Positions 1 to 40,602 of a stretch of DNA of 40,602 nucleotides are shown here, one piece after another (position 1 is the stretch's first letter; each line of letters begins with the position of its first letter). Both the position numbers and the translations under genes were made by a program. Under the pieces are notes generated by a model. It saw only the letters and a program-made list of their open reading frames with translations, did no database searches and was not told where the DNA came from. Source of the DNA: a virus; IMG/VR virus record IMGVR_UViG_3300046516_000910, positions 1 through 40,602 of that record; one strand, 5' to 3'.

Positions 1-220
1 GGCGCTGCCCTCGGCGGACGTCGTGCGCGACTTCAATGTCTGGGCCTCGGAGTGGTTCCCGCCCAAGCGATGGATCCAGCTCGCGGCCCACAACCATCCG
101 TTCGACGCTCCGTTCGTCGCCCGCCTGTGGATGCTCGCCGGCCAGCCGATCCGCGACCGCTTCGTGGTGCACCAGCTGTGCACGATGTCCGTGGCGAAGT
201 GGTTGCAGGCGGCGGGCGTC
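1..220. repeat. Left copy of terminal direct repeat
   Basis: Bases 1-220 recur at 40385-40602. The two copies are identical except that the right copy lacks two bases (cctgtgg here, cctgg there, near 126-130 versus 40509-40512). The repeat lies inside one gene (the exonuclease) and joins its two halves in frame, so it is most simply an assembly overlap of a circular or circularly permuted genome. A physical terminal repeat of the virion DNA is not excluded. Confidence 0.93.
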
Positions 221-430
221 CACTACTTCCGGTCGTTCAAGCTCGCGGACGTCTGCCGCCACTACGGAATCGAGGTGAACGAGGCCGAGCTGCACGGTTC
301 GCTCGGCGACGCGAAGCTCGGGGCCCAGCTCCTGGTGAAGATCCGCGAGGAGATCGGCTCGGCGTTCGACGCGCGCATCAAGGCGCAGGCCGATCACCGC
401 GAGGCGCAGGACCAGGCATCGCGCCAGTGA
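2..430 (+). CDS. DnaQ-like DEDDh 3'-5' exonuclease, C-terminal part (continues from 40179)
   Basis: This frame is open from base 2 and joins the 5' part at 40179-40384 across the circular junction, giving one 211-aa protein. The joined protein has the DEDDh exonuclease motifs: FIDTETGG near the start (D8, E10), HNHPFDAPF with D104, and a final HGSLGD with H167 and D172. The family removes nucleotides from DNA or RNA 3' ends. With no phage polymerase in the window, a role in recombination or host nucleic acid turnover is as likely as proofreading. The stop TGA overlaps the GTG of the next gene, so the rightward early operon starts here. Confidence 0.88.
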   Translation, partial: ALPSADVVRDFNVWASEWFPPKRWIQLAAHNHPFDAPFVARLWMLAGQPIRDRFVVHQLCTMSVAKWLQAAGVHYFRSFKLADVCRHYGIEVNEAELHGSLGDAKLGAQLLVKIREEIGSAFDARIKAQADHREAQDQASRQ

Positions 431-543
431 GCAGACGGGAGTGGATGATCATGGCCGCGATCGTCGTGGTCGCTCTGCTCGGCCTGGTGCTGGGGATCCT
501 GCTGAGCCCGCCCCCGGCCGACTACCCCGTGAGGTTGCCGTGA
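427..543 (+). CDS. Small single-pass membrane protein (38 aa)
   Basis: The GTG start overlaps the exonuclease stop (GTGA). The product begins MSRREWMIM and has one hydrophobic helix of about 20 residues (AAIVVVALLGLVLGILL) followed by a short proline-rich tail. No family recognised. The stop overlaps the next GTG, so it is read as part of the coupled chain. It could be an inner-membrane effector or a holin-like peptide; nothing decides between these. Confidence 0.6.
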   Translation: MSRREWMIMAAIVVVALLGLVLGILLSPPPADYPVRLP

Positions 544-764
544 CCACGCGATGGCTCGTGGTGTCGCTGGCGGTGGCCTACATCCTCGTCTCGATGCTCT
601 GCCTCCATCGGGAGAGCCAGCTCACGAAGGCCGAGACCGCTCTCACCGCCTGCCGCGATTCGCTCGCGCGATGCGAGGCTGACACGACCGCAACAATCCC
701 GCTCGGGTTCCCGCAAGACTCCGACTCGCTCATCTTCGACGGGCGGCTGTGGGTTTCCCGATGA
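540..764 (+). CDS. Small N-anchored membrane protein with Cys-containing helix (74 aa)
   Basis: GTG start in a GTGA overlap. One N-terminal transmembrane helix (WLVVSLAVAYILVSMLCL) is followed by a charged helix with ACRDSLARC and a tail containing SLIFDGRLWVSR. The gene at 3188 has the same order: membrane helix, ACRDSLA with cysteines, then PDSLWMIVRVVR. The two look like diverged paralogues. The topology resembles small spanin or Rz1-like subunits, but there is no lipobox and no partner next to it, so function is unknown. Confidence 0.6.
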   Translation: MTTRWLVVSLAVAYILVSMLCLHRESQLTKAETALTACRDSLARCEADTTATIPLGFPQDSDSLIFDGRLWVSR

Positions 765-1375
765 AGCGATCCGGCTGGATCCCGCGAAAGACTCCGATCC
801 GCCGCACCCCATTCGCGCGCGGCGGCCGCCTCGAGCGCCGGACTCCGGTGAAGCGCAAGGCCGACTTCCGATCCGGGTTCGACCGGATGCAGATCGCGGA
901 GATGGAGGACCTCGCGCGCGGCTGCGTGATGGTCCGGGACGGGGCGACCTACGCGGTGAACCTCGAGCGCCTGACGATCAGCTGGTTCGGGAAGTGCCGC
1001 GAGTGCCGGAACGAGGCGGGGCTCGACTGGTCGCATGTCCTGGGGCGGGGTGAGGCGCCGCGCCTGGTGTACGTCCCGGAGAACGCGATCGCCCACTGCC
1101 GGCGGTGCCACGAACGGTGGCATCGGAGCGTCGTCGCCGGCTACGCCAAGGCCCTGCACATCCTCGGCCCCGACCAGCTCGCCTGGATGGGATCGATCAA
1201 CGCCTACGGTGGCGCCAAGTACGACCAGGGCGGCCAGCGCCTCGCGAACATCCAGTGGCTGCGCGAGCGCGCCCCCGACCTGCTCCGAGAGATTCAGAAC
1301 CTCGCGCGGCTGCGCGCCGAAAGGATCGGCGTTCGGATGTCGCGGGCCATTCGCAAACGGAGGGACTCAGCATGA
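761..1375 (+). CDS. HNH-type endonuclease with NinG-like basic N terminus
   Basis: A 204-aa protein starting at ATG 761 (ATGA overlap with the previous stop). The first 35 residues are very basic (MKRSGWIPRKTPIRRTP), as in NinG/HNH nucleases of phage recombination modules. A zinc site and HNH core follow: C79-x2-C82, DWSH with H92, PENAIAHC with N108 and C113, then C116-H117 and H121. It probably cuts DNA, either branched recombination intermediates or packaging substrates. The exact substrate cannot be read from sequence. Confidence 0.75.
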   Translation: MKRSGWIPRKTPIRRTPFARGGRLERRTPVKRKADFRSGFDRMQIAEMEDLARGCVMVRDGATYAVNLERLTISWFGKCRECRNEAGLDWSHVLGRGEAPRLVYVPENAIAHCRRCHERWHRSVVAGYAKALHILGPDQLAWMGSINAYGGAKYDQGGQRLANIQWLRERAPDLLREIQNLARLRAERIGVRMSRAIRKRRDSA

Positions 1376-2118
1376 GCGCAGCGCTCCCGGTGGCCTACCG
1401 CGCCGGACTCCCCGACCGCCCGAAGCGGATCGCACGGCTCGCCCTGAACGATCGCGGCTACCCGGTGCCCTGGTTCGTGGCAACGGTCGACGGCAAGCCC
1501 GACTTCCGGGTCGTTCGTGCCGGCCGGCGCGAGGAGGCGATCCGGAACAAGCAGTGCTGGATCTGTGGCGGCATCCTCGGTGCCTACAAGGCGTTCCTGA
1601 TCGGGCCTATGTGCGCGGTCAACCGGGTGACGAGCGAGCCGCCGTGCCACCAGGACTGCGCCGAGTACGCCGCGCGCGCCTGCCCGTTCCTCGCCAACCC
1701 GACCCAGCAGCGTCGGCCCTACGCCCTCCCGACCGGCACCCACTCGCCGGGGGGCATCGCGCTCGACCGAAACCCCGGGGTCGCGCTGGTGTGGACCACG
1801 AAGAAGTTCCAGCCGTTCGCGGCGCCGGGCGGATGGCTGATCGAGATCGGTCTGCCGGTGCAGCTCATGTGGTTCCGGGAAGGCCGGACCGCGTCGCGCG
1901 CCGAGATCCTGGAATCGATCGAGACCGGGATGCCCACGCTTCGCGAGCAGTGCGACGCCGAGCAGCCGAACCTCCGCGAGGAGGCGAACGCCGCGCTCGA
2001 CCGGCAGTACGCCAAGGCGATCGAGCTGGTGCCACAGGATGGGATCCTCCGGCCGGAGATGCTCGGGGACCTGAAGCCGGCGATCTACAGGTACAGCACG
2101 CCCGGGGAGCACCGATGA
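1372..2118 (+). CDS. Conserved phage-type protein with Cys cluster, unknown function
   Basis: A 248-aa protein, ATG in an ATGA overlap. The middle carries CWICGG, then GPMCAVNRVTSEPPCHQDCA and ACPFL, a cysteine/histidine cluster that could bind zinc. I have a general memory of similar proteins in phages and integrative elements of GC-rich bacteria, without an assigned role. The C-terminal 70 residues are helical and acidic. It sits between the HNH nuclease and another conserved early protein, consistent with an early host-takeover or DNA-metabolism block. Confidence 0.7.
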   Translation: MSAALPVAYRAGLPDRPKRIARLALNDRGYPVPWFVATVDGKPDFRVVRAGRREEAIRNKQCWICGGILGAYKAFLIGPMCAVNRVTSEPPCHQDCAEYAARACPFLANPTQQRRPYALPTGTHSPGGIALDRNPGVALVWTTKKFQPFAAPGGWLIEIGLPVQLMWFREGRTASRAEILESIETGMPTLREQCDAEQPNLREEANAALDRQYAKAIELVPQDGILRPEMLGDLKPAIYRYSTPGEHR

Positions 2119-2573
2119 GCTACGCGAGCGGCACCGGCGTCTCGGTCGAGCAATCGAAGGCCGAGATCGAGCGGATCCTGCAGCGGGTCGGGGCCAGTTC
2201 TTTCCAGAGCGGGTGGCACCAGGAATCCCGCACCGAGCACATCCTGTTCCGGGTGGGCGAGTCGAACATCATGCTGGCGGTCACGATGCCGCCGGCCGGG
2301 GACTTCCTGTTCTCGCCGCGCGGCCGCCGGCGGACGAAGGACTCGGCCGAGGACGCCTTCAAGCAGGAACGCCGGCGTCGGTGGCGCGGGATGCTCCTGA
2401 TCATCAAGGCCAAGCTCGAGCAGATCGAGATCGGCAACTCGACGCTCCAGCGCGAGTTCCTGAGCGACATGGTGATGCCGAACGGCCGGACGCTGGGCGA
2501 CGCCCTGATCCCCCAGCTGAAGGAGCTGCAGGCCGGACGCCTGGCGCTGCCGGCTCACGAGCCCGGTCGATGA
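2115..2573 (+). CDS. Conserved early phage protein of unknown function (152 aa)
   Basis: ATG at 2115 in an ATGA overlap. The protein starts with a SKAEIERILQRVGA segment, has a beta-rich centre (EHILFRVGESNIMLAV), then a basic helix RRRRWRGMLLIIKAKLEQIE and a C terminus with TLQREFLSDMVMPNGRTLGD. This order matches a family common in phages of high-GC hosts that has no known activity. The name is from memory of the pattern only. Confidence 0.7.
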   Translation: MSYASGTGVSVEQSKAEIERILQRVGASSFQSGWHQESRTEHILFRVGESNIMLAVTMPPAGDFLFSPRGRRRTKDSAEDAFKQERRRRWRGMLLIIKAKLEQIEIGNSTLQREFLSDMVMPNGRTLGDALIPQLKELQAGRLALPAHEPGR

Positions 2574-2776
2574 TCACGCGGAAGAAGCCGCCGAAGAAGC
2601 GCGACCGGCGCGCGCGATGGATCCGAGTGGATTCGTGGGTGCTGGTGAACGCGAAGACCGGCAACCCGATCACCTCGAAGATCGATCGACCCGAACGACT
2701 GGATCCGGAGCCCGGTTATCGTTGGCTGCGCTGCGTCGGTTACCTGCCCCCGCCCAAGGACCGGAGGTTATCGTGA
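2570..2776 (+). CDS. Small basic protein (68 aa), unknown
   Basis: ATG in an ATGA overlap with the previous gene. The N terminus is rich in Lys/Arg (MITRKKPPKKRDRRAR), then SWVLVNAKTGNPI and a short C terminus ending PPPKDRRLS. The basic start could contact nucleic acid. No domain recognised. It is embedded in the coupled early operon, which supports it being real. Confidence 0.6.
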   Translation: MITRKKPPKKRDRRARWIRVDSWVLVNAKTGNPITSKIDRPERLDPEPGYRWLRCVGYLPPPKDRRLS

Positions 2777-2940
2777 GCAACAGGATCGCCGGCATCATCG
2801 CGTTCGGGATCAGCGGCGCGATCTGGACGCTGGTCGCGTTCTTCGCCTGTCGCCTGCCCCTGGGCCATGCACTATGTTTCGGATCGATCCAGGCCACGCT
2901 CGGCGAGATCCTGTTCGCCGTGAAGAAGGAGAATCCATGA
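2773..2940 (+). CDS. Small membrane protein (55 aa)
   Basis: GTG start overlapping the previous stop. Two hydrophobic stretches (IAGIIAFGISGAIWTLVAFFA and ALCFGSIQATLGEILFAV) suggest a two-helix hairpin with a short basic C terminus (KKENP). No family recognised. Size and topology would fit a small holin, but the place in the early block far from the lysin argues for another membrane role. Confidence 0.55.
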   Translation: MSNRIAGIIAFGISGAIWTLVAFFACRLPLGHALCFGSIQATLGEILFAVKKENP

Positions 2941-3191
2941 CCCTGCTCGCGCGGATCGAGGAGGCGATCAAGCTGTGCGAGAAGGCGAACGCCGTTCCGC
3001 TGGCGTTAGTGGGCGAGGGCGACCGTAGGTTCGCAGCCGCCGCGCGCACTCTGCTGCCCGCCTACGCGCGGGCGCTCAAGGTCGCGGTCGAGGGGCTGGA
3101 GGAAACTGCCGCGCTCCGCAGCGTCTATTCGGAGCAAGCCAATAGCTTGCTGCGCGCCATCGAGCGCGAACTGACGGGAGGTGGAGAGTGA
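2937..3191 (+). CDS. Small helical protein (84 aa), unknown
   Basis: ATG in an ATGA overlap. The sequence is alanine- and leucine-rich and predicted all-helical (LLARIEEAIKLCEKANAV, then PAYARALKVAVEGLEETAAL), without membrane segments or signal. It may form a helical bundle or bind a partner protein. Nothing in the sequence points to an activity. Confidence 0.6.
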   Translation: MTLLARIEEAIKLCEKANAVPLALVGEGDRRFAAAARTLLPAYARALKVAVEGLEETAALRSVYSEQANSLLRAIERELTGGGE

Positions 3192-3427
3192 GCGGGAAAG
3201 AGGTTGCTGGATGGGTGTTGCTGTTTGCCGCGCTGCTTGTGGCGTTCTCGATTGGCACTATGTCTGCGGGCGACCACGCCCTCCGCGACCTCGCCGCCTG
3301 CCGCGACCTCGCCGCCTGCCGCGACTCGCTGGCCGACGAGAAGCTGGCGTGCAGCATGGAGTACTACTCCATCCACCGCCTCGGAATTCCAGACTCGCTC
3401 TGGATGATCGTGCGGGTAGTCCGATGA
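3188..3427 (+). CDS. Small membrane-anchored protein with RDLAAC repeats (79 aa)
   Basis: GTG start in a GTGA overlap. One N-terminal membrane helix (VAGWVLLFAALLVAFSIGTM), then two exact RDLAAC repeats followed by RDSLADEKLAC, and a C-terminal segment LGIPDSLWMIVRVVR. It shares order and motifs with the gene at 540 (ACRDSLA, then an IP..DSL-type tail), so the two are probably paralogues. The cysteines on a helix outside the membrane could cross-link dimers. Function unknown. Confidence 0.6.
   Translation: MSGKEVAGWVLLFAALLVAFSIGTMSAGDHALRDLAACRDLAACRDSLADEKLACSMEYYSIHRLGIPDSLWMIVRVVR
3283..3325 (+). repeat. 18-bp tandem repeat inside the 3188 gene
   Basis: The unit ccgcgacctcgccgcctg occurs at 3283-3300 and again at 3301-3318, with a partial third copy (ccgcgac) at 3319-3325. 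It keeps the reading frame and encodes RDLAAC twice. This looks like a recent in-frame duplication by slippage. Confidence 0.9.
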
Positions 3428-4188
3428 CCGCGCTCGCGCTGCTGCTGGCGCTCTCGTGGCACGCGGTCCACGTCGTCGCGTGGTGGGCGGCTGTTGCGAT
3501 GATTTTGTTTGTGGTGGGATATCTGATCGTCAGGGCCATTCAAGAGATGAGCGCCGAGTATCGCGCTGGCGTGATCGCCGCGTTGCTGTTCTTGGCAACC
3601 ATCATTTTCGTCCTATTCTGCCCGCCCGCGCACTCCGCGCCGATCCATGACCTCGCCATCGGGCCGACTGCGAGAGCCTACCGCTCTGTCAGTGGCTACC
3701 CGCCTCCGATTGGGGAGTGCGGCTACTACACTAACTGGCGCGGCGATTCTCTGTACGTTGGATGCATCGGCGCCGACTCCATTTTCAGGATCAAGACCTC
3801 AGTGCGCGCCGAGAACGTCAACCCGAAACTGGACCTAATCCCGCCGACCACGCTCCGCTGGACCGCGCCGTACTACGAGACGATGACGCTCCCCAACGGG
3901 CTCGGCGGCGACGTGATCGACCCGTTCGGGCGGCCAGGCACGCTGCCCGAGACTGGCCCGATCACCTGCGAAGTGTGGTACGTCGCGCGGATGAATCCGT
4001 GGACGCCGGGGCCAGCATGGATTCCACAGCGCGTGCCAGTGCGCGTGGCGACCTTCGCGGGCCTCACGCCGGGGCAGCCGATGTCGTGGACCGAGACGCT
4101 TGATTACGGGACGTGCTATGTCGAGAGCGTGGACGCCGCTGGCAACCGGCAGCGCGTCGGGAACTACTGTTCGAGCAGGGTGCCGTGA
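3424..4188 (+). CDS. Membrane-anchored protein with FnIII-like ectodomain (254 aa)
   Basis: ATG 3424 is chosen because it overlaps the previous stop (ATGA). Two hydrophobic segments lie at about residues 1-40 and 45-70, the second ending in an AHSA-P site that looks like a signal-peptide cleavage site. The rest is beta-rich, with TLRWTAPYYET, CEVWYVARM and TCYVESVDAAGN, a pattern typical of a fibronectin III or Ig-like fold. It would place a beta-sandwich outside the inner membrane. Such a protein in an early operon could block superinfection or bind envelope components; this is inference. Confidence 0.55.
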   Translation: MTALALLLALSWHAVHVVAWWAAVAMILFVVGYLIVRAIQEMSAEYRAGVIAALLFLATIIFVLFCPPAHSAPIHDLAIGPTARAYRSVSGYPPPIGECGYYTNWRGDSLYVGCIGADSIFRIKTSVRAENVNPKLDLIPPTTLRWTAPYYETMTLPNGLGGDVIDPFGRPGTLPETGPITCEVWYVARMNPWTPGPAWIPQRVPVRVATFAGLTPGQPMSWTETLDYGTCYVESVDAAGNRQRVGNYCSSRVP

Positions 4189-4529
4189 GCCCGATCAGCC
4201 GCGAGCAGGCGGCGCTCTACCCGGCGAACTGGCGGGAGATCGTGGCCTCGATCCGCGCGCGCTCGGGCGGCCGCTGCGAGTGCGATGGGCGGTGCGGACT
4301 CCATCGTGGCCGGCGGTGCTCGGAACGCCAACACGAACCAGCGCAATACGCTCGCGGCCTGGTGCGCCTGACGGTCATGCATCTGGACCACGATCCCAGG
4401 AACAACGCCCCCGCGAACCTCGCCGATGCCTGCCAGCGGTGCCACAACCGCTACGATCAGCCGCACCGGCAGCGCAACGCGGCCACGACGCGACGCGCCA
4501 AACGCGGGAACCTCGAGCTGCCCCTGTGA
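4185..4529 (+). CDS. HNH endonuclease (114 aa)
   Basis: GTG start in a GTGA overlap. The protein has an N-terminal helix (PANWREIVASIRARSGGRCE), a cysteine zinc site (C31, C33, C37, C45), then MHLDHD with H66 and H69, NLADACQRCHNRYD with N79, C83, C86 and H87, and a basic tail. This is the full HNH layout with structural zinc. HNH proteins next to terminase genes often assist packaging cleavage in HK97-type phages, and the terminase starts about 1 kb downstream. It could also be a free-standing homing-type nuclease. Confidence 0.8.
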   Translation: MSPISREQAALYPANWREIVASIRARSGGRCECDGRCGLHRGRRCSERQHEPAQYARGLVRLTVMHLDHDPRNNAPANLADACQRCHNRYDQPHRQRNAATTRRAKRGNLELPL

Positions 4530-4663
4530 AGGACGGCCGGCTCGAGAACGGCGAGCTGGTGTTCGTGGCGATCGTCCTGGTGCTCTGGCTGATCGTGCTG
4601 CTGGTCATGTGCCAGAACCGATTCGTGGGCCCGCTCTACTCGACGGACGACCCCTTCCGCTGA
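4526..4663 (+). CDS. Small single-pass membrane protein (45 aa)
   Basis: GTG start overlapping the HNH stop. The product has a charged N terminus (MKDGRLENGEL), one strong membrane helix (VFVAIVLVLWLIVLLVM) and a short tail. It is the last gene before the break at 4664-4794, so it ends the rightward early operon. No family recognised. Confidence 0.55.
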   Translation: MKDGRLENGELVFVAIVLVLWLIVLLVMCQNRFVGPLYSTDDPFR

Positions 4664-4694
4664 GCCGATCTCTCCCCCTCCCCTAGCGGAAATC

Positions 4695-4723
4695 TTGCGC
4701 GCGCGCCTCGGTGGCACTATCTT
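4695..4723 (+). promoter_or_regulatory. Putative sigma70-type promoter for the late operon
   Basis: TTGCGC (4695-4700) and TATCTT (4718-4723) are separated by 17 bases, 72 bases before the start at 4795. Match to consensus is partial (3/6 and 4/6). It lies in the only gap over 100 bases between the early chain and the terminase genes, which is why it is listed. Not tested. Confidence 0.35.
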
Positions 4724-4776
4724 CCGGCGCGTCGCGCGGGGTGCGCGGGGAAAACGGGATGGCGCTTCGGCGCCGG
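4724..4776 (+). promoter_or_regulatory. Structured leader of the 4795 gene
   Basis: Two alternative stems share the same 3' arm. A long-range stem pairs ccggcgc (4724-4730) with gcgccgg (4770-4776). A local hairpin pairs ggcgc (4761-4765) with gcgcc (4770-4774) around a TTCG tetraloop. A very strong ribosome binding site (gggagggg) follows within about 10 bases. Being GC-rich, some pairing is expected by chance. No T-tract follows, so it is not a classical terminator. Confidence 0.4.
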
Positions 4777-4794
4777 GTGCGGGAGGGGTGGGCG

Positions 4795-5394
4795 ATGCGG
4801 AATCTCGGTCGTGGCTTCTCGGTGCTGTTCGCGGTGACCCTTGCGGCGATGGCGCTGCTCGGCCTCTCTCCGCACAACGCGAGCGCGCAACAGATCTACA
4901 CGCGCACGGTGTCACTGCCTTGGAACGGCGGCACGGTCTACACGAAGAGCTTCACGGCATCGGCCACCGACACTGGCTTCGTGACGCTGCCCTCGGACAT
5001 TGCGTGGGACGTCTACCAGAACGCGGCGGGCACGAATAGCTGGATGCGCCTCGAGTTCTACACGCCCACGGCGGCTGCGAATGCCGACACCGTTCGATAC
5101 ATGGTTCAGCCCTCGTTCAACACGAACGGCAATGGCCCCGCGAGCTACGTCTATCCCTTCGTCGATTACCGGGATCAGACGGCCGCGATCACGAACTCGG
5201 CGACGATCGCACGCGGCGGTGGATCCTTCGGTCTTGTATTCACAGGCTACCTGCAGTCCTCGACCTCCGCGCCGCTGACGCTGATTCAGAGCTATCTGCC
5301 GCCGGGTTCACGCCTGAAGATCAGCGGCGATCCGAACGGCGCGCTCGCGAACCTCCGCGTCCAGATCACCTACCTGTCGCACTTCCCGAAGTAG
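4795..5394 (+). CDS. Secreted beta-rich protein with signal peptide (199 aa)
   Basis: ATG 4795 follows gggaggggtggg and starts a clear Sec signal: basic MRNLGR, hydrophobic SVLFAVTLAAMALLGL, cleavage after NASA. The mature part is about 165 residues, rich in Ser/Thr/Tyr and beta-strands (YTRTVSLPWNGGTVYTKSF, VRYMVQPSFNTNGNG, LRVQITYLSHF), with no recognised domain. It lies immediately before the terminase genes. The gene at 22324 has an almost identical ribosome-binding leader and the same signal-peptide layout. Export by a phage outside the lysis genes is unusual; it could be an envelope-facing decoy or a virion decoration. Confidence 0.65.
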   Translation: MRNLGRGFSVLFAVTLAAMALLGLSPHNASAQQIYTRTVSLPWNGGTVYTKSFTASATDTGFVTLPSDIAWDVYQNAAGTNSWMRLEFYTPTAAANADTVRYMVQPSFNTNGNGPASYVYPFVDYRDQTAAITNSATIARGGGSFGLVFTGYLQSSTSAPLTLIQSYLPPGSRLKISGDPNGALANLRVQITYLSHFPK

Positions 5395-5395
5395 C

Positions 5396-5905
5396 GTGGC
5401 GCGTACCGGGCGCCCGCCCGGAACCACGGGAATCAAGCAGCGTCTGAGCGACGCCGCCATCGAGCAGCGCCGGGCCGCGGCCAAGAAGCCGCGGCGCCGG
5501 CGTAAGCTTTCGGCCCCCGAGCGCAAGGGCCTGGACGAAGCCGTCCGCATCGGGCGCGCGCTCAACCCCCAGCTCATGCGCCTCGCCCAGCGCAAGGCGA
5601 ACCTCGAGGAGAAGTTCCTCAACCTGCTCGAGCGCGAGATGAAGTCCGGAAACGTGGACCTCGATCGCGTCGAGCAGCTCATGCGCGTGACGATGCGCGC
5701 CGGCGAGTTCGGCACCTTCTCGGGTCAGGTCTGGGACCGCTTCGGCCAGCCGCGCAAGCTCAAGGCCGAGGTCGACCTCCACGCCGCTCCCCGCATCTTC
5801 CTGGATTTCCCCGAGATGGATGCCGCCTGGGAAGCGGCGGAGGACGCGCATGCTCGCAGCCCTGGTGGCGGCGCTGGTCATGCTAACGGCGCAACACGCG
5901 GCTAG
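5396..5905 (+). CDS. Putative small terminase subunit
   Basis: A 169-aa protein, GTG start one base after the previous stop. The N-terminal 40 residues are very basic (MARTGRPPGTTGIKQRLSD, KKPRRRRK), then long helices (RALNPQLMRLAQRKANLEEKFLNLL, LDRVEQLMRVTMRAGEFG). It overlaps the large terminase start by 56 bases. Position and DNA-binding character fit a TerS that recognises the packaging site, but there is no sequence motif specific enough to prove it. It could also be another small DNA-binding packaging factor. Confidence 0.5.
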   Translation: MARTGRPPGTTGIKQRLSDAAIEQRRAAAKKPRRRRKLSAPERKGLDEAVRIGRALNPQLMRLAQRKANLEEKFLNLLEREMKSGNVDLDRVEQLMRVTMRAGEFGTFSGQVWDRFGQPRKLKAEVDLHAAPRIFLDFPEMDAAWEAAEDAHARSPGGGAGHANGATRG

Positions 5906-7469
5906 CGACGCGCTCGACGCGCGCATCCGTCGTCTGGCGCCGCACAACGACTCGCCGGCCCAGAAGGACGCGCTCCGCTCGACCGCGCCCCAGCTCGCGT
6001 TCATGGGACGCCGGCACGGGGGCAAGAGCTGGGTGACCTGCGCCAAGGCGGCGAAGATCGCCGACCACTACGGGCCGAACCATCGGCGCCGCTACCCCTC
6101 GGCGCAGTGCCTCCTCGCCCGCGAAGAGCGCGCCTCGATGACGACCACGGTGGTCCGCACCATGCGCGTCGAGATCCTGGGCGAGGAGCTGTTCGCCGCG
6201 CTCTACCGCGCCGGCGACGACAGCTTGTACTTCCCGAACGGGTCCTCGATCGCGTTCCGCGGGCTCGACCAGCCCAAGCGCATCCTCGGCATGCGCTACA
6301 TGTTCATCGGGATCGACCAGGCCGAACAAATTGACGAGGAACAGGCCGAGACCGCGATCTCCGGAACGATGCAGGCCGGGATGCCGTGGGGACAGTTCTT
6401 CTGCGCGTTCAACCCGGACAACCCCGAGCATTGGGCCTACCTGCGCTACCACCCGGACGACGGCGACGGGCCCCGCTACGATTCGAAGGGTCGGCACTTC
6501 GCGGACGTCGTGCACGTCCAGGAGAACGACCTCATGGGCATCCTCTCCGAGGAGCAGCGGGACGTGTTCGACCGCCTCTCGGGGATCTGGCGCGAGCGGC
6601 TCCGGTACGGCCGCTGGGTCGCGTTCACGGGCATCGTCCACGATCTCTGGGACCCGGGGATCCATGTGATCTCGAACGTCCCCAACGCCGGCGGCTACCG
6701 GGTGCCGGAGAGCTGGGCCGAGTGGGGCGGCTACCCGCCTCCCGACTGGCGCCGGTGGCGCGGGATCGACTTCGGCTACAACCCCGACCCCTACTCGGTC
6801 GGGTGGCTCACGCTCTCGCCGGACGGCGTCTGGTACGTCTACCGGCAGGAGTATCGGCTCAAGCTCACGCTCGATCGTCAGGTCGACCGGATCCTCCGCT
6901 ACGAGCACCAGGAGAAGGCGCGGGTGAAGGCGGCCGCGAAGCGCTTCGACATCCTCGAGCGCGAGGCCGGCCGGGTTTCGAACCGCTGGGACGAGTGTCG
7001 GGACGTGGTCGAGGGCGGCATGATCTTCGCCGGCGTGAGCGACCACGGCGCGGACCAGCGCGCGTTCTACGCCAAGCGCGGTATCAAGTCGTGGCCGGCG
7101 AACAAGGACATCTGGGCCGGCCTCGAGACCGTCCGCAACCTCATGGACCCTGCGCAGGAGGGCGGCCCGCGGCTGTTCGTCGTCTCGAATGAAGCGGGCC
7201 CGGGGCTGGGGCTCACGCAGCGCGACAAGCTGCTCGAGGAAGCCGCTCGCCCGACCTGCCTGCAGGAGGAGATGGGCCGCTACCTGTGGGGCGTCTCCAA
7301 GACCGCCGCGGGCGCGAAGGTCATGAAGGACCTGCCCGTCGACGCGAACAACCACGGAAACGACTGGCTCCGCTACGTGCTCCACACCTTCACCAGCCGG
7401 CGTGCCACGCTGGTCGACCGCACTCCGCCAGGCCGCAAGCGCATGGACGAGGACGAGTCGCTGTCATGA
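5850..7469 (+). CDS. terL: Large terminase subunit (ATPase and nuclease)
   Basis: A 539-aa packaging motor. The start at ATG 5850 has GGAGGA in front. Walker A is GRRHGGKSW (about residues 53-61), Walker B is MFIGIDQAEQ (D156, E159). The C-terminal RNase H-like nuclease has three acidic sites: GIDFGYNPDPY (D307), GVSDHGADQ (D398), and NNHGNDWLRY (D505). The protein pumps DNA into proheads through the portal and cuts concatemers. It is followed by a small membrane gene and then the portal, in a coupled chain. Confidence 0.93.
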   Translation: MLAALVAALVMLTAQHAASDALDARIRRLAPHNDSPAQKDALRSTAPQLAFMGRRHGGKSWVTCAKAAKIADHYGPNHRRRYPSAQCLLAREERASMTTTVVRTMRVEILGEELFAALYRAGDDSLYFPNGSSIAFRGLDQPKRILGMRYMFIGIDQAEQIDEEQAETAISGTMQAGMPWGQFFCAFNPDNPEHWAYLRYHPDDGDGPRYDSKGRHFADVVHVQENDLMGILSEEQRDVFDRLSGIWRERLRYGRWVAFTGIVHDLWDPGIHVISNVPNAGGYRVPESWAEWGGYPPPDWRRWRGIDFGYNPDPYSVGWLTLSPDGVWYVYRQEYRLKLTLDRQVDRILRYEHQEKARVKAAAKRFDILEREAGRVSNRWDECRDVVEGGMIFAGVSDHGADQRAFYAKRGIKSWPANKDIWAGLETVRNLMDPAQEGGPRLFVVSNEAGPGLGLTQRDKLLEEAARPTCLQEEMGRYLWGVSKTAAGAKVMKDLPVDANNHGNDWLRYVLHTFTSRRATLVDRTPPGRKRMDEDESLS

Positions 7470-7654
7470 CTAAGGCTCCGAAGATCGACTGGCCCCGCAC
7501 GATCGAGTCGCTGGTGATCTTCATCCTGGCGACGGCGCTCGGTGCCTGGGGAATGTGGTTCATCTTCGGCCGGCTCGGTGCCGGCGCGGTCCTGATCTGT
7601 GCATCGGTCCTGCTGATCCTCGGGCGCATCATGGGGAGAGGGGAAACGGCGTGA
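7466..7654 (+). CDS. Small two-helix membrane protein between terminase and portal (62 aa)
   Basis: ATG in an ATGA overlap with terL, and its stop overlaps the portal GTG. Two hydrophobic helices (IESLVIFILATALGAWGMWFI and LGAGAVLICASVLLILGRI) with short charged ends. The hairpin topology resembles holins, but the place inside the packaging module is odd. No family recognised. Confidence 0.6.
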   Translation: MTKAPKIDWPRTIESLVIFILATALGAWGMWFIFGRLGAGAVLICASVLLILGRIMGRGETA

Positions 7655-9978
7655 AGAAGCGGACCGGCCTCGCGGCACTCGGCGACATGATGCGCAGCGC
7701 GATCCAGACGGTGACGCCTCAGATCGCTCCGGGCTCGGGCGTGATCCCGATCAACATGGAGGAGTTCAACGATCAGCCCCAGGCGTGGCCCGGGCTGCCC
7801 ACCGTCTACTTCCAGTCGCCCTGGGCCGGCGATCCCTACGAGGCCACCTACCCGGGGGCCGCGGCGACCATCGCTCCGATCTGGGCGTGCATCGACAAGC
7901 TCTCGAACGACATTCCCGCGATCCCGATGAAGTGGACGCAGAAGCACCGCGCCAAGTCCGGCAAGACCGAGCGCGTCGAGGCCGATCCCGATCACTGGGT
8001 GCCGAAGCTGTTCCGGTACGGGAACCAGTCCTACAGCGGCACCGAGGTGCTGCGCGACATCGTCGCCGGCGTGCTGACGCTCGGCAACGGTCTGATGTGG
8101 ACCGACACCGACACGACCTCCGCGGGAACCGAGGGCGTGCCCGAGCAGATCTGGGCGGTGCAGCTCCACATGACGAAGCCGATCCCCGGGCCCTACCGCT
8201 CGATCCGCGGGTGGTTCTGGTACCCCAACGTCACCTACATCCCGGGCGAGCGCATGATCGCCTTCCGCAACTGGAACCCGAATTACAACCCCATGTACCC
8301 CTCGCCGCTCGGGCTCTCGCCTCTCTCGGCGGTGCGCGCGGCCTTCGAGTCCTACGGCAGCGCGGGCGTCTGGCAGAAGAAGCTGTTCGAGAAGGGCCTG
8401 CAGGTCGCTGGGCTGTTCACGCTCGACCAGGACACCGCGCAGGGGCTATCCGAGAAGGAGATCAAGGGCATCCAGAAGCGCATGCAGCGCGTCGGCCAGG
8501 GTGTCCAGAACGCCTACGACACGATCGTCGAACCCGGCATCAAGCAGGTCCGCCCCCCGATCCCGCCGCGCGATCTGCAGTTCGTGGAGCAGATGGCGTG
8601 GAACGAGCACGCGATCTTCATGGTCTACGGCATCCCGCCGGTGATCATGGGCGTCAAGGAGGGCGGCGGCCTCTCCGACGCCGGCGCTACGACCGACCTG
8701 CTCATGTACGCACTCGGCGCCTGCTCGCGGCAGACCAACCTCCTGAAGGCGGTCATCAACCACCAGTTCTGCCGGAAGTGGGCTCCCGACATCGAGCTCG
8801 ACTTCGACCTTTCCGGGCTCCCGGGCGTCGCGGACTCTCGCCTCAAGCAGGCCGAGGCGCTGGTGAAGATCGCCGGCCGGCCGACCATGACGCTGAACCA
8901 GGCGCGCGCCGCGGACGGCCAGGACCCGGCCGTCGATCCGAACGCGGACGAGTACATGGTGCCGTTCAACGTGCTCCGCTCGGCGGACATGGCGAACGAC
9001 ATCCGGGTGCAACCCGATACGCCGGCCGAGCCTGGCGCGGGCGAAGACAAGTCGCAGCGCGCGTCCCGGTCGCGTTTGAGTGGTGCGCAGGGGGGAGCGC
9101 GTCGGGCCGCGCTGCGGCGAATGAGGGATGCGGACCTGCGGCGCTACGAGCGCCGGGTCCGGATGTGGGCTCGCAATCGATTCCGGAAGCAGGAGCAGGA
9201 GGTGGTCGCGCGCCTCGAGGCGCACCACCCGGACGCCCTGCTCGCCAAGCGGGCCCGGTTCGACTACGGCGACGAGTACTTCCCCGAGGACGACGACTCG
9301 AAGGAAGCCCAGGAGATCTACGAGCGCATCATCGCCGAGCGCGGGGTCGAGGCCGGCGCCGAGGTCGGGGCCGAGATCGCCCTCGAGGTCCAGCGCGGGA
9401 AGATCGCGGACCTGATCGCTCAGCGTGCTTCCGAGATGGTCGGCCGGATCGACGCGACCACGAAGCAGCGCCTCACCGAGGCGATCATCGAATCGGTCCG
9501 GGAGAACTTCACGTTCGACCAGCTGGTCCGCGCGGTCAAAGAAGTGTTCTCCGGGCGACGCGACAACGCTGACACGATCGCTCGGACGGAGACCGCCTGG
9601 GCGTACAACACCGCGTCCTTCGAAGCGTGGAAGGCCGCCGGCGTCCAGTACAAGAGCTGGTTGACCGCCCACGACAACGCGGTCCGCGACTCGCACACGC
9701 TCTGCGAGGGCGAGGAGAACATCGATATCAACGCCATGTTCTCGAACGCGTGCATGTACCCCGGCGACCCGAACGGGCTGGCCGAGGAAGTGATCAACTG
9801 CCGCTGCACGCTGCAGCCGCAGTTCACCGAGACGAGCGACACCGGCGCGGGAGACATCACCGGCGACGATGAGGACGAGTCCGACCAGGGCGGGTCGCTT
9901 CGTCGCCGGTCCCGCACGAACGGCCACGTCAACGCCTCACGGTGGCCGGCCTGGTTCAAGATCGGAGCCGGCAAGTGA
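7651..9978 (+). CDS. Portal protein fused to a MuF/SPP1 gp7-like head morphogenesis domain
   Basis: A 775-aa protein. Residues about 60-430 are an HK97-type portal (TYPGAAATIAPIWACIDKLS, GNGLMWTDTDT, YGIPPVIMGVKEGGGLSDAG), forming the dodecameric DNA gate. After a linker near 470-490 comes a second domain with long helices, TIARTETAWAYNTAS (about 644) and the terminal HTLCEGEEN...NCRCTLQPQF (about 716), the signature end of Mu F-type minor head proteins. In most phages these are two genes. No stop, start or frameshift separates them here, so the fusion is in the DNA itself. Confidence 0.88.
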   Translation: MKKRTGLAALGDMMRSAIQTVTPQIAPGSGVIPINMEEFNDQPQAWPGLPTVYFQSPWAGDPYEATYPGAAATIAPIWACIDKLSNDIPAIPMKWTQKHRAKSGKTERVEADPDHWVPKLFRYGNQSYSGTEVLRDIVAGVLTLGNGLMWTDTDTTSAGTEGVPEQIWAVQLHMTKPIPGPYRSIRGWFWYPNVTYIPGERMIAFRNWNPNYNPMYPSPLGLSPLSAVRAAFESYGSAGVWQKKLFEKGLQVAGLFTLDQDTAQGLSEKEIKGIQKRMQRVGQGVQNAYDTIVEPGIKQVRPPIPPRDLQFVEQMAWNEHAIFMVYGIPPVIMGVKEGGGLSDAGATTDLLMYALGACSRQTNLLKAVINHQFCRKWAPDIELDFDLSGLPGVADSRLKQAEALVKIAGRPTMTLNQARAADGQDPAVDPNADEYMVPFNVLRSADMANDIRVQPDTPAEPGAGEDKSQRASRSRLSGAQGGARRAALRRMRDADLRRYERRVRMWARNRFRKQEQEVVARLEAHHPDALLAKRARFDYGDEYFPEDDDSKEAQEIYERIIAERGVEAGAEVGAEIALEVQRGKIADLIAQRASEMVGRIDATTKQRLTEAIIESVRENFTFDQLVRAVKEVFSGRRDNADTIARTETAWAYNTASFEAWKAAGVQYKSWLTAHDNAVRDSHTLCEGEENIDINAMFSNACMYPGDPNGLAEEVINCRCTLQPQFTETSDTGAGDITGDDEDESDQGGSLRRRSRTNGHVNASRWPAWFKIGAGK

Positions 9979-10145
9979 GCATCGCGATCACGATCACTTC
10001 GCCGATCCAGTGTCCGCGGTGCAGCGCGTGTGCTACCTTGCGCGGCCAGAAGGCCATGTGCCCGCGATGCGGGTGCACCTGGAACCCAGCGGCGACCCCT
10101 CGCCGAATTCAGACTGCGCACCCACGGAAGGAAACGGCGCACTGA
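9975..10145 (+). CDS. Small zinc-ribbon protein (56 aa)
   Basis: GTG start in a GTGA overlap with the portal stop. Two CxxC knuckles (CPRCSAC and CPRCGCTW) spaced about 17 residues apart make a zinc ribbon, followed by a basic tail. The stop shares its last base with the ATG of the protease. Tiny zinc ribbons in head operons have no defined role; it may be an assembly or regulatory factor. Confidence 0.65.
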   Translation: MSIAITITSPIQCPRCSACATLRGQKAMCPRCGCTWNPAATPRRIQTAHPRKETAH

Positions 10146-10942
10146 TGCTCCATCGAGCCAGCTGCAGGTTCCGGGCCCGCCTCTCGGCGGACGGCGCTCC
10201 CAGCGCCACGGATCTCGAAGCGATCAACGCCATGAAGCACCGCGTCCTGGTGGCTCGCACGCCGGACAACTGCGTGGTGCGAACCTTCGACGCCCTCAGC
10301 ACGCGCGAGCTGCGCGGCTACATGGAGGGCTGCTACGTCCCCGAGATGAGCCTGCAGCAGATCGCCTCGCTGGCCTACGACACGCCCATCCAGTGCAACC
10401 ACGACACCTACTCGGCGAACGGACTCCCGGTGGGCCGGACGTTCCGCGCGCAGATGGTGATGGACGACCAGGGCGACCCGTGCGTTCGCATGACCTACTT
10501 CTCGCCGCTCACCGCGAGCACCGAGGAGCTGGACGGCCGCATCATGGGCGGAGCGATCGGCGAGGTCAGCTGCTCCTTCGGTTATACGAAGCTCGAGTGC
10601 TCGATCTGCCACGGCGACGTCTGGGACCAGGAGAGCGGCTGCGCGCACCTGCCCGGGGAGACCTACGAGGGACGCCGGATGATGGCTGCGGTGCTCGGCG
10701 TCGATGAGTACGAGGAGACGTCGTTCGTCTGGAAGGGTGCCGCTGAGGGAACGCGGTTCCGGATCGCCGCGGCGCACTACTCGAGCGACTTCGGCGACCT
10801 GATGGCGTCGAAGCGGTCGCGCCTGGCGGAGACCACCACCACCGCCGAGATGAACATCCTCGAGCGTCTGGCTGCCGGCGAGCGGACGGCGCGCGAGGAG
10901 TATGAGGCCAAGTTCAGGAAGCTGTTCGGCAGCACGAAGTAG
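10145..10942 (+). CDS. Putative HK97-type prohead protease
   Basis: A 265-aa protein starting at ATG 10145 (TGATG). A His in CNHDTYSANGLPVGRT (H86) and a Ser in GEVSCSFGY (S142 or S144) have the spacing and local sequence of the HK97-family serine protease catalytic residues. An insert with CSICHGDVWDQESGCAH could bind zinc. The C-terminal 60 residues are helical and charged, as in protease-scaffold tails. It lies directly before the major capsid gene, where it would cut the N-terminal delta domain of the capsid and itself. Confidence 0.72.
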   Translation: MLHRASCRFRARLSADGAPSATDLEAINAMKHRVLVARTPDNCVVRTFDALSTRELRGYMEGCYVPEMSLQQIASLAYDTPIQCNHDTYSANGLPVGRTFRAQMVMDDQGDPCVRMTYFSPLTASTEELDGRIMGGAIGEVSCSFGYTKLECSICHGDVWDQESGCAHLPGETYEGRRMMAAVLGVDEYEETSFVWKGAAEGTRFRIAAAHYSSDFGDLMASKRSRLAETTTTAEMNILERLAAGERTAREEYEAKFRKLFGSTK

Positions 10943-10955
10943 GTTCAACGGTTCT

Positions 10956-11041
10956 CCCGCACGTCAGTCGGGGGAAGGGTCGCGGTCGGATCGCAGCGTG
11001 AAACGATCGCAGGGGCAGTGGGAGGCCCGCTGACGTGCGGG
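10956..11041 (+). promoter_or_regulatory. Structured leader of the major capsid gene
   Basis: cccgcacgtcag (10956-10967) pairs perfectly with ctgacgtgcggg (11030-11041): a 12-bp stem closing a 62-base domain that itself holds the direct repeat gatcgcag. The stem ends 6 bases before the GGAGG ribosome binding site (11048-11052). The 115-base gap has no gene. It could stabilise capsid mRNA, be an RNase processing site or tune translation. No promoter was clearly readable. Confidence 0.55.
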
Positions 11042-11057
11042 CGGACTGGAGGACCAG

Positions 11058-12764
11058 GTGAAGAAGACCAAGCTGGCCTCAGGACTCGAGATTGTCGAAC
11101 TCGAGCTGAGCGACGGCGATCTCGGGAACCCCGGCGCGTATCTCGCCAAGGTCAACGCATGGAACGTGGAGAACTTCGCTCTGCTCCATGCCGAGGTTCA
11201 GGCGCTGAAGGATCCGAACCACTCGAAGATCGCCGAGCGGCTCGAGCTGATGGAGAAGACGGTCGCCGCGGCCCACGCCAAGGCGGTCGAGGCGTTCGAG
11301 AAGTCGGTGATCCTGGAGAAGGCGAAGCCGGACATCGATCGCAACCTCGACCTGCGCCTGTTCGGAACGCTCGCGCTCAACCACGATCCGGCGGTGCTGA
11401 ACTTCAAGGGCGACGCCTGGTACAAGAGCAAGTTCACCTCGAGCGAACCCGGGGAGAACGCCTCGCGGCGCCTGTTCTTCAACCTGCTCACCTGCGACAT
11501 GGACGACCTCGCCGGCTTCGACGACAAGTCGGTGGCGCTCCTGAACCGGCTGCGCGCGCTCAACGATCGCCTGACGTGCGAGGACGTCGTCGCGCGGCAT
11601 CCCAAGAGCGAGTTCCGGGAGGCCTACCTGAAGGCCGGCGGCATGAAGTCGCTGCAGGCCTGGAAGGCGTGGGAGAACCTGGCCCACCAGATGAAGCTGG
11701 CCGCGTCCGAGGCCGACGCCAACGCGGGAACCGGCGCCGAGTGGGTGCCGACCGGCGTCTCGTTCCAGCTCATGCCGGACGTCTGGCCCGAGCTGGCGAT
11801 GATGAACCAGGTCCCGAGCGTCCCGATGGCGCGCTCGCCGATGCTGTTCACCGTCCAGAACCCGTTCGGAGAGGCGAAGCTGCTGACCGAAGCGCTGGAC
11901 GACACCGAGGCGACCAACACCAACATCTACCCGGCGACGCTCACCACGCGCAACGTCACGCTGACCGCCCGGAAGTTCGGCGAGGTCGTGTGGCACTCCT
12001 CGGAAATCGAGGAGGACTCGGTTCCGAACATCGCGGCTGCGATCCGGGCGACCGGCGTGTTCGCGATCGAGGCGGCGCGTGAGAACTGCGGCGTGAACGG
12101 CCAGGCGTCGGCCATCTCGGGCGCCTACGGGACGTTCCCGACCTCCGGCCAGACCACGAGCACCTTCGACACCGGCGTCACCTTCCTGGGGACGGCGAAC
12201 TCGGAGGACTCGCGGCGCGCCTACGACGGTCTGCGCTACCTCGCCTTCCTGGCGGGCGTGGCGGAGGACGCGAGCGCTGGCCTGACGGTCGATCACCTGG
12301 CGAACCTGCAGGCGAAGCTGGGCCGCTTCAGCATGCCGGAGCAGTGCTTCTTCTGGTCGAGCTACATCGGCCGGGCGCGCCTGCTGACGCTGCGTGACGC
12401 GAACCAGACGGCGGTCATCCTGACGGCGGAGAAGGCCGGCGGCGTCGGCTCCTTCCGTTCGGGAGTGGTCGGCAAGATCTTCGGCGTCTCGGACCTGGTG
12501 ACGAGCTACTACCAGTCCCAGGACCTGAACGCCGGCGGGATCGACGTTGGTGGTGGTGGTGGCTGCACCCAGATCGGCGTCGCGAACCGGGTCCGTCTCA
12601 TCAACGGAACGGTGCGCCTCACCCGCGTCGAGGTCAGCCGCGAGAACCGCTTCCAGCAGGACCAGATCGGCGTGAAGTTCACCGCACGCTCGATCATGAA
12701 GTCCACGGTCCAGCCGTCGAGCACGGACCAGCCGTTCGGAACGATCAACGGTATCGCGGCGTAA
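11058..12764 (+). CDS. Major capsid protein, HK97 fold
   Basis: A 568-aa protein, GTG start with GGAGG 5 bases upstream. The first 170 residues are charged and helical (IVELELSDGD, KIAERLELMEKTVAAAHAKAV), like an N-terminal delta/scaffolding domain. The rest has typical HK97 capsid blocks: a P-domain strand and helix with TLTTRNVTLTARKFGEVVWH, then EDSVPNIAAAIRATGVFAIE, and the C-terminal RVEVSRENRFQQDQIGVKFT. It would assemble the icosahedral shell and be trimmed by the protease encoded just upstream. It is flanked on both sides by structured non-coding elements. Confidence 0.88.
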   Translation: MKKTKLASGLEIVELELSDGDLGNPGAYLAKVNAWNVENFALLHAEVQALKDPNHSKIAERLELMEKTVAAAHAKAVEAFEKSVILEKAKPDIDRNLDLRLFGTLALNHDPAVLNFKGDAWYKSKFTSSEPGENASRRLFFNLLTCDMDDLAGFDDKSVALLNRLRALNDRLTCEDVVARHPKSEFREAYLKAGGMKSLQAWKAWENLAHQMKLAASEADANAGTGAEWVPTGVSFQLMPDVWPELAMMNQVPSVPMARSPMLFTVQNPFGEAKLLTEALDDTEATNTNIYPATLTTRNVTLTARKFGEVVWHSSEIEEDSVPNIAAAIRATGVFAIEAARENCGVNGQASAISGAYGTFPTSGQTTSTFDTGVTFLGTANSEDSRRAYDGLRYLAFLAGVAEDASAGLTVDHLANLQAKLGRFSMPEQCFFWSSYIGRARLLTLRDANQTAVILTAEKAGGVGSFRSGVVGKIFGVSDLVTSYYQSQDLNAGGIDVGGGGGCTQIGVANRVRLINGTVRLTRVEVSRENRFQQDQIGVKFTARSIMKSTVQPSSTDQPFGTINGIAA

Positions 12765-12780
12765 GCCGCGAGCAGTTCAA

Positions 12781-12828
12781 CCGCGGGGCTGACGGTGCGG
12801 GTCGGCATGGGGCCCGCACCGCCCGCGG
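12781..12828 (+). terminator. Strong bulged hairpin after the capsid gene
   Basis: ccgcggg (12781-12787) pairs with cccgcgg (12822-12828), and cggtgcggg (12793-12801) with cccgcaccg (12813-12821), giving 16 base pairs with a 5-base bulge on one side and an 11-base loop. No T-run follows, so it may be a stability or processing element rather than an intrinsic terminator. It separates the highly expressed capsid from the connector genes. Confidence 0.6.
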
Positions 12829-12861
12829 TCGAGAAGTTCACCCCAACGCACAGGAGATGTC

Positions 12862-13317
12862 ATGGTTCCCAGTGATCCCGCCCCCGCGGCAACGGCTGGC
12901 CCTCCGGGCAGCGTGCCTCTCTCTCCGGCTCAGCTCGATCGCCGCAGCAACAACACGCCGGCGCTCGATCCCGAGGAAGTCCAGGCCGCGCACCTGAGCG
13001 GCCGCAAGCTGATCGTGAACGTCAGTCACATCGAACTCGGCGGCAACGACCACAACGGGCGTCGCTTCAACGTTCGGCCTGGCATGGCCGTGCTGGTGAC
13101 GTCGACCTTCGCCGACTACCTGCTGCGCGAGGACACCAGCGGGCGCTTCGAGCTCTACGACGCGAAGCGGCACGGTCCCCTGAACAAGCAGAAGACGCAG
13201 CTCGAGAAGCCGTTCGCGTTCTCGATGCCCGAAGAGGTGAAGAAGAAGGAGAGCAAGCGGCCGCGCGTCGCGAAGGCCAAGCGCGACGACGACGACGAGG
13301 ATCAGGGAGACGATTAG
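12862..13317 (+). CDS. Structural-module protein of unknown function (151 aa)
   Basis: ATG 12862 with AGGAGA upstream. The N terminus is Pro/Ala-rich and probably disordered, the middle is a small beta domain (KLIVNVSHIELGGNDHNGRR, PGMAVLVTSTFADYLL), and the C terminus is very charged (KKKESKRPRVAKAKRDDDDE). It lies between the capsid and the connector. Candidates are a head decoration, head-completion or neck factor. I recognise no family. Confidence 0.65.
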   Translation: MVPSDPAPAATAGPPGSVPLSPAQLDRRSNNTPALDPEEVQAAHLSGRKLIVNVSHIELGGNDHNGRRFNVRPGMAVLVTSTFADYLLREDTSGRFELYDAKRHGPLNKQKTQLEKPFAFSMPEEVKKKESKRPRVAKAKRDDDDEDQGDD

Positions 13318-13320
13318 CCC

Positions 13321-14148
13321 GTGACCCCAGCCTACCTCACCTGCTACGGATTCCTCCCGGAGGACGAGATCCTCCGGGAGTTCCGTCGCGATGGGGATCC
13401 CAACCTCGAGGAGCGCGACGCCATCGTGAAGGCGGCGAACCGCGCGATCGCGATCATGGAGCTGCGGACCCGCCGCAAACTCGCGATGCGGGTGTGGCGC
13501 GCGCCTGAGTCCGTCTCGGGATGTGTCCTCGATGACACCAAGTTCGTCGTGACCGGAACCGGGTTCACCGCCGGCGCAGTTCAGTGGGACCAGGTGATCG
13601 GGGTGGGGATCGCTCCCGGCACCCGCGTCGCGTCGGTCGATTCGAACGTCCAGGTGACGCTGACGCGGAAGCCGACAGTCACCGGGACCGGCAAGACGCT
13701 GGCCTTCGGCACCGAGCAGGTCGTGATCGACGGCTCGGGCGATCGCTACGTGCAGATCCCGCACTACCCGACGCAGGAAGTCATCTCCGCCGGCTGGCTC
13801 GACGCCGCCGGCAGCTTCACCGGATTCAATACCGCGGGGGTTCGCCTCGATCGCGAGACCGGGCGCTACTACCTGCCGAACGATCGCGCGCCGCTCGGCG
13901 ATCTGAACGTCCTGGTCGAGTGCCGGGCCGGCTACCAGGAGCCGACCGGCGAGGCGCGCGGCGACGAGGAGTGGTACGCCCTCGGGCGCCTGCAGCTCCG
14001 GATCGCGCAGATCTGCTTCGAGGACTCCCAGAAGGTCGCCGGGCGCGCGCAGGACTTTGGCGTCGGCGGCGTGACCTCGAGCGTTCGCTCGATGCAGCTC
14101 CCGAAGGACATCGAGCAGGAACTGATCGTGTTCCAGCGGAGGTTCTGA
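13321..14148 (+). CDS. Head-tail connector (gp6-like adaptor)
   Basis: A 275-aa protein, GTG start 3 bases after the previous stop. The N-terminal part has the helix of the gp6 family (AIVKAANRAIAIMELRTRRK followed by a strand RVWRAP). A long beta insert (about residues 60-200, VTGTGFTAGAVQWDQVIGVG) separates it from the C-terminal helices (ALGRLQLRIAQICFEDSQK). The family forms the ring between portal and tail. Order (after capsid, before tail completion and terminator) supports this. Confidence 0.65.
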   Translation: MTPAYLTCYGFLPEDEILREFRRDGDPNLEERDAIVKAANRAIAIMELRTRRKLAMRVWRAPESVSGCVLDDTKFVVTGTGFTAGAVQWDQVIGVGIAPGTRVASVDSNVQVTLTRKPTVTGTGKTLAFGTEQVVIDGSGDRYVQIPHYPTQEVISAGWLDAAGSFTGFNTAGVRLDRETGRYYLPNDRAPLGDLNVLVECRAGYQEPTGEARGDEEWYALGRLQLRIAQICFEDSQKVAGRAQDFGVGGVTSSVRSMQLPKDIEQELIVFQRRF

Positions 14149-14820
14149 GTGATCGCCGTGACCGCAACGGGCATCGATCACGTGCAGGCGAACCTCAAGG
14201 GGGCCGCGGCTGGATTCGATCGCGCCAGCTACAACACGATCGTCAAGGGCTCGATCACGCTCCACGCCATGCTCGACCGCCAGCTCGACGGGCCGAAGGG
14301 CTGGGACGACTTCTGGGGTGCGACATCTCCGAAGGGGCCTTTCCTCGGGTCGCGCACGGGCCAGACGCGATTCCACCTGACGCACGGTGGATTCGCCTAC
14401 CGCACCGCCGGTGGCTGGCAGGCGGCGATCGGTTCTCCCGATGCCCATGTCGTGCTGCACGAACTCGGCGGCCGGCGCGGCAAGTCGATCATCCCGACCG
14501 CGGCGGCCCAGCGCAAAGACTCGGGGACCTTCCGGTGGCCGGGAATCCAGTCCTGGAGCGAGATACCGGGGATCTTCAACTTCCCCTCGCAGGCGATGCG
14601 CAACAGTTCGAACCCCGCGGTCGCGGCCAAGTACCGGAACATGAAGCCGTGGTTGGCCCGTGTTGAGGATGGCAAGGTGCGACTTCTCGGACTCATCGTG
14701 CCGAGCGTCACGTATCGCGCACGCGGCATGTTTGCCGCCGTCCATGAGAAGATCGAGCCCGTCATCCTCCAGATGGGTCAGTTCGAAGCCGCGCTGGTGG
14801 TGAAGGCCGCCAATGCCTAA
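14149..14820 (+). CDS. Neck or tail-completion protein (HK97 gp10-like candidate)
   Basis: A 223-aa protein with GTG immediately after the connector stop. The N terminus (TATGIDHVQANLKGAAAGFD) and the middle GGRRGKSIIPTAAA are like minor structural proteins of the HK97 gp10 group, which close the head or join the tail. No strong motif; the call rests mainly on position. It overlaps the next gene by 8 bases. Confidence 0.5.
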   Translation: MIAVTATGIDHVQANLKGAAAGFDRASYNTIVKGSITLHAMLDRQLDGPKGWDDFWGATSPKGPFLGSRTGQTRFHLTHGGFAYRTAGGWQAAIGSPDAHVVLHELGGRRGKSIIPTAAAQRKDSGTFRWPGIQSWSEIPGIFNFPSQAMRNSSNPAVAAKYRNMKPWLARVEDGKVRLLGLIVPSVTYRARGMFAAVHEKIEPVILQMGQFEAALVVKAANA

Positions 14821-15301
14821 CCGCGCCCCGTCGACCATCAATCGAGTCGCCGATGGCGTGCTCGAGATCTTCCGCAAGAACGTCGAGGACCACCCGGACA
14901 AGTGGTTCATGATCCCGCGGTCCTGGGAGCGCGGCGTGGGCCCGCAGACGATCGGCCTCTCGGATCCGGTGTTCTGCGTGAGCCTGAACGGCGACTCGCG
15001 CCCGATCGCTCAGCGCCTCATGGGCTACGGCCAGAGCGAGACGACCATCACCGTGACGATCTTCGGCCGGCACTCGCGGGCCGACTACGCGCTCGGCGAG
15101 ATGCTCGCGGACCTGTGGCGCGTGGTGATGGAAAACCGCCAGCTGACCGGCGTGGACGATCCGGACAACCCGACGCTGCTCGCGGGGTTCATCGCGATCG
15201 GCAACACGAAGATGGCGTCGGTCTCGAACCCGACGCTCGGCGAATTCACGATCGAGCAGGAGATCGTGGTGAACTACACCTGGAGCAGCTCGGCTCCATA
15301 G
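14813..15301 (+). CDS. Putative tail terminator protein
   Basis: A 162-aa protein starting at ATG 14813, overlapping the previous gene by 8 bases. It has an early helix (RVADGVLEIFRKNV), a beta meander with QSETTITVTIFGRHSRADYALGE, and a C-terminal strand FTIEQEIVVNYTW. Size and placement right before the tail tube gene are those of gpU-like tail terminators, which stop tube growth and join tail to head. Assigned by synteny. Confidence 0.5.
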   Translation: MPNRAPSTINRVADGVLEIFRKNVEDHPDKWFMIPRSWERGVGPQTIGLSDPVFCVSLNGDSRPIAQRLMGYGQSETTITVTIFGRHSRADYALGEMLADLWRVVMENRQLTGVDDPDNPTLLAGFIAIGNTKMASVSNPTLGEFTIEQEIVVNYTWSSSAP

Positions 15302-15310
15302 GAGAGAACG

Positions 15311-16336
15311 ATGCCAACTCCCGGTTTTGGTTTCCTCGGCACGTTCCAGTTCGCCCGTGAGGCGACCTGGGGGACGAAGCCCACGATCACCAAGCGCTTC
15401 CCGTTCTTCAAGGCCAACGCGCGGCCGGTGCTCGAGCGGATCCGCCCTCAGCTCCTGGACGGTGGGCTTTCGATGTTCCCGACCGTTTCCGGCCCCCAGG
15501 GTGCTCGGCTGTCGCTGACGATTCCGGTGACCTACTCGCACTGGAACCTGCTCTGGGACCTGATCCTCGGCACCAGCACCTACGGATCGAACGGCGGGAC
15601 GACCACGGGCATCGATCCGTACACGCACACCTTCGGCTACAGCACCGGCGCCGGGTTCAAGAACCTCGCGAACTCGCTCGCGGCTGAGATCGTGATGGGG
15701 AACATCTCCGCATCGACCTGCGCGGTGGTGACCGGCCAGAAGATCATCAGCGCCAAGTTCCGCTGCAGCGCCGGCATGTCCGCCGCGGACCAGATCCTGA
15801 CCTGCGACCTCGAGTTCTTCGGCAAGCGGTTCCAGGACGCACAGTCTCCGACCTCGATCGGGATCATCACGACCCCGAACCTCGACTACGTCATGTTCCA
15901 GCACCTGACGGAGCTGTGGGATGGATCCCAGGCCGGCGTGACTGGCAACCTGACGCAGTCGTTCGAGCTGAACGTCGAGACCGGCATGTCCGAAGACCGC
16001 GTGTTCATGGAAGGCACCGGCTTCGTCGCCGAGCCCCATCGCAAGGCGAAGCCGAAGATCACCTGGAGCGTCACCAAGGAGTTCCAGGACCTGGCCGGTC
16101 TGGACGCCTACATCGCGAACACCAAGGGCGTCGGCCAGGCGACCTTCGTGCTCGACTCGAATCGCTACCTGAAGATCACCACGGCGCACGGCCTCATGCA
16201 GTCGCCCGACGCCCCGATCGAGGGCGAGGGATTCATCCAGCAGAAGTTCGTCTGGGAGTCTGAGGACGCCGGCGGCTCGACGCCCTCAACGATGGGCGTG
16301 GAAGTTAAGAACCACGTCGCTACCATCACCGCTTAG
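15311..16336 (+). CDS. Major tail tube protein (putative)
   Basis: A 341-aa protein, ATG 15311 with GGAGAG upstream. Features are FGFLGTFQFAREATWGT at the start, long beta-rich stretches, and the C-terminal SVTKEFQDLAGLDAYIANT. It lies just before the split chaperone gene and tape measure, the standard place of the tail tube protein. It is long for a tube subunit (often 150-300 aa), so it may carry an extra surface domain. Assigned by synteny and general character. Confidence 0.65.
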   Translation: MPTPGFGFLGTFQFAREATWGTKPTITKRFPFFKANARPVLERIRPQLLDGGLSMFPTVSGPQGARLSLTIPVTYSHWNLLWDLILGTSTYGSNGGTTTGIDPYTHTFGYSTGAGFKNLANSLAAEIVMGNISASTCAVVTGQKIISAKFRCSAGMSAADQILTCDLEFFGKRFQDAQSPTSIGIITTPNLDYVMFQHLTELWDGSQAGVTGNLTQSFELNVETGMSEDRVFMEGTGFVAEPHRKAKPKITWSVTKEFQDLAGLDAYIANTKGVGQATFVLDSNRYLKITTAHGLMQSPDAPIEGEGFIQQKFVWESEDAGGSTPSTMGVEVKNHVATITA

Positions 16337-16345
16337 GAGCAGACC

Positions 16346-16810
16346 ATGAACGGCGAACCCCTCGCCCCGAGCAAGCCCGAGGACATCGGGCGCGGCACCA
16401 CCGTCATCGAGCTGGTCGAACCGGGCCCCGCAGGCCCGATCCGAATCCGCATCACGTCTCTCCATCCGTCCAGGCTGATCGAGATCCTCGGCGGGATCTC
16501 CGGTGTCCCGGTGAACACCGAACCGGATCCGGCGCCGATCAATGCCCTCGCGGTGATCCGCAAGACGCTCGAGGACACGGTCGAGCGATTCAAGGCGATC
16601 GCCGAGCTGACCGCGGTCGAGCCGAGGTTCTCGTTCGGGGAACAGGCCGACCCCGGCACCGCGCTCTGGTCCGCCCTGTCGTTCCGAAACCAGAAGGACT
16701 ACGTCGAGCAGGTCTCGAAGTACTCGGGGGCCTACATCGACGTGAATTCGCCGGACGGGGAGGCGGCTGCGACCGCGGCTCGATTTCCTGAGAACGCCGG
16801 AAGGGCGTAG
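16346..16810 (+). CDS. Tail assembly chaperone, upstream frame (G-type)
   Basis: A 154-aa protein with AGGAGC upstream of ATG 16346. It begins MNGEPLAPSKPEDIGRGTTV, has strands with GPIRIRITSLHPSRLIEIL and a helical end, finishing AATAARFPENAGRA. Placement between tail tube and tape measure is diagnostic for tail assembly chaperones, which coat the tape measure during assembly. A second frame overlaps its end (16746-17021), suggesting a frameshifted G-T product as in lambda. Confidence 0.6.
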   Translation: MNGEPLAPSKPEDIGRGTTVIELVEPGPAGPIRIRITSLHPSRLIEILGGISGVPVNTEPDPAPINALAVIRKTLEDTVERFKAIAELTAVEPRFSFGEQADPGTALWSALSFRNQKDYVEQVSKYSGAYIDVNSPDGEAAATAARFPENAGRA

Positions 16811-17021
16811 CGCGGCGCTGACGATCGCGATGGTGTCCAGGATGCGGGGCGAGCCCCCGAGCTGGACGATGGGCTTCAAGGGCGCGTCGGAGGCAATCCA
16901 GCGCGCCGTCGACGTGGAAGTGGCGAGCGCGCTCTGGGAGTTCGTGTTCCCGGGCAAGGGGCGGGAGCCGGTCGGCCTCGAGGCGATCTTCAAGCTGGTC
17001 GCGGTGATCGCAACACGGTAG
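16746..17021 (+). CDS. Tail assembly chaperone, shifted frame (T-type extension)
   Basis: This frame is open from 16746 (after a TGA at 16743-16745) to 17021. Its own first ATG is at 16830, with no convincing ribosome binding site before it. The residues before that ATG (LDFLRTPEGRSAALTIAMVS) look like genuine protein that continues well with the downstream helix-rich part ending LEAIFKLVAVIATR. The shift from the upstream frame is +1 or -2. A possible +1 site is CGA TTT CCT (16781-16789), where Phe-tRNA could slip from TTT to TTC. The site is inferred. Confidence 0.5.
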   Translation: MRRTGRRLRPRLDFLRTPEGRSAALTIAMVSRMRGEPPSWTMGFKGASEAIQRAVDVEVASALWEFVFPGKGREPVGLEAIFKLVAVIATR

Positions 17022-17030
17022 GAGCCCGCA

Positions 17031-18425
17031 GTGTCGAACCTGATCGAGATCGTCCTCCACAGCATCGGCGCCTCCGCGGTCGAGTCGGACCTTGGGGGCG
17101 TCAACGCATCGCTCGACAAGCTCAAGGTGACGGCGATGCAGAGCTCCGCCGGCGCCGCGGCGCTCGGCGGTGCGATCGGTGGCCTGGTGGGCGGCATGCT
17201 CCCGACACTGATCGAGGAGGTCGGGCGCGCCGGCGAGTCCCTGCTCGAGCTGGGACCTCGGCTTGCCGATGACGTCGAGCAGCTCCGCAACCTGGGCGAG
17301 CGCAGCGGGATGAGCATCAACCAGCTACGGATCTTGCAGGGCGTGATGCGCGAACACGGCCTGGGGGCGGACTCGCTCGCCTTCGCCCTGTCGATGTTGA
17401 ACCGGCGTCTCGGGGAAGGGAACGAGAAGCTGATCGCGCTCATCGGGAACACGTCGAGCCCGATGGAGGCACTGTTCAGGCTCTCGAAGATCATCAAGGA
17501 GGGCGGCAACGCCGCGGTCGCCGCCTCGGATGCGATGGGAATCAGTGGGCAGCGCCTTATCCCGATCCTCCGGAACCTGGACGAGGACTACGCCAGCGTT
17601 CGCGATCGTCTGGGCGAGCTGTCGGACGCGACGATCCTGGCGGCCGAGCACTTCAAGACGCTCGAGAACCAGTTCCAAACCCACATGATGGCGATGGGCG
17701 ACTCGATCGCGGGGTTCATCCTGCGAGCCGTGGAGGGCGTCCGGAAGGCCCCCTGGATCCTCGCCCTGCTCGGCCTGGGCCCCCTGGAGATGCTCGGGGC
17801 CGCGAGCATCATGGGCAGCGCCGTCGACCTCGGGCCCACCGGGGCCGACTGGCACGGAGCCGCCGGCGTCGAGGGACCGCCGATCACCAAGTCCAAGAAG
17901 GGCAAGAAGTCGAAGACGGCCGGATGGAGTTCGGACGATCTCGACATGCTGCGCGAAACCGAGCGTATGCAGAAGGAGGCCTTCCAGCAGTTCGTGAGGA
18001 CCCACGGGGAGCTGGTTACCCTTACGAATTCGATGATCGACGGCATCACCAGCTCGATCGACACGATCTTCGCGAACCTCGGGAGCAAGTTCCAGACGTT
18101 CGGCAGCGCGATCAAGACGCTGTTCGACGGCATCGCGCAGTCGATCCTATCGGCGCTCGCGAAGATCGCTGAGTCGAAGCTGCTGATCTGGATCTCGGGA
18201 TTCTTCCTCACGGGCTCGGGGCTCGGAGTGGCTCAGGGCATCGGCGGGATCATCCGTGAGGCCGGCAAGCAGCTGATCGGTGCGAACTCCATGTCGCCGG
18301 CGCGCGGCGGCAACACCACGATCATCCAGACGCTGGACACGCGCACGCTCCGGATGCAGATGCAATCGCCGCTCGGTTCCTGGACGCGCGCGCAATCGGA
18401 GCTGCGGATCGGCTCGGTGTACTGA
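17031..18425 (+). CDS. Tape measure protein (short)
   Basis: A 464-aa protein, GTG start after GGAG. Helical N terminus (VLHSIGASAVESDLGGVNAS), a Gly/Ala hydrophobic stretch (ALGGAIGGLVGGMLPTLIEE), a phage-tape-like middle (GERSGMSINQLRILQGVMRE), a Lys-rich linker (TKSKKGKKSKTAG) and hydrophobic C-terminal parts (LLIWISGFFLTGSGLGVAQ). The protein sets tail length. By the usual scale of about 0.15 nm per residue, the tail would be roughly 70 nm. Its stop shares a base with the next ATG. Confidence 0.78.
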   Translation: MSNLIEIVLHSIGASAVESDLGGVNASLDKLKVTAMQSSAGAAALGGAIGGLVGGMLPTLIEEVGRAGESLLELGPRLADDVEQLRNLGERSGMSINQLRILQGVMREHGLGADSLAFALSMLNRRLGEGNEKLIALIGNTSSPMEALFRLSKIIKEGGNAAVAASDAMGISGQRLIPILRNLDEDYASVRDRLGELSDATILAAEHFKTLENQFQTHMMAMGDSIAGFILRAVEGVRKAPWILALLGLGPLEMLGAASIMGSAVDLGPTGADWHGAAGVEGPPITKSKKGKKSKTAGWSSDDLDMLRETERMQKEAFQQFVRTHGELVTLTNSMIDGITSSIDTIFANLGSKFQTFGSAIKTLFDGIAQSILSALAKIAESKLLIWISGFFLTGSGLGVAQGIGGIIREAGKQLIGANSMSPARGGNTTIIQTLDTRTLRMQMQSPLGSWTRAQSELRIGSVY

Positions 18426-19219
18426 TGGGAACCGGGCTCAAGTTCGCGGTGACGAACCTCGCCGAGGCGGCCACGCTGAAGAACGACACCGGGGGTGGAG
18501 CGCCCGCGCGCGACGAAGTGACCCCGTTCGTCATGGAGAACGCGCTCACGAACGATTCGTCGCTGGTCTGGCAGGCCACAGGTGCCGGGTTCTACGACCT
18601 CGACCTCGGTGCGGACTACACCATCGGTCTGATGGCGGCGCTCGGGCAGCGGGGCTCGCCCTGGACCACCGCGGGGATCTCCTCGATCGTCACCAAGTAT
18701 TCCTCGACGGCGAACGGGTATCCGCCCGTCTCACTCAACCCCTGGACGACCTTCGGAACAATCACGATGGGAGCCGGCGTTCGCCGCGCGGTCGTGGGAA
18801 CGGTGGGCGTCGTGGCTCTGAACGTCCGCTACGTTCGATTCGACATCACCGCATCTACCGCATTCACGCTGGGAAGGATCTTCGTTGGGAGCTTCGAGTA
18901 CGACCTCGGGCAGATTGCTTCGCCTGGGCGCCGGCGCCGGCGGATCCTGCCGCGGCTGCGGAACGAGGTCGGGGCGAACCCGACCATCTCGCGCGTGGCC
19001 GAGGACTACTTCCAGTACGAGCTGGACTACGACCACGCCCTCGATGCCCTGTTCGCGAAGCTCGAGGCGGTCGCGACCCAGAACCAGCCGGCGTTGATGA
19101 TCGAGACGGACGGTTCTGCCCACGAAGTCGTGCTCACCGATGACACCTTCGAGGAGTCGCTGATGTTCGATTCCCCGAACCAGCGCAACGCCGGTCTCCG
19201 GCTGCGTACCCTGGCCTAG
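18425..19219 (+). CDS. Distal tail-type protein
   Basis: A 264-aa protein, ATG in a TGATG junction. The first about 160 residues resemble a galactose-binding-like beta-sandwich (FYDLDLGADYTIGLMAALG, VRYVRFDITASTAFTLGRIF). The C-terminal part has DYFQYELDYDHALDALFAKL and ends LRLRTLA. Position directly after the tape measure and before the large hub protein is that of Dit/gp27-like baseplate proteins, which start tail assembly and may bind host sugars. Family not proven. Confidence 0.55.
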   Translation: MGTGLKFAVTNLAEAATLKNDTGGGAPARDEVTPFVMENALTNDSSLVWQATGAGFYDLDLGADYTIGLMAALGQRGSPWTTAGISSIVTKYSSTANGYPPVSLNPWTTFGTITMGAGVRRAVVGTVGVVALNVRYVRFDITASTAFTLGRIFVGSFEYDLGQIASPGRRRRRILPRLRNEVGANPTISRVAEDYFQYELDYDHALDALFAKLEAVATQNQPALMIETDGSAHEVVLTDDTFEESLMFDSPNQRNAGLRLRTLA

Positions 19220-22200
19220 ATGGCGACCGCCGCGTTCAACGCCCGCTGGCTGTCGGCCGAGCGCGGGGACGTCGCGATCCTGGTGAAGGTCGAACTCACC
19301 GATCCGACTCCGCTCACGCTCTATCTCTCACACCGCGACTTCGTTCTGCTCGAGACGACGCTCGCCGGTGTGAAGCGAGGCTGGGAGGCCGCTCTGGACG
19401 ACATCGGTCCAATCGTCCACAACGGATCCCTGGGCGCGCTCGATCCCGCGCTTGCGACCTTCGACTTCCACATCGCCCCGAAGCGCCTTGCTTCGCAGGC
19501 GGCCGCGGCACAGGCGCCCGACCTGTTCTTCGGGTACCACTGGCGGGGCGCCGCGGTGACCGTCTACCAGTGGCCGCTGGGGCTCGATCAGTTCCTCACG
19601 AACGGGCACCAGATCTTCTCGGGCGTGGTGATCGACTACCAGACCGAGAACATCGGGGTGCGGGTCTACTGCCAGCAGGACAACTCCTGGATCCGGCGGG
19701 TGCCCGACATCGAAGTGACGCGCGCGAAGTTCCCGCGGGCCTCGGAGAAATCGATCGGTCTGCCCGTGTCGGTCTGCTACGGCGACCTGCGGGACGACCC
19801 GGCGCGGCCGCCGGCGACGGACTTCGATACCTTCCGCCAGGCGTTCACCTCCATCGCCGGAATGACCCGGGCCGGTGTTCGTGGCGTGACGACGAGGATC
19901 GGAACCGGGGGCGCCGGACAGAAGGGCGAGGTTCTGTTCGCCAGCCATGCCTGCAAGCTATTCAACGATGACGCGAACGGATCGACGCCGGCGATCGAAC
20001 TGTCGAATCGGCTCTCAGAGATCGATCCGGATGGCGCGCTGGTGCTCAATGCGGCGGGGGGAACCGGGTTCGATTTCATCGACATCACCAGCGCCGGCGT
20101 GCAGCCGTTCAACGTGTTCTACCCGGTGATGCCGATCGACTCGAGCCAGCCGGCGGCAACGCCCGGCGAGAACCCCCGCGCCGCGACCGATGTGTGGAAC
20201 GACTCGAGCTACGCCGTGCTCGACTACAACAACAACAAGCGCGAGATCCGGTTTCCGCTTCCGGACGTACCTCCGCAGGGCCTGGCGCTGCTCGTGAAAT
20301 TCGCGATGGCCTATCTGACGTCCGCGGGCGCGACCCATCTGCGCGTCGAATTGAACGACGGTGCGATCGCTACCGGAACGACCACGATCGCCGCATCGAC
20401 CGCTCGAACGGGAGCGGGCGGCACGCTCAGCGGGGTCGGCGGATCGCCTGTGGGCAACGGATGGGAATTCGGGACCTACGGGACGTTCCTTCGCGTCTAC
20501 TTCACTGGCGTCGCCACGGGAGAGACCGCAAAGATCTTCGGAGTGGGCCTCGCCATTCAGTGCCGTCCGCAGTGGCCCGTGGTGACGCCGGCGCGCGTAA
20601 TCCGGGTCCCCGATCGATACGACTACCGCTGGGTCCACAAGATCTGGGGTGGCGCGTCGCGGCACTGGTACACGGTCTACAAGGACGAGCTCGTCCCCGA
20701 GCGCGATCGGGTCGATGCGGTGTTCTTCGCGACGCTGAAGGGTTACGCAGACTCGGGTGGCGCCTTCACCGGGACGGGCACCGACCTGATCGAGCGGCCC
20801 TGCGACGTGATCAACCACTTCCTCCAGACCTACTGCGGTGTGGCGAGCGCAAGCGTCGAGACCGGGGGGGGCGTCAACGGTTCGTTCGTGGACGCGCGCG
20901 CGCAGCTCGTCACCTGGCGGGGCTCCGACATGAAGGTCGCGCTCGCCATCGATGAGTTCACCGACACCGCCGCGGTGCTCCGGAACCTCTGCGCCGGCGG
21001 GTTCGGGTGGGCGTTCATCTCGAGGCTCACGGGCAAGTGGAAGTTCATCCCCTGGCACACTGGGCTCACCACGAACGCGCCCCGCAAGCTGAGCCGGTGG
21101 GACCTCATGGACCAGTCAGGTCCCAAGCTGATCCCGCATCGGGACGACGTCCTCAACGACCTGACCGTCCGATTCGGGTATGACGCCTACCAGCGATCGA
21201 CGGTCCACGAGACCTTCGTGGGGCCAGCGCGCTCCAGCTCGGGGTACTTCTTCCGGAAGCTCCGCGACGAGACCGTCGACGTGGTGGCGAGCGAGTCCGA
21301 TCGGCTCGATTTCAGCGACGGCACGAATCGCACCGTCAACCTGACGCCCGGCACCTACACTCCGATCGGCTTCGCCCAGCATCTCGCCGGCCTGGTCGCG
21401 GCGGTCACCACGAACGGCGTCTGCCAGATCGCCTGGGGCTTCCAGGTGGTCGCCGGCTACAACGACAAGCTGGACTTCAACGACGGCGCGGCCAGGACCG
21501 CCACGCTGAACGCCGGCGTCTACACGGGCACCACGATGCCCGTCGAGGTCGCCCGGGCCATGAACGCGGTCTCCTCGAGCTGGACCTGCACGTACTCGGT
21601 GACCACCCGGAAGTTCACGATCGACCGGACTGCCGGCACCAAGCTCGCCAAGTTCGCGAGTGGCGCCAACGTCGCCAAGACCTGCGCGCCGATGATCGGC
21701 TACGACATCGCGGACGTGGCCTTCTCGCGGACCAGCGACATCGAGGTCGAGCCCGAGCGGTACGTCTTCGCGCTCAAGACCACGGCGCCGACGCTGCGCT
21801 GGGAGAACGGGGCGAACGGGATCGACGCTGCGACCCCGCGGGCCTGCGGGATGCTTCTGGGCTTCGACATGGCCCGGGACTCGTCCCCGATCGGGTCGGT
21901 GGCGCTCCTCGCCGGAGACAGCCCCAAGAACTCGCGCGAGGCCGACTGCGCGCTCTCCGTCGCCCGCTACGGGAAGCGCCCGGGCCTGACCGTCGACCTG
22001 CGCGCGGTGGCCGATACCGCGACCGCGCGCGAGGTCCGGAACCGGCAGCTCGACTGGCACATTGCTCCGCCGGTCGAGATCCAGTTCCAGGCCGAGCGGT
22101 GCCACGACTTCGACCTGGGCGACGTCTTCGAGTTCGACGCGACGATGGATGAGATCCAGGGGTTCTTGGTTCCCGACACGAACGGGAGCTGGGTGGGGAA

Positions 22201-22285
22201 GCGGTTCATCGTGACCAGCATCGTGCAGCACTGCATGCCCACGGTGCACCAGGAGATCACGGCCTTCTACGATCCCGAGTCGTAG
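19220..22285 (+). CDS. Tail tip/hub protein (1021 aa)
   Basis: The largest protein of the window, starting directly after the previous stop. It is beta-rich, with an N-terminal domain containing PLTLYLSHRDFVLLETTLAG and FSGVVIDYQTENIG, and a region GKWKFIPWHTGLTTNAPRKL as in tail hub or central fibre proteins. It contains an internal pair of similar segments: RLDFSDGTNRTVNLTPGTYT (about residue 694) and KLDFNDGAARTATLNAGVYT (about 748). It likely forms the tail tip that penetrates the envelope. The gene ends with three stops in a row (TAG TGA TAG). Confidence 0.7.
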   Translation: MATAAFNARWLSAERGDVAILVKVELTDPTPLTLYLSHRDFVLLETTLAGVKRGWEAALDDIGPIVHNGSLGALDPALATFDFHIAPKRLASQAAAAQAPDLFFGYHWRGAAVTVYQWPLGLDQFLTNGHQIFSGVVIDYQTENIGVRVYCQQDNSWIRRVPDIEVTRAKFPRASEKSIGLPVSVCYGDLRDDPARPPATDFDTFRQAFTSIAGMTRAGVRGVTTRIGTGGAGQKGEVLFASHACKLFNDDANGSTPAIELSNRLSEIDPDGALVLNAAGGTGFDFIDITSAGVQPFNVFYPVMPIDSSQPAATPGENPRAATDVWNDSSYAVLDYNNNKREIRFPLPDVPPQGLALLVKFAMAYLTSAGATHLRVELNDGAIATGTTTIAASTARTGAGGTLSGVGGSPVGNGWEFGTYGTFLRVYFTGVATGETAKIFGVGLAIQCRPQWPVVTPARVIRVPDRYDYRWVHKIWGGASRHWYTVYKDELVPERDRVDAVFFATLKGYADSGGAFTGTGTDLIERPCDVINHFLQTYCGVASASVETGGGVNGSFVDARAQLVTWRGSDMKVALAIDEFTDTAAVLRNLCAGGFGWAFISRLTGKWKFIPWHTGLTTNAPRKLSRWDLMDQSGPKLIPHRDDVLNDLTVRFGYDAYQRSTVHETFVGPARSSSGYFFRKLRDETVDVVASESDRLDFSDGTNRTVNLTPGTYTPIGFAQHLAGLVAAVTTNGVCQIAWGFQVVAGYNDKLDFNDGAARTATLNAGVYTGTTMPVEVARAMNAVSSSWTCTYSVTTRKFTIDRTAGTKLAKFASGANVAKTCAPMIGYDIADVAFSRTSDIEVEPERYVFALKTTAPTLRWENGANGIDAATPRACGMLLGFDMARDSSPIGSVALLAGDSPKNSREADCALSVARYGKRPGLTVDLRAVADTATAREVRNRQLDWHIAPPVEIQFQAERCHDFDLGDVFEFDATMDEIQGFLVPDTNGSWVGKRFIVTSIVQHCMPTVHQEITAFYDPES

Positions 22286-22292
22286 TGATAGG

Positions 22293-22308
22293 ATGCCCCG
22301 CGGGGCAT
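22293..22308 (+). promoter_or_regulatory. Perfect 16-bp palindrome in the leader of the 22324 gene
   Basis: atgccccgcggggcat reads the same on both strands. It lies between the triple stop of the hub gene and the strong ribosome binding site ggggagggg. As RNA it folds to a tight hairpin; as DNA it could bind a dimer. No T-tract follows. Confidence 0.5.
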
Positions 22309-22323
22309 GGGGAGGGGTGGACG

Positions 22324-23082
22324 ATGCGAGTGCGTGGGGTGCTTCACCTGTTCGCGGCTGCGGCCTTCGCAGCGATGTTGGCAGCGGTCCCCGCGCTCGC
22401 GACTGTCGGCGACGGCGGTGTGATCCGGTCGAACGAAACCGGCGGTGTGATCTCCGTGAAGGGCGCCGATGGGAAGGGCCACTTCCTCTCCGGCAGTAAT
22501 AACGGCGCCGTCGCGATCTCGAATCCGCCGCAGGGCTGGGTCTACCGCTACCAGTCCGTGATCCAGGACACGATGTCCCGCTGGGCTGGCACCCAGCAGG
22601 GCGCGCGTGCTCCCGATACCAGCGCGGTCTACAAGGCGGACGGCGCCACCACCTGGGTCGTGGAGATCTTCCCGACCTATACGCCGACCTCGGCCGGCCA
22701 CCTGCTCGCAGTCTCCTTCGGGCGGCATCCCGTCCAGTCGCGCGACTCGCTCTCGACCTACGTCCCGGTTCTCCGCTACTCGCATCCGGTCGGCGTGACC
22801 GGCGGGACCGTTCCCGATTCGCTCGGCAGCATGGTCGATCTCCAGTCGAACGTCGCACAGCCCACGTTCAAGGATTCGCTGGCGCTGCAGGGCGAGACCG
22901 TTCTCCCGATCGGGCCCGGCCCGCAGCCGCGGGGCCGCTCCTACCGCTTCGACGGTGTCACCGCCGACTGGATCTCTCTCCGCGTTCGGCTCCTGCAGTC
23001 CTTCACCGGGACCAGCATCGTGCCCTCCGATGGAACCGGCCTGGTGCTCACGTTCCGAATCAATCTGTACGGCTACCGATGA
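22324..23082 (+). CDS. Secreted beta-rich protein with signal peptide (252 aa)
   Basis: ATG 22324 after ggggaggggtgg. A clear Sec signal: basic MRVRG, hydrophobic VLHLFAAAAFAAMLAAV, cleavage after PALA. The mature part is beta-rich (GGVISVKGADGKGHFLSG, TTWVVEIFPTYTPTSAGH, LVLTFRINLYGYR), no family recognised. Its leader and signal layout are very like those of the 4795 gene. It lies among tail-fibre type genes, so it could be a tail decoration, but a signal peptide would send it to the periplasm or outside. Confidence 0.6.
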   Translation: MRVRGVLHLFAAAAFAAMLAAVPALATVGDGGVIRSNETGGVISVKGADGKGHFLSGSNNGAVAISNPPQGWVYRYQSVIQDTMSRWAGTQQGARAPDTSAVYKADGATTWVVEIFPTYTPTSAGHLLAVSFGRHPVQSRDSLSTYVPVLRYSHPVGVTGGTVPDSLGSMVDLQSNVAQPTFKDSLALQGETVLPIGPGPQPRGRSYRFDGVTADWISLRVRLLQSFTGTSIVPSDGTGLVLTFRINLYGYR

Positions 23083-25319
23083 TCCGCGCGACGGCGATGC
23101 AGGTGGCCGTGCTGGTCTGGTGCGCGCTGGTCTTGCTCGCGTTCGCGGTCCTCGGGTTGGGGGACGCGATCTTCCATAGCGAGACTCGAGAAGAGCGGAG
23201 GGCCCGCATGGCGAAGTACCCCGATCCCTACGGCAACCGAGCGCGCGGATCCCTCGGACAGATCGAGACGTGCATCAAATTCATGCTGGTCCTCGCCCTG
23301 ATCGCGACGTCGGCGCATGCGACTGGCCGGACCGGCGTCCTGGTGATCCGCCACCCCATCGATGCAGCCGCGGTTACGACCACGCCTCAGAACTTCCAGA
23401 CGGCCTGCCAGATCACCGAGGGCCATCTCCTGCAGCGCGGCGCGGTCGATGCCGTGGTGCCGGCGAGCGCCTGCGTCACCGCGGACGTATCGAATAACCG
23501 ATTCATCATGGATGGAGTGACCACCCAGGCGGCCATCACGGTCCACGAAAACTGGGCCATGAGCGTCACGCACGGGTTGTACCCGGCCGCCTTTGCGCCG
23601 TGGACGTTCCTCTCGGGAACCACCTGGCCCACCGGACCGCAGATCTGGTTCATCACGCCGGTCAACGGATGCGGGATCGATGCCCCCGCGGCCGGGGATT
23701 CGATGGGCGTCGCCGACTGCTATACGCCCCCGACTCCGAGCGGAACCTACTACGACACCTCGAATCCGGGGCGGCGATGGAAGAACCTCTACGCCACGGG
23801 CAAGTCCGCGGTGCGATGCAATGCGAGCAACGGTGTCTCCGGATGCACGACTCCGGTCGGCGGGATCCTGCGCTGCGTGGTCGGCTACAAGGCGAGCAAG
23901 AACAACGATGGCTCGAACGGCAAGGACATCGACTCGCTCCGCGTCCTGACCGGGTCCACCGAAGACTCGATGGCCGTGTGGACCTGGGAGCGGTTCGCGG
24001 GCGATCCGGCCCGGCAGATCTTCTGCATCGCCGGCGCCGGCGGGATCTTCGATGACGGCTGCGTGCTGTACGCCTACGCGCTCGGCGAGAGCACCTGCGT
24101 ACAGAACGGCGACACCATGTTCCCGGACCGCGATGCGATGACTCAGGAGTACGGCGTCGGTGCCTCGCGCGCGAACGGGCTCGGCCATCCGGACGGGGTC
24201 AATCTGTACTACGGCGGGAGCTACTGCCCGAAGGCCGACTCCTGCGACATCTCCAACGAGCGCGCCGGGTGCGACACGCTCGCCAGGCATGGGGTGAACT
24301 TCACCGCGTTCGTAGATCCGGAGAGCCTGTCGACCGGAACCAACGCGACCATGATCGCGATGCTCAAGGGTTACCAGAACGTCTCCTTCGCCTTGCAGCC
24401 GGTGTCGGGCACCTACACGGACGCGAGTTCGGCGGCCGCGTCGACCACGCGGATCGGCGGAGCCGGGCGCTGCATCGACCCGATCGGGATCTCGCGCCGG
24501 CGGACGCTGTTCCCGTACGCGCTCGGGGCATCGGCCCGTTTCGACACGCTGAGCTGCGTCGCCGATTCGGGATCGGTCGCCTGCAACCTGATCAACGGGT
24601 GGAAGGCCCTGGTCGCCGCTGTGGGCGTCGATCGCATCGACTGGACTCTGCTCCCGGCCGCCTTCGACTGGACGCCCCAGGAGTGGACCTCGGCGGCCGC
24701 AGGCACCGTCCAGCTCGCCGGCTCCAATCCGAACAAGACGGTGACACTCCTCGGCGGGCAGGATTCCCTGGTGGCGGCCTTCGTCGCGGCGGACATCAAG
24801 ACCGTCCTGTTCTCGCCCACGATCATCGGCGGCAACGTGGGCGTCGGCTGGTCCGCTGAAGGCGGCGCACTGACCGGCAAGAGCGCCCCGGCGGGATGGC
24901 AGGCGAACGAGTCCCAGCTACGTTTCAAGTGGGGCGGAGTCACGTACGAAGGTGTCTCGCTCATCGGAACGCGCTGGGAGCCCAGCTCGGCCACGTACAA
25001 GTGGTACGCCAGCTCACATGCCGGCATCGGGAACGAGTGGGAGGCAGGCGCGGTGACCGGGAAGTTCTACCTGATCGACGCAGGCTCCTACTACAAGCAC
25101 AGCTTCTACACGTCGACGCGGGGGTTCGTGGTGCCGTTCTCCATGTTCGGCGGCCCCCTCCCGAACCCCTGGCCGCAGTTCCCGGGCATCCGGCAGATCG
25201 TGTGGCTCACCGATGCCTGGAAGGGCGCCGATGCCCACCTGCCGACGCGCGCGGACGGCACGCGGGGATCCTTCGCGAAGTGGGTCAGGTTCGACATGCT
25301 GAAGCCGGGGATGCGGTGA
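23079..25319 (+). CDS. Large exported protein (746 aa), possible receptor-interacting or virion protein
   Basis: ATG 23079 overlaps the previous stop. The N terminus has a membrane helix (VAVLVWCALVLLAFAVLGL), a basic linker, then a second hydrophobic stretch MLVLALIATSAHA with a signal-peptidase-like site before TGRTG (start alternative 23283). The remaining 660 residues hold many cysteines (CDTLARHGVNF, AGRCIDPIGI) and stretches such as FTAFVDPESLSTGTNATMIA that recall glycan-active or deacetylase-like folds, without catalytic motifs I can name. Many cysteines suggest folding outside the cytoplasm. Function unknown. Confidence 0.55.
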   Translation: MIRATAMQVAVLVWCALVLLAFAVLGLGDAIFHSETREERRARMAKYPDPYGNRARGSLGQIETCIKFMLVLALIATSAHATGRTGVLVIRHPIDAAAVTTTPQNFQTACQITEGHLLQRGAVDAVVPASACVTADVSNNRFIMDGVTTQAAITVHENWAMSVTHGLYPAAFAPWTFLSGTTWPTGPQIWFITPVNGCGIDAPAAGDSMGVADCYTPPTPSGTYYDTSNPGRRWKNLYATGKSAVRCNASNGVSGCTTPVGGILRCVVGYKASKNNDGSNGKDIDSLRVLTGSTEDSMAVWTWERFAGDPARQIFCIAGAGGIFDDGCVLYAYALGESTCVQNGDTMFPDRDAMTQEYGVGASRANGLGHPDGVNLYYGGSYCPKADSCDISNERAGCDTLARHGVNFTAFVDPESLSTGTNATMIAMLKGYQNVSFALQPVSGTYTDASSAAASTTRIGGAGRCIDPIGISRRRTLFPYALGASARFDTLSCVADSGSVACNLINGWKALVAAVGVDRIDWTLLPAAFDWTPQEWTSAAAGTVQLAGSNPNKTVTLLGGQDSLVAAFVAADIKTVLFSPTIIGGNVGVGWSAEGGALTGKSAPAGWQANESQLRFKWGGVTYEGVSLIGTRWEPSSATYKWYASSHAGIGNEWEAGAVTGKFYLIDAGSYYKHSFYTSTRGFVVPFSMFGGPLPNPWPQFPGIRQIVWLTDAWKGADAHLPTRADGTRGSFAKWVRFDMLKPGMR

Positions 25320-25831
25320 AGTATTCCTTCGGCACGCTGCGGCCGTCTGGCAGCGCCGGCGATCGCGATCTCGGGACCGGGATCAGCGGGACGTTCACGA
25401 ACTCCGGGGGCTCTCCTCAGAGCGCCACGGTCGCGACGGCACCTGTGGCGTTCGTGCCCGGCGGTCTCGCCGGCATCGCCCTGGATGGCGTGCTGTTCTC
25501 GGTCGCGGTTTCGAAGGCGATCGACGCCGGCGTCACGATCACCTCGGGCCCGCGAGTGATCTGGATCTACAACACGCTCGAGGGGCAGGAGGACATTACC
25601 GCGGACGGGACCGTGCAGGATCTCCCGATCTCGAGGTTGGAGCCCGCCGCGCTCCCGTGGACCGGCACGAAGCTCCAGGCGACCACGGTGAAGGTCGAGA
25701 TGGACGTCCTGGTCCCCGCGGGCAAGAGCGCCACCATCATGTTGCTCGAGCTGTTCGCCGAGGCGGTGACGCTCGCCAAGTTCATGTCCGGTGGCAGCGC
25801 CGGCGATCTGGTGTCCGAGGGGGTCGCGTGA
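25316..25831 (+). CDS. Tail/fibre-type beta protein (171 aa)
   Basis: GTG start in a GTGA overlap. Begins MKYSFGTLRPSGSAGDRDLG and is largely beta (ATVATAPVAFVPGGLAGIAL, TTVKVEMDVLVPAGKSATIM). No signal peptide. It and the next gene look like short structural tail proteins of the distal tail region. No family assigned. Confidence 0.55.
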   Translation: MKYSFGTLRPSGSAGDRDLGTGISGTFTNSGGSPQSATVATAPVAFVPGGLAGIALDGVLFSVAVSKAIDAGVTITSGPRVIWIYNTLEGQEDITADGTVQDLPISRLEPAALPWTGTKLQATTVKVEMDVLVPAGKSATIMLLELFAEAVTLAKFMSGGSAGDLVSEGVA

Positions 25832-26178
25832 ACGTCGTGCGGCTGGGCGGCATGGTCTGGAACGATCCGGATTCCGACGTCGTTCTGACGCTGAAAGATG
25901 ACGCGGGCAACCTCATCGATTTTACCGGGGCGGCCAACTTCGGCCTGGTCTGCACTTCCCTCGACGGGCTCGACGTGTTCACGGTGGCCGGCGCGATCTT
26001 CGGCCTGGCGACGTCTGGCGCGCTCCGCTTCGCGGCCGTCGCCGGCGAGGCCGCCGAGCCCGCGGCCACGGTGCACCGCTCCTACCTGTGCATGCCACAG
26101 TGGCACGCCTCGGGGCAGACCGACTTCAGCTGGGCCCGCACCCAGTGGTCCTTCTGGATCCAGAAGTTCCCCGCGTGA
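25828..26178 (+). CDS. Small tail-type beta protein (116 aa)
   Basis: GTG start in a GTGA overlap. The N-terminal half (VVLTLKDDAGNLIDFTGAA) resembles the beta-sandwich start of baseplate upper proteins such as BppU, which carry receptor-binding parts. The C-terminal end is aromatic (FSWARTQWSFWIQKF). It precedes the lysin in the coupled chain. The family link is weak. Confidence 0.5.
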   Translation: MNVVRLGGMVWNDPDSDVVLTLKDDAGNLIDFTGAANFGLVCTSLDGLDVFTVAGAIFGLATSGALRFAAVAGEAAEPAATVHRSYLCMPQWHASGQTDFSWARTQWSFWIQKFPA

Positions 26179-26654
26179 AGCTCCCGGTCCCCGGTCTCTC
26201 GCTCGAGCAGCAGCCGCCCGAGATCCTGCTCGCGATGCTGGTATGGGGCGAGGCGCGCGGCAAGCCACCCACGGACGACGCCGCGGTCGCCTGGACGGCG
26301 AAGAACCGATCGATTCGATCCGGCCGTCCGATCGCCCGCGAGATCCTCAAGCCCTGGGCGTACTCCTGCTTCAACGACGAGGCGCACGAAGGTGAGCGCG
26401 AGAAGATGCTCGATCCCTGCGCGCACGACTCGGTCGCGGCATGGGCGAACGCGCTGGCGATCGCCGAGGGCGTCATGGCCGGCAGCATCCCGGACCCGAC
26501 CGATGGCGCGACCCACTACGTGGTCGAGCGACTGTGGAACAACCCGACCCCCGCGGGGCATCGCATCCAGTGGTACCACCAGGCGGAGATCGAGTCGGGC
26601 CGGACCGAGAAAACGGTTCAGCTCGGCCCACACGTTTTCGCGAGGGCCGCATGA
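26175..26654 (+). CDS. SleB-type cell wall hydrolase (endolysin)
   Basis: A 159-aa protein, GTG in a GTGA overlap. It has the Hydrolase_2/SleB layout: LLAMLVWGEARGKP with the probable catalytic Glu26, AYSCFND, and ALAIAEGVMAGSIPDPTDGATHYV. The family are lytic transglycosylase-type enzymes cutting peptidoglycan glycan strands. No signal peptide, so it needs a holin to reach the wall. The following small membrane genes are natural holin/spanin candidates. Confidence 0.82.
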   Translation: MKLPVPGLSLEQQPPEILLAMLVWGEARGKPPTDDAAVAWTAKNRSIRSGRPIAREILKPWAYSCFNDEAHEGEREKMLDPCAHDSVAAWANALAIAEGVMAGSIPDPTDGATHYVVERLWNNPTPAGHRIQWYHQAEIESGRTEKTVQLGPHVFARAA

Positions 26655-26956
26655 TCGAATCGACTGTGACGATGGACGTCGCGACGGTAATCGGCCTGCT
26701 CACCATCCTCGGAGCGGTGGCGGGCCTCTACTCCAAGATCACCCAGCGCCAGGCGGCGGACGAGGTTCGGCACAGCGACAACATCAAGCGGTTCGATCGA
26801 GTGGAGAACGCTCTCGGGATCAACGACCCCGACGATGCGTTCTTCGTGCGCAAGAGTGACATGGCTCGAGATCAGTCGCGGTTTCAGGAGACGCTGGACG
26901 ATCACGAGGACCGGATCGTCGTGGTCGAGCGCAAGGTTCATACGCTCAAGGGGTAG
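26651..26956 (+). CDS. Membrane-anchored coiled-coil protein (101 aa), holin or spanin-like
   Basis: ATG in an ATGA overlap with the lysin. One N-terminal membrane helix (VATVIGLLTILGAVAGLYS) and then a charged coiled-coil region (KRFDRVENALGINDPDDAFF, RFQETLDDHEDRIVVVERKV). Anchor plus periplasmic coiled coil is the layout of an inner-membrane spanin subunit, and the place after the lysin supports a role in lysis. Could equally be a holin of the single-pass type. Confidence 0.55.
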   Translation: MIESTVTMDVATVIGLLTILGAVAGLYSKITQRQAADEVRHSDNIKRFDRVENALGINDPDDAFFVRKSDMARDQSRFQETLDDHEDRIVVVERKVHTLKG

Positions 26957-26959
26957 GCC

Positions 26960-27139
26960 ATGCAGAGCGGATTCGTTTGGATCGGCAAGGGCGGACAGCG
27001 GACGCCAATCGAGCAGCTTCCGACCGACAAGCTCCTGCTCGCCGAGGCGGATCTCGCCCGCCGGGCGAATACCGACCACGTGGCTTTCGGGATGTTCTGT
27101 GCGGTGCAGGATGAGCTGGGGCGCAGGCCCAAGGACTGA
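26960..27139 (+). CDS. Small soluble protein (59 aa), unknown
   Basis: ATG 26960 with AAGGGG upstream. The product reads MQSGFVWIGKGGQRTPIEQL and ends with CAVQDELGRRPKD, helical in the middle (TDKLLLAEADLARRANTDHV). No membrane segment or signal. It fills exactly the gap between two membrane/coiled-coil genes. Likely real by spacing and a ribosome binding site. Confidence 0.5.
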   Translation: MQSGFVWIGKGGQRTPIEQLPTDKLLLAEADLARRANTDHVAFGMFCAVQDELGRRPKD

Positions 27140-27142
27140 GCA

Positions 27143-27490
27143 GTGCCGAACGCCGAGGACGTGAAGGACCACGTCGTGGCCCACGGGAAGTGGTACGGGA
27201 TCGCGGCGACTCTGCTCGGCCTGCTGATCGATGCGCTGCTAAAGGCGCGGTCGGACAACACCGCCCACCAGCGCAGCGACGCGGAGATGTCGCTCGAAGC
27301 CTCGGTCGCCGAGGTTCAGATGGTGCAGCAGGCGCAGATCGATTCGCTCAAGCTGCGGGTTGGGAAGGTCGAGAGGAAGAAGGGCGTCCGCACGGTGATC
27401 GTCGTGGATACCCTGGCGGTGAAGAAGCGCGGGAAGGAGTCGCACGGCTTCTGGTGGCACTTCACGCATATCGATGGGAAGGAGCACTGA
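27143..27490 (+). CDS. Membrane-anchored coiled-coil protein (115 aa), possible lysis accessory
   Basis: GTG 27143. A short hydrophobic helix (WYGIAATLLGLLIDALL) is followed by a coiled coil (MSLEASVAEVQMVQQAQIDS, LKLRVGKVERKKG) and a short tail with His and Trp residues (HGFWWHFTHID). It resembles the 26651 product in layout. The two may form a pair (spanin or holin-antiholin like), but there is no family evidence. Confidence 0.5.
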   Translation: MPNAEDVKDHVVAHGKWYGIAATLLGLLIDALLKARSDNTAHQRSDAEMSLEASVAEVQMVQQAQIDSLKLRVGKVERKKGVRTVIVVDTLAVKKRGKESHGFWWHFTHIDGKEH

Positions 27491-27492
27491 TC

Positions 27493-29397
27493 ATGTTTCG
27501 CCGACTGCTCGCGGTCCTGTTGCTCCTGGTGCAGGTCTCTCCGGCCGACGCCTACTTCCTGAACCACGACCCCCTGGTGGGAAACGACGCCGCCAACGGC
27601 AAGACGCCACAGACCGCGTGGAAAACCGTCGCCAAGGCCAACGCGAGTCTGCCCTCGGACTCCACGATCTGGGTCTCCGCCAACGCCGAGCTCTACGACT
27701 CATCCGTGAACCCGACCGGCTTCCGCACCATCTGGCGCGGCGACACCACCAACGCGCGCGGGGTCAAGTTCCCGGGGGCGAGCCTCTACACGCCGGGGAA
27801 TCAATTCATCGGCGTCTCGTTCTGGGGCGGCGTCAACTGCAACGACTGCCAGTTCCGGAACGGGCGCGATCAGTTCTTCCGGAAGTGCGGACTCTACGGA
27901 TTCGTCTACGCGCTCTCGAGCGGGCAGGGTTTCTACAGCTGCGAGATCGGATCGAGCAACGTCCCCAACTTCACGCAGATCTGGATCAATCCGAACTTCT
28001 CCAACGGGGACTCGCTCCGGTTCATCTCGAACACCATGTACCTCAAGAACGGCAACGCCTCGGCGGGAGACTTCCTGCTCAGCTTCCTGCCGGTGCGCTA
28101 CGACTGGGCGCACGACTACCGGACCATGAACCGATGGACGGTGACCGGAAACGTCTGCACGCTCTCCGTCGCGGCCGGATCGGTGATGGGCAAGCTCATG
28201 ATGTGGAACCACATCACCGGATCGACGATCGATGGGAACCAGTTCTTCTGGCGCGACTCGAGCGGCATGACCAACGGCACGCAGGCCATGTGCGTCCGCG
28301 ATTCCTTCAGCCGAAACGTCGTGAGCAACAACCTGTTCCAGTTCCACTCGATGACGCCGGGCACCGGCCAGTGCGTGGCCGAGATCTACAGCTCGGGGAG
28401 CTTCTACCCGGACTCGGGGAATCACTGGCGCGACAACACCTTCAAGTCCGACATCTCCCGACCGGAGTCGGCGCCGGCGGCATTCACGTTCCACTGGCAG
28501 CTCGGCGGCCGGGACTCGATCCTGCGGAACAGGTTCATCTCGAACACGGCGTTCCCGGCCTGCTACTTCGGCGACGTGAAGCCCGCGGACTCGGCGTTCG
28601 TCCGGAACAACCTGTTCGCGAACCTGAACGGCGGCGCCGGGCTCACCGTCGACCTGTCGGGGTGTAGCTGGAGCACCGGCGCCACGCTGAACATGGACAA
28701 CAACATCTTCTACGGGCCGCGGACCAGCGAGGGCGTGCTCCTGCTCGAGTACCCGATCGCGACGCCGGCATCGATCAGCTCGAACTTCAACCTGTTCTGG
28801 TCTCCGCTGGCTGGGACGCGCGCGGAGTTCGTCGGGGCCTGCTCCGGATCCGAGGTCCCCTACGCGGTCGGCAGCCACTCGATCTACGACCGGAACTCGA
28901 CCTATGGGTGCCCGGTGTTCGCGGACTCGAGCTACGACACGTTCGACGCCACCGTGGCCTGCAACTCCGCGGCGATCGCTTCGGGTCGCTGGGGTGTGGA
29001 CGCTGGCCCGGTGACCTACAACTCCGCGATCTGCGCGCCGAGCCCGATCGCGAATCTGCGCGGAGTCGGCAGCAGCTCCAACGAGGTCATCCTCCAGTGG
29101 ACCTCGCCGGGCGACAAGGGAGACGTCGGGCAGGCCACGCTCTATTCGCTGCGATACTCGGCGTCTCCAATCGACGCCAGTAACTTCGCCGCGGCCGACA
29201 CGGTGGCGTTCCCGGACGTCTACTACCCGAAGGCGGCGGGCAGTGCAGAAGGTGCAACGGTCTCGGGCCTTTCGGCAGCCACCACCTACTACTTCGCCAT
29301 CAAGACCAGAGGGTCGGTGGGCGTCTACTCGGGGATCAGCAACCTGCCCAGCTACACCACTCGCAACTCGAACTCGCTCGGGCACGCCGAGCCGTAG
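27493..29397 (+). CDS. Secreted right-handed beta-helix (pectate-lyase-like) protein with FnIII domain
   Basis: A 634-aa protein, ATG 27493. Signal peptide MFRRLLAVLLLLVQVSPADA with cleavage before YF. The next about 450 residues contain repeated short strands and Asn turns (DAANGKTPQTAWKTVAKAN, NNIFYGPRTSEGV) typical of a parallel beta-helix as in pectate lyases and phage depolymerases. The C-terminal about 110 residues are a fibronectin III domain (EVILQWTSPGDKGDVGQATL, TTYYFAIKTRG). It probably binds or cuts an extracellular polysaccharide. It is exported rather than assembled in the cytoplasm, which is odd for a tailspike. Confidence 0.7.
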   Translation: MFRRLLAVLLLLVQVSPADAYFLNHDPLVGNDAANGKTPQTAWKTVAKANASLPSDSTIWVSANAELYDSSVNPTGFRTIWRGDTTNARGVKFPGASLYTPGNQFIGVSFWGGVNCNDCQFRNGRDQFFRKCGLYGFVYALSSGQGFYSCEIGSSNVPNFTQIWINPNFSNGDSLRFISNTMYLKNGNASAGDFLLSFLPVRYDWAHDYRTMNRWTVTGNVCTLSVAAGSVMGKLMMWNHITGSTIDGNQFFWRDSSGMTNGTQAMCVRDSFSRNVVSNNLFQFHSMTPGTGQCVAEIYSSGSFYPDSGNHWRDNTFKSDISRPESAPAAFTFHWQLGGRDSILRNRFISNTAFPACYFGDVKPADSAFVRNNLFANLNGGAGLTVDLSGCSWSTGATLNMDNNIFYGPRTSEGVLLLEYPIATPASISSNFNLFWSPLAGTRAEFVGACSGSEVPYAVGSHSIYDRNSTYGCPVFADSSYDTFDATVACNSAAIASGRWGVDAGPVTYNSAICAPSPIANLRGVGSSSNEVILQWTSPGDKGDVGQATLYSLRYSASPIDASNFAAADTVAFPDVYYPKAAGSAEGATVSGLSAATTYYFAIKTRGSVGVYSGISNLPSYTTRNSNSLGHAEP

Positions 29398-29405
29398 GAG
29401 ATCTC

Positions 29406-29792
29406 ATGGTCTCGATCCCGGCAGTCGGCCCGCTCGACTTCTTCGTGTTCGCCCTGATCGGCATGGGCCAGCAGTGGCTCCACTCCCAGAAGGGCTTCAA
29501 CAACGCGGGCGCGCTCGCGCTTGGACTGCTCGCCTCGCTCGCGTGGTTCGGCTACGCTGCCGGCTGGCCGGCGGGATTCTCGCACCCGGATCTGTCGGCC
29601 TGGTTCGCCTCGGCGATGGCCTATCTCGGAAGCCCGCAGCTGGCGGCAAAGGGATTCGGCCTGGCGATGCGCACCGACTCAGCGAACGCGCCAAAGTGGC
29701 TCGCTCTGTTCAACCACGGAGGTTCCGATGCGACTGCACCGCCTTCTCCCCCTGCTGATCCTGGCCCTGACAGCGCTGCCCCCGGCCAGTAG
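29406..29792 (+). CDS. Small multi-pass membrane protein (128 aa), holin candidate
   Basis: ATG 29406 with AGGAG upstream. Two or three hydrophobic segments (LDFFVFALIGMGQQWL, GALALGLLASLAWFGYAAGW) and a Pro/Ala-rich soluble tail (DATAPPSPPADPGPDSAAPG). Size and topology are like class II holins; the lysin lies 3 kb upstream. It overlaps the following gene by 65 bases. Confidence 0.5.
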   Translation: MVSIPAVGPLDFFVFALIGMGQQWLHSQKGFNNAGALALGLLASLAWFGYAAGWPAGFSHPDLSAWFASAMAYLGSPQLAAKGFGLAMRTDSANAPKWLALFNHGGSDATAPPSPPADPGPDSAAPGQ

Positions 29793-30279
29793 CGCCGGGC
29801 TCGCTCCCAACCCGCGCAACATCCAGCTCAACGCCTCGGCGGGCTACCTGGGCTTCAAGCAGTACGACACCAGCGTCGGCGCCTGGCAGGGCGCAGACAT
29901 CGCCGGCGGCGTCACCTGGAGCGTTCACCAGTCGCTGGCGATCACCGGAAACCTCGCGCACGGGATCCCGACGAAGAGCGAGGACGGCCACCTGACGATC
30001 GCTCGCCTCCAGGGGCAGCTCCGCCTGTTCCCGGCGCTCGGCCAACCTCCGGGGCGCGACGGCATCTTCGCCTCGGCGGGCCCGATGTGGATGGGCCAGA
30101 AGACACTGCGCGAGTGGTCCGGGCTCAATACCCAGCTCACGGCCTCGCACCTGTTCAACGACGTCCTGTTCGGGTACGTCATGTACGCGCACGGCTTCGC
30201 GTGGAGCCAGGCGGCGAGCACTGGCGATCGCGATTTCCTGCGCGTCGGCCTCGGCATCGGCAGTTCCCTCGGCCGATGA
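29728..30279 (+). CDS. Putative outer-membrane beta-barrel protein with signal peptide (183 aa)
   Basis: ATG 29728 with GGAGG upstream, starting inside the previous gene. Signal peptide MRLHRLLPLLILALTALPPA with cleavage around SSA. The mature chain is a run of alternating hydrophobic strands (IQLNASAGYLGFKQYDTS, ADIAGGVTWSVHQSLAITGN, FASAGPMWMG) and ends FLRVGLGIGSSLGR, typical of small OmpA/OmpX-like barrels, although the last residue is not aromatic. A phage-coded outer-membrane protein could alter phage receptors (superinfection exclusion). This is inference. Confidence 0.6.
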   Translation: MRLHRLLPLLILALTALPPASSAGLAPNPRNIQLNASAGYLGFKQYDTSVGAWQGADIAGGVTWSVHQSLAITGNLAHGIPTKSEDGHLTIARLQGQLRLFPALGQPPGRDGIFASAGPMWMGQKTLREWSGLNTQLTASHLFNDVLFGYVMYAHGFAWSQAASTGDRDFLRVGLGIGSSLGR

Positions 30280-30590
30280 AGTCCCGCACCATCACCCTGC
30301 CGGCCATCAGGCCGATCGGCGATCGCGTTCTGCTTCGCCGGCTGGCCGCGGCCGAGACCACGAAGGGCGGGATCGTCATTCCCGAGCGCGCGAAGGAGAA
30401 GCCCCAGGAGTGCGAGTGCGTCTCGGTCGGCGACGGACGTCGCACTCGCAGCGGCGATTGCGTGAAGCTCGAGGTGCGTGCCGGCGATCGCGTGCTGGTC
30501 GGGAAGTACTCCGGCCATGAGATCCGGCACGAAGGCGAGGAGTTCCTGGTAATCCGCGAGGACGACGTGCTCGCGGTGCTCGAGGCCTGA
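30276..30590 (+). CDS. groES: GroES-type co-chaperonin
   Basis: A 104-aa protein, ATG overlapping the previous stop (ATGA). The whole chain matches Cpn10: IRPIGDRVLLRRL, the mobile loop ETTKGGIVIPERAKEKPQE with the GroEL-binding tripeptide IVI (residues 33-35), VRAGDRVLVGKYSGHEI, and the C-terminal EEFLVIREDDVLAVLE. It would replace or supplement host GroES on GroEL, as T4 gp31 does, probably to fold the large capsid protein. No groEL is present in the window, so it must act with the host chaperonin. It is alone among exported genes, so it may be a late gene or recent acquisition. Confidence 0.92.
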   Translation: MKSRTITLPAIRPIGDRVLLRRLAAAETTKGGIVIPERAKEKPQECECVSVGDGRRTRSGDCVKLEVRAGDRVLVGKYSGHEIRHEGEEFLVIREDDVLAVLEA

Positions 30591-30631
30591 GTTCCTGGTG
30601 CTCGGCGAGATCTTCAAGGATCGATTCGTTC

Positions 30632-30652
30632 AGGGCCGATGGGTTCGGCCCT
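30632..30652 (+). promoter_or_regulatory. Hairpin before the 30667 gene
   Basis: agggccga (30632-30639) pairs with tcggccct (30645-30652) around a 5-base loop. It lies between the groES stop and the AGGAGG ribosome binding site at 30657-30662. No T-run follows. It may be a weak terminator/processing stem after groES or a translation control element. Confidence 0.5.
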
Positions 30653-30666
30653 CCACAGGAGGCACC

Positions 30667-30933
30667 ATGTCCTACCGCATTTCGGACACGCTGGAGAAGA
30701 TCGCGAACGGGCTCGGCATCGCCCGCGACAACCTGCAGGCGGCCGCTGATCGCTTCGCGACCGAGTACCCCGACGCCGAGTCGCGTGAGAAGGCGCTCGT
30801 CGCCTGGATCCACGCGAACGCGGATACGGCTCTCGACCCTCTGCATCTCGCCAACACGATCATCGGCATCGCGAAGGACATCATCGCGGGCCAGGGGGGC
30901 ACCGACCCCAAGGCATTCGCGGGGAACGTGTGA
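30667..30933 (+). CDS. Small helical protein (88 aa), unknown
   Basis: ATG 30667 is chosen because AGGAGG lies 4 bases upstream; a GTG further upstream at 30598 would run through the hairpin and lacks a ribosome site. The product is alpha-helical (ISDTLEKIANGLGIARDNLQ, HANADTALDPLHLANTIIG) with no membrane or signal features. No family recognised. Its stop overlaps the next GTG. Confidence 0.55.
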   Translation: MSYRISDTLEKIANGLGIARDNLQAAADRFATEYPDAESREKALVAWIHANADTALDPLHLANTIIGIAKDIIAGQGGTDPKAFAGNV

Positions 30934-31160
30934 CGAAGAAGAAGGGGCCGCCGGCGCCTGCTCAGGTGCCGGCGGTTCGTTTTCGTGACCGGGTGCGCGA
31001 GATCCGGCGGGTGCCGGCCTCAAGCCTCAAGCCGCACCCGAAGAACTGGCGCCGCCACTCGGACGACCAGCGCAAGGCGTTCGTGACGCTGCTCGAGCGG
31101 AGCTCGCCGAGTCTACCGGCGTCGCTTCTTCCCGCTGACCGCGGCGGCCGCGGCGCCTAG
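30930..31160 (+). pseudogene. Truncated ParB-like/DNA-modification N-terminal fragment
   Basis: GTG 30930 in a GTGA overlap. The first 55 residues, especially REIRRVPASSLKPHPKNWRR and HSDDQRKAFVTLLE, match the start of ParB-like nuclease domains found in phage ParB or N6-methyltransferase proteins. A full domain would go on for about 60 more residues with an IDGHLR-type box. Instead, from about 31100 the frame is the antisense of the convergent minus-strand gene and stops at 31160. This looks like the broken end of an older gene at the junction of the two modules. Confidence 0.6.
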
Positions 31161-31391
31161 CACGAACGCCCGGGCCTGCTCGGGCACAAGGCCCCCCGGC
31201 TGGCACAGGCCGGCCGCCAGGAGCCCCGGCGCGAGCTGCGCGGCCAGCGTGTCGGGGATGGCGGCCGCGCGGGCCCAGCGGGCCATGCCGGCCCTGCCGC
31301 GGCAGCTCTTGACCAGCGGCCAGGCGGCGACGAGGGCCCGGGCCTCGCGGCGCTCGAGCAGCGCGAGGGCCAGCTGATCGAACGGCCTCAC
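31113..31391 (-). CDS. Small protein with basic C terminus (92 aa), unknown
   Basis: GTG at 31391 overlaps the previous stop (GTGA). The protein is Ala/Leu-rich and helical (VRPFDQLALALLERREARAL, AAIPDTLAAQLAPGLLAAGL) and ends AVSGKKRRR. It is the last gene of the leftward operon and converges with the plus-strand module; their ends overlap by 48 bases. No family recognised. Confidence 0.5.
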   Translation of the reverse strand: MRPFDQLALALLERREARALVAAWPLVKSCRGRAGMARWARAAAIPDTLAAQLAPGLLAAGLCQPGGLVPEQARAFVLGAAAAAVSGKKRRR

Positions 31392-31639
31392 GGTGCCTGG
31401 CCGATCTGAATCCGCAGCACTTTCCGGTCGGGCTTCCCCGTGGGGACGCCCGTCGCGACGAGAACCGGCATGCCCTCGCAGAGACTCCAACCCTCCAGCA
31501 TCGATGACATCGCCATGCCGAAGCCCTCGTCGTTGCTCGCATGGACGAACAAGTCGCCGGCGCGAAGCTGGCCCGAGGTCGTCTCCTCGATGAGGATCCC
31601 CCGCTTCGGCGGGTCAGTCTTCGGAGTCAGGCGATTCAA
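31388..31639 (-). CDS. Small beta-rich protein (83 aa), unknown
   Basis: The TTG start at 31639 is supported by GGAGG 7 bases upstream on the minus strand; no ATG fits. The product reads MNRLTPKTDPPKRGILIEET, then SGQLRAGDLFVHASNDEGFG, and ends VLRIQIGQAP. Beta-rich, no membrane segment. It overlaps both neighbours in the coupled chain. Unknown function. Confidence 0.5.
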   Translation of the reverse strand: MNRLTPKTDPPKRGILIEETTSGQLRAGDLFVHASNDEGFGMAMSSMLEGWSLCEGMPVLVATGVPTGKPDRKVLRIQIGQAP

Positions 31640-31964
31640 GATCCCACCTCCCGGGGGGCCGGATTGGGCCCGGACGTTCCATCGTCGCTCGATTCCTGGC
31701 TGCGATGGCGCGGTGCTTCCGGTCCAGGGCCGCGGCCGCCTGCTCGCGCTGGACGAGATCCTCGATCATGCGCGGGTCCCGGAATACCTTCAGGGCGAAC
31801 TCGACCGCCTCTCGCGAGTCCTCGGTGCCCCCGACGATCGCGGAGCAGACGGCGATCGCCATGTCTCGATCGACCGTATCGCGCTCGAGTTCTTCCGGGG
31901 CGAGCAAAGAACGGACCCGGTCGTGGATCTCCGTGAGCCGGGAGAACAGCGGCGGGGGCCTCAC
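31614..31964 (-). CDS. Helical protein (116 aa), unknown
   Basis: GTG at 31964 overlaps the stop of the replication gene (GTGA). Charged and helical (RLTEIHDRVRSLLAPEELER, DLVQREQAAAALDRKHRAIA), with a small middle segment DMAIAVCSAIVGGTEDSREA. Coming directly after the initiator, it could be a helicase loader partner or replication accessory factor, but nothing proves it. Confidence 0.5.
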   Translation of the reverse strand: MRPPPLFSRLTEIHDRVRSLLAPEELERDTVDRDMAIAVCSAIVGGTEDSREAVEFALKVFRDPRMIEDLVQREQAAAALDRKHRAIAARNRATMERPGPIRPPGRWDLESPDSED

Positions 31965-32929
31965 GGCTTCACCGCCCAGGCGCCGTCGAGCATCTTGAAG
32001 CGGGCCCCTTCGTCCTCCGAGAAGCGGGCCCCGAGGCGGAGGCGCAGGTCCTCGAAGCCGGCCCCGCCCGGCTGGTAGTAGGCGAAGGCGTTCCGGATCG
32101 TGGGCGCCCGCTCGGCGTAGTGCCGGATCGCCTCCCGGATGATCGCGGGCCCGACGCCGGCATGGCGGAGCCGGTGGCCGAGCTGGGCCGCCGTCTTGGC
32201 CTGGGGCCCGACCAGGCCCAATTCGGCCAGGGCGTCCTCCACGGGTCGGGCAGGCGCCGATTCGGGGGCCTCGGCTGCCGTCCTGCCGCCCAGCGGGGCT
32301 TCCGGGGCAGGATCCGCGTCGGAAGCCATGCCCGGGCCGGCGGGCCCCAGCCGGGCCAGCAGGCGCTCGAGCGGCGCTCCGATCTGTTCCGGGGCCCCGT
32401 TCCCGTCCTGTCGCTGTCCCGTCGCAGCGACGGGGGTGCGACGGGGTAGCGACGGGGTAGCGACGGGACGGGTAACGGTAACGGTAACGGGGACGGTAAC
32501 GTCAACAGAACTACTCGCGGGCGAGGGGCCGCCCGCGCCGGTCTTGCCGCGTTCCCTCTCAATGCGCTTCTGCTCGGCCTTCTTCAGGTGCTCGCCGTTG
32601 CGTGTTGACCAGTTGTGCACGTAGTACCCGCCCTCGATCTCGTCCAACAATTTGCAGTCGACCAGTGCCCGCACCAGTTCTTTCGACTCGAATGAGCCCG
32701 GTACGATCCCGGCAGCGAACGCGACGTCATCTTCGGTCCATCGAAGAAGTGTCCCATTCGGTGCGACGATCCTTGTCTCGAGCCAAAGCGTCACCAGGAT
32801 CGCAATCGCAGTGGCCTCGGGGGTCAGTTTCAGATTGCAGGTCAGTCCACCTTCACGAAGCCCAAGACGGGCGATTAGCTGCCGGGTCTTCCGATGACGC
32901 GGGAGCCCGGTGTCGACGCGAATCCACAC
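31961..32929 (-). CDS. Replication initiator-like protein (DnaD/O-type layout, 322 aa)
   Basis: The start GTG at 32929 is chosen because GGAGG lies 6 bases upstream and homology-like sequence begins there (VWIRVDTGLPRHRKTRQLIA). An N-terminal winged-helix-type domain (WTEDDVAFAAGIVPGSFESK, GGYYVHNWSTRNG) is followed by a Val/Thr/Pro-rich linker (about residues 125-210) and a C-terminal helical domain (AGVGPAIIREAIRHYAERAP). This is the layout of phage replisome organisers that bind origin iterons and recruit host helicase. The linker DNA holds two iteron arrays, as lambda O does. Its promoter region has the TTCGG repeats. Confidence 0.68.
   Translation of the reverse strand: MWIRVDTGLPRHRKTRQLIARLGLREGGLTCNLKLTPEATAIAILVTLWLETRIVAPNGTLLRWTEDDVAFAAGIVPGSFESKELVRALVDCKLLDEIEGGYYVHNWSTRNGEHLKKAEQKRIERERGKTGAGGPSPASSSVDVTVPVTVTVTRPVATPSLPRRTPVAATGQRQDGNGAPEQIGAPLERLLARLGPAGPGMASDADPAPEAPLGGRTAAEAPESAPARPVEDALAELGLVGPQAKTAAQLGHRLRHAGVGPAIIREAIRHYAERAPTIRNAFAYYQPGGAGFEDLRLRLGARFSEDEGARFKMLDGAWAVKP
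32427..32506. repeat. Iteron arrays inside the replication gene (putative origin)
   Basis: Four 11-bp units at 11-bp period start at 32427, 32438, 32449 and 32460 (gcgacggggta and close variants). They are followed directly by six 6-bp units from 32471: ggtaac three times, ggggac, ggtaac, gtcaac. They encode the linker of the initiator. Iterons in an initiator gene are the layout of lambda-type origins. Not tested. Confidence 0.6.
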
Positions 32930-32983
32930 GCGAGACCTCCGGTGACGACCCCGGGGGGACGGGGAAGTGGGGAAAAATCGAAA

Positions 32984-33025
32984 CCGAACGGCGCCGAACA
33001 TGGAGCACCGTGAACGGTTCGTCAA
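32984..33025 (-). promoter_or_regulatory. Putative promoter with TTCGG operator before the replication gene
   Basis: Read on the minus strand: TTGACG (33025-33020), 17 bases, CATGTT (33002-32997). TTCGG half-sites lie at 32998-32994 and 32988-32984, exactly 10 bp apart and overlapping the -10 element and start point. The coding start is at 32929. Strong -35 match (5/6), weak -10. Confidence 0.5.
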
Positions 33026-33090
33026 GATCGATCGGCGGGCGGCGCGTCCCTGCGGCCGCGTCCTGCGCATCCTCCGCCCGCCGGCGTCGA

Positions 33091-33246
33091 CTACTGGCGC
33101 GTCGACCAGGTCACGTACCCGGCGAAGAACGCGAGCCCGAGGACGCGGCCCACGTTCGACGCCCAGTGGATGTGGTGGGAGTGCTGCGCGGCCAGGGTGA
33201 GAACATGCACGGTGTCGGGCAGCGCCTGCAGCGTGTCGGGAGTCAT
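33091..33246 (-). CDS. Small membrane protein (51 aa)
   Basis: ATG at 33246 overlaps the ParB-gene stop (ATGA). The product begins MTPDTLQALPDTVHVLTLAA, has a His-rich stretch (QHSHHIHWA) and one C-terminal hydrophobic segment (VGRVLGLAFFAGYVTW), ending STRQ. It is short but has the same overlap style as all its neighbours. Function unknown. Confidence 0.5.
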   Translation of the reverse strand: MTPDTLQALPDTVHVLTLAAQHSHHIHWASNVGRVLGLAFFAGYVTWSTRQ

Positions 33247-34694
33247 CGCTTCGCCTTCTTCGCGGGCTTCTTCTCCGCGGGTTCGGGTTGCGGCGCCTTC
33301 ACCGGCGCCAGCGTGTCCATGATCTTCTTGTAGGGGATCCCGAGCGCGGCCGCGATCTTCGGGAAGTCCCGCGGAGCCCGCCAGGGATTGAGAGAGTCGG
33401 AGAGCGCGTGGAAGGCCAGATACCTGACCAGGGATTCGGCGCTCTTCCCGGGGCTCAGGTTCTTGAGATTGGACGCATGGGCCTCGATCAGCATCTTGCC
33501 GATGTAGCTCGAGGGCGTCGCCGGCGCCTCCTTCAGCGCGATCGCCAGTGCTTCGATCAGGTCGGGCTCGACCTTTTCCCAGCGCGATCGCTCCGCCTCC
33601 TCGGCGGCCGCCTTCTTCTCGCGCTCGAGATTCAGCTTCGCCTCGCGTGCCTTGTTCCCGCTCGCGCCGGCGGACGCCCGCTTGCGAGCCGCCTTGGCCT
33701 CGGTCTTCCAGTGCACCGGGCAGGACTTGTCTACGCAGACCGTGAACGACTCGCCGCGGCCGCGACCCACGACCAGGATCCCCATCGCCGAGTGCTCGCA
33801 GGTCTTCGACTCCTTGTCGCTGCCGTCCGCGCGCTTCCAGGACATCGGCCCGAACGTCCGAGTCTTCGCATCGCGGGCTTCCTGGGCGACGTGGTACTCG
33901 TGCGTGATCGGCACGACCTTCAGCTCCTTCTCGTCCGCCTGGATCAGGTTCGCTGCCGTCGCCGGGAATAGCTGGGGCAACTCGGCCGCTTTCGTGTCCA
34001 GCCGAATGTGGTGGTCGACCCAGTCCTGGAACTCCTCGACCGTGCGCGCGACGTAACCGTAGAGCGGGTCCTTCGATTCCTCCTCGCCATCCTCGAAGAC
34101 GTCGCGCGTCTCCGAGCGGAACAGTGAGAAGTGCCCGGGGCTCTCATCGGGCGAGATGGCGCGCTCCTGATCCGCGGGCTTCTGGCGGGCGAGGATGATC
34201 GCGTGCCCGATCCCGATCCGGCCCGTGCGGAACAGCTTCGCCGCGGCAGGGATCAGGCTCAGGAGCCGAAGGCGGTCGACCACGTGGTTCTCGCTGCGCC
34301 CGATCCGCTGTCCGATCGCACCGGGCGAGAGGTTGCCGATGTTCATGAGGTCGCGATACCCCTCGGCCTGATCGAGCGGGTGAACGTCCTGCCGCTGATC
34401 GTTCTCGACCAGGCGCACGGTCGCGGTCTCGAGGTCGGTGAGCGGCCGCACGATCGCCGGGATGGAATTCCAGCCGAGCAGCTTCGCCGCGGCGAGACGC
34501 CGGCGACCGGCGACCAGTTCGAAGCGGCCCTGCTTCTTCGGACGCTCGCGCAGGGTCACGGGGTTGATGAGTCCCGTCTTCATCGACTCGGCCAGCTCGG
34601 CGATCTCCTGCTTCTCGAGCCGGCCATCGTTGTCGGGGACGTAGATCTCCTTCAAGTCGTAGGCTGCGATCTCGGTGAGCGCAACGCTTTCCAT
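33243..34694 (-). CDS. ParB-domain protein (483 aa)
   Basis: ATG 34694 with GGAG upstream. The first about 110 residues are a ParB/Spo0J nuclease-type fold (KQEIAELAESMKTGLINPVT, ELVAGRRRLAAAKLLGW, ATVRLVENDQRQDVHPLD). A central HTH region follows (NLSPGAIGQRIGRSENHVVD). The C-terminal half has a Cys-containing segment (CEHSAMGILVV, CVDKSCPVHW) and a Lys-rich end. Such proteins bind DNA and, in ParB, use CTP. No parA is present, so a role in partition is unlikely; phage relatives act in DNA regulation or nucleolysis. Confidence 0.8.
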   Translation of the reverse strand: MESVALTEIAAYDLKEIYVPDNDGRLEKQEIAELAESMKTGLINPVTLRERPKKQGRFELVAGRRRLAAAKLLGWNSIPAIVRPLTDLETATVRLVENDQRQDVHPLDQAEGYRDLMNIGNLSPGAIGQRIGRSENHVVDRLRLLSLIPAAAKLFRTGRIGIGHAIILARQKPADQERAISPDESPGHFSLFRSETRDVFEDGEEESKDPLYGYVARTVEEFQDWVDHHIRLDTKAAELPQLFPATAANLIQADEKELKVVPITHEYHVAQEARDAKTRTFGPMSWKRADGSDKESKTCEHSAMGILVVGRGRGESFTVCVDKSCPVHWKTEAKAARKRASAGASGNKAREAKLNLEREKKAAAEEAERSRWEKVEPDLIEALAIALKEAPATPSSYIGKMLIEAHASNLKNLSPGKSAESLVRYLAFHALSDSLNPWRAPRDFPKIAAALGIPYKKIMDTLAPVKAPQPEPAEKKPAKKAKR

Positions 34695-34716
34695 GTTCGT
34701 CTCCTTCTCCAGGGGT

Positions 34717-34797
34717 GGTCCGGCGCGGCAGGCCGTGGCGTTCTACCCCGTCCCGGTGCAGGTGGAGGCCACACGCGAGACGTTGCCGCGCCGAACC
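34717..34797 (-). promoter_or_regulatory. Long-range stem in the leader of the ParB-domain gene
   Basis: In the minus-strand transcript ggttcggcgcggca (34797-34784) pairs with tgccgcgccggacc (34730-34717), 14 positions with one G-U. It closes a 53-base domain with a possible inner GTGGC/GCCAC stem. The ribosome binding site (GGAG) follows about 13 bases after the stem. The layout resembles the capsid leader. Confidence 0.5.
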
Positions 34798-34804
34798 GGG
34801 TGGG

Positions 34805-35602
34805 TTACTTGATCTCGAGCGTCTCCTCGACTTCCTTCCGCACACCAGGCACCAGCGGCACGTCCTGGACCGGCTCGAGCTTCAGCGCGGCGCGAGCATC
34901 GGCTTCGCCCTTCGTTATCGGGCGCACGTCGCTTCCATCGTTGCCCTTCCAGACGCGCTGGATCTCGACCTTGTCGACGCTCGAGCGCCGCACCTCGGCA
35001 TCGCTCAGGAACCCGACCACCAGCGCCCGGACGTTGTCGACGTCGACGCCGCTCCCGGGCAACAGGTCGATGATGATGTCGCGCATCTTCTGCATCGCGA
35101 GCAGGTCCGGATCCGCCTTCACGCGCCAGAACTCGACCGGCACAGCGCTCTCATCGAACACGATCGCCTTGCCGCGCGATCGCTTGATCCGGAGCTGGTA
35201 GATCTTCCCGAACAGCTCCTCGACGCCCAGGCGCTTCATCAGCCGCACGACGCCGAGCTGCATCCGGTCCGCGGCCGCGCGGATCTTCGAGGCCTCGGCG
35301 AGCAGCGGCTCCGCGTACATCTTCGCCTCGGCTTCCTTCGCGGCCGCGAGTGCCTCCTGCGATCGCAGGTAGCGGACGAAGGCATCGCGGCGCTCGACCG
35401 CGGCGTCGCGGTCGACGTACTCGGCCAGGACCGCCTCGGCCTGGTCGGCGGTGAGATCCTCGCGTTCCTCGAGTTCGCCGAGCACGCGCCACGCCATCTG
35501 CAGGCGGATCTCGGTGGGGAACAGTTCCACCCTGCGGGCGGGGATCGCCGGCCTGTCGTCCGGCTCCATCGTCAGGTCGACTTCGTTTCGAACCTTGTTC
35601 AT
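34805..35602 (-). CDS. Siphovirus Gp157-like protein (265 aa)
   Basis: ATG 35602 overlaps the previous stop (ATGA). A long helical N-terminal half (QMAWRVLGELEEREDLTADQ, AFVRYLRSQEALAAAKEAEA, KIRAAADRMQLGVVRLMKR) leads into a short beta segment (GKIYQLRIKRSRGKAIVFDE, then VPVEFWRVKADPD). This helix-then-beta order with the late PVEFWRV-like strand is that of the Gp157 family in phage early operons next to recombination genes. In some phages the family is linked to resistance or DNA metabolism; the activity is not known. Confidence 0.58.
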   Translation of the reverse strand: MNKVRNEVDLTMEPDDRPAIPARRVELFPTEIRLQMAWRVLGELEEREDLTADQAEAVLAEYVDRDAAVERRDAFVRYLRSQEALAAAKEAEAKMYAEPLLAEASKIRAAADRMQLGVVRLMKRLGVEELFGKIYQLRIKRSRGKAIVFDESAVPVEFWRVKADPDLLAMQKMRDIIIDLLPGSGVDVDNVRALVVGFLSDAEVRRSSVDKVEIQRVWKGNDGSDVRPITKGEADARAALKLEPVQDVPLVPGVRKEVEETLEIK

Positions 35603-37053
35603 GACGCGGTCGCTCCCTGGGGTTTCGGCGCCGGCTTCTTCATGACCTGGCGCACGTACGTGTGCATGTGGACGATCACCGCCGAGAGCCGCGCGACGTC
35701 GAGATCGGCGAGCAGGACCTCTCGGCCCGCCGGGAATCCGGCCGCCTCGAGTTCCCTGTCGCCGCTCAGGTACGTCATGCCGTCGCGCTCCAGGAGTGCA
35801 TCGTAGTTCTCGTCGTTCGGCAGCTTCGAGATCAGGCCGGCGGTGTCCAGGATCCGCTGCACGATCGTCTGCCGGTTCTCGATCGTGTCCGCGAGGATGT
35901 TGTCCTCGGTCGGCGCCGGCTTCGAGGGTGCCGTCTTGGCCCCCTCGCCCGTGGCGTTCGGAAGGATGTTCAGCTTGCCGATCAACTCCGATGCCTGAGC
36001 CACCGTCAGCGACGACATGCCTCCGGTTGCGCCGAACTCGACCGCGAGCAGTCCGTCCTGCGCGTCCTGGTTCGCGACGCCCTTCTTCGAGGCCAGCAGC
36101 TTTCCGATCGCGGTCTTCTGGTTCTCGGTTGCCGGCCGATCCCCGTTGGGCGATGCCTTCCGCTCCGGCTTCGGCTTGGACGTCTCGGTCGCCGTGCCCT
36201 GGACGTCGTGCCTGTTCTCCATCAGGTCCTCGGTGTCCTGCGTCCAGATGTCACTGCTCTGGGTTGCGAGGATCGTCCCGTCCGTGCGCGATCGCTTGGC
36301 GGCGATCTTCACCAGCGTGTTCTCGAGGTCGAGGGCATCGGGGTTCGGCACGCGGCCGCGGCCCTGGTTTGCGATCCCAGGATCCGCGGCGAGCCAATCG
36401 CGACCGCACCCGGTATCGGGCGGGCACCAGTAGATCGCCTTCCCCTCGAAGTCCCCGCGCTTCGCCTCGCGCTGAAAGCGCATCTGGTCGTTGCCGCAGT
36501 CGGGGCACTTCATCTTGCCCGAGCGCCATCGGTACTTCGTCTCCCAGGAGTTCGCGGTGCCGACGCCCATCGCGACGATCGGCCCGTCGAGGTTGTCCTG
36601 GTGGATCCGGCAGGTCGCGCGCACCCGGATCGCCGGCTCGATCTCGTTCTTCGGATCTCCGTACTCGATCACGTACTCGATCGCTGGCGTGAACCGCATG
36701 AGCTTCAGCAGCAGCTCGACGCCCGACTTGTAGAGGGCGGGCGACTTCCGCTTCTCGGCCGGCGCGGCCTTCCAGTCCGTCTCGCTCATCCCGGGGACAC
36801 CGTAGTGGACCCCGTACTCCATGAGTTCGCGTTGGACCTTCTTGACGCGCGTGTTGTGGACCCGCATCGCGACGAGCAGGGCCTCGAAGTCCGGCTCGCT
36901 CAGGGCGGCGAGCGGATAGTTCTTCTCGTTGGCGATCAATGCGAGGGAGCTGGCATTCGATCGCGCGACCGTGGCGCTCGAGGGCTTCTCGGGCGGACGC
37001 CGTTCGATCGCCATCTCCTCGGGCGGTCCGGTGAAGGTTTCGGGGCCGGGCAT
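35599..37053 (-). CDS. Zinc-ribbon early protein, recombination (single-strand annealing) candidate (484 aa)
   Basis: ATG 37053 with AGGAGG upstream. Residues 50-180 (VKKVQRELMEYGVHYGVPGM, LYKSGVELLLKLMRFTPAIE, RVRATCRIHQ) lead to a zinc ribbon (C183, C186, C210, C216), then LENTLVKIAAKRSRTDGTIL and SSDIWTQDTEDLMENR. The end has a helical domain (ATENQKTAIGKLLASKKGVA, LTVAQASELIGKLN) often seen at the C terminus of phage Rad52/Erf-type proteins. I recall this pattern in phages beside Gp157, ParB and exonucleases, so a recombination role is likely but not proven. Confidence 0.5.
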   Translation of the reverse strand: MPGPETFTGPPEEMAIERRPPEKPSSATVARSNASSLALIANEKNYPLAALSEPDFEALLVAMRVHNTRVKKVQRELMEYGVHYGVPGMSETDWKAAPAEKRKSPALYKSGVELLLKLMRFTPAIEYVIEYGDPKNEIEPAIRVRATCRIHQDNLDGPIVAMGVGTANSWETKYRWRSGKMKCPDCGNDQMRFQREAKRGDFEGKAIYWCPPDTGCGRDWLAADPGIANQGRGRVPNPDALDLENTLVKIAAKRSRTDGTILATQSSDIWTQDTEDLMENRHDVQGTATETSKPKPERKASPNGDRPATENQKTAIGKLLASKKGVANQDAQDGLLAVEFGATGGMSSLTVAQASELIGKLNILPNATGEGAKTAPSKPAPTEDNILADTIENRQTIVQRILDTAGLISKLPNDENYDALLERDGMTYLSGDRELEAAGFPAGREVLLADLDVARLSAVIVHMHTYVRQVMKKPAPKPQGATAS

Positions 37054-37066
37054 AGCGGCCCTCCTT

Positions 37067-37303
37067 TCAGTTCTGGTTGTCGTTGTACTTCCGTTGCGTC
37101 TTGCGGATCGCGGTGCGGATCTCGCTCACGTCCTTCTTCAAAGCGCGCGCGAGTGCCTGGATCAGCTTGGGCCCGGCGCCCGTCTTGCCCTGGCCGACCT
37201 CGCACAGGTGCGCGCGGCTGAACTTCGTGCGCTCGGCCAGTTCTTCCAGCGTGAAGCGATCGATCCAGAGCGCCTGCAGCGGCGTCGGGTTGACTGCGTC
37301 CAT
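37067..37303 (-). CDS. Cro/CI-type HTH transcription regulator (78 aa)
   Basis: ATG 37303 with a perfect AGGAGG 5 bases upstream. The protein is one XRE-type HTH domain: FTLEELAERTKFSRAHLCEV forms the helix-turn-helix, followed by GPKLIQALARALKKDVSEIR and a short basic tail (KTQRKYNDNQN). Such small proteins act as Cro-like repressors or CII-like activators. Its own promoter contains three TTCGG-type sites spaced 10 bp, and the same sites occur in three further putative phage promoters, so it is the best candidate for their regulator. Confidence 0.82.
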   Translation of the reverse strand: MDAVNPTPLQALWIDRFTLEELAERTKFSRAHLCEVGQGKTGAGPKLIQALARALKKDVSEIRTAIRKTQRKYNDNQN

Positions 37304-37338
37304 GATTCCTCCTTTCCGATCGAGCCTCCGGGGTGGAG

Positions 37339-37380
37339 GCGAATCTTTCCGAATGTAACCGAACGTCTCGCCGATGGGAA
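37339..37380 (-). promoter_or_regulatory. Putative promoter and triple operator of the HTH gene
   Basis: On the minus strand: TTCCCA (37380-37375), 17 bases, TACATT (37357-37352). TTCGG half-sites at 37363-37359 and 37353-37349 and TTCGC at 37343-37339 are spaced exactly 10 bp. They cover the -10 box and start point, the geometry of a repressor and of autoregulation. The coding start is at 37303. Confidence 0.55.
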
Positions 37381-37385
37381 GTTCT

Positions 37386-37541
37386 TCAGCGCGTCGGTTC
37401 CTCGGCCCATCGTCCGAGCGAGTAGCAGATCGCGATCGTCAACAGATAGGCGATCGGCACCATCCACGGATCAACCCCGGCCATACCCCAGGCGACCATC
37501 GCCGCAGCCGCGGCCGCGCCGCACCACTTGCCGAGGCTCAC
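37386..37541 (-). CDS. Small two-helix membrane protein (51 aa)
   Basis: GTG at 37541 overlaps the stop of the previous reading frame (GTGA). The product begins MSLGKWCGAAAAAAMVAWGM and continues with a second hydrophobic helix (WMVPIAYLLTIAICYSLG), ending RWAEEPTR. It is the last gene of the leftward chain before the HTH promoter. Unknown function. Confidence 0.5.
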   Translation of the reverse strand: MSLGKWCGAAAAAAMVAWGMAGVDPWMVPIAYLLTIAICYSLGRWAEEPTR

Positions 37542-37760
37542 TTTTCACGCTCCGGAGAGTCTTCCGACTGTAGGTACTCGCCAAGGCGCTCGGCCTCGGA
37601 CGGCAGCAGGCCCCCGGCCGCGTTGTACCGGATGCTCAGTTCATCGAAAACCTCGGGCCACGCCGCGCGCAGCCTGGCGCATCGCCGCCATGATCAGCGC
37701 GTAGAAGGGGAAGGAGTGCATCGCGATCGCGCGCGACTGCATGTACTCGTGGTGGCTCAC
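37538..37760 (-). pseudogene. Frameshifted small conserved phage gene
   Basis: GTG at 37760 (GTGA overlap) starts MSHHEYMQSRAIAMHSFPFY then ALIMAAMRQA, after which the frame runs to a stop at 37641. The next frame continues with LRAAWPEVFDELSIRYNAAG and GLLPSEAERLGEYLQS to 37538, without a start codon of its own. Joined, they form a plausible about 73-aa protein of a type I recall from phages (AMRKAD..., FPEV...ELQARYNAPGG). The shift equals one extra base near 37675. It is either a true mutation, a programmed shift or a sequencing error. Confidence 0.55.
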
Positions 37761-37906
37761 GACTGTCCCCCCTCGGCGGTCTGCTCGGCTCGGTCCAGCC
37801 GGCATCCGTAGCACCGATGCCGCGGATCTCCATCGAGCCCCTGGCACCAGCCGTTGCCGTAGGGGCAGGCAGGCTCGGGGCGCACCGTCAGTTCAGATTC
37901 GTCCAT
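37757..37906 (-). CDS. Small Cys-rich protein (49 aa)
   Basis: ATG 37906 with AAGGAGG upstream. The product MDESELTVRPEPACPYGNGW continues with WCQGLDGDPRHRCYGCRLDR and ends EGGQS; four cysteines in a C-x6-C and C-x2-C arrangement could bind one zinc. Its stop overlaps the next GTG. It overlaps the end of the preceding zinc-finger-like gene by 14 bases. Unknown function. Confidence 0.55.
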   Translation of the reverse strand: MDESELTVRPEPACPYGNGWCQGLDGDPRHRCYGCRLDRAEQTAEGGQS

Positions 37907-38165
37907 CGGATCCCTCCTTGGGGTTCTGCAGCAGCTCGACGTCCGCGATCGTCAGGGCGACCGACACGCAATCCCGGCAGGTCCGCCCGCCGGCGTCCTC
38001 CGGCCTCGAGCACACGCGGCACGCCGGGCGGCCGCAGGACCTGCACGCCTCCTAAGTGCGACGCGAGTGGCAGCACTCGCACCAGGCAGGCTTCAAAGAC
38101 TCGGCGACCTCGACTTCGCGCCGCCGCATCGTGCCCCCTGGCGGGGGCGCTCCTCGGGGGCTCAT
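37893..38165 (-). CDS. Zinc-finger-like protein interrupted by an in-frame amber codon
   Basis: ATG 38165 overlaps the previous stop (ATGA). The first 37 codons give MSPRGAPPPGGTMRRREVEV and end KPAWCECCHSRRT before a TAG at 38054-38052. The same frame continues EACRSCGRPACRVCSRPEDA and GGRTCRDCVSVALTIADVEL to a TGA at 37893. The cysteine spacing runs through the TAG, so both sides look like one domain. Readthrough, a recent nonsense mutation or a sequencing error are possible. Alternatively the downstream part starts at an internal GTG (V of CRVC). Confidence 0.5.
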
Positions 38166-38257
38166 GACTTCCCCCTTCCGATCCACCACCAGCCGATAGC
38201 GTAGACCACCACGACGACCGCGAGCGCGGCCAGCAGCAGGTAGTCGAAGTCGTTCAC
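38162..38257 (-). CDS. Tiny single-pass membrane protein (31 aa)
   Basis: GTG 38257 overlaps the previous stop, with AGGGAGG upstream. The product is VNDFDYLLLAALAVVVVVYA followed by IGWWWIGRGKS: one membrane helix and a basic end. Among the smallest genes in the window; the ribosome site and stop-start overlaps on both sides support it. Unknown function. Confidence 0.5.
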   Translation of the reverse strand: MNDFDYLLLAALAVVVVVYAIGWWWIGRGKS

Positions 38258-38433
38258 GACCGCCTCCCTTCGTCGGCGCTGAGCCGATCGATCCGTTCCA
38301 CGATGGTGCGCAGCTTGGCGAGCGCGGAGCAGGGATCGTCCGGCGCCTGGTGGGCCGCTAGGATTCGGCGGGCCCAGAACAGGAGTGCATGGTAGGCCTG
38401 GCGCTTCCGGTCGCGCATCCTCGAAGGGCTCAT
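38254..38433 (-). CDS. Small helical protein (59 aa), unknown
   Basis: ATG 38433 overlaps the previous stop (ATGA). Begins MSPSRMRDRKRQAYHALLFW and is helical and basic, then CSALAKLRTIVERIDRLSAD. No membrane segment beyond a short amphipathic region. No family recognised; the overlapping chain supports expression. Confidence 0.5.
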   Translation of the reverse strand: MSPSRMRDRKRQAYHALLFWARRILAAHQAPDDPCSALAKLRTIVERIDRLSADEGRRS

Positions 38434-38768
38434 CGCGCGCCCCCGCTGTCGAGGATGCGGCCGCGCGGCTCGGCGTTCGCCAAACCCGACCGATGGAACC
38501 GTGGCGGCGGATTGATGATCTCCCGCCCTGCCTCGGCGCTCTCGCACTCGACGAGCCACCATGAAAGGGCATCGGCCATCGCTCGGCCTTGGCGATAGGT
38601 CGGGTGGTACCAGTTTTCTTCGCCTTGGTTCAGATCGCCGCGTACCGAACTGTGCTCTCGCCCAAACGGGGCGACACAGACTTCCCCGGGTGGCGTGTGC
38701 ATGACGGCCCCGAAGGACTCCGGCCGCTTGCCGCCCGGCATGAGCGCGAACAGGTAGACGCGGGTCAT
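38430..38768 (-). CDS. Early protein (112 aa), unknown
   Basis: ATG 38768 with GGGAGG upstream and an ATGA overlap. Begins MTRVYLFALMPGGKRPESFG, continues with GEENWYHPTYRQGRAMADAL and SWWLVECESAEAGREIINPP. Mixed alpha/beta, soluble. The stop overlaps the next ATG. No family recognised. Confidence 0.55.
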   Translation of the reverse strand: MTRVYLFALMPGGKRPESFGAVMHTPPGEVCVAPFGREHSSVRGDLNQGEENWYHPTYRQGRAMADALSWWLVECESAEAGREIINPPPRFHRSGLANAEPRGRILDSGGAR

Positions 38769-38998
38769 CGGCCACCTCCCTGAGTGATGAACTGCGCGGT
38801 CCCGTTCAGCACCGCGAGCGTGCCGGGCCCGTTCCCCTCGGGATCCGACTGGACGTCGATGAGGATCCGCTGCGGACCGTTGTGGGCGACCAAGCGAACG
38901 TAGCCGTCCTCGTCGGGGCCGAGGACCTGGTCGATGGTGCAGCCGACGAGCAGGTCGGCGAGCGTCGGGCGCTGGAGTCCGATCTTGCGCGCGGTCAC
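38765..38998 (-). CDS. Early protein (77 aa), unknown
   Basis: GTG 38998 in a GTGA overlap. Begins MTARKIGLQRPTLADLLVGC, with a beta-rich centre (DEDGYVRLVAHNGPQRILID) and an end FITQGGGR. Soluble, acidic. The coupled overlap supports it. No family recognised. Confidence 0.55.
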   Translation of the reverse strand: MTARKIGLQRPTLADLLVGCTIDQVLGPDEDGYVRLVAHNGPQRILIDVQSDPEGNGPGTLAVLNGTAQFITQGGGR

Positions 38999-39192
38999 GA
39001 CTGCCCTCCCTTCGGCTCATCGAAAACGAGCCAGGCCCGGTAGGCGGCGGCGGCCCGGTCGTACTGATGCAGGGGAACCTCGCGAACCGCCGAGACTGCC
39101 GAGAGCAGGTGGCCGATATGGTTCTGGCCGCGCTTGTACATCGCCTGAGCGGCGCGGGCGAACTCTGCAGCTTCGTGATCGGTGATCCTCAT
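38995..39192 (-). CDS. Early helical protein (65 aa), unknown
   Basis: The start at ATG 39192 is chosen because the 18-base leader in front of it is identical to that of the first leftward gene at 39933. The product MRITDHEAAEFARAAQAMYK is helical (HIGHLLSAVSAVREVPLHQY) and ends DEPKGGQS. Unknown function. Confidence 0.55.
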   Translation of the reverse strand: MRITDHEAAEFARAAQAMYKRGQNHIGHLLSAVSAVREVPLHQYDRAAAAYRAWLVFDEPKGGQS

Positions 39193-39207
39193 CGGGTGGT
39201 CCCTTCT
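39190..39207 (-). repeat. Duplicated gene leader, copy 2
   Basis: On the minus strand AGAAGGGACCACCCGATG is identical to 39948-39931. It includes a Shine-Dalgarno-like GAAGGGA and the ATG of the following gene. It suggests duplication of a translation start region or a shared control. Confidence 0.8.
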
Positions 39208-39236
39208 GTTCAGGTGGTTGGGGATTGTGCGTGCGA

Positions 39237-39686
39237 TTAGGGCTCGGGGCTGGCGGCGCCGGCGGGGCGGTCCTCCTCGGTCGCTTCGATCAGCACGCGG
39301 CACAGCCTGTAATTGCCAGTCAACCATCTGTTGTGCTGCGCGATGGTTGCCTCGATCAATTCGCGGCGCATGCTGATGGCTCCTTCTACGAGTCTGCCCG
39401 CGTTCGTCATCGCCCAGGCTTCGGTGGCGCGCGCTCGGACGTCCGCTTCCCGAGTCCACAGTTGCATGAGCTCTCCGGAGATCATGTAGACGGAGCCCGG
39501 TGCGATCGTTTCGCCGGTGCGCATCACTCTGATCTTGCGGAACTTCTCGGCGTCGACTTCGGCGAGGGCCAGCTCATCGAGAAGGCCTTCGAGGATGCTG
39601 CGCCTGCAGGTTACGAATCCCGGCTCGCCATGCTCGTCGTGGGTCGGCCACTTGCGGATTGCATCCCGCTGATTCCTGTCACTCAT
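39237..39686 (-). CDS. Early protein (149 aa), unknown
   Basis: ATG 39686 with AGGAGG 6 bases upstream; it overlaps the end of the first leftward gene by 8 bases. The product begins MSDRNQRDAIRKWPTHDEHG, has a helical centre (LLDELALAEVDAEKFRKIRV) and a late segment ATIAQHNRWLTGNYRLCRVL. Soluble, no motif recognised. The gene stops at a TAA, followed by 29 bases before the next leader. Confidence 0.58.
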   Translation of the reverse strand: MSDRNQRDAIRKWPTHDEHGEPGFVTCRRSILEGLLDELALAEVDAEKFRKIRVMRTGETIAPGSVYMISGELMQLWTREADVRARATEAWAMTNAGRLVEGAISMRRELIEATIAQHNRWLTGNYRLCRVLIEATEEDRPAGAASPEP

Positions 39687-39933
39687 CCAGCCCTCCTGAG
39701 TTCTTCCGCGATGAGCTCCGCCGCGGCGATGCGCGCCTCGACGGCGATCCGTTCCGCACTGCGGCCGTGCGGTCCGGGCTCGGCGGGCATTCGGCATGCA
39801 CGACCTTGAAGAAGGTCTTCGCCGCTTCGTTGATGCGCGCGTACTTCTCGACCTGCTCGGGCGTGGGGGCGTGATACTTGAACAAATCCTCGGCGAGCTG
39901 GTCGATCTGCTGCTGATCGAGTTCGGTTTCCAT
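39679..39933 (-). CDS. First leftward early gene (84 aa, possible frameshift near its end)
   Basis: ATG 39933 preceded by GAAGGGA. The first 50 residues look genuine (METELDQQQIDQLAEDLFKY, EKYARINEAAKTFFKVVHA). The rest of this frame (PSRRASPRRSSSRKNS) looks like out-of-frame translation. An alternative frame from an ATG at 39790 gives MPAEPGPHGRSAERIAVEAR and IAAAELIAEELRRAG to 39683, a better helical end. So the gene may be frameshifted here, or two short genes overlap. It opens the leftward early operon. Confidence 0.55.
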   Translation of the reverse strand: METELDQQQIDQLAEDLFKYHAPTPEQVEKYARINEAAKTFFKVVHAECPPSPDRTAAVRNGSPSRRASPRRSSSRKNSGGLDE

Positions 39934-39948
39934 CGGGTGGTCCCTTCT
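39931..39948 (-). repeat. Duplicated gene leader, copy 1
   Basis: AGAAGGGACCACCCGATG on the minus strand, ending with the ATG of the first leftward gene; identical to 39207-39190. Functions as a ribosome binding region with GAAGGGA. Confidence 0.8.
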
Positions 39949-39991
39949 TCTCGGGTCCTATCCTCAGGCCGGCGTTCCCGGCCACAACCTC

Positions 39992-40026
39992 ATGTTCGGA
40001 CAAATTCGGTTCCGAATCAAGTCGAA
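39992..40026 (-). promoter_or_regulatory. Putative leftward early promoter covered by a four-site dyad operator
   Basis: TTCGG at 39995-39999 and 40005-40009 is followed after two bases by the inverted sites CCGAA at 40012-40016 and TCGAA at 40022-40026. All sites on each arm are exactly 10 bp apart, making a 32-bp dyad. A possible leftward promoter (TTGATT 40020-40015, 17 bases, GAACAT 39997-39992) lies under it; its -10 is weak. It would drive the leftward genes from 39933. Confidence 0.5.
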
Positions 40027-40059
40027 AGATACCCGCATAAACCGCGGCCCTCCCCGCCC

Positions 40060-40088
40060 TTGTTCGGTGGCGTTCGATTGTGCATACT
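40060..40088 (+). promoter_or_regulatory. Putative rightward early promoter with TTCGG operator
   Basis: TTGTTC (40060-40065), 17 bases, CATACT (40083-40088). TTCGG at 40063-40067 and TTCGA at 40073-40077 are 10 bp apart and lie over the -35 box and spacer. It would drive the exonuclease and the chain up to 4663. The rest of the 39,934-40,178 gap holds the dyad and the leader stem; I see no gene in it. Confidence 0.5.
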
Positions 40089-40097
40089 GCCCCCCGT

Positions 40098-40156
40098 CCG
40101 GGCCCGAGACGCCGTTGGGGAACGGAGTCGCCCGTCAGTGCTGCCGGCGGGCCCGG
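40098..40156 (+). promoter_or_regulatory. 5' leader stem of the exonuclease operon
   Basis: ccgggcccg (40098-40106) pairs with cgggcccgg (40148-40156). Inside is a small hairpin, ccgtt (40112-40116) with aacgg (40121-40125) around gggg. The stem begins a few bases after the expected start point of the putative promoter and ends 10 bases before the ribosome binding site GGAGG (40167-40171). It would form a 5'-terminal structure on the transcript. Confidence 0.45.
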
Positions 40157-40178
40157 CCTAACCCCTGGAGGCGCACCA

Positions 40179-40602
40179 ATGGAAAACGTCCTGTTCATCG
40201 ACACGGAGACCGGCGGCTTCGACGCCGGCAAGAACGCGATCCTGACCTTCGCCGCGGTGCCGATCATCCAGGGCGTCGCGCTGCTCGATCGCGGACGCGA
40301 GTGGAAGATCGCCGATGCCGGAGGCGAGTGCACGCCCGAGGCGCTCTCGGTGAACAAGATCAACCTCGCGCAGCACATGGCCGAGGCGCTGCCCTCGGCG
40401 GACGTCGTGCGCGACTTCAATGTCTGGGCCTCGGAGTGGTTCCCGCCCAAGCGATGGATCCAGCTCGCGGCCCACAACCATCCGTTCGACGCTCCGTTCG
40501 TCGCCCGCCTGGATGCTCGCCGGCCAGCCGATCCGCGACCGCTTCGTGGTGCACCAGCTGTGCACGATGTCCGTGGCGAAGTGGTTGCAGGCGGCGGGCG
40601 TC
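40179..40602 (+). CDS. DnaQ-like DEDDh 3'-5' exonuclease, N-terminal part (continues at 2)
   Basis: ATG 40179 with GGAGG 7 bases upstream. The frame reads MENVLFIDTETGGFDAGKNA with the ExoI motif (D8, E10), then DRGREWKIADAGGE, and crosses the repeat into the 2-430 frame. In the right-end copy a two-base deletion near 40510 breaks the frame after HNHPFDAPFVARL. The left copy is intact and keeps all catalytic residues, so the true gene is 40179-40384 joined to 1-430 (211 aa). Confidence 0.85.
   Translation, partial: MENVLFIDTETGGFDAGKNAILTFAAVPIIQGVALLDRGREWKIADAGGECTPEALSVNKINLAQHMAEALPSADVVRDFNVWASEWFPPKRWIQLAAHNHPFDAPFVARLDARRPADPRPLRGAPAVHDVRGEVVAGGGR
40385..40602. repeat. Right copy of terminal direct repeat
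   Basis: 218 bases matching 1-220 with a two-base deletion. Since the shorter copy destroys a conserved exonuclease frame, it is probably an end-of-contig error rather than biology. Confidence 0.93.

Follow-up and report, generated by a model that had tools for sequence, protein, structure and literature searches.

The question raised by this locus is why a set of late genes lying amid the packaging, tail and lysis genes of a tailed phage should encode proteins bearing signals for export, and where such proteins would act. Export of a single protein, or of a few, is known from phages (viz. Lom, Bor, Llp and the spanins). The window, i.e. the whole stretch of DNA that was analysed, is an IMG/VR virus record of 40,602 bases (GC ~67%). 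Based on Pfam and PHROG matches it carries an HK97-type head module (a MuF domain fused to the portal, a tail tube protein and a terminase), and further genes encode a tape measure, a 1021-aa hub, a SleB-like endolysin and GroES. The comparisons reported here are based on two full relatives. The first of these, G001 (IMGVR_UViG_3300046526_000393; 42,415 bases), is syntenic with the window (terL 45%, portal 38%, MCP 43% and hub 55% identical), and the second, G003 (IMGVR_UViG_3300031576_000143; 40,859 bases), is more distant (terL 30%, hub 33%) and apparently circularly permuted. One other record (L078, IMGVR_UViG_3300046517_001110; 7,957 bases), whose proteins from portal to tail tube are 99-100% identical to those of the window, is the same phage in a different metagenome record. 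No close relative of the window terminase was found in the genome collection or in bacterial genomes and none of the hub in searches of cultured phages, while the window portal is ~25% identical to the portals of various cultured phages. The genes of interest are listed below, where exported proteins are designated by S and the position of their first base.

3547..4188, + strand: sixth candidate, a probable exported protein with a hydrophobic N-terminus, the site PAHSA/PI and 5 Cys in the mature part
4795..5394, + strand: S4795, 199 aa, signal peptide 1-31 (rule scan), directly upstream of terS
5396..5905, + strand: probable small terminase subunit (terS), from its position and a 39% G001 homolog; no signal peptide (cytoplasmic reference gene)
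5850..7469, + strand: large terminase (terL), Pfam Terminase_6N/Terminase_3 and PHROG terminase
19220..22285, + strand: tail hub/tip protein, 1021 aa, 55-56% identical to G001 and 33% to G003, no signal; the name is a putative one based on position, as family searches gave no match
22324..23082, + strand: S22324, 252 aa, signal peptide 1-26 (rule scan), directly downstream of the hub
23079..23282, + strand: small single-TM unit in frame with S23283; the G001 counterpart is a separate ORF, 29569-29790
23283..25319, + strand: S23283, cysteine-rich, 678 aa, 16 conserved Cys in the mature part, 75% identical to G001
26175..26654, + strand: endolysin, Hydrolase_2/SleB-like (PHROG endolysin 2e-11, Pfam Hydrolase_2 6e-5), 80-81% identical to G001, no signal
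27493..29397, + strand: S27493, 634 aa, signal peptide 1-18 or 1-20 (rule scan), 13 Cys, C-terminal FN3
29406..29792, + strand: holin-like membrane protein, from its hydrophobic sequence and a weak G001 match; no match in family searches
29728..30279, + strand: S29728, 183 aa (rule scan), 39% identical to G001 34155-34697, which also has a signal peptide

A rule scan for Sec/SPase I signals, requiring a basic n-region, an uncharged h-region and an AXA-type site, was applied to every called gene. When calibrated on 45 E. coli genes, this rule found all of the exported proteins (4/4) and its remaining matches were all polytopic membrane proteins; in lambda it flagged Lom, Rz, Rz1 and Bor plus the polytopic RexB, and nothing else. 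The window genes flagged were those at 4795, 22324, 23079, 27493 and 29728, in comparison to 0/17 for the head, tail, packaging and lysin genes and 1/111 for out-of-frame decoy ORFs. All three regions of a signal peptide together with the AXA-type site are seen in S4795, S22324, S27493 and S29728, and for the first three of these cleavage is predicted at NASA/QQ, PALA/TV and VSPA/DA, respectively, a site two residues further on being equally possible for S27493. A lipobox with a cysteine at the cleavage site is not clearly present in any of the window signals, and the G001 ortholog of S22324 has a doubtful one (FTGC). The gene 25828-26178 and the lysin were scanned under one joined coordinate pair, and their N-termini, which were then read directly, have no signal. 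Control phages with 18-24 genes each gave 0/24 (P12026, of Marinomonas), 1 (Nsp-JY10), 1 (Pq0) and 0 (phi38:1) matches under the same rule, and although this control sample is small, the richness of the window in exported proteins is real for a phage of this kind. The scan, its calibration and the decoys thus bear out the signal peptides which an earlier note, made from the letters of this DNA, had read at 4795, 22324, 27493 and 29728. We consider it very probable that the set is exported, and five late genes, probably six, carry export signals.

The signal that the same note had placed at the start of 23079 was also flagged by the scan, but the real signal is probably internal, at ATG 23283. 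The first hydrophobic stretch of this frame is part of a ~65-aa single-TM unit, which in G001 forms an ORF with its own stop; another small TM ORF comes next, and after it the large protein, which carries a signal peptide of its own. The signal of this G001 protein, MRTIARLAALLTLIPAIAGA/TGRTG, matches the sequence that begins at window ATG 23283, MLVLALIATSAHA/TGRTG, and the window protein probably starts, or is cleaved, near this position. Started at 23283, the window protein lacks a basic n-region and does not pass the strict rule, whereas its G001 ortholog passes. In the window the single-TM unit and S23283 lie in one frame with no stop between them; 23079-25319 may be a fusion or an internal start may be used, and in either case the large domain is expected to be exported. 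The assignment of the sixth candidate, 3547..4188, was made by eye: it is preceded in frame by a TM stretch from 3424, it fails the rule from the upstream start, and it has no match in Pfam, PHROG or NCBIfam. A special leader hairpin common to the exported genes was rejected, the leader energies lying inside the background, and the leader GGGAGGGGTGG that is common to 4781 and 22310 is near chance.

Three positions are occupied by a predicted exported protein in all three genomes. These are the slot before terS (window 4795; G001 11129-11833; G003 34420-34998), the slot after the hub (window 22324; G001 28799; G003 15883-16455, where an unsignalled beta-helix protein, 14342-15868, comes first) and the slot after the holin (window 29728; G001 34155-34697; G003 20156-20503). 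In all, exported proteins occupy four slots in G001 and three in G003, and S27493 has no homolog in G001. The recurrence of both slots and signals in two divergent relatives supports the view that an exported set is located amid the packaging, tail and lysis genes, as the earlier note had proposed. The mature parts of the window and G003 proteins are hardly alike (pairwise z ~3 for the post-hub proteins), and due to this it is mainly their position that speaks for common descent; S4795 likewise shows weak similarity to the proteins in its slot (global z 3.8 for window-G001 and 2.8 for G001-G003). A signal protein before terS is found neither in the partial relative G002 nor in the more distant portal relative L083, and thus the trait is confined to part of the lineage. 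The phages retrieved as lysin relatives (L075-L077) turned out to be unrelated. One late protein of G003 (18742-19287, L086) is also cysteine-rich, may have a signal and contains an FN3-like stretch (VTAVDSAGNESC); by eye it resembles the end of window 3547-4188 (SVDAAGN), with a local z of only 3.1. Adjoining its lysis region, G003 further encodes a probable lipoprotein with the lipobox LLLAGC (20522-21079, minus strand, L087).

Comparison of the window with G001 shows that conservation is highest in S22324, S23283 and the lysin, the identities being 86% for mature S22324, 75% for S23283 and 80-81% for the lysin versus 30-56% for virion proteins. The match in S22324 begins at residue 25, i.e. 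at the predicted cleavage site, while the two signals are divergent in sequence and have kept their signal-peptide character; this conservation boundary provides indirect support for cleavage and an extracytoplasmic location. In mature S23283 all cysteines (16/16) are kept in G001, and its cysteine content is 2.4% versus 0.85% in 17 unsignalled late proteins, both as would be expected of a protein of an oxidising compartment. In the head, tail and hub genes the fourfold-degenerate sites are nearly saturated (excess identity ~0-0.1; hub 0.03, terL 0.03), whereas the excess is 0.21 for S22324 (135 sites), 0.16 for S23283 (306 sites) and 0.32 for the lysin (75 sites), each of these being, by our estimate, ~three standard errors above zero. 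Read most simply, the block that runs from the end of the S22324 signal as far as the lysin goes back to a younger common ancestor than other parts of the genome do, and strong constraint acts on it as well; the synonymous sites suggest that this envelope-facing block has been swapped more recently than the remainder. In the small TM gene a ~44-base stretch, CGCATGGCGAAGTACCCCGATCCCTACGGCAACCGAGCGCGCGG, is identical in the window (~23205-23250) and G001 (~29708-29755), which, given the near-saturated synonymous sites elsewhere, is possibly a recombination junction or a functional element.

In profile searches of Pfam, PHROGs, NCBIfam and PDB sequences, S4795, S22324, S23283 and S29728 gave sub-threshold chance matches only, and the one known-family match within the exported set is the FN3/purple acid phosphatase N-domain of S27493 (1e-4 to 3.5e-5, under curated cut-offs). 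Over the same FN3 region, S27493 has a weak match to phrog_31 (0.017), and apart from these two no exported protein matched a tail fibre or tailspike family. Searches of cultured phages yielded no relative of S22324, S23283, S27493 or S29728, and the genome collection none of S23283. The body of S27493 looks by eye like a parallel beta-helix, with no match to Pfam beta-helix models. Judged by eye, it is repetitive and beta-rich in a similar way to the beta-helix protein of G003 (14342-15868), which resembles a tailspike or depolymerase; however, the latter is unsignalled and follows the hub, whereas S27493, a signal-bearing protein with FN3, is encoded in the lysis region. S29728 is possibly an 8-strand outer-membrane barrel of the Lom/Ail type. 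It has the signal peptide of such proteins, and a crude strand test counted six candidate strands in it and likewise in Lom, but controls received similar scores and the test is non-discriminating; no outer-membrane barrel family in Pfam, PHROGs, NCBIfam or PDB sequences matched it. Structure prediction, which the earlier note had put forward as a check, was run for S22324 and S23283 with AlphaFold2 on two-sequence alignments, and the models (pLDDT 33 and 28) are unusable. Two further ideas were abandoned: that S23283 is a polysaccharide deacetylase (the GVNFTAFVDPE stretch; no Pfam match, and chance hits only in a PDB search of the segment) and that S4795 and S22324 have a common origin (there is no sequence homology between them). 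Among the neighbouring genes, GroES (30276-30590) lies directly 3' of S29728 (Pfam Cpn10 2.6e-30), its best cultured-phage relatives being ~48% identical, and a ParB-like protein is encoded at 33243-34694 on the minus strand (ParB_N 2.6e-15, HTH_ParB 3.3e-12); a ParB-like ORF was also recognised by eye in G003 (28039-29652).

We give a probability of roughly 0.55 to the reading that the exported set acts at the envelope of the infected cell, in a non-virion role, and by analogy it would most likely be an envelope set of the Lom/Bor/Llp kind that is unusually large and part of the late operon. This reading is preferred because of the analogy with lambda lom and bor, T5 Llp and Rtp45, and because the proteins whose history is linked with the lysin are those which would meet the host envelope. 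In the lambda map, lom is directly 3' of J and bor comes after the lysis genes, and S22324 and S29728, which also bear signals, are in similar slots; however, the present phage shows no sequence match to these proteins, has more exported proteins and has no integrase that could be found. T5 Llp and Rtp45, which block outer-membrane receptors, are likewise phage-encoded and exported (PMC9586334, PMC12685063), export being a prediction for the window proteins, but they are small and Llp is a lipoprotein, whereas the window proteins have no clear lipobox, reach 678 aa and belong to a late operon. The small set of late proteins would leave the cytoplasm via the host Sec system, S29728 after cleavage reaching the outer membrane, S22324 and S4795 acting in the periplasm or at the surface as small beta-rich proteins, and S23283 and S27493 being disulfide-stabilised surface or secreted proteins that would bind or cut polymers of the envelope or outside the cell. 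The likely pay-off would be a blocked or altered receptor, leading to superinfection exclusion and fewer progeny lost to debris, and a surface loosened ahead of lysis by the unsignalled endolysin. The task assigned to each protein is speculative, and the host of this lineage is probably a two-membrane bacterium, judging only from the possible barrel of S29728. Between the roles that the earlier note had offered, action on the envelope or surface has the stronger support in view of the pair that is kept and apparently exchanged with the lysin, the 16 conserved cysteines and the FN3 domain, while attachment to virions after lysis has gained no positive evidence; family and structure searches of the exported proteins showed no enzyme activity or polysaccharide target. 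Against the envelope-directed reading are the lack of a match to any family of known envelope function, the unusable AlphaFold models, the location of S22324 in a slot that is usual for receptor-binding proteins, the absence of cysteine from the mature parts of three of the exported proteins, and the restriction of the trait to part of the lineage. In addition, early synthesis during infection is described for exclusion proteins (PMC9586334), whereas these genes are in the late region.

The post-hub location also underlies a rival explanation, which we regard as doubtful, in which S22324, S23283 and perhaps S27493 would fold in the periplasm and, as adhesins or depolymerases of the virion, would dock on the tail tip or stick to particles after lysis. 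The position immediately following the hub is the usual one for receptor-binding genes, the window and G001 show no obvious fibre gene without a signal there, and both the high conservation and the block exchange would suit an adhesion module. However, tails of tailed phages are assembled in the cytoplasm, we know of no tailed-phage precedent for exported virion parts that join after lysis, and G003, which has an unsignalled beta-helix protein as well as an exported one after its hub, indicates that the exported protein is not required to fill this slot. The specific form of this idea, that S22324 and the disulfide-rich S23283 are tail-tip parts joining the virion at or after lysis, is improbable in our view; if true, it would mean a tailed phage assembled in two compartments, which would be new as far as we know. 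It is similarly unlikely that the hydrophobic N-termini are uncleaved inner-membrane anchors of spanin-like or SAR-like lysis accessories. Several of the genes do lie amid lysis genes, the 23079 unit has a true TM segment, and spanins and SAR endolysins are phage lysis proteins that use Sec; however, the h-regions are followed by AXA-type sites, the conservation of S22324 begins at its cleavage site, the S4795 slot is distant from the lysis genes, the endolysin at 26175 has no signal, and the exported proteins have large unrelated mature domains and no lysis-family match. Less likely still are lysogenic-conversion morons, i.e. exported proteins altering the surface or fitness of a lysogen, of which lambda Lom and Bor, in comparable slots, are exact examples; no tyrosine or serine integrase was found in the window, G001 or G003 (records that may be incomplete), and the genes are on the late strand with no obvious promoter of their own. 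Finally, the signals are most unlikely to have arisen artefactually from the choice of starts and from overlapping frames in GC-rich DNA, as they recur in relatives despite diverged DNA, most of the exported genes have starts free of overlap, several have Shine-Dalgarno-like leaders, and decoys rarely pass the rule. One such case does occur in terL, which from 5850 has a signal-like hydrophobic N-terminus, but this stretch (5850-5905) overlaps terS in another frame and is gone with a later start; the true start is probably downstream, and the case shows that automated signal prediction calls for caution in GC-rich phages.

Based on these results, a phage lineage without cultured members keeps exported late proteins in at least three fixed slots. 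Within this set, the conservation of S22324 and S23283 marks their importance for the contact between the phage and the host envelope, and the set as a whole provides concrete candidates for receptor blocking, for surface remodelling, or for a virion part assembled outside the cytoplasm.
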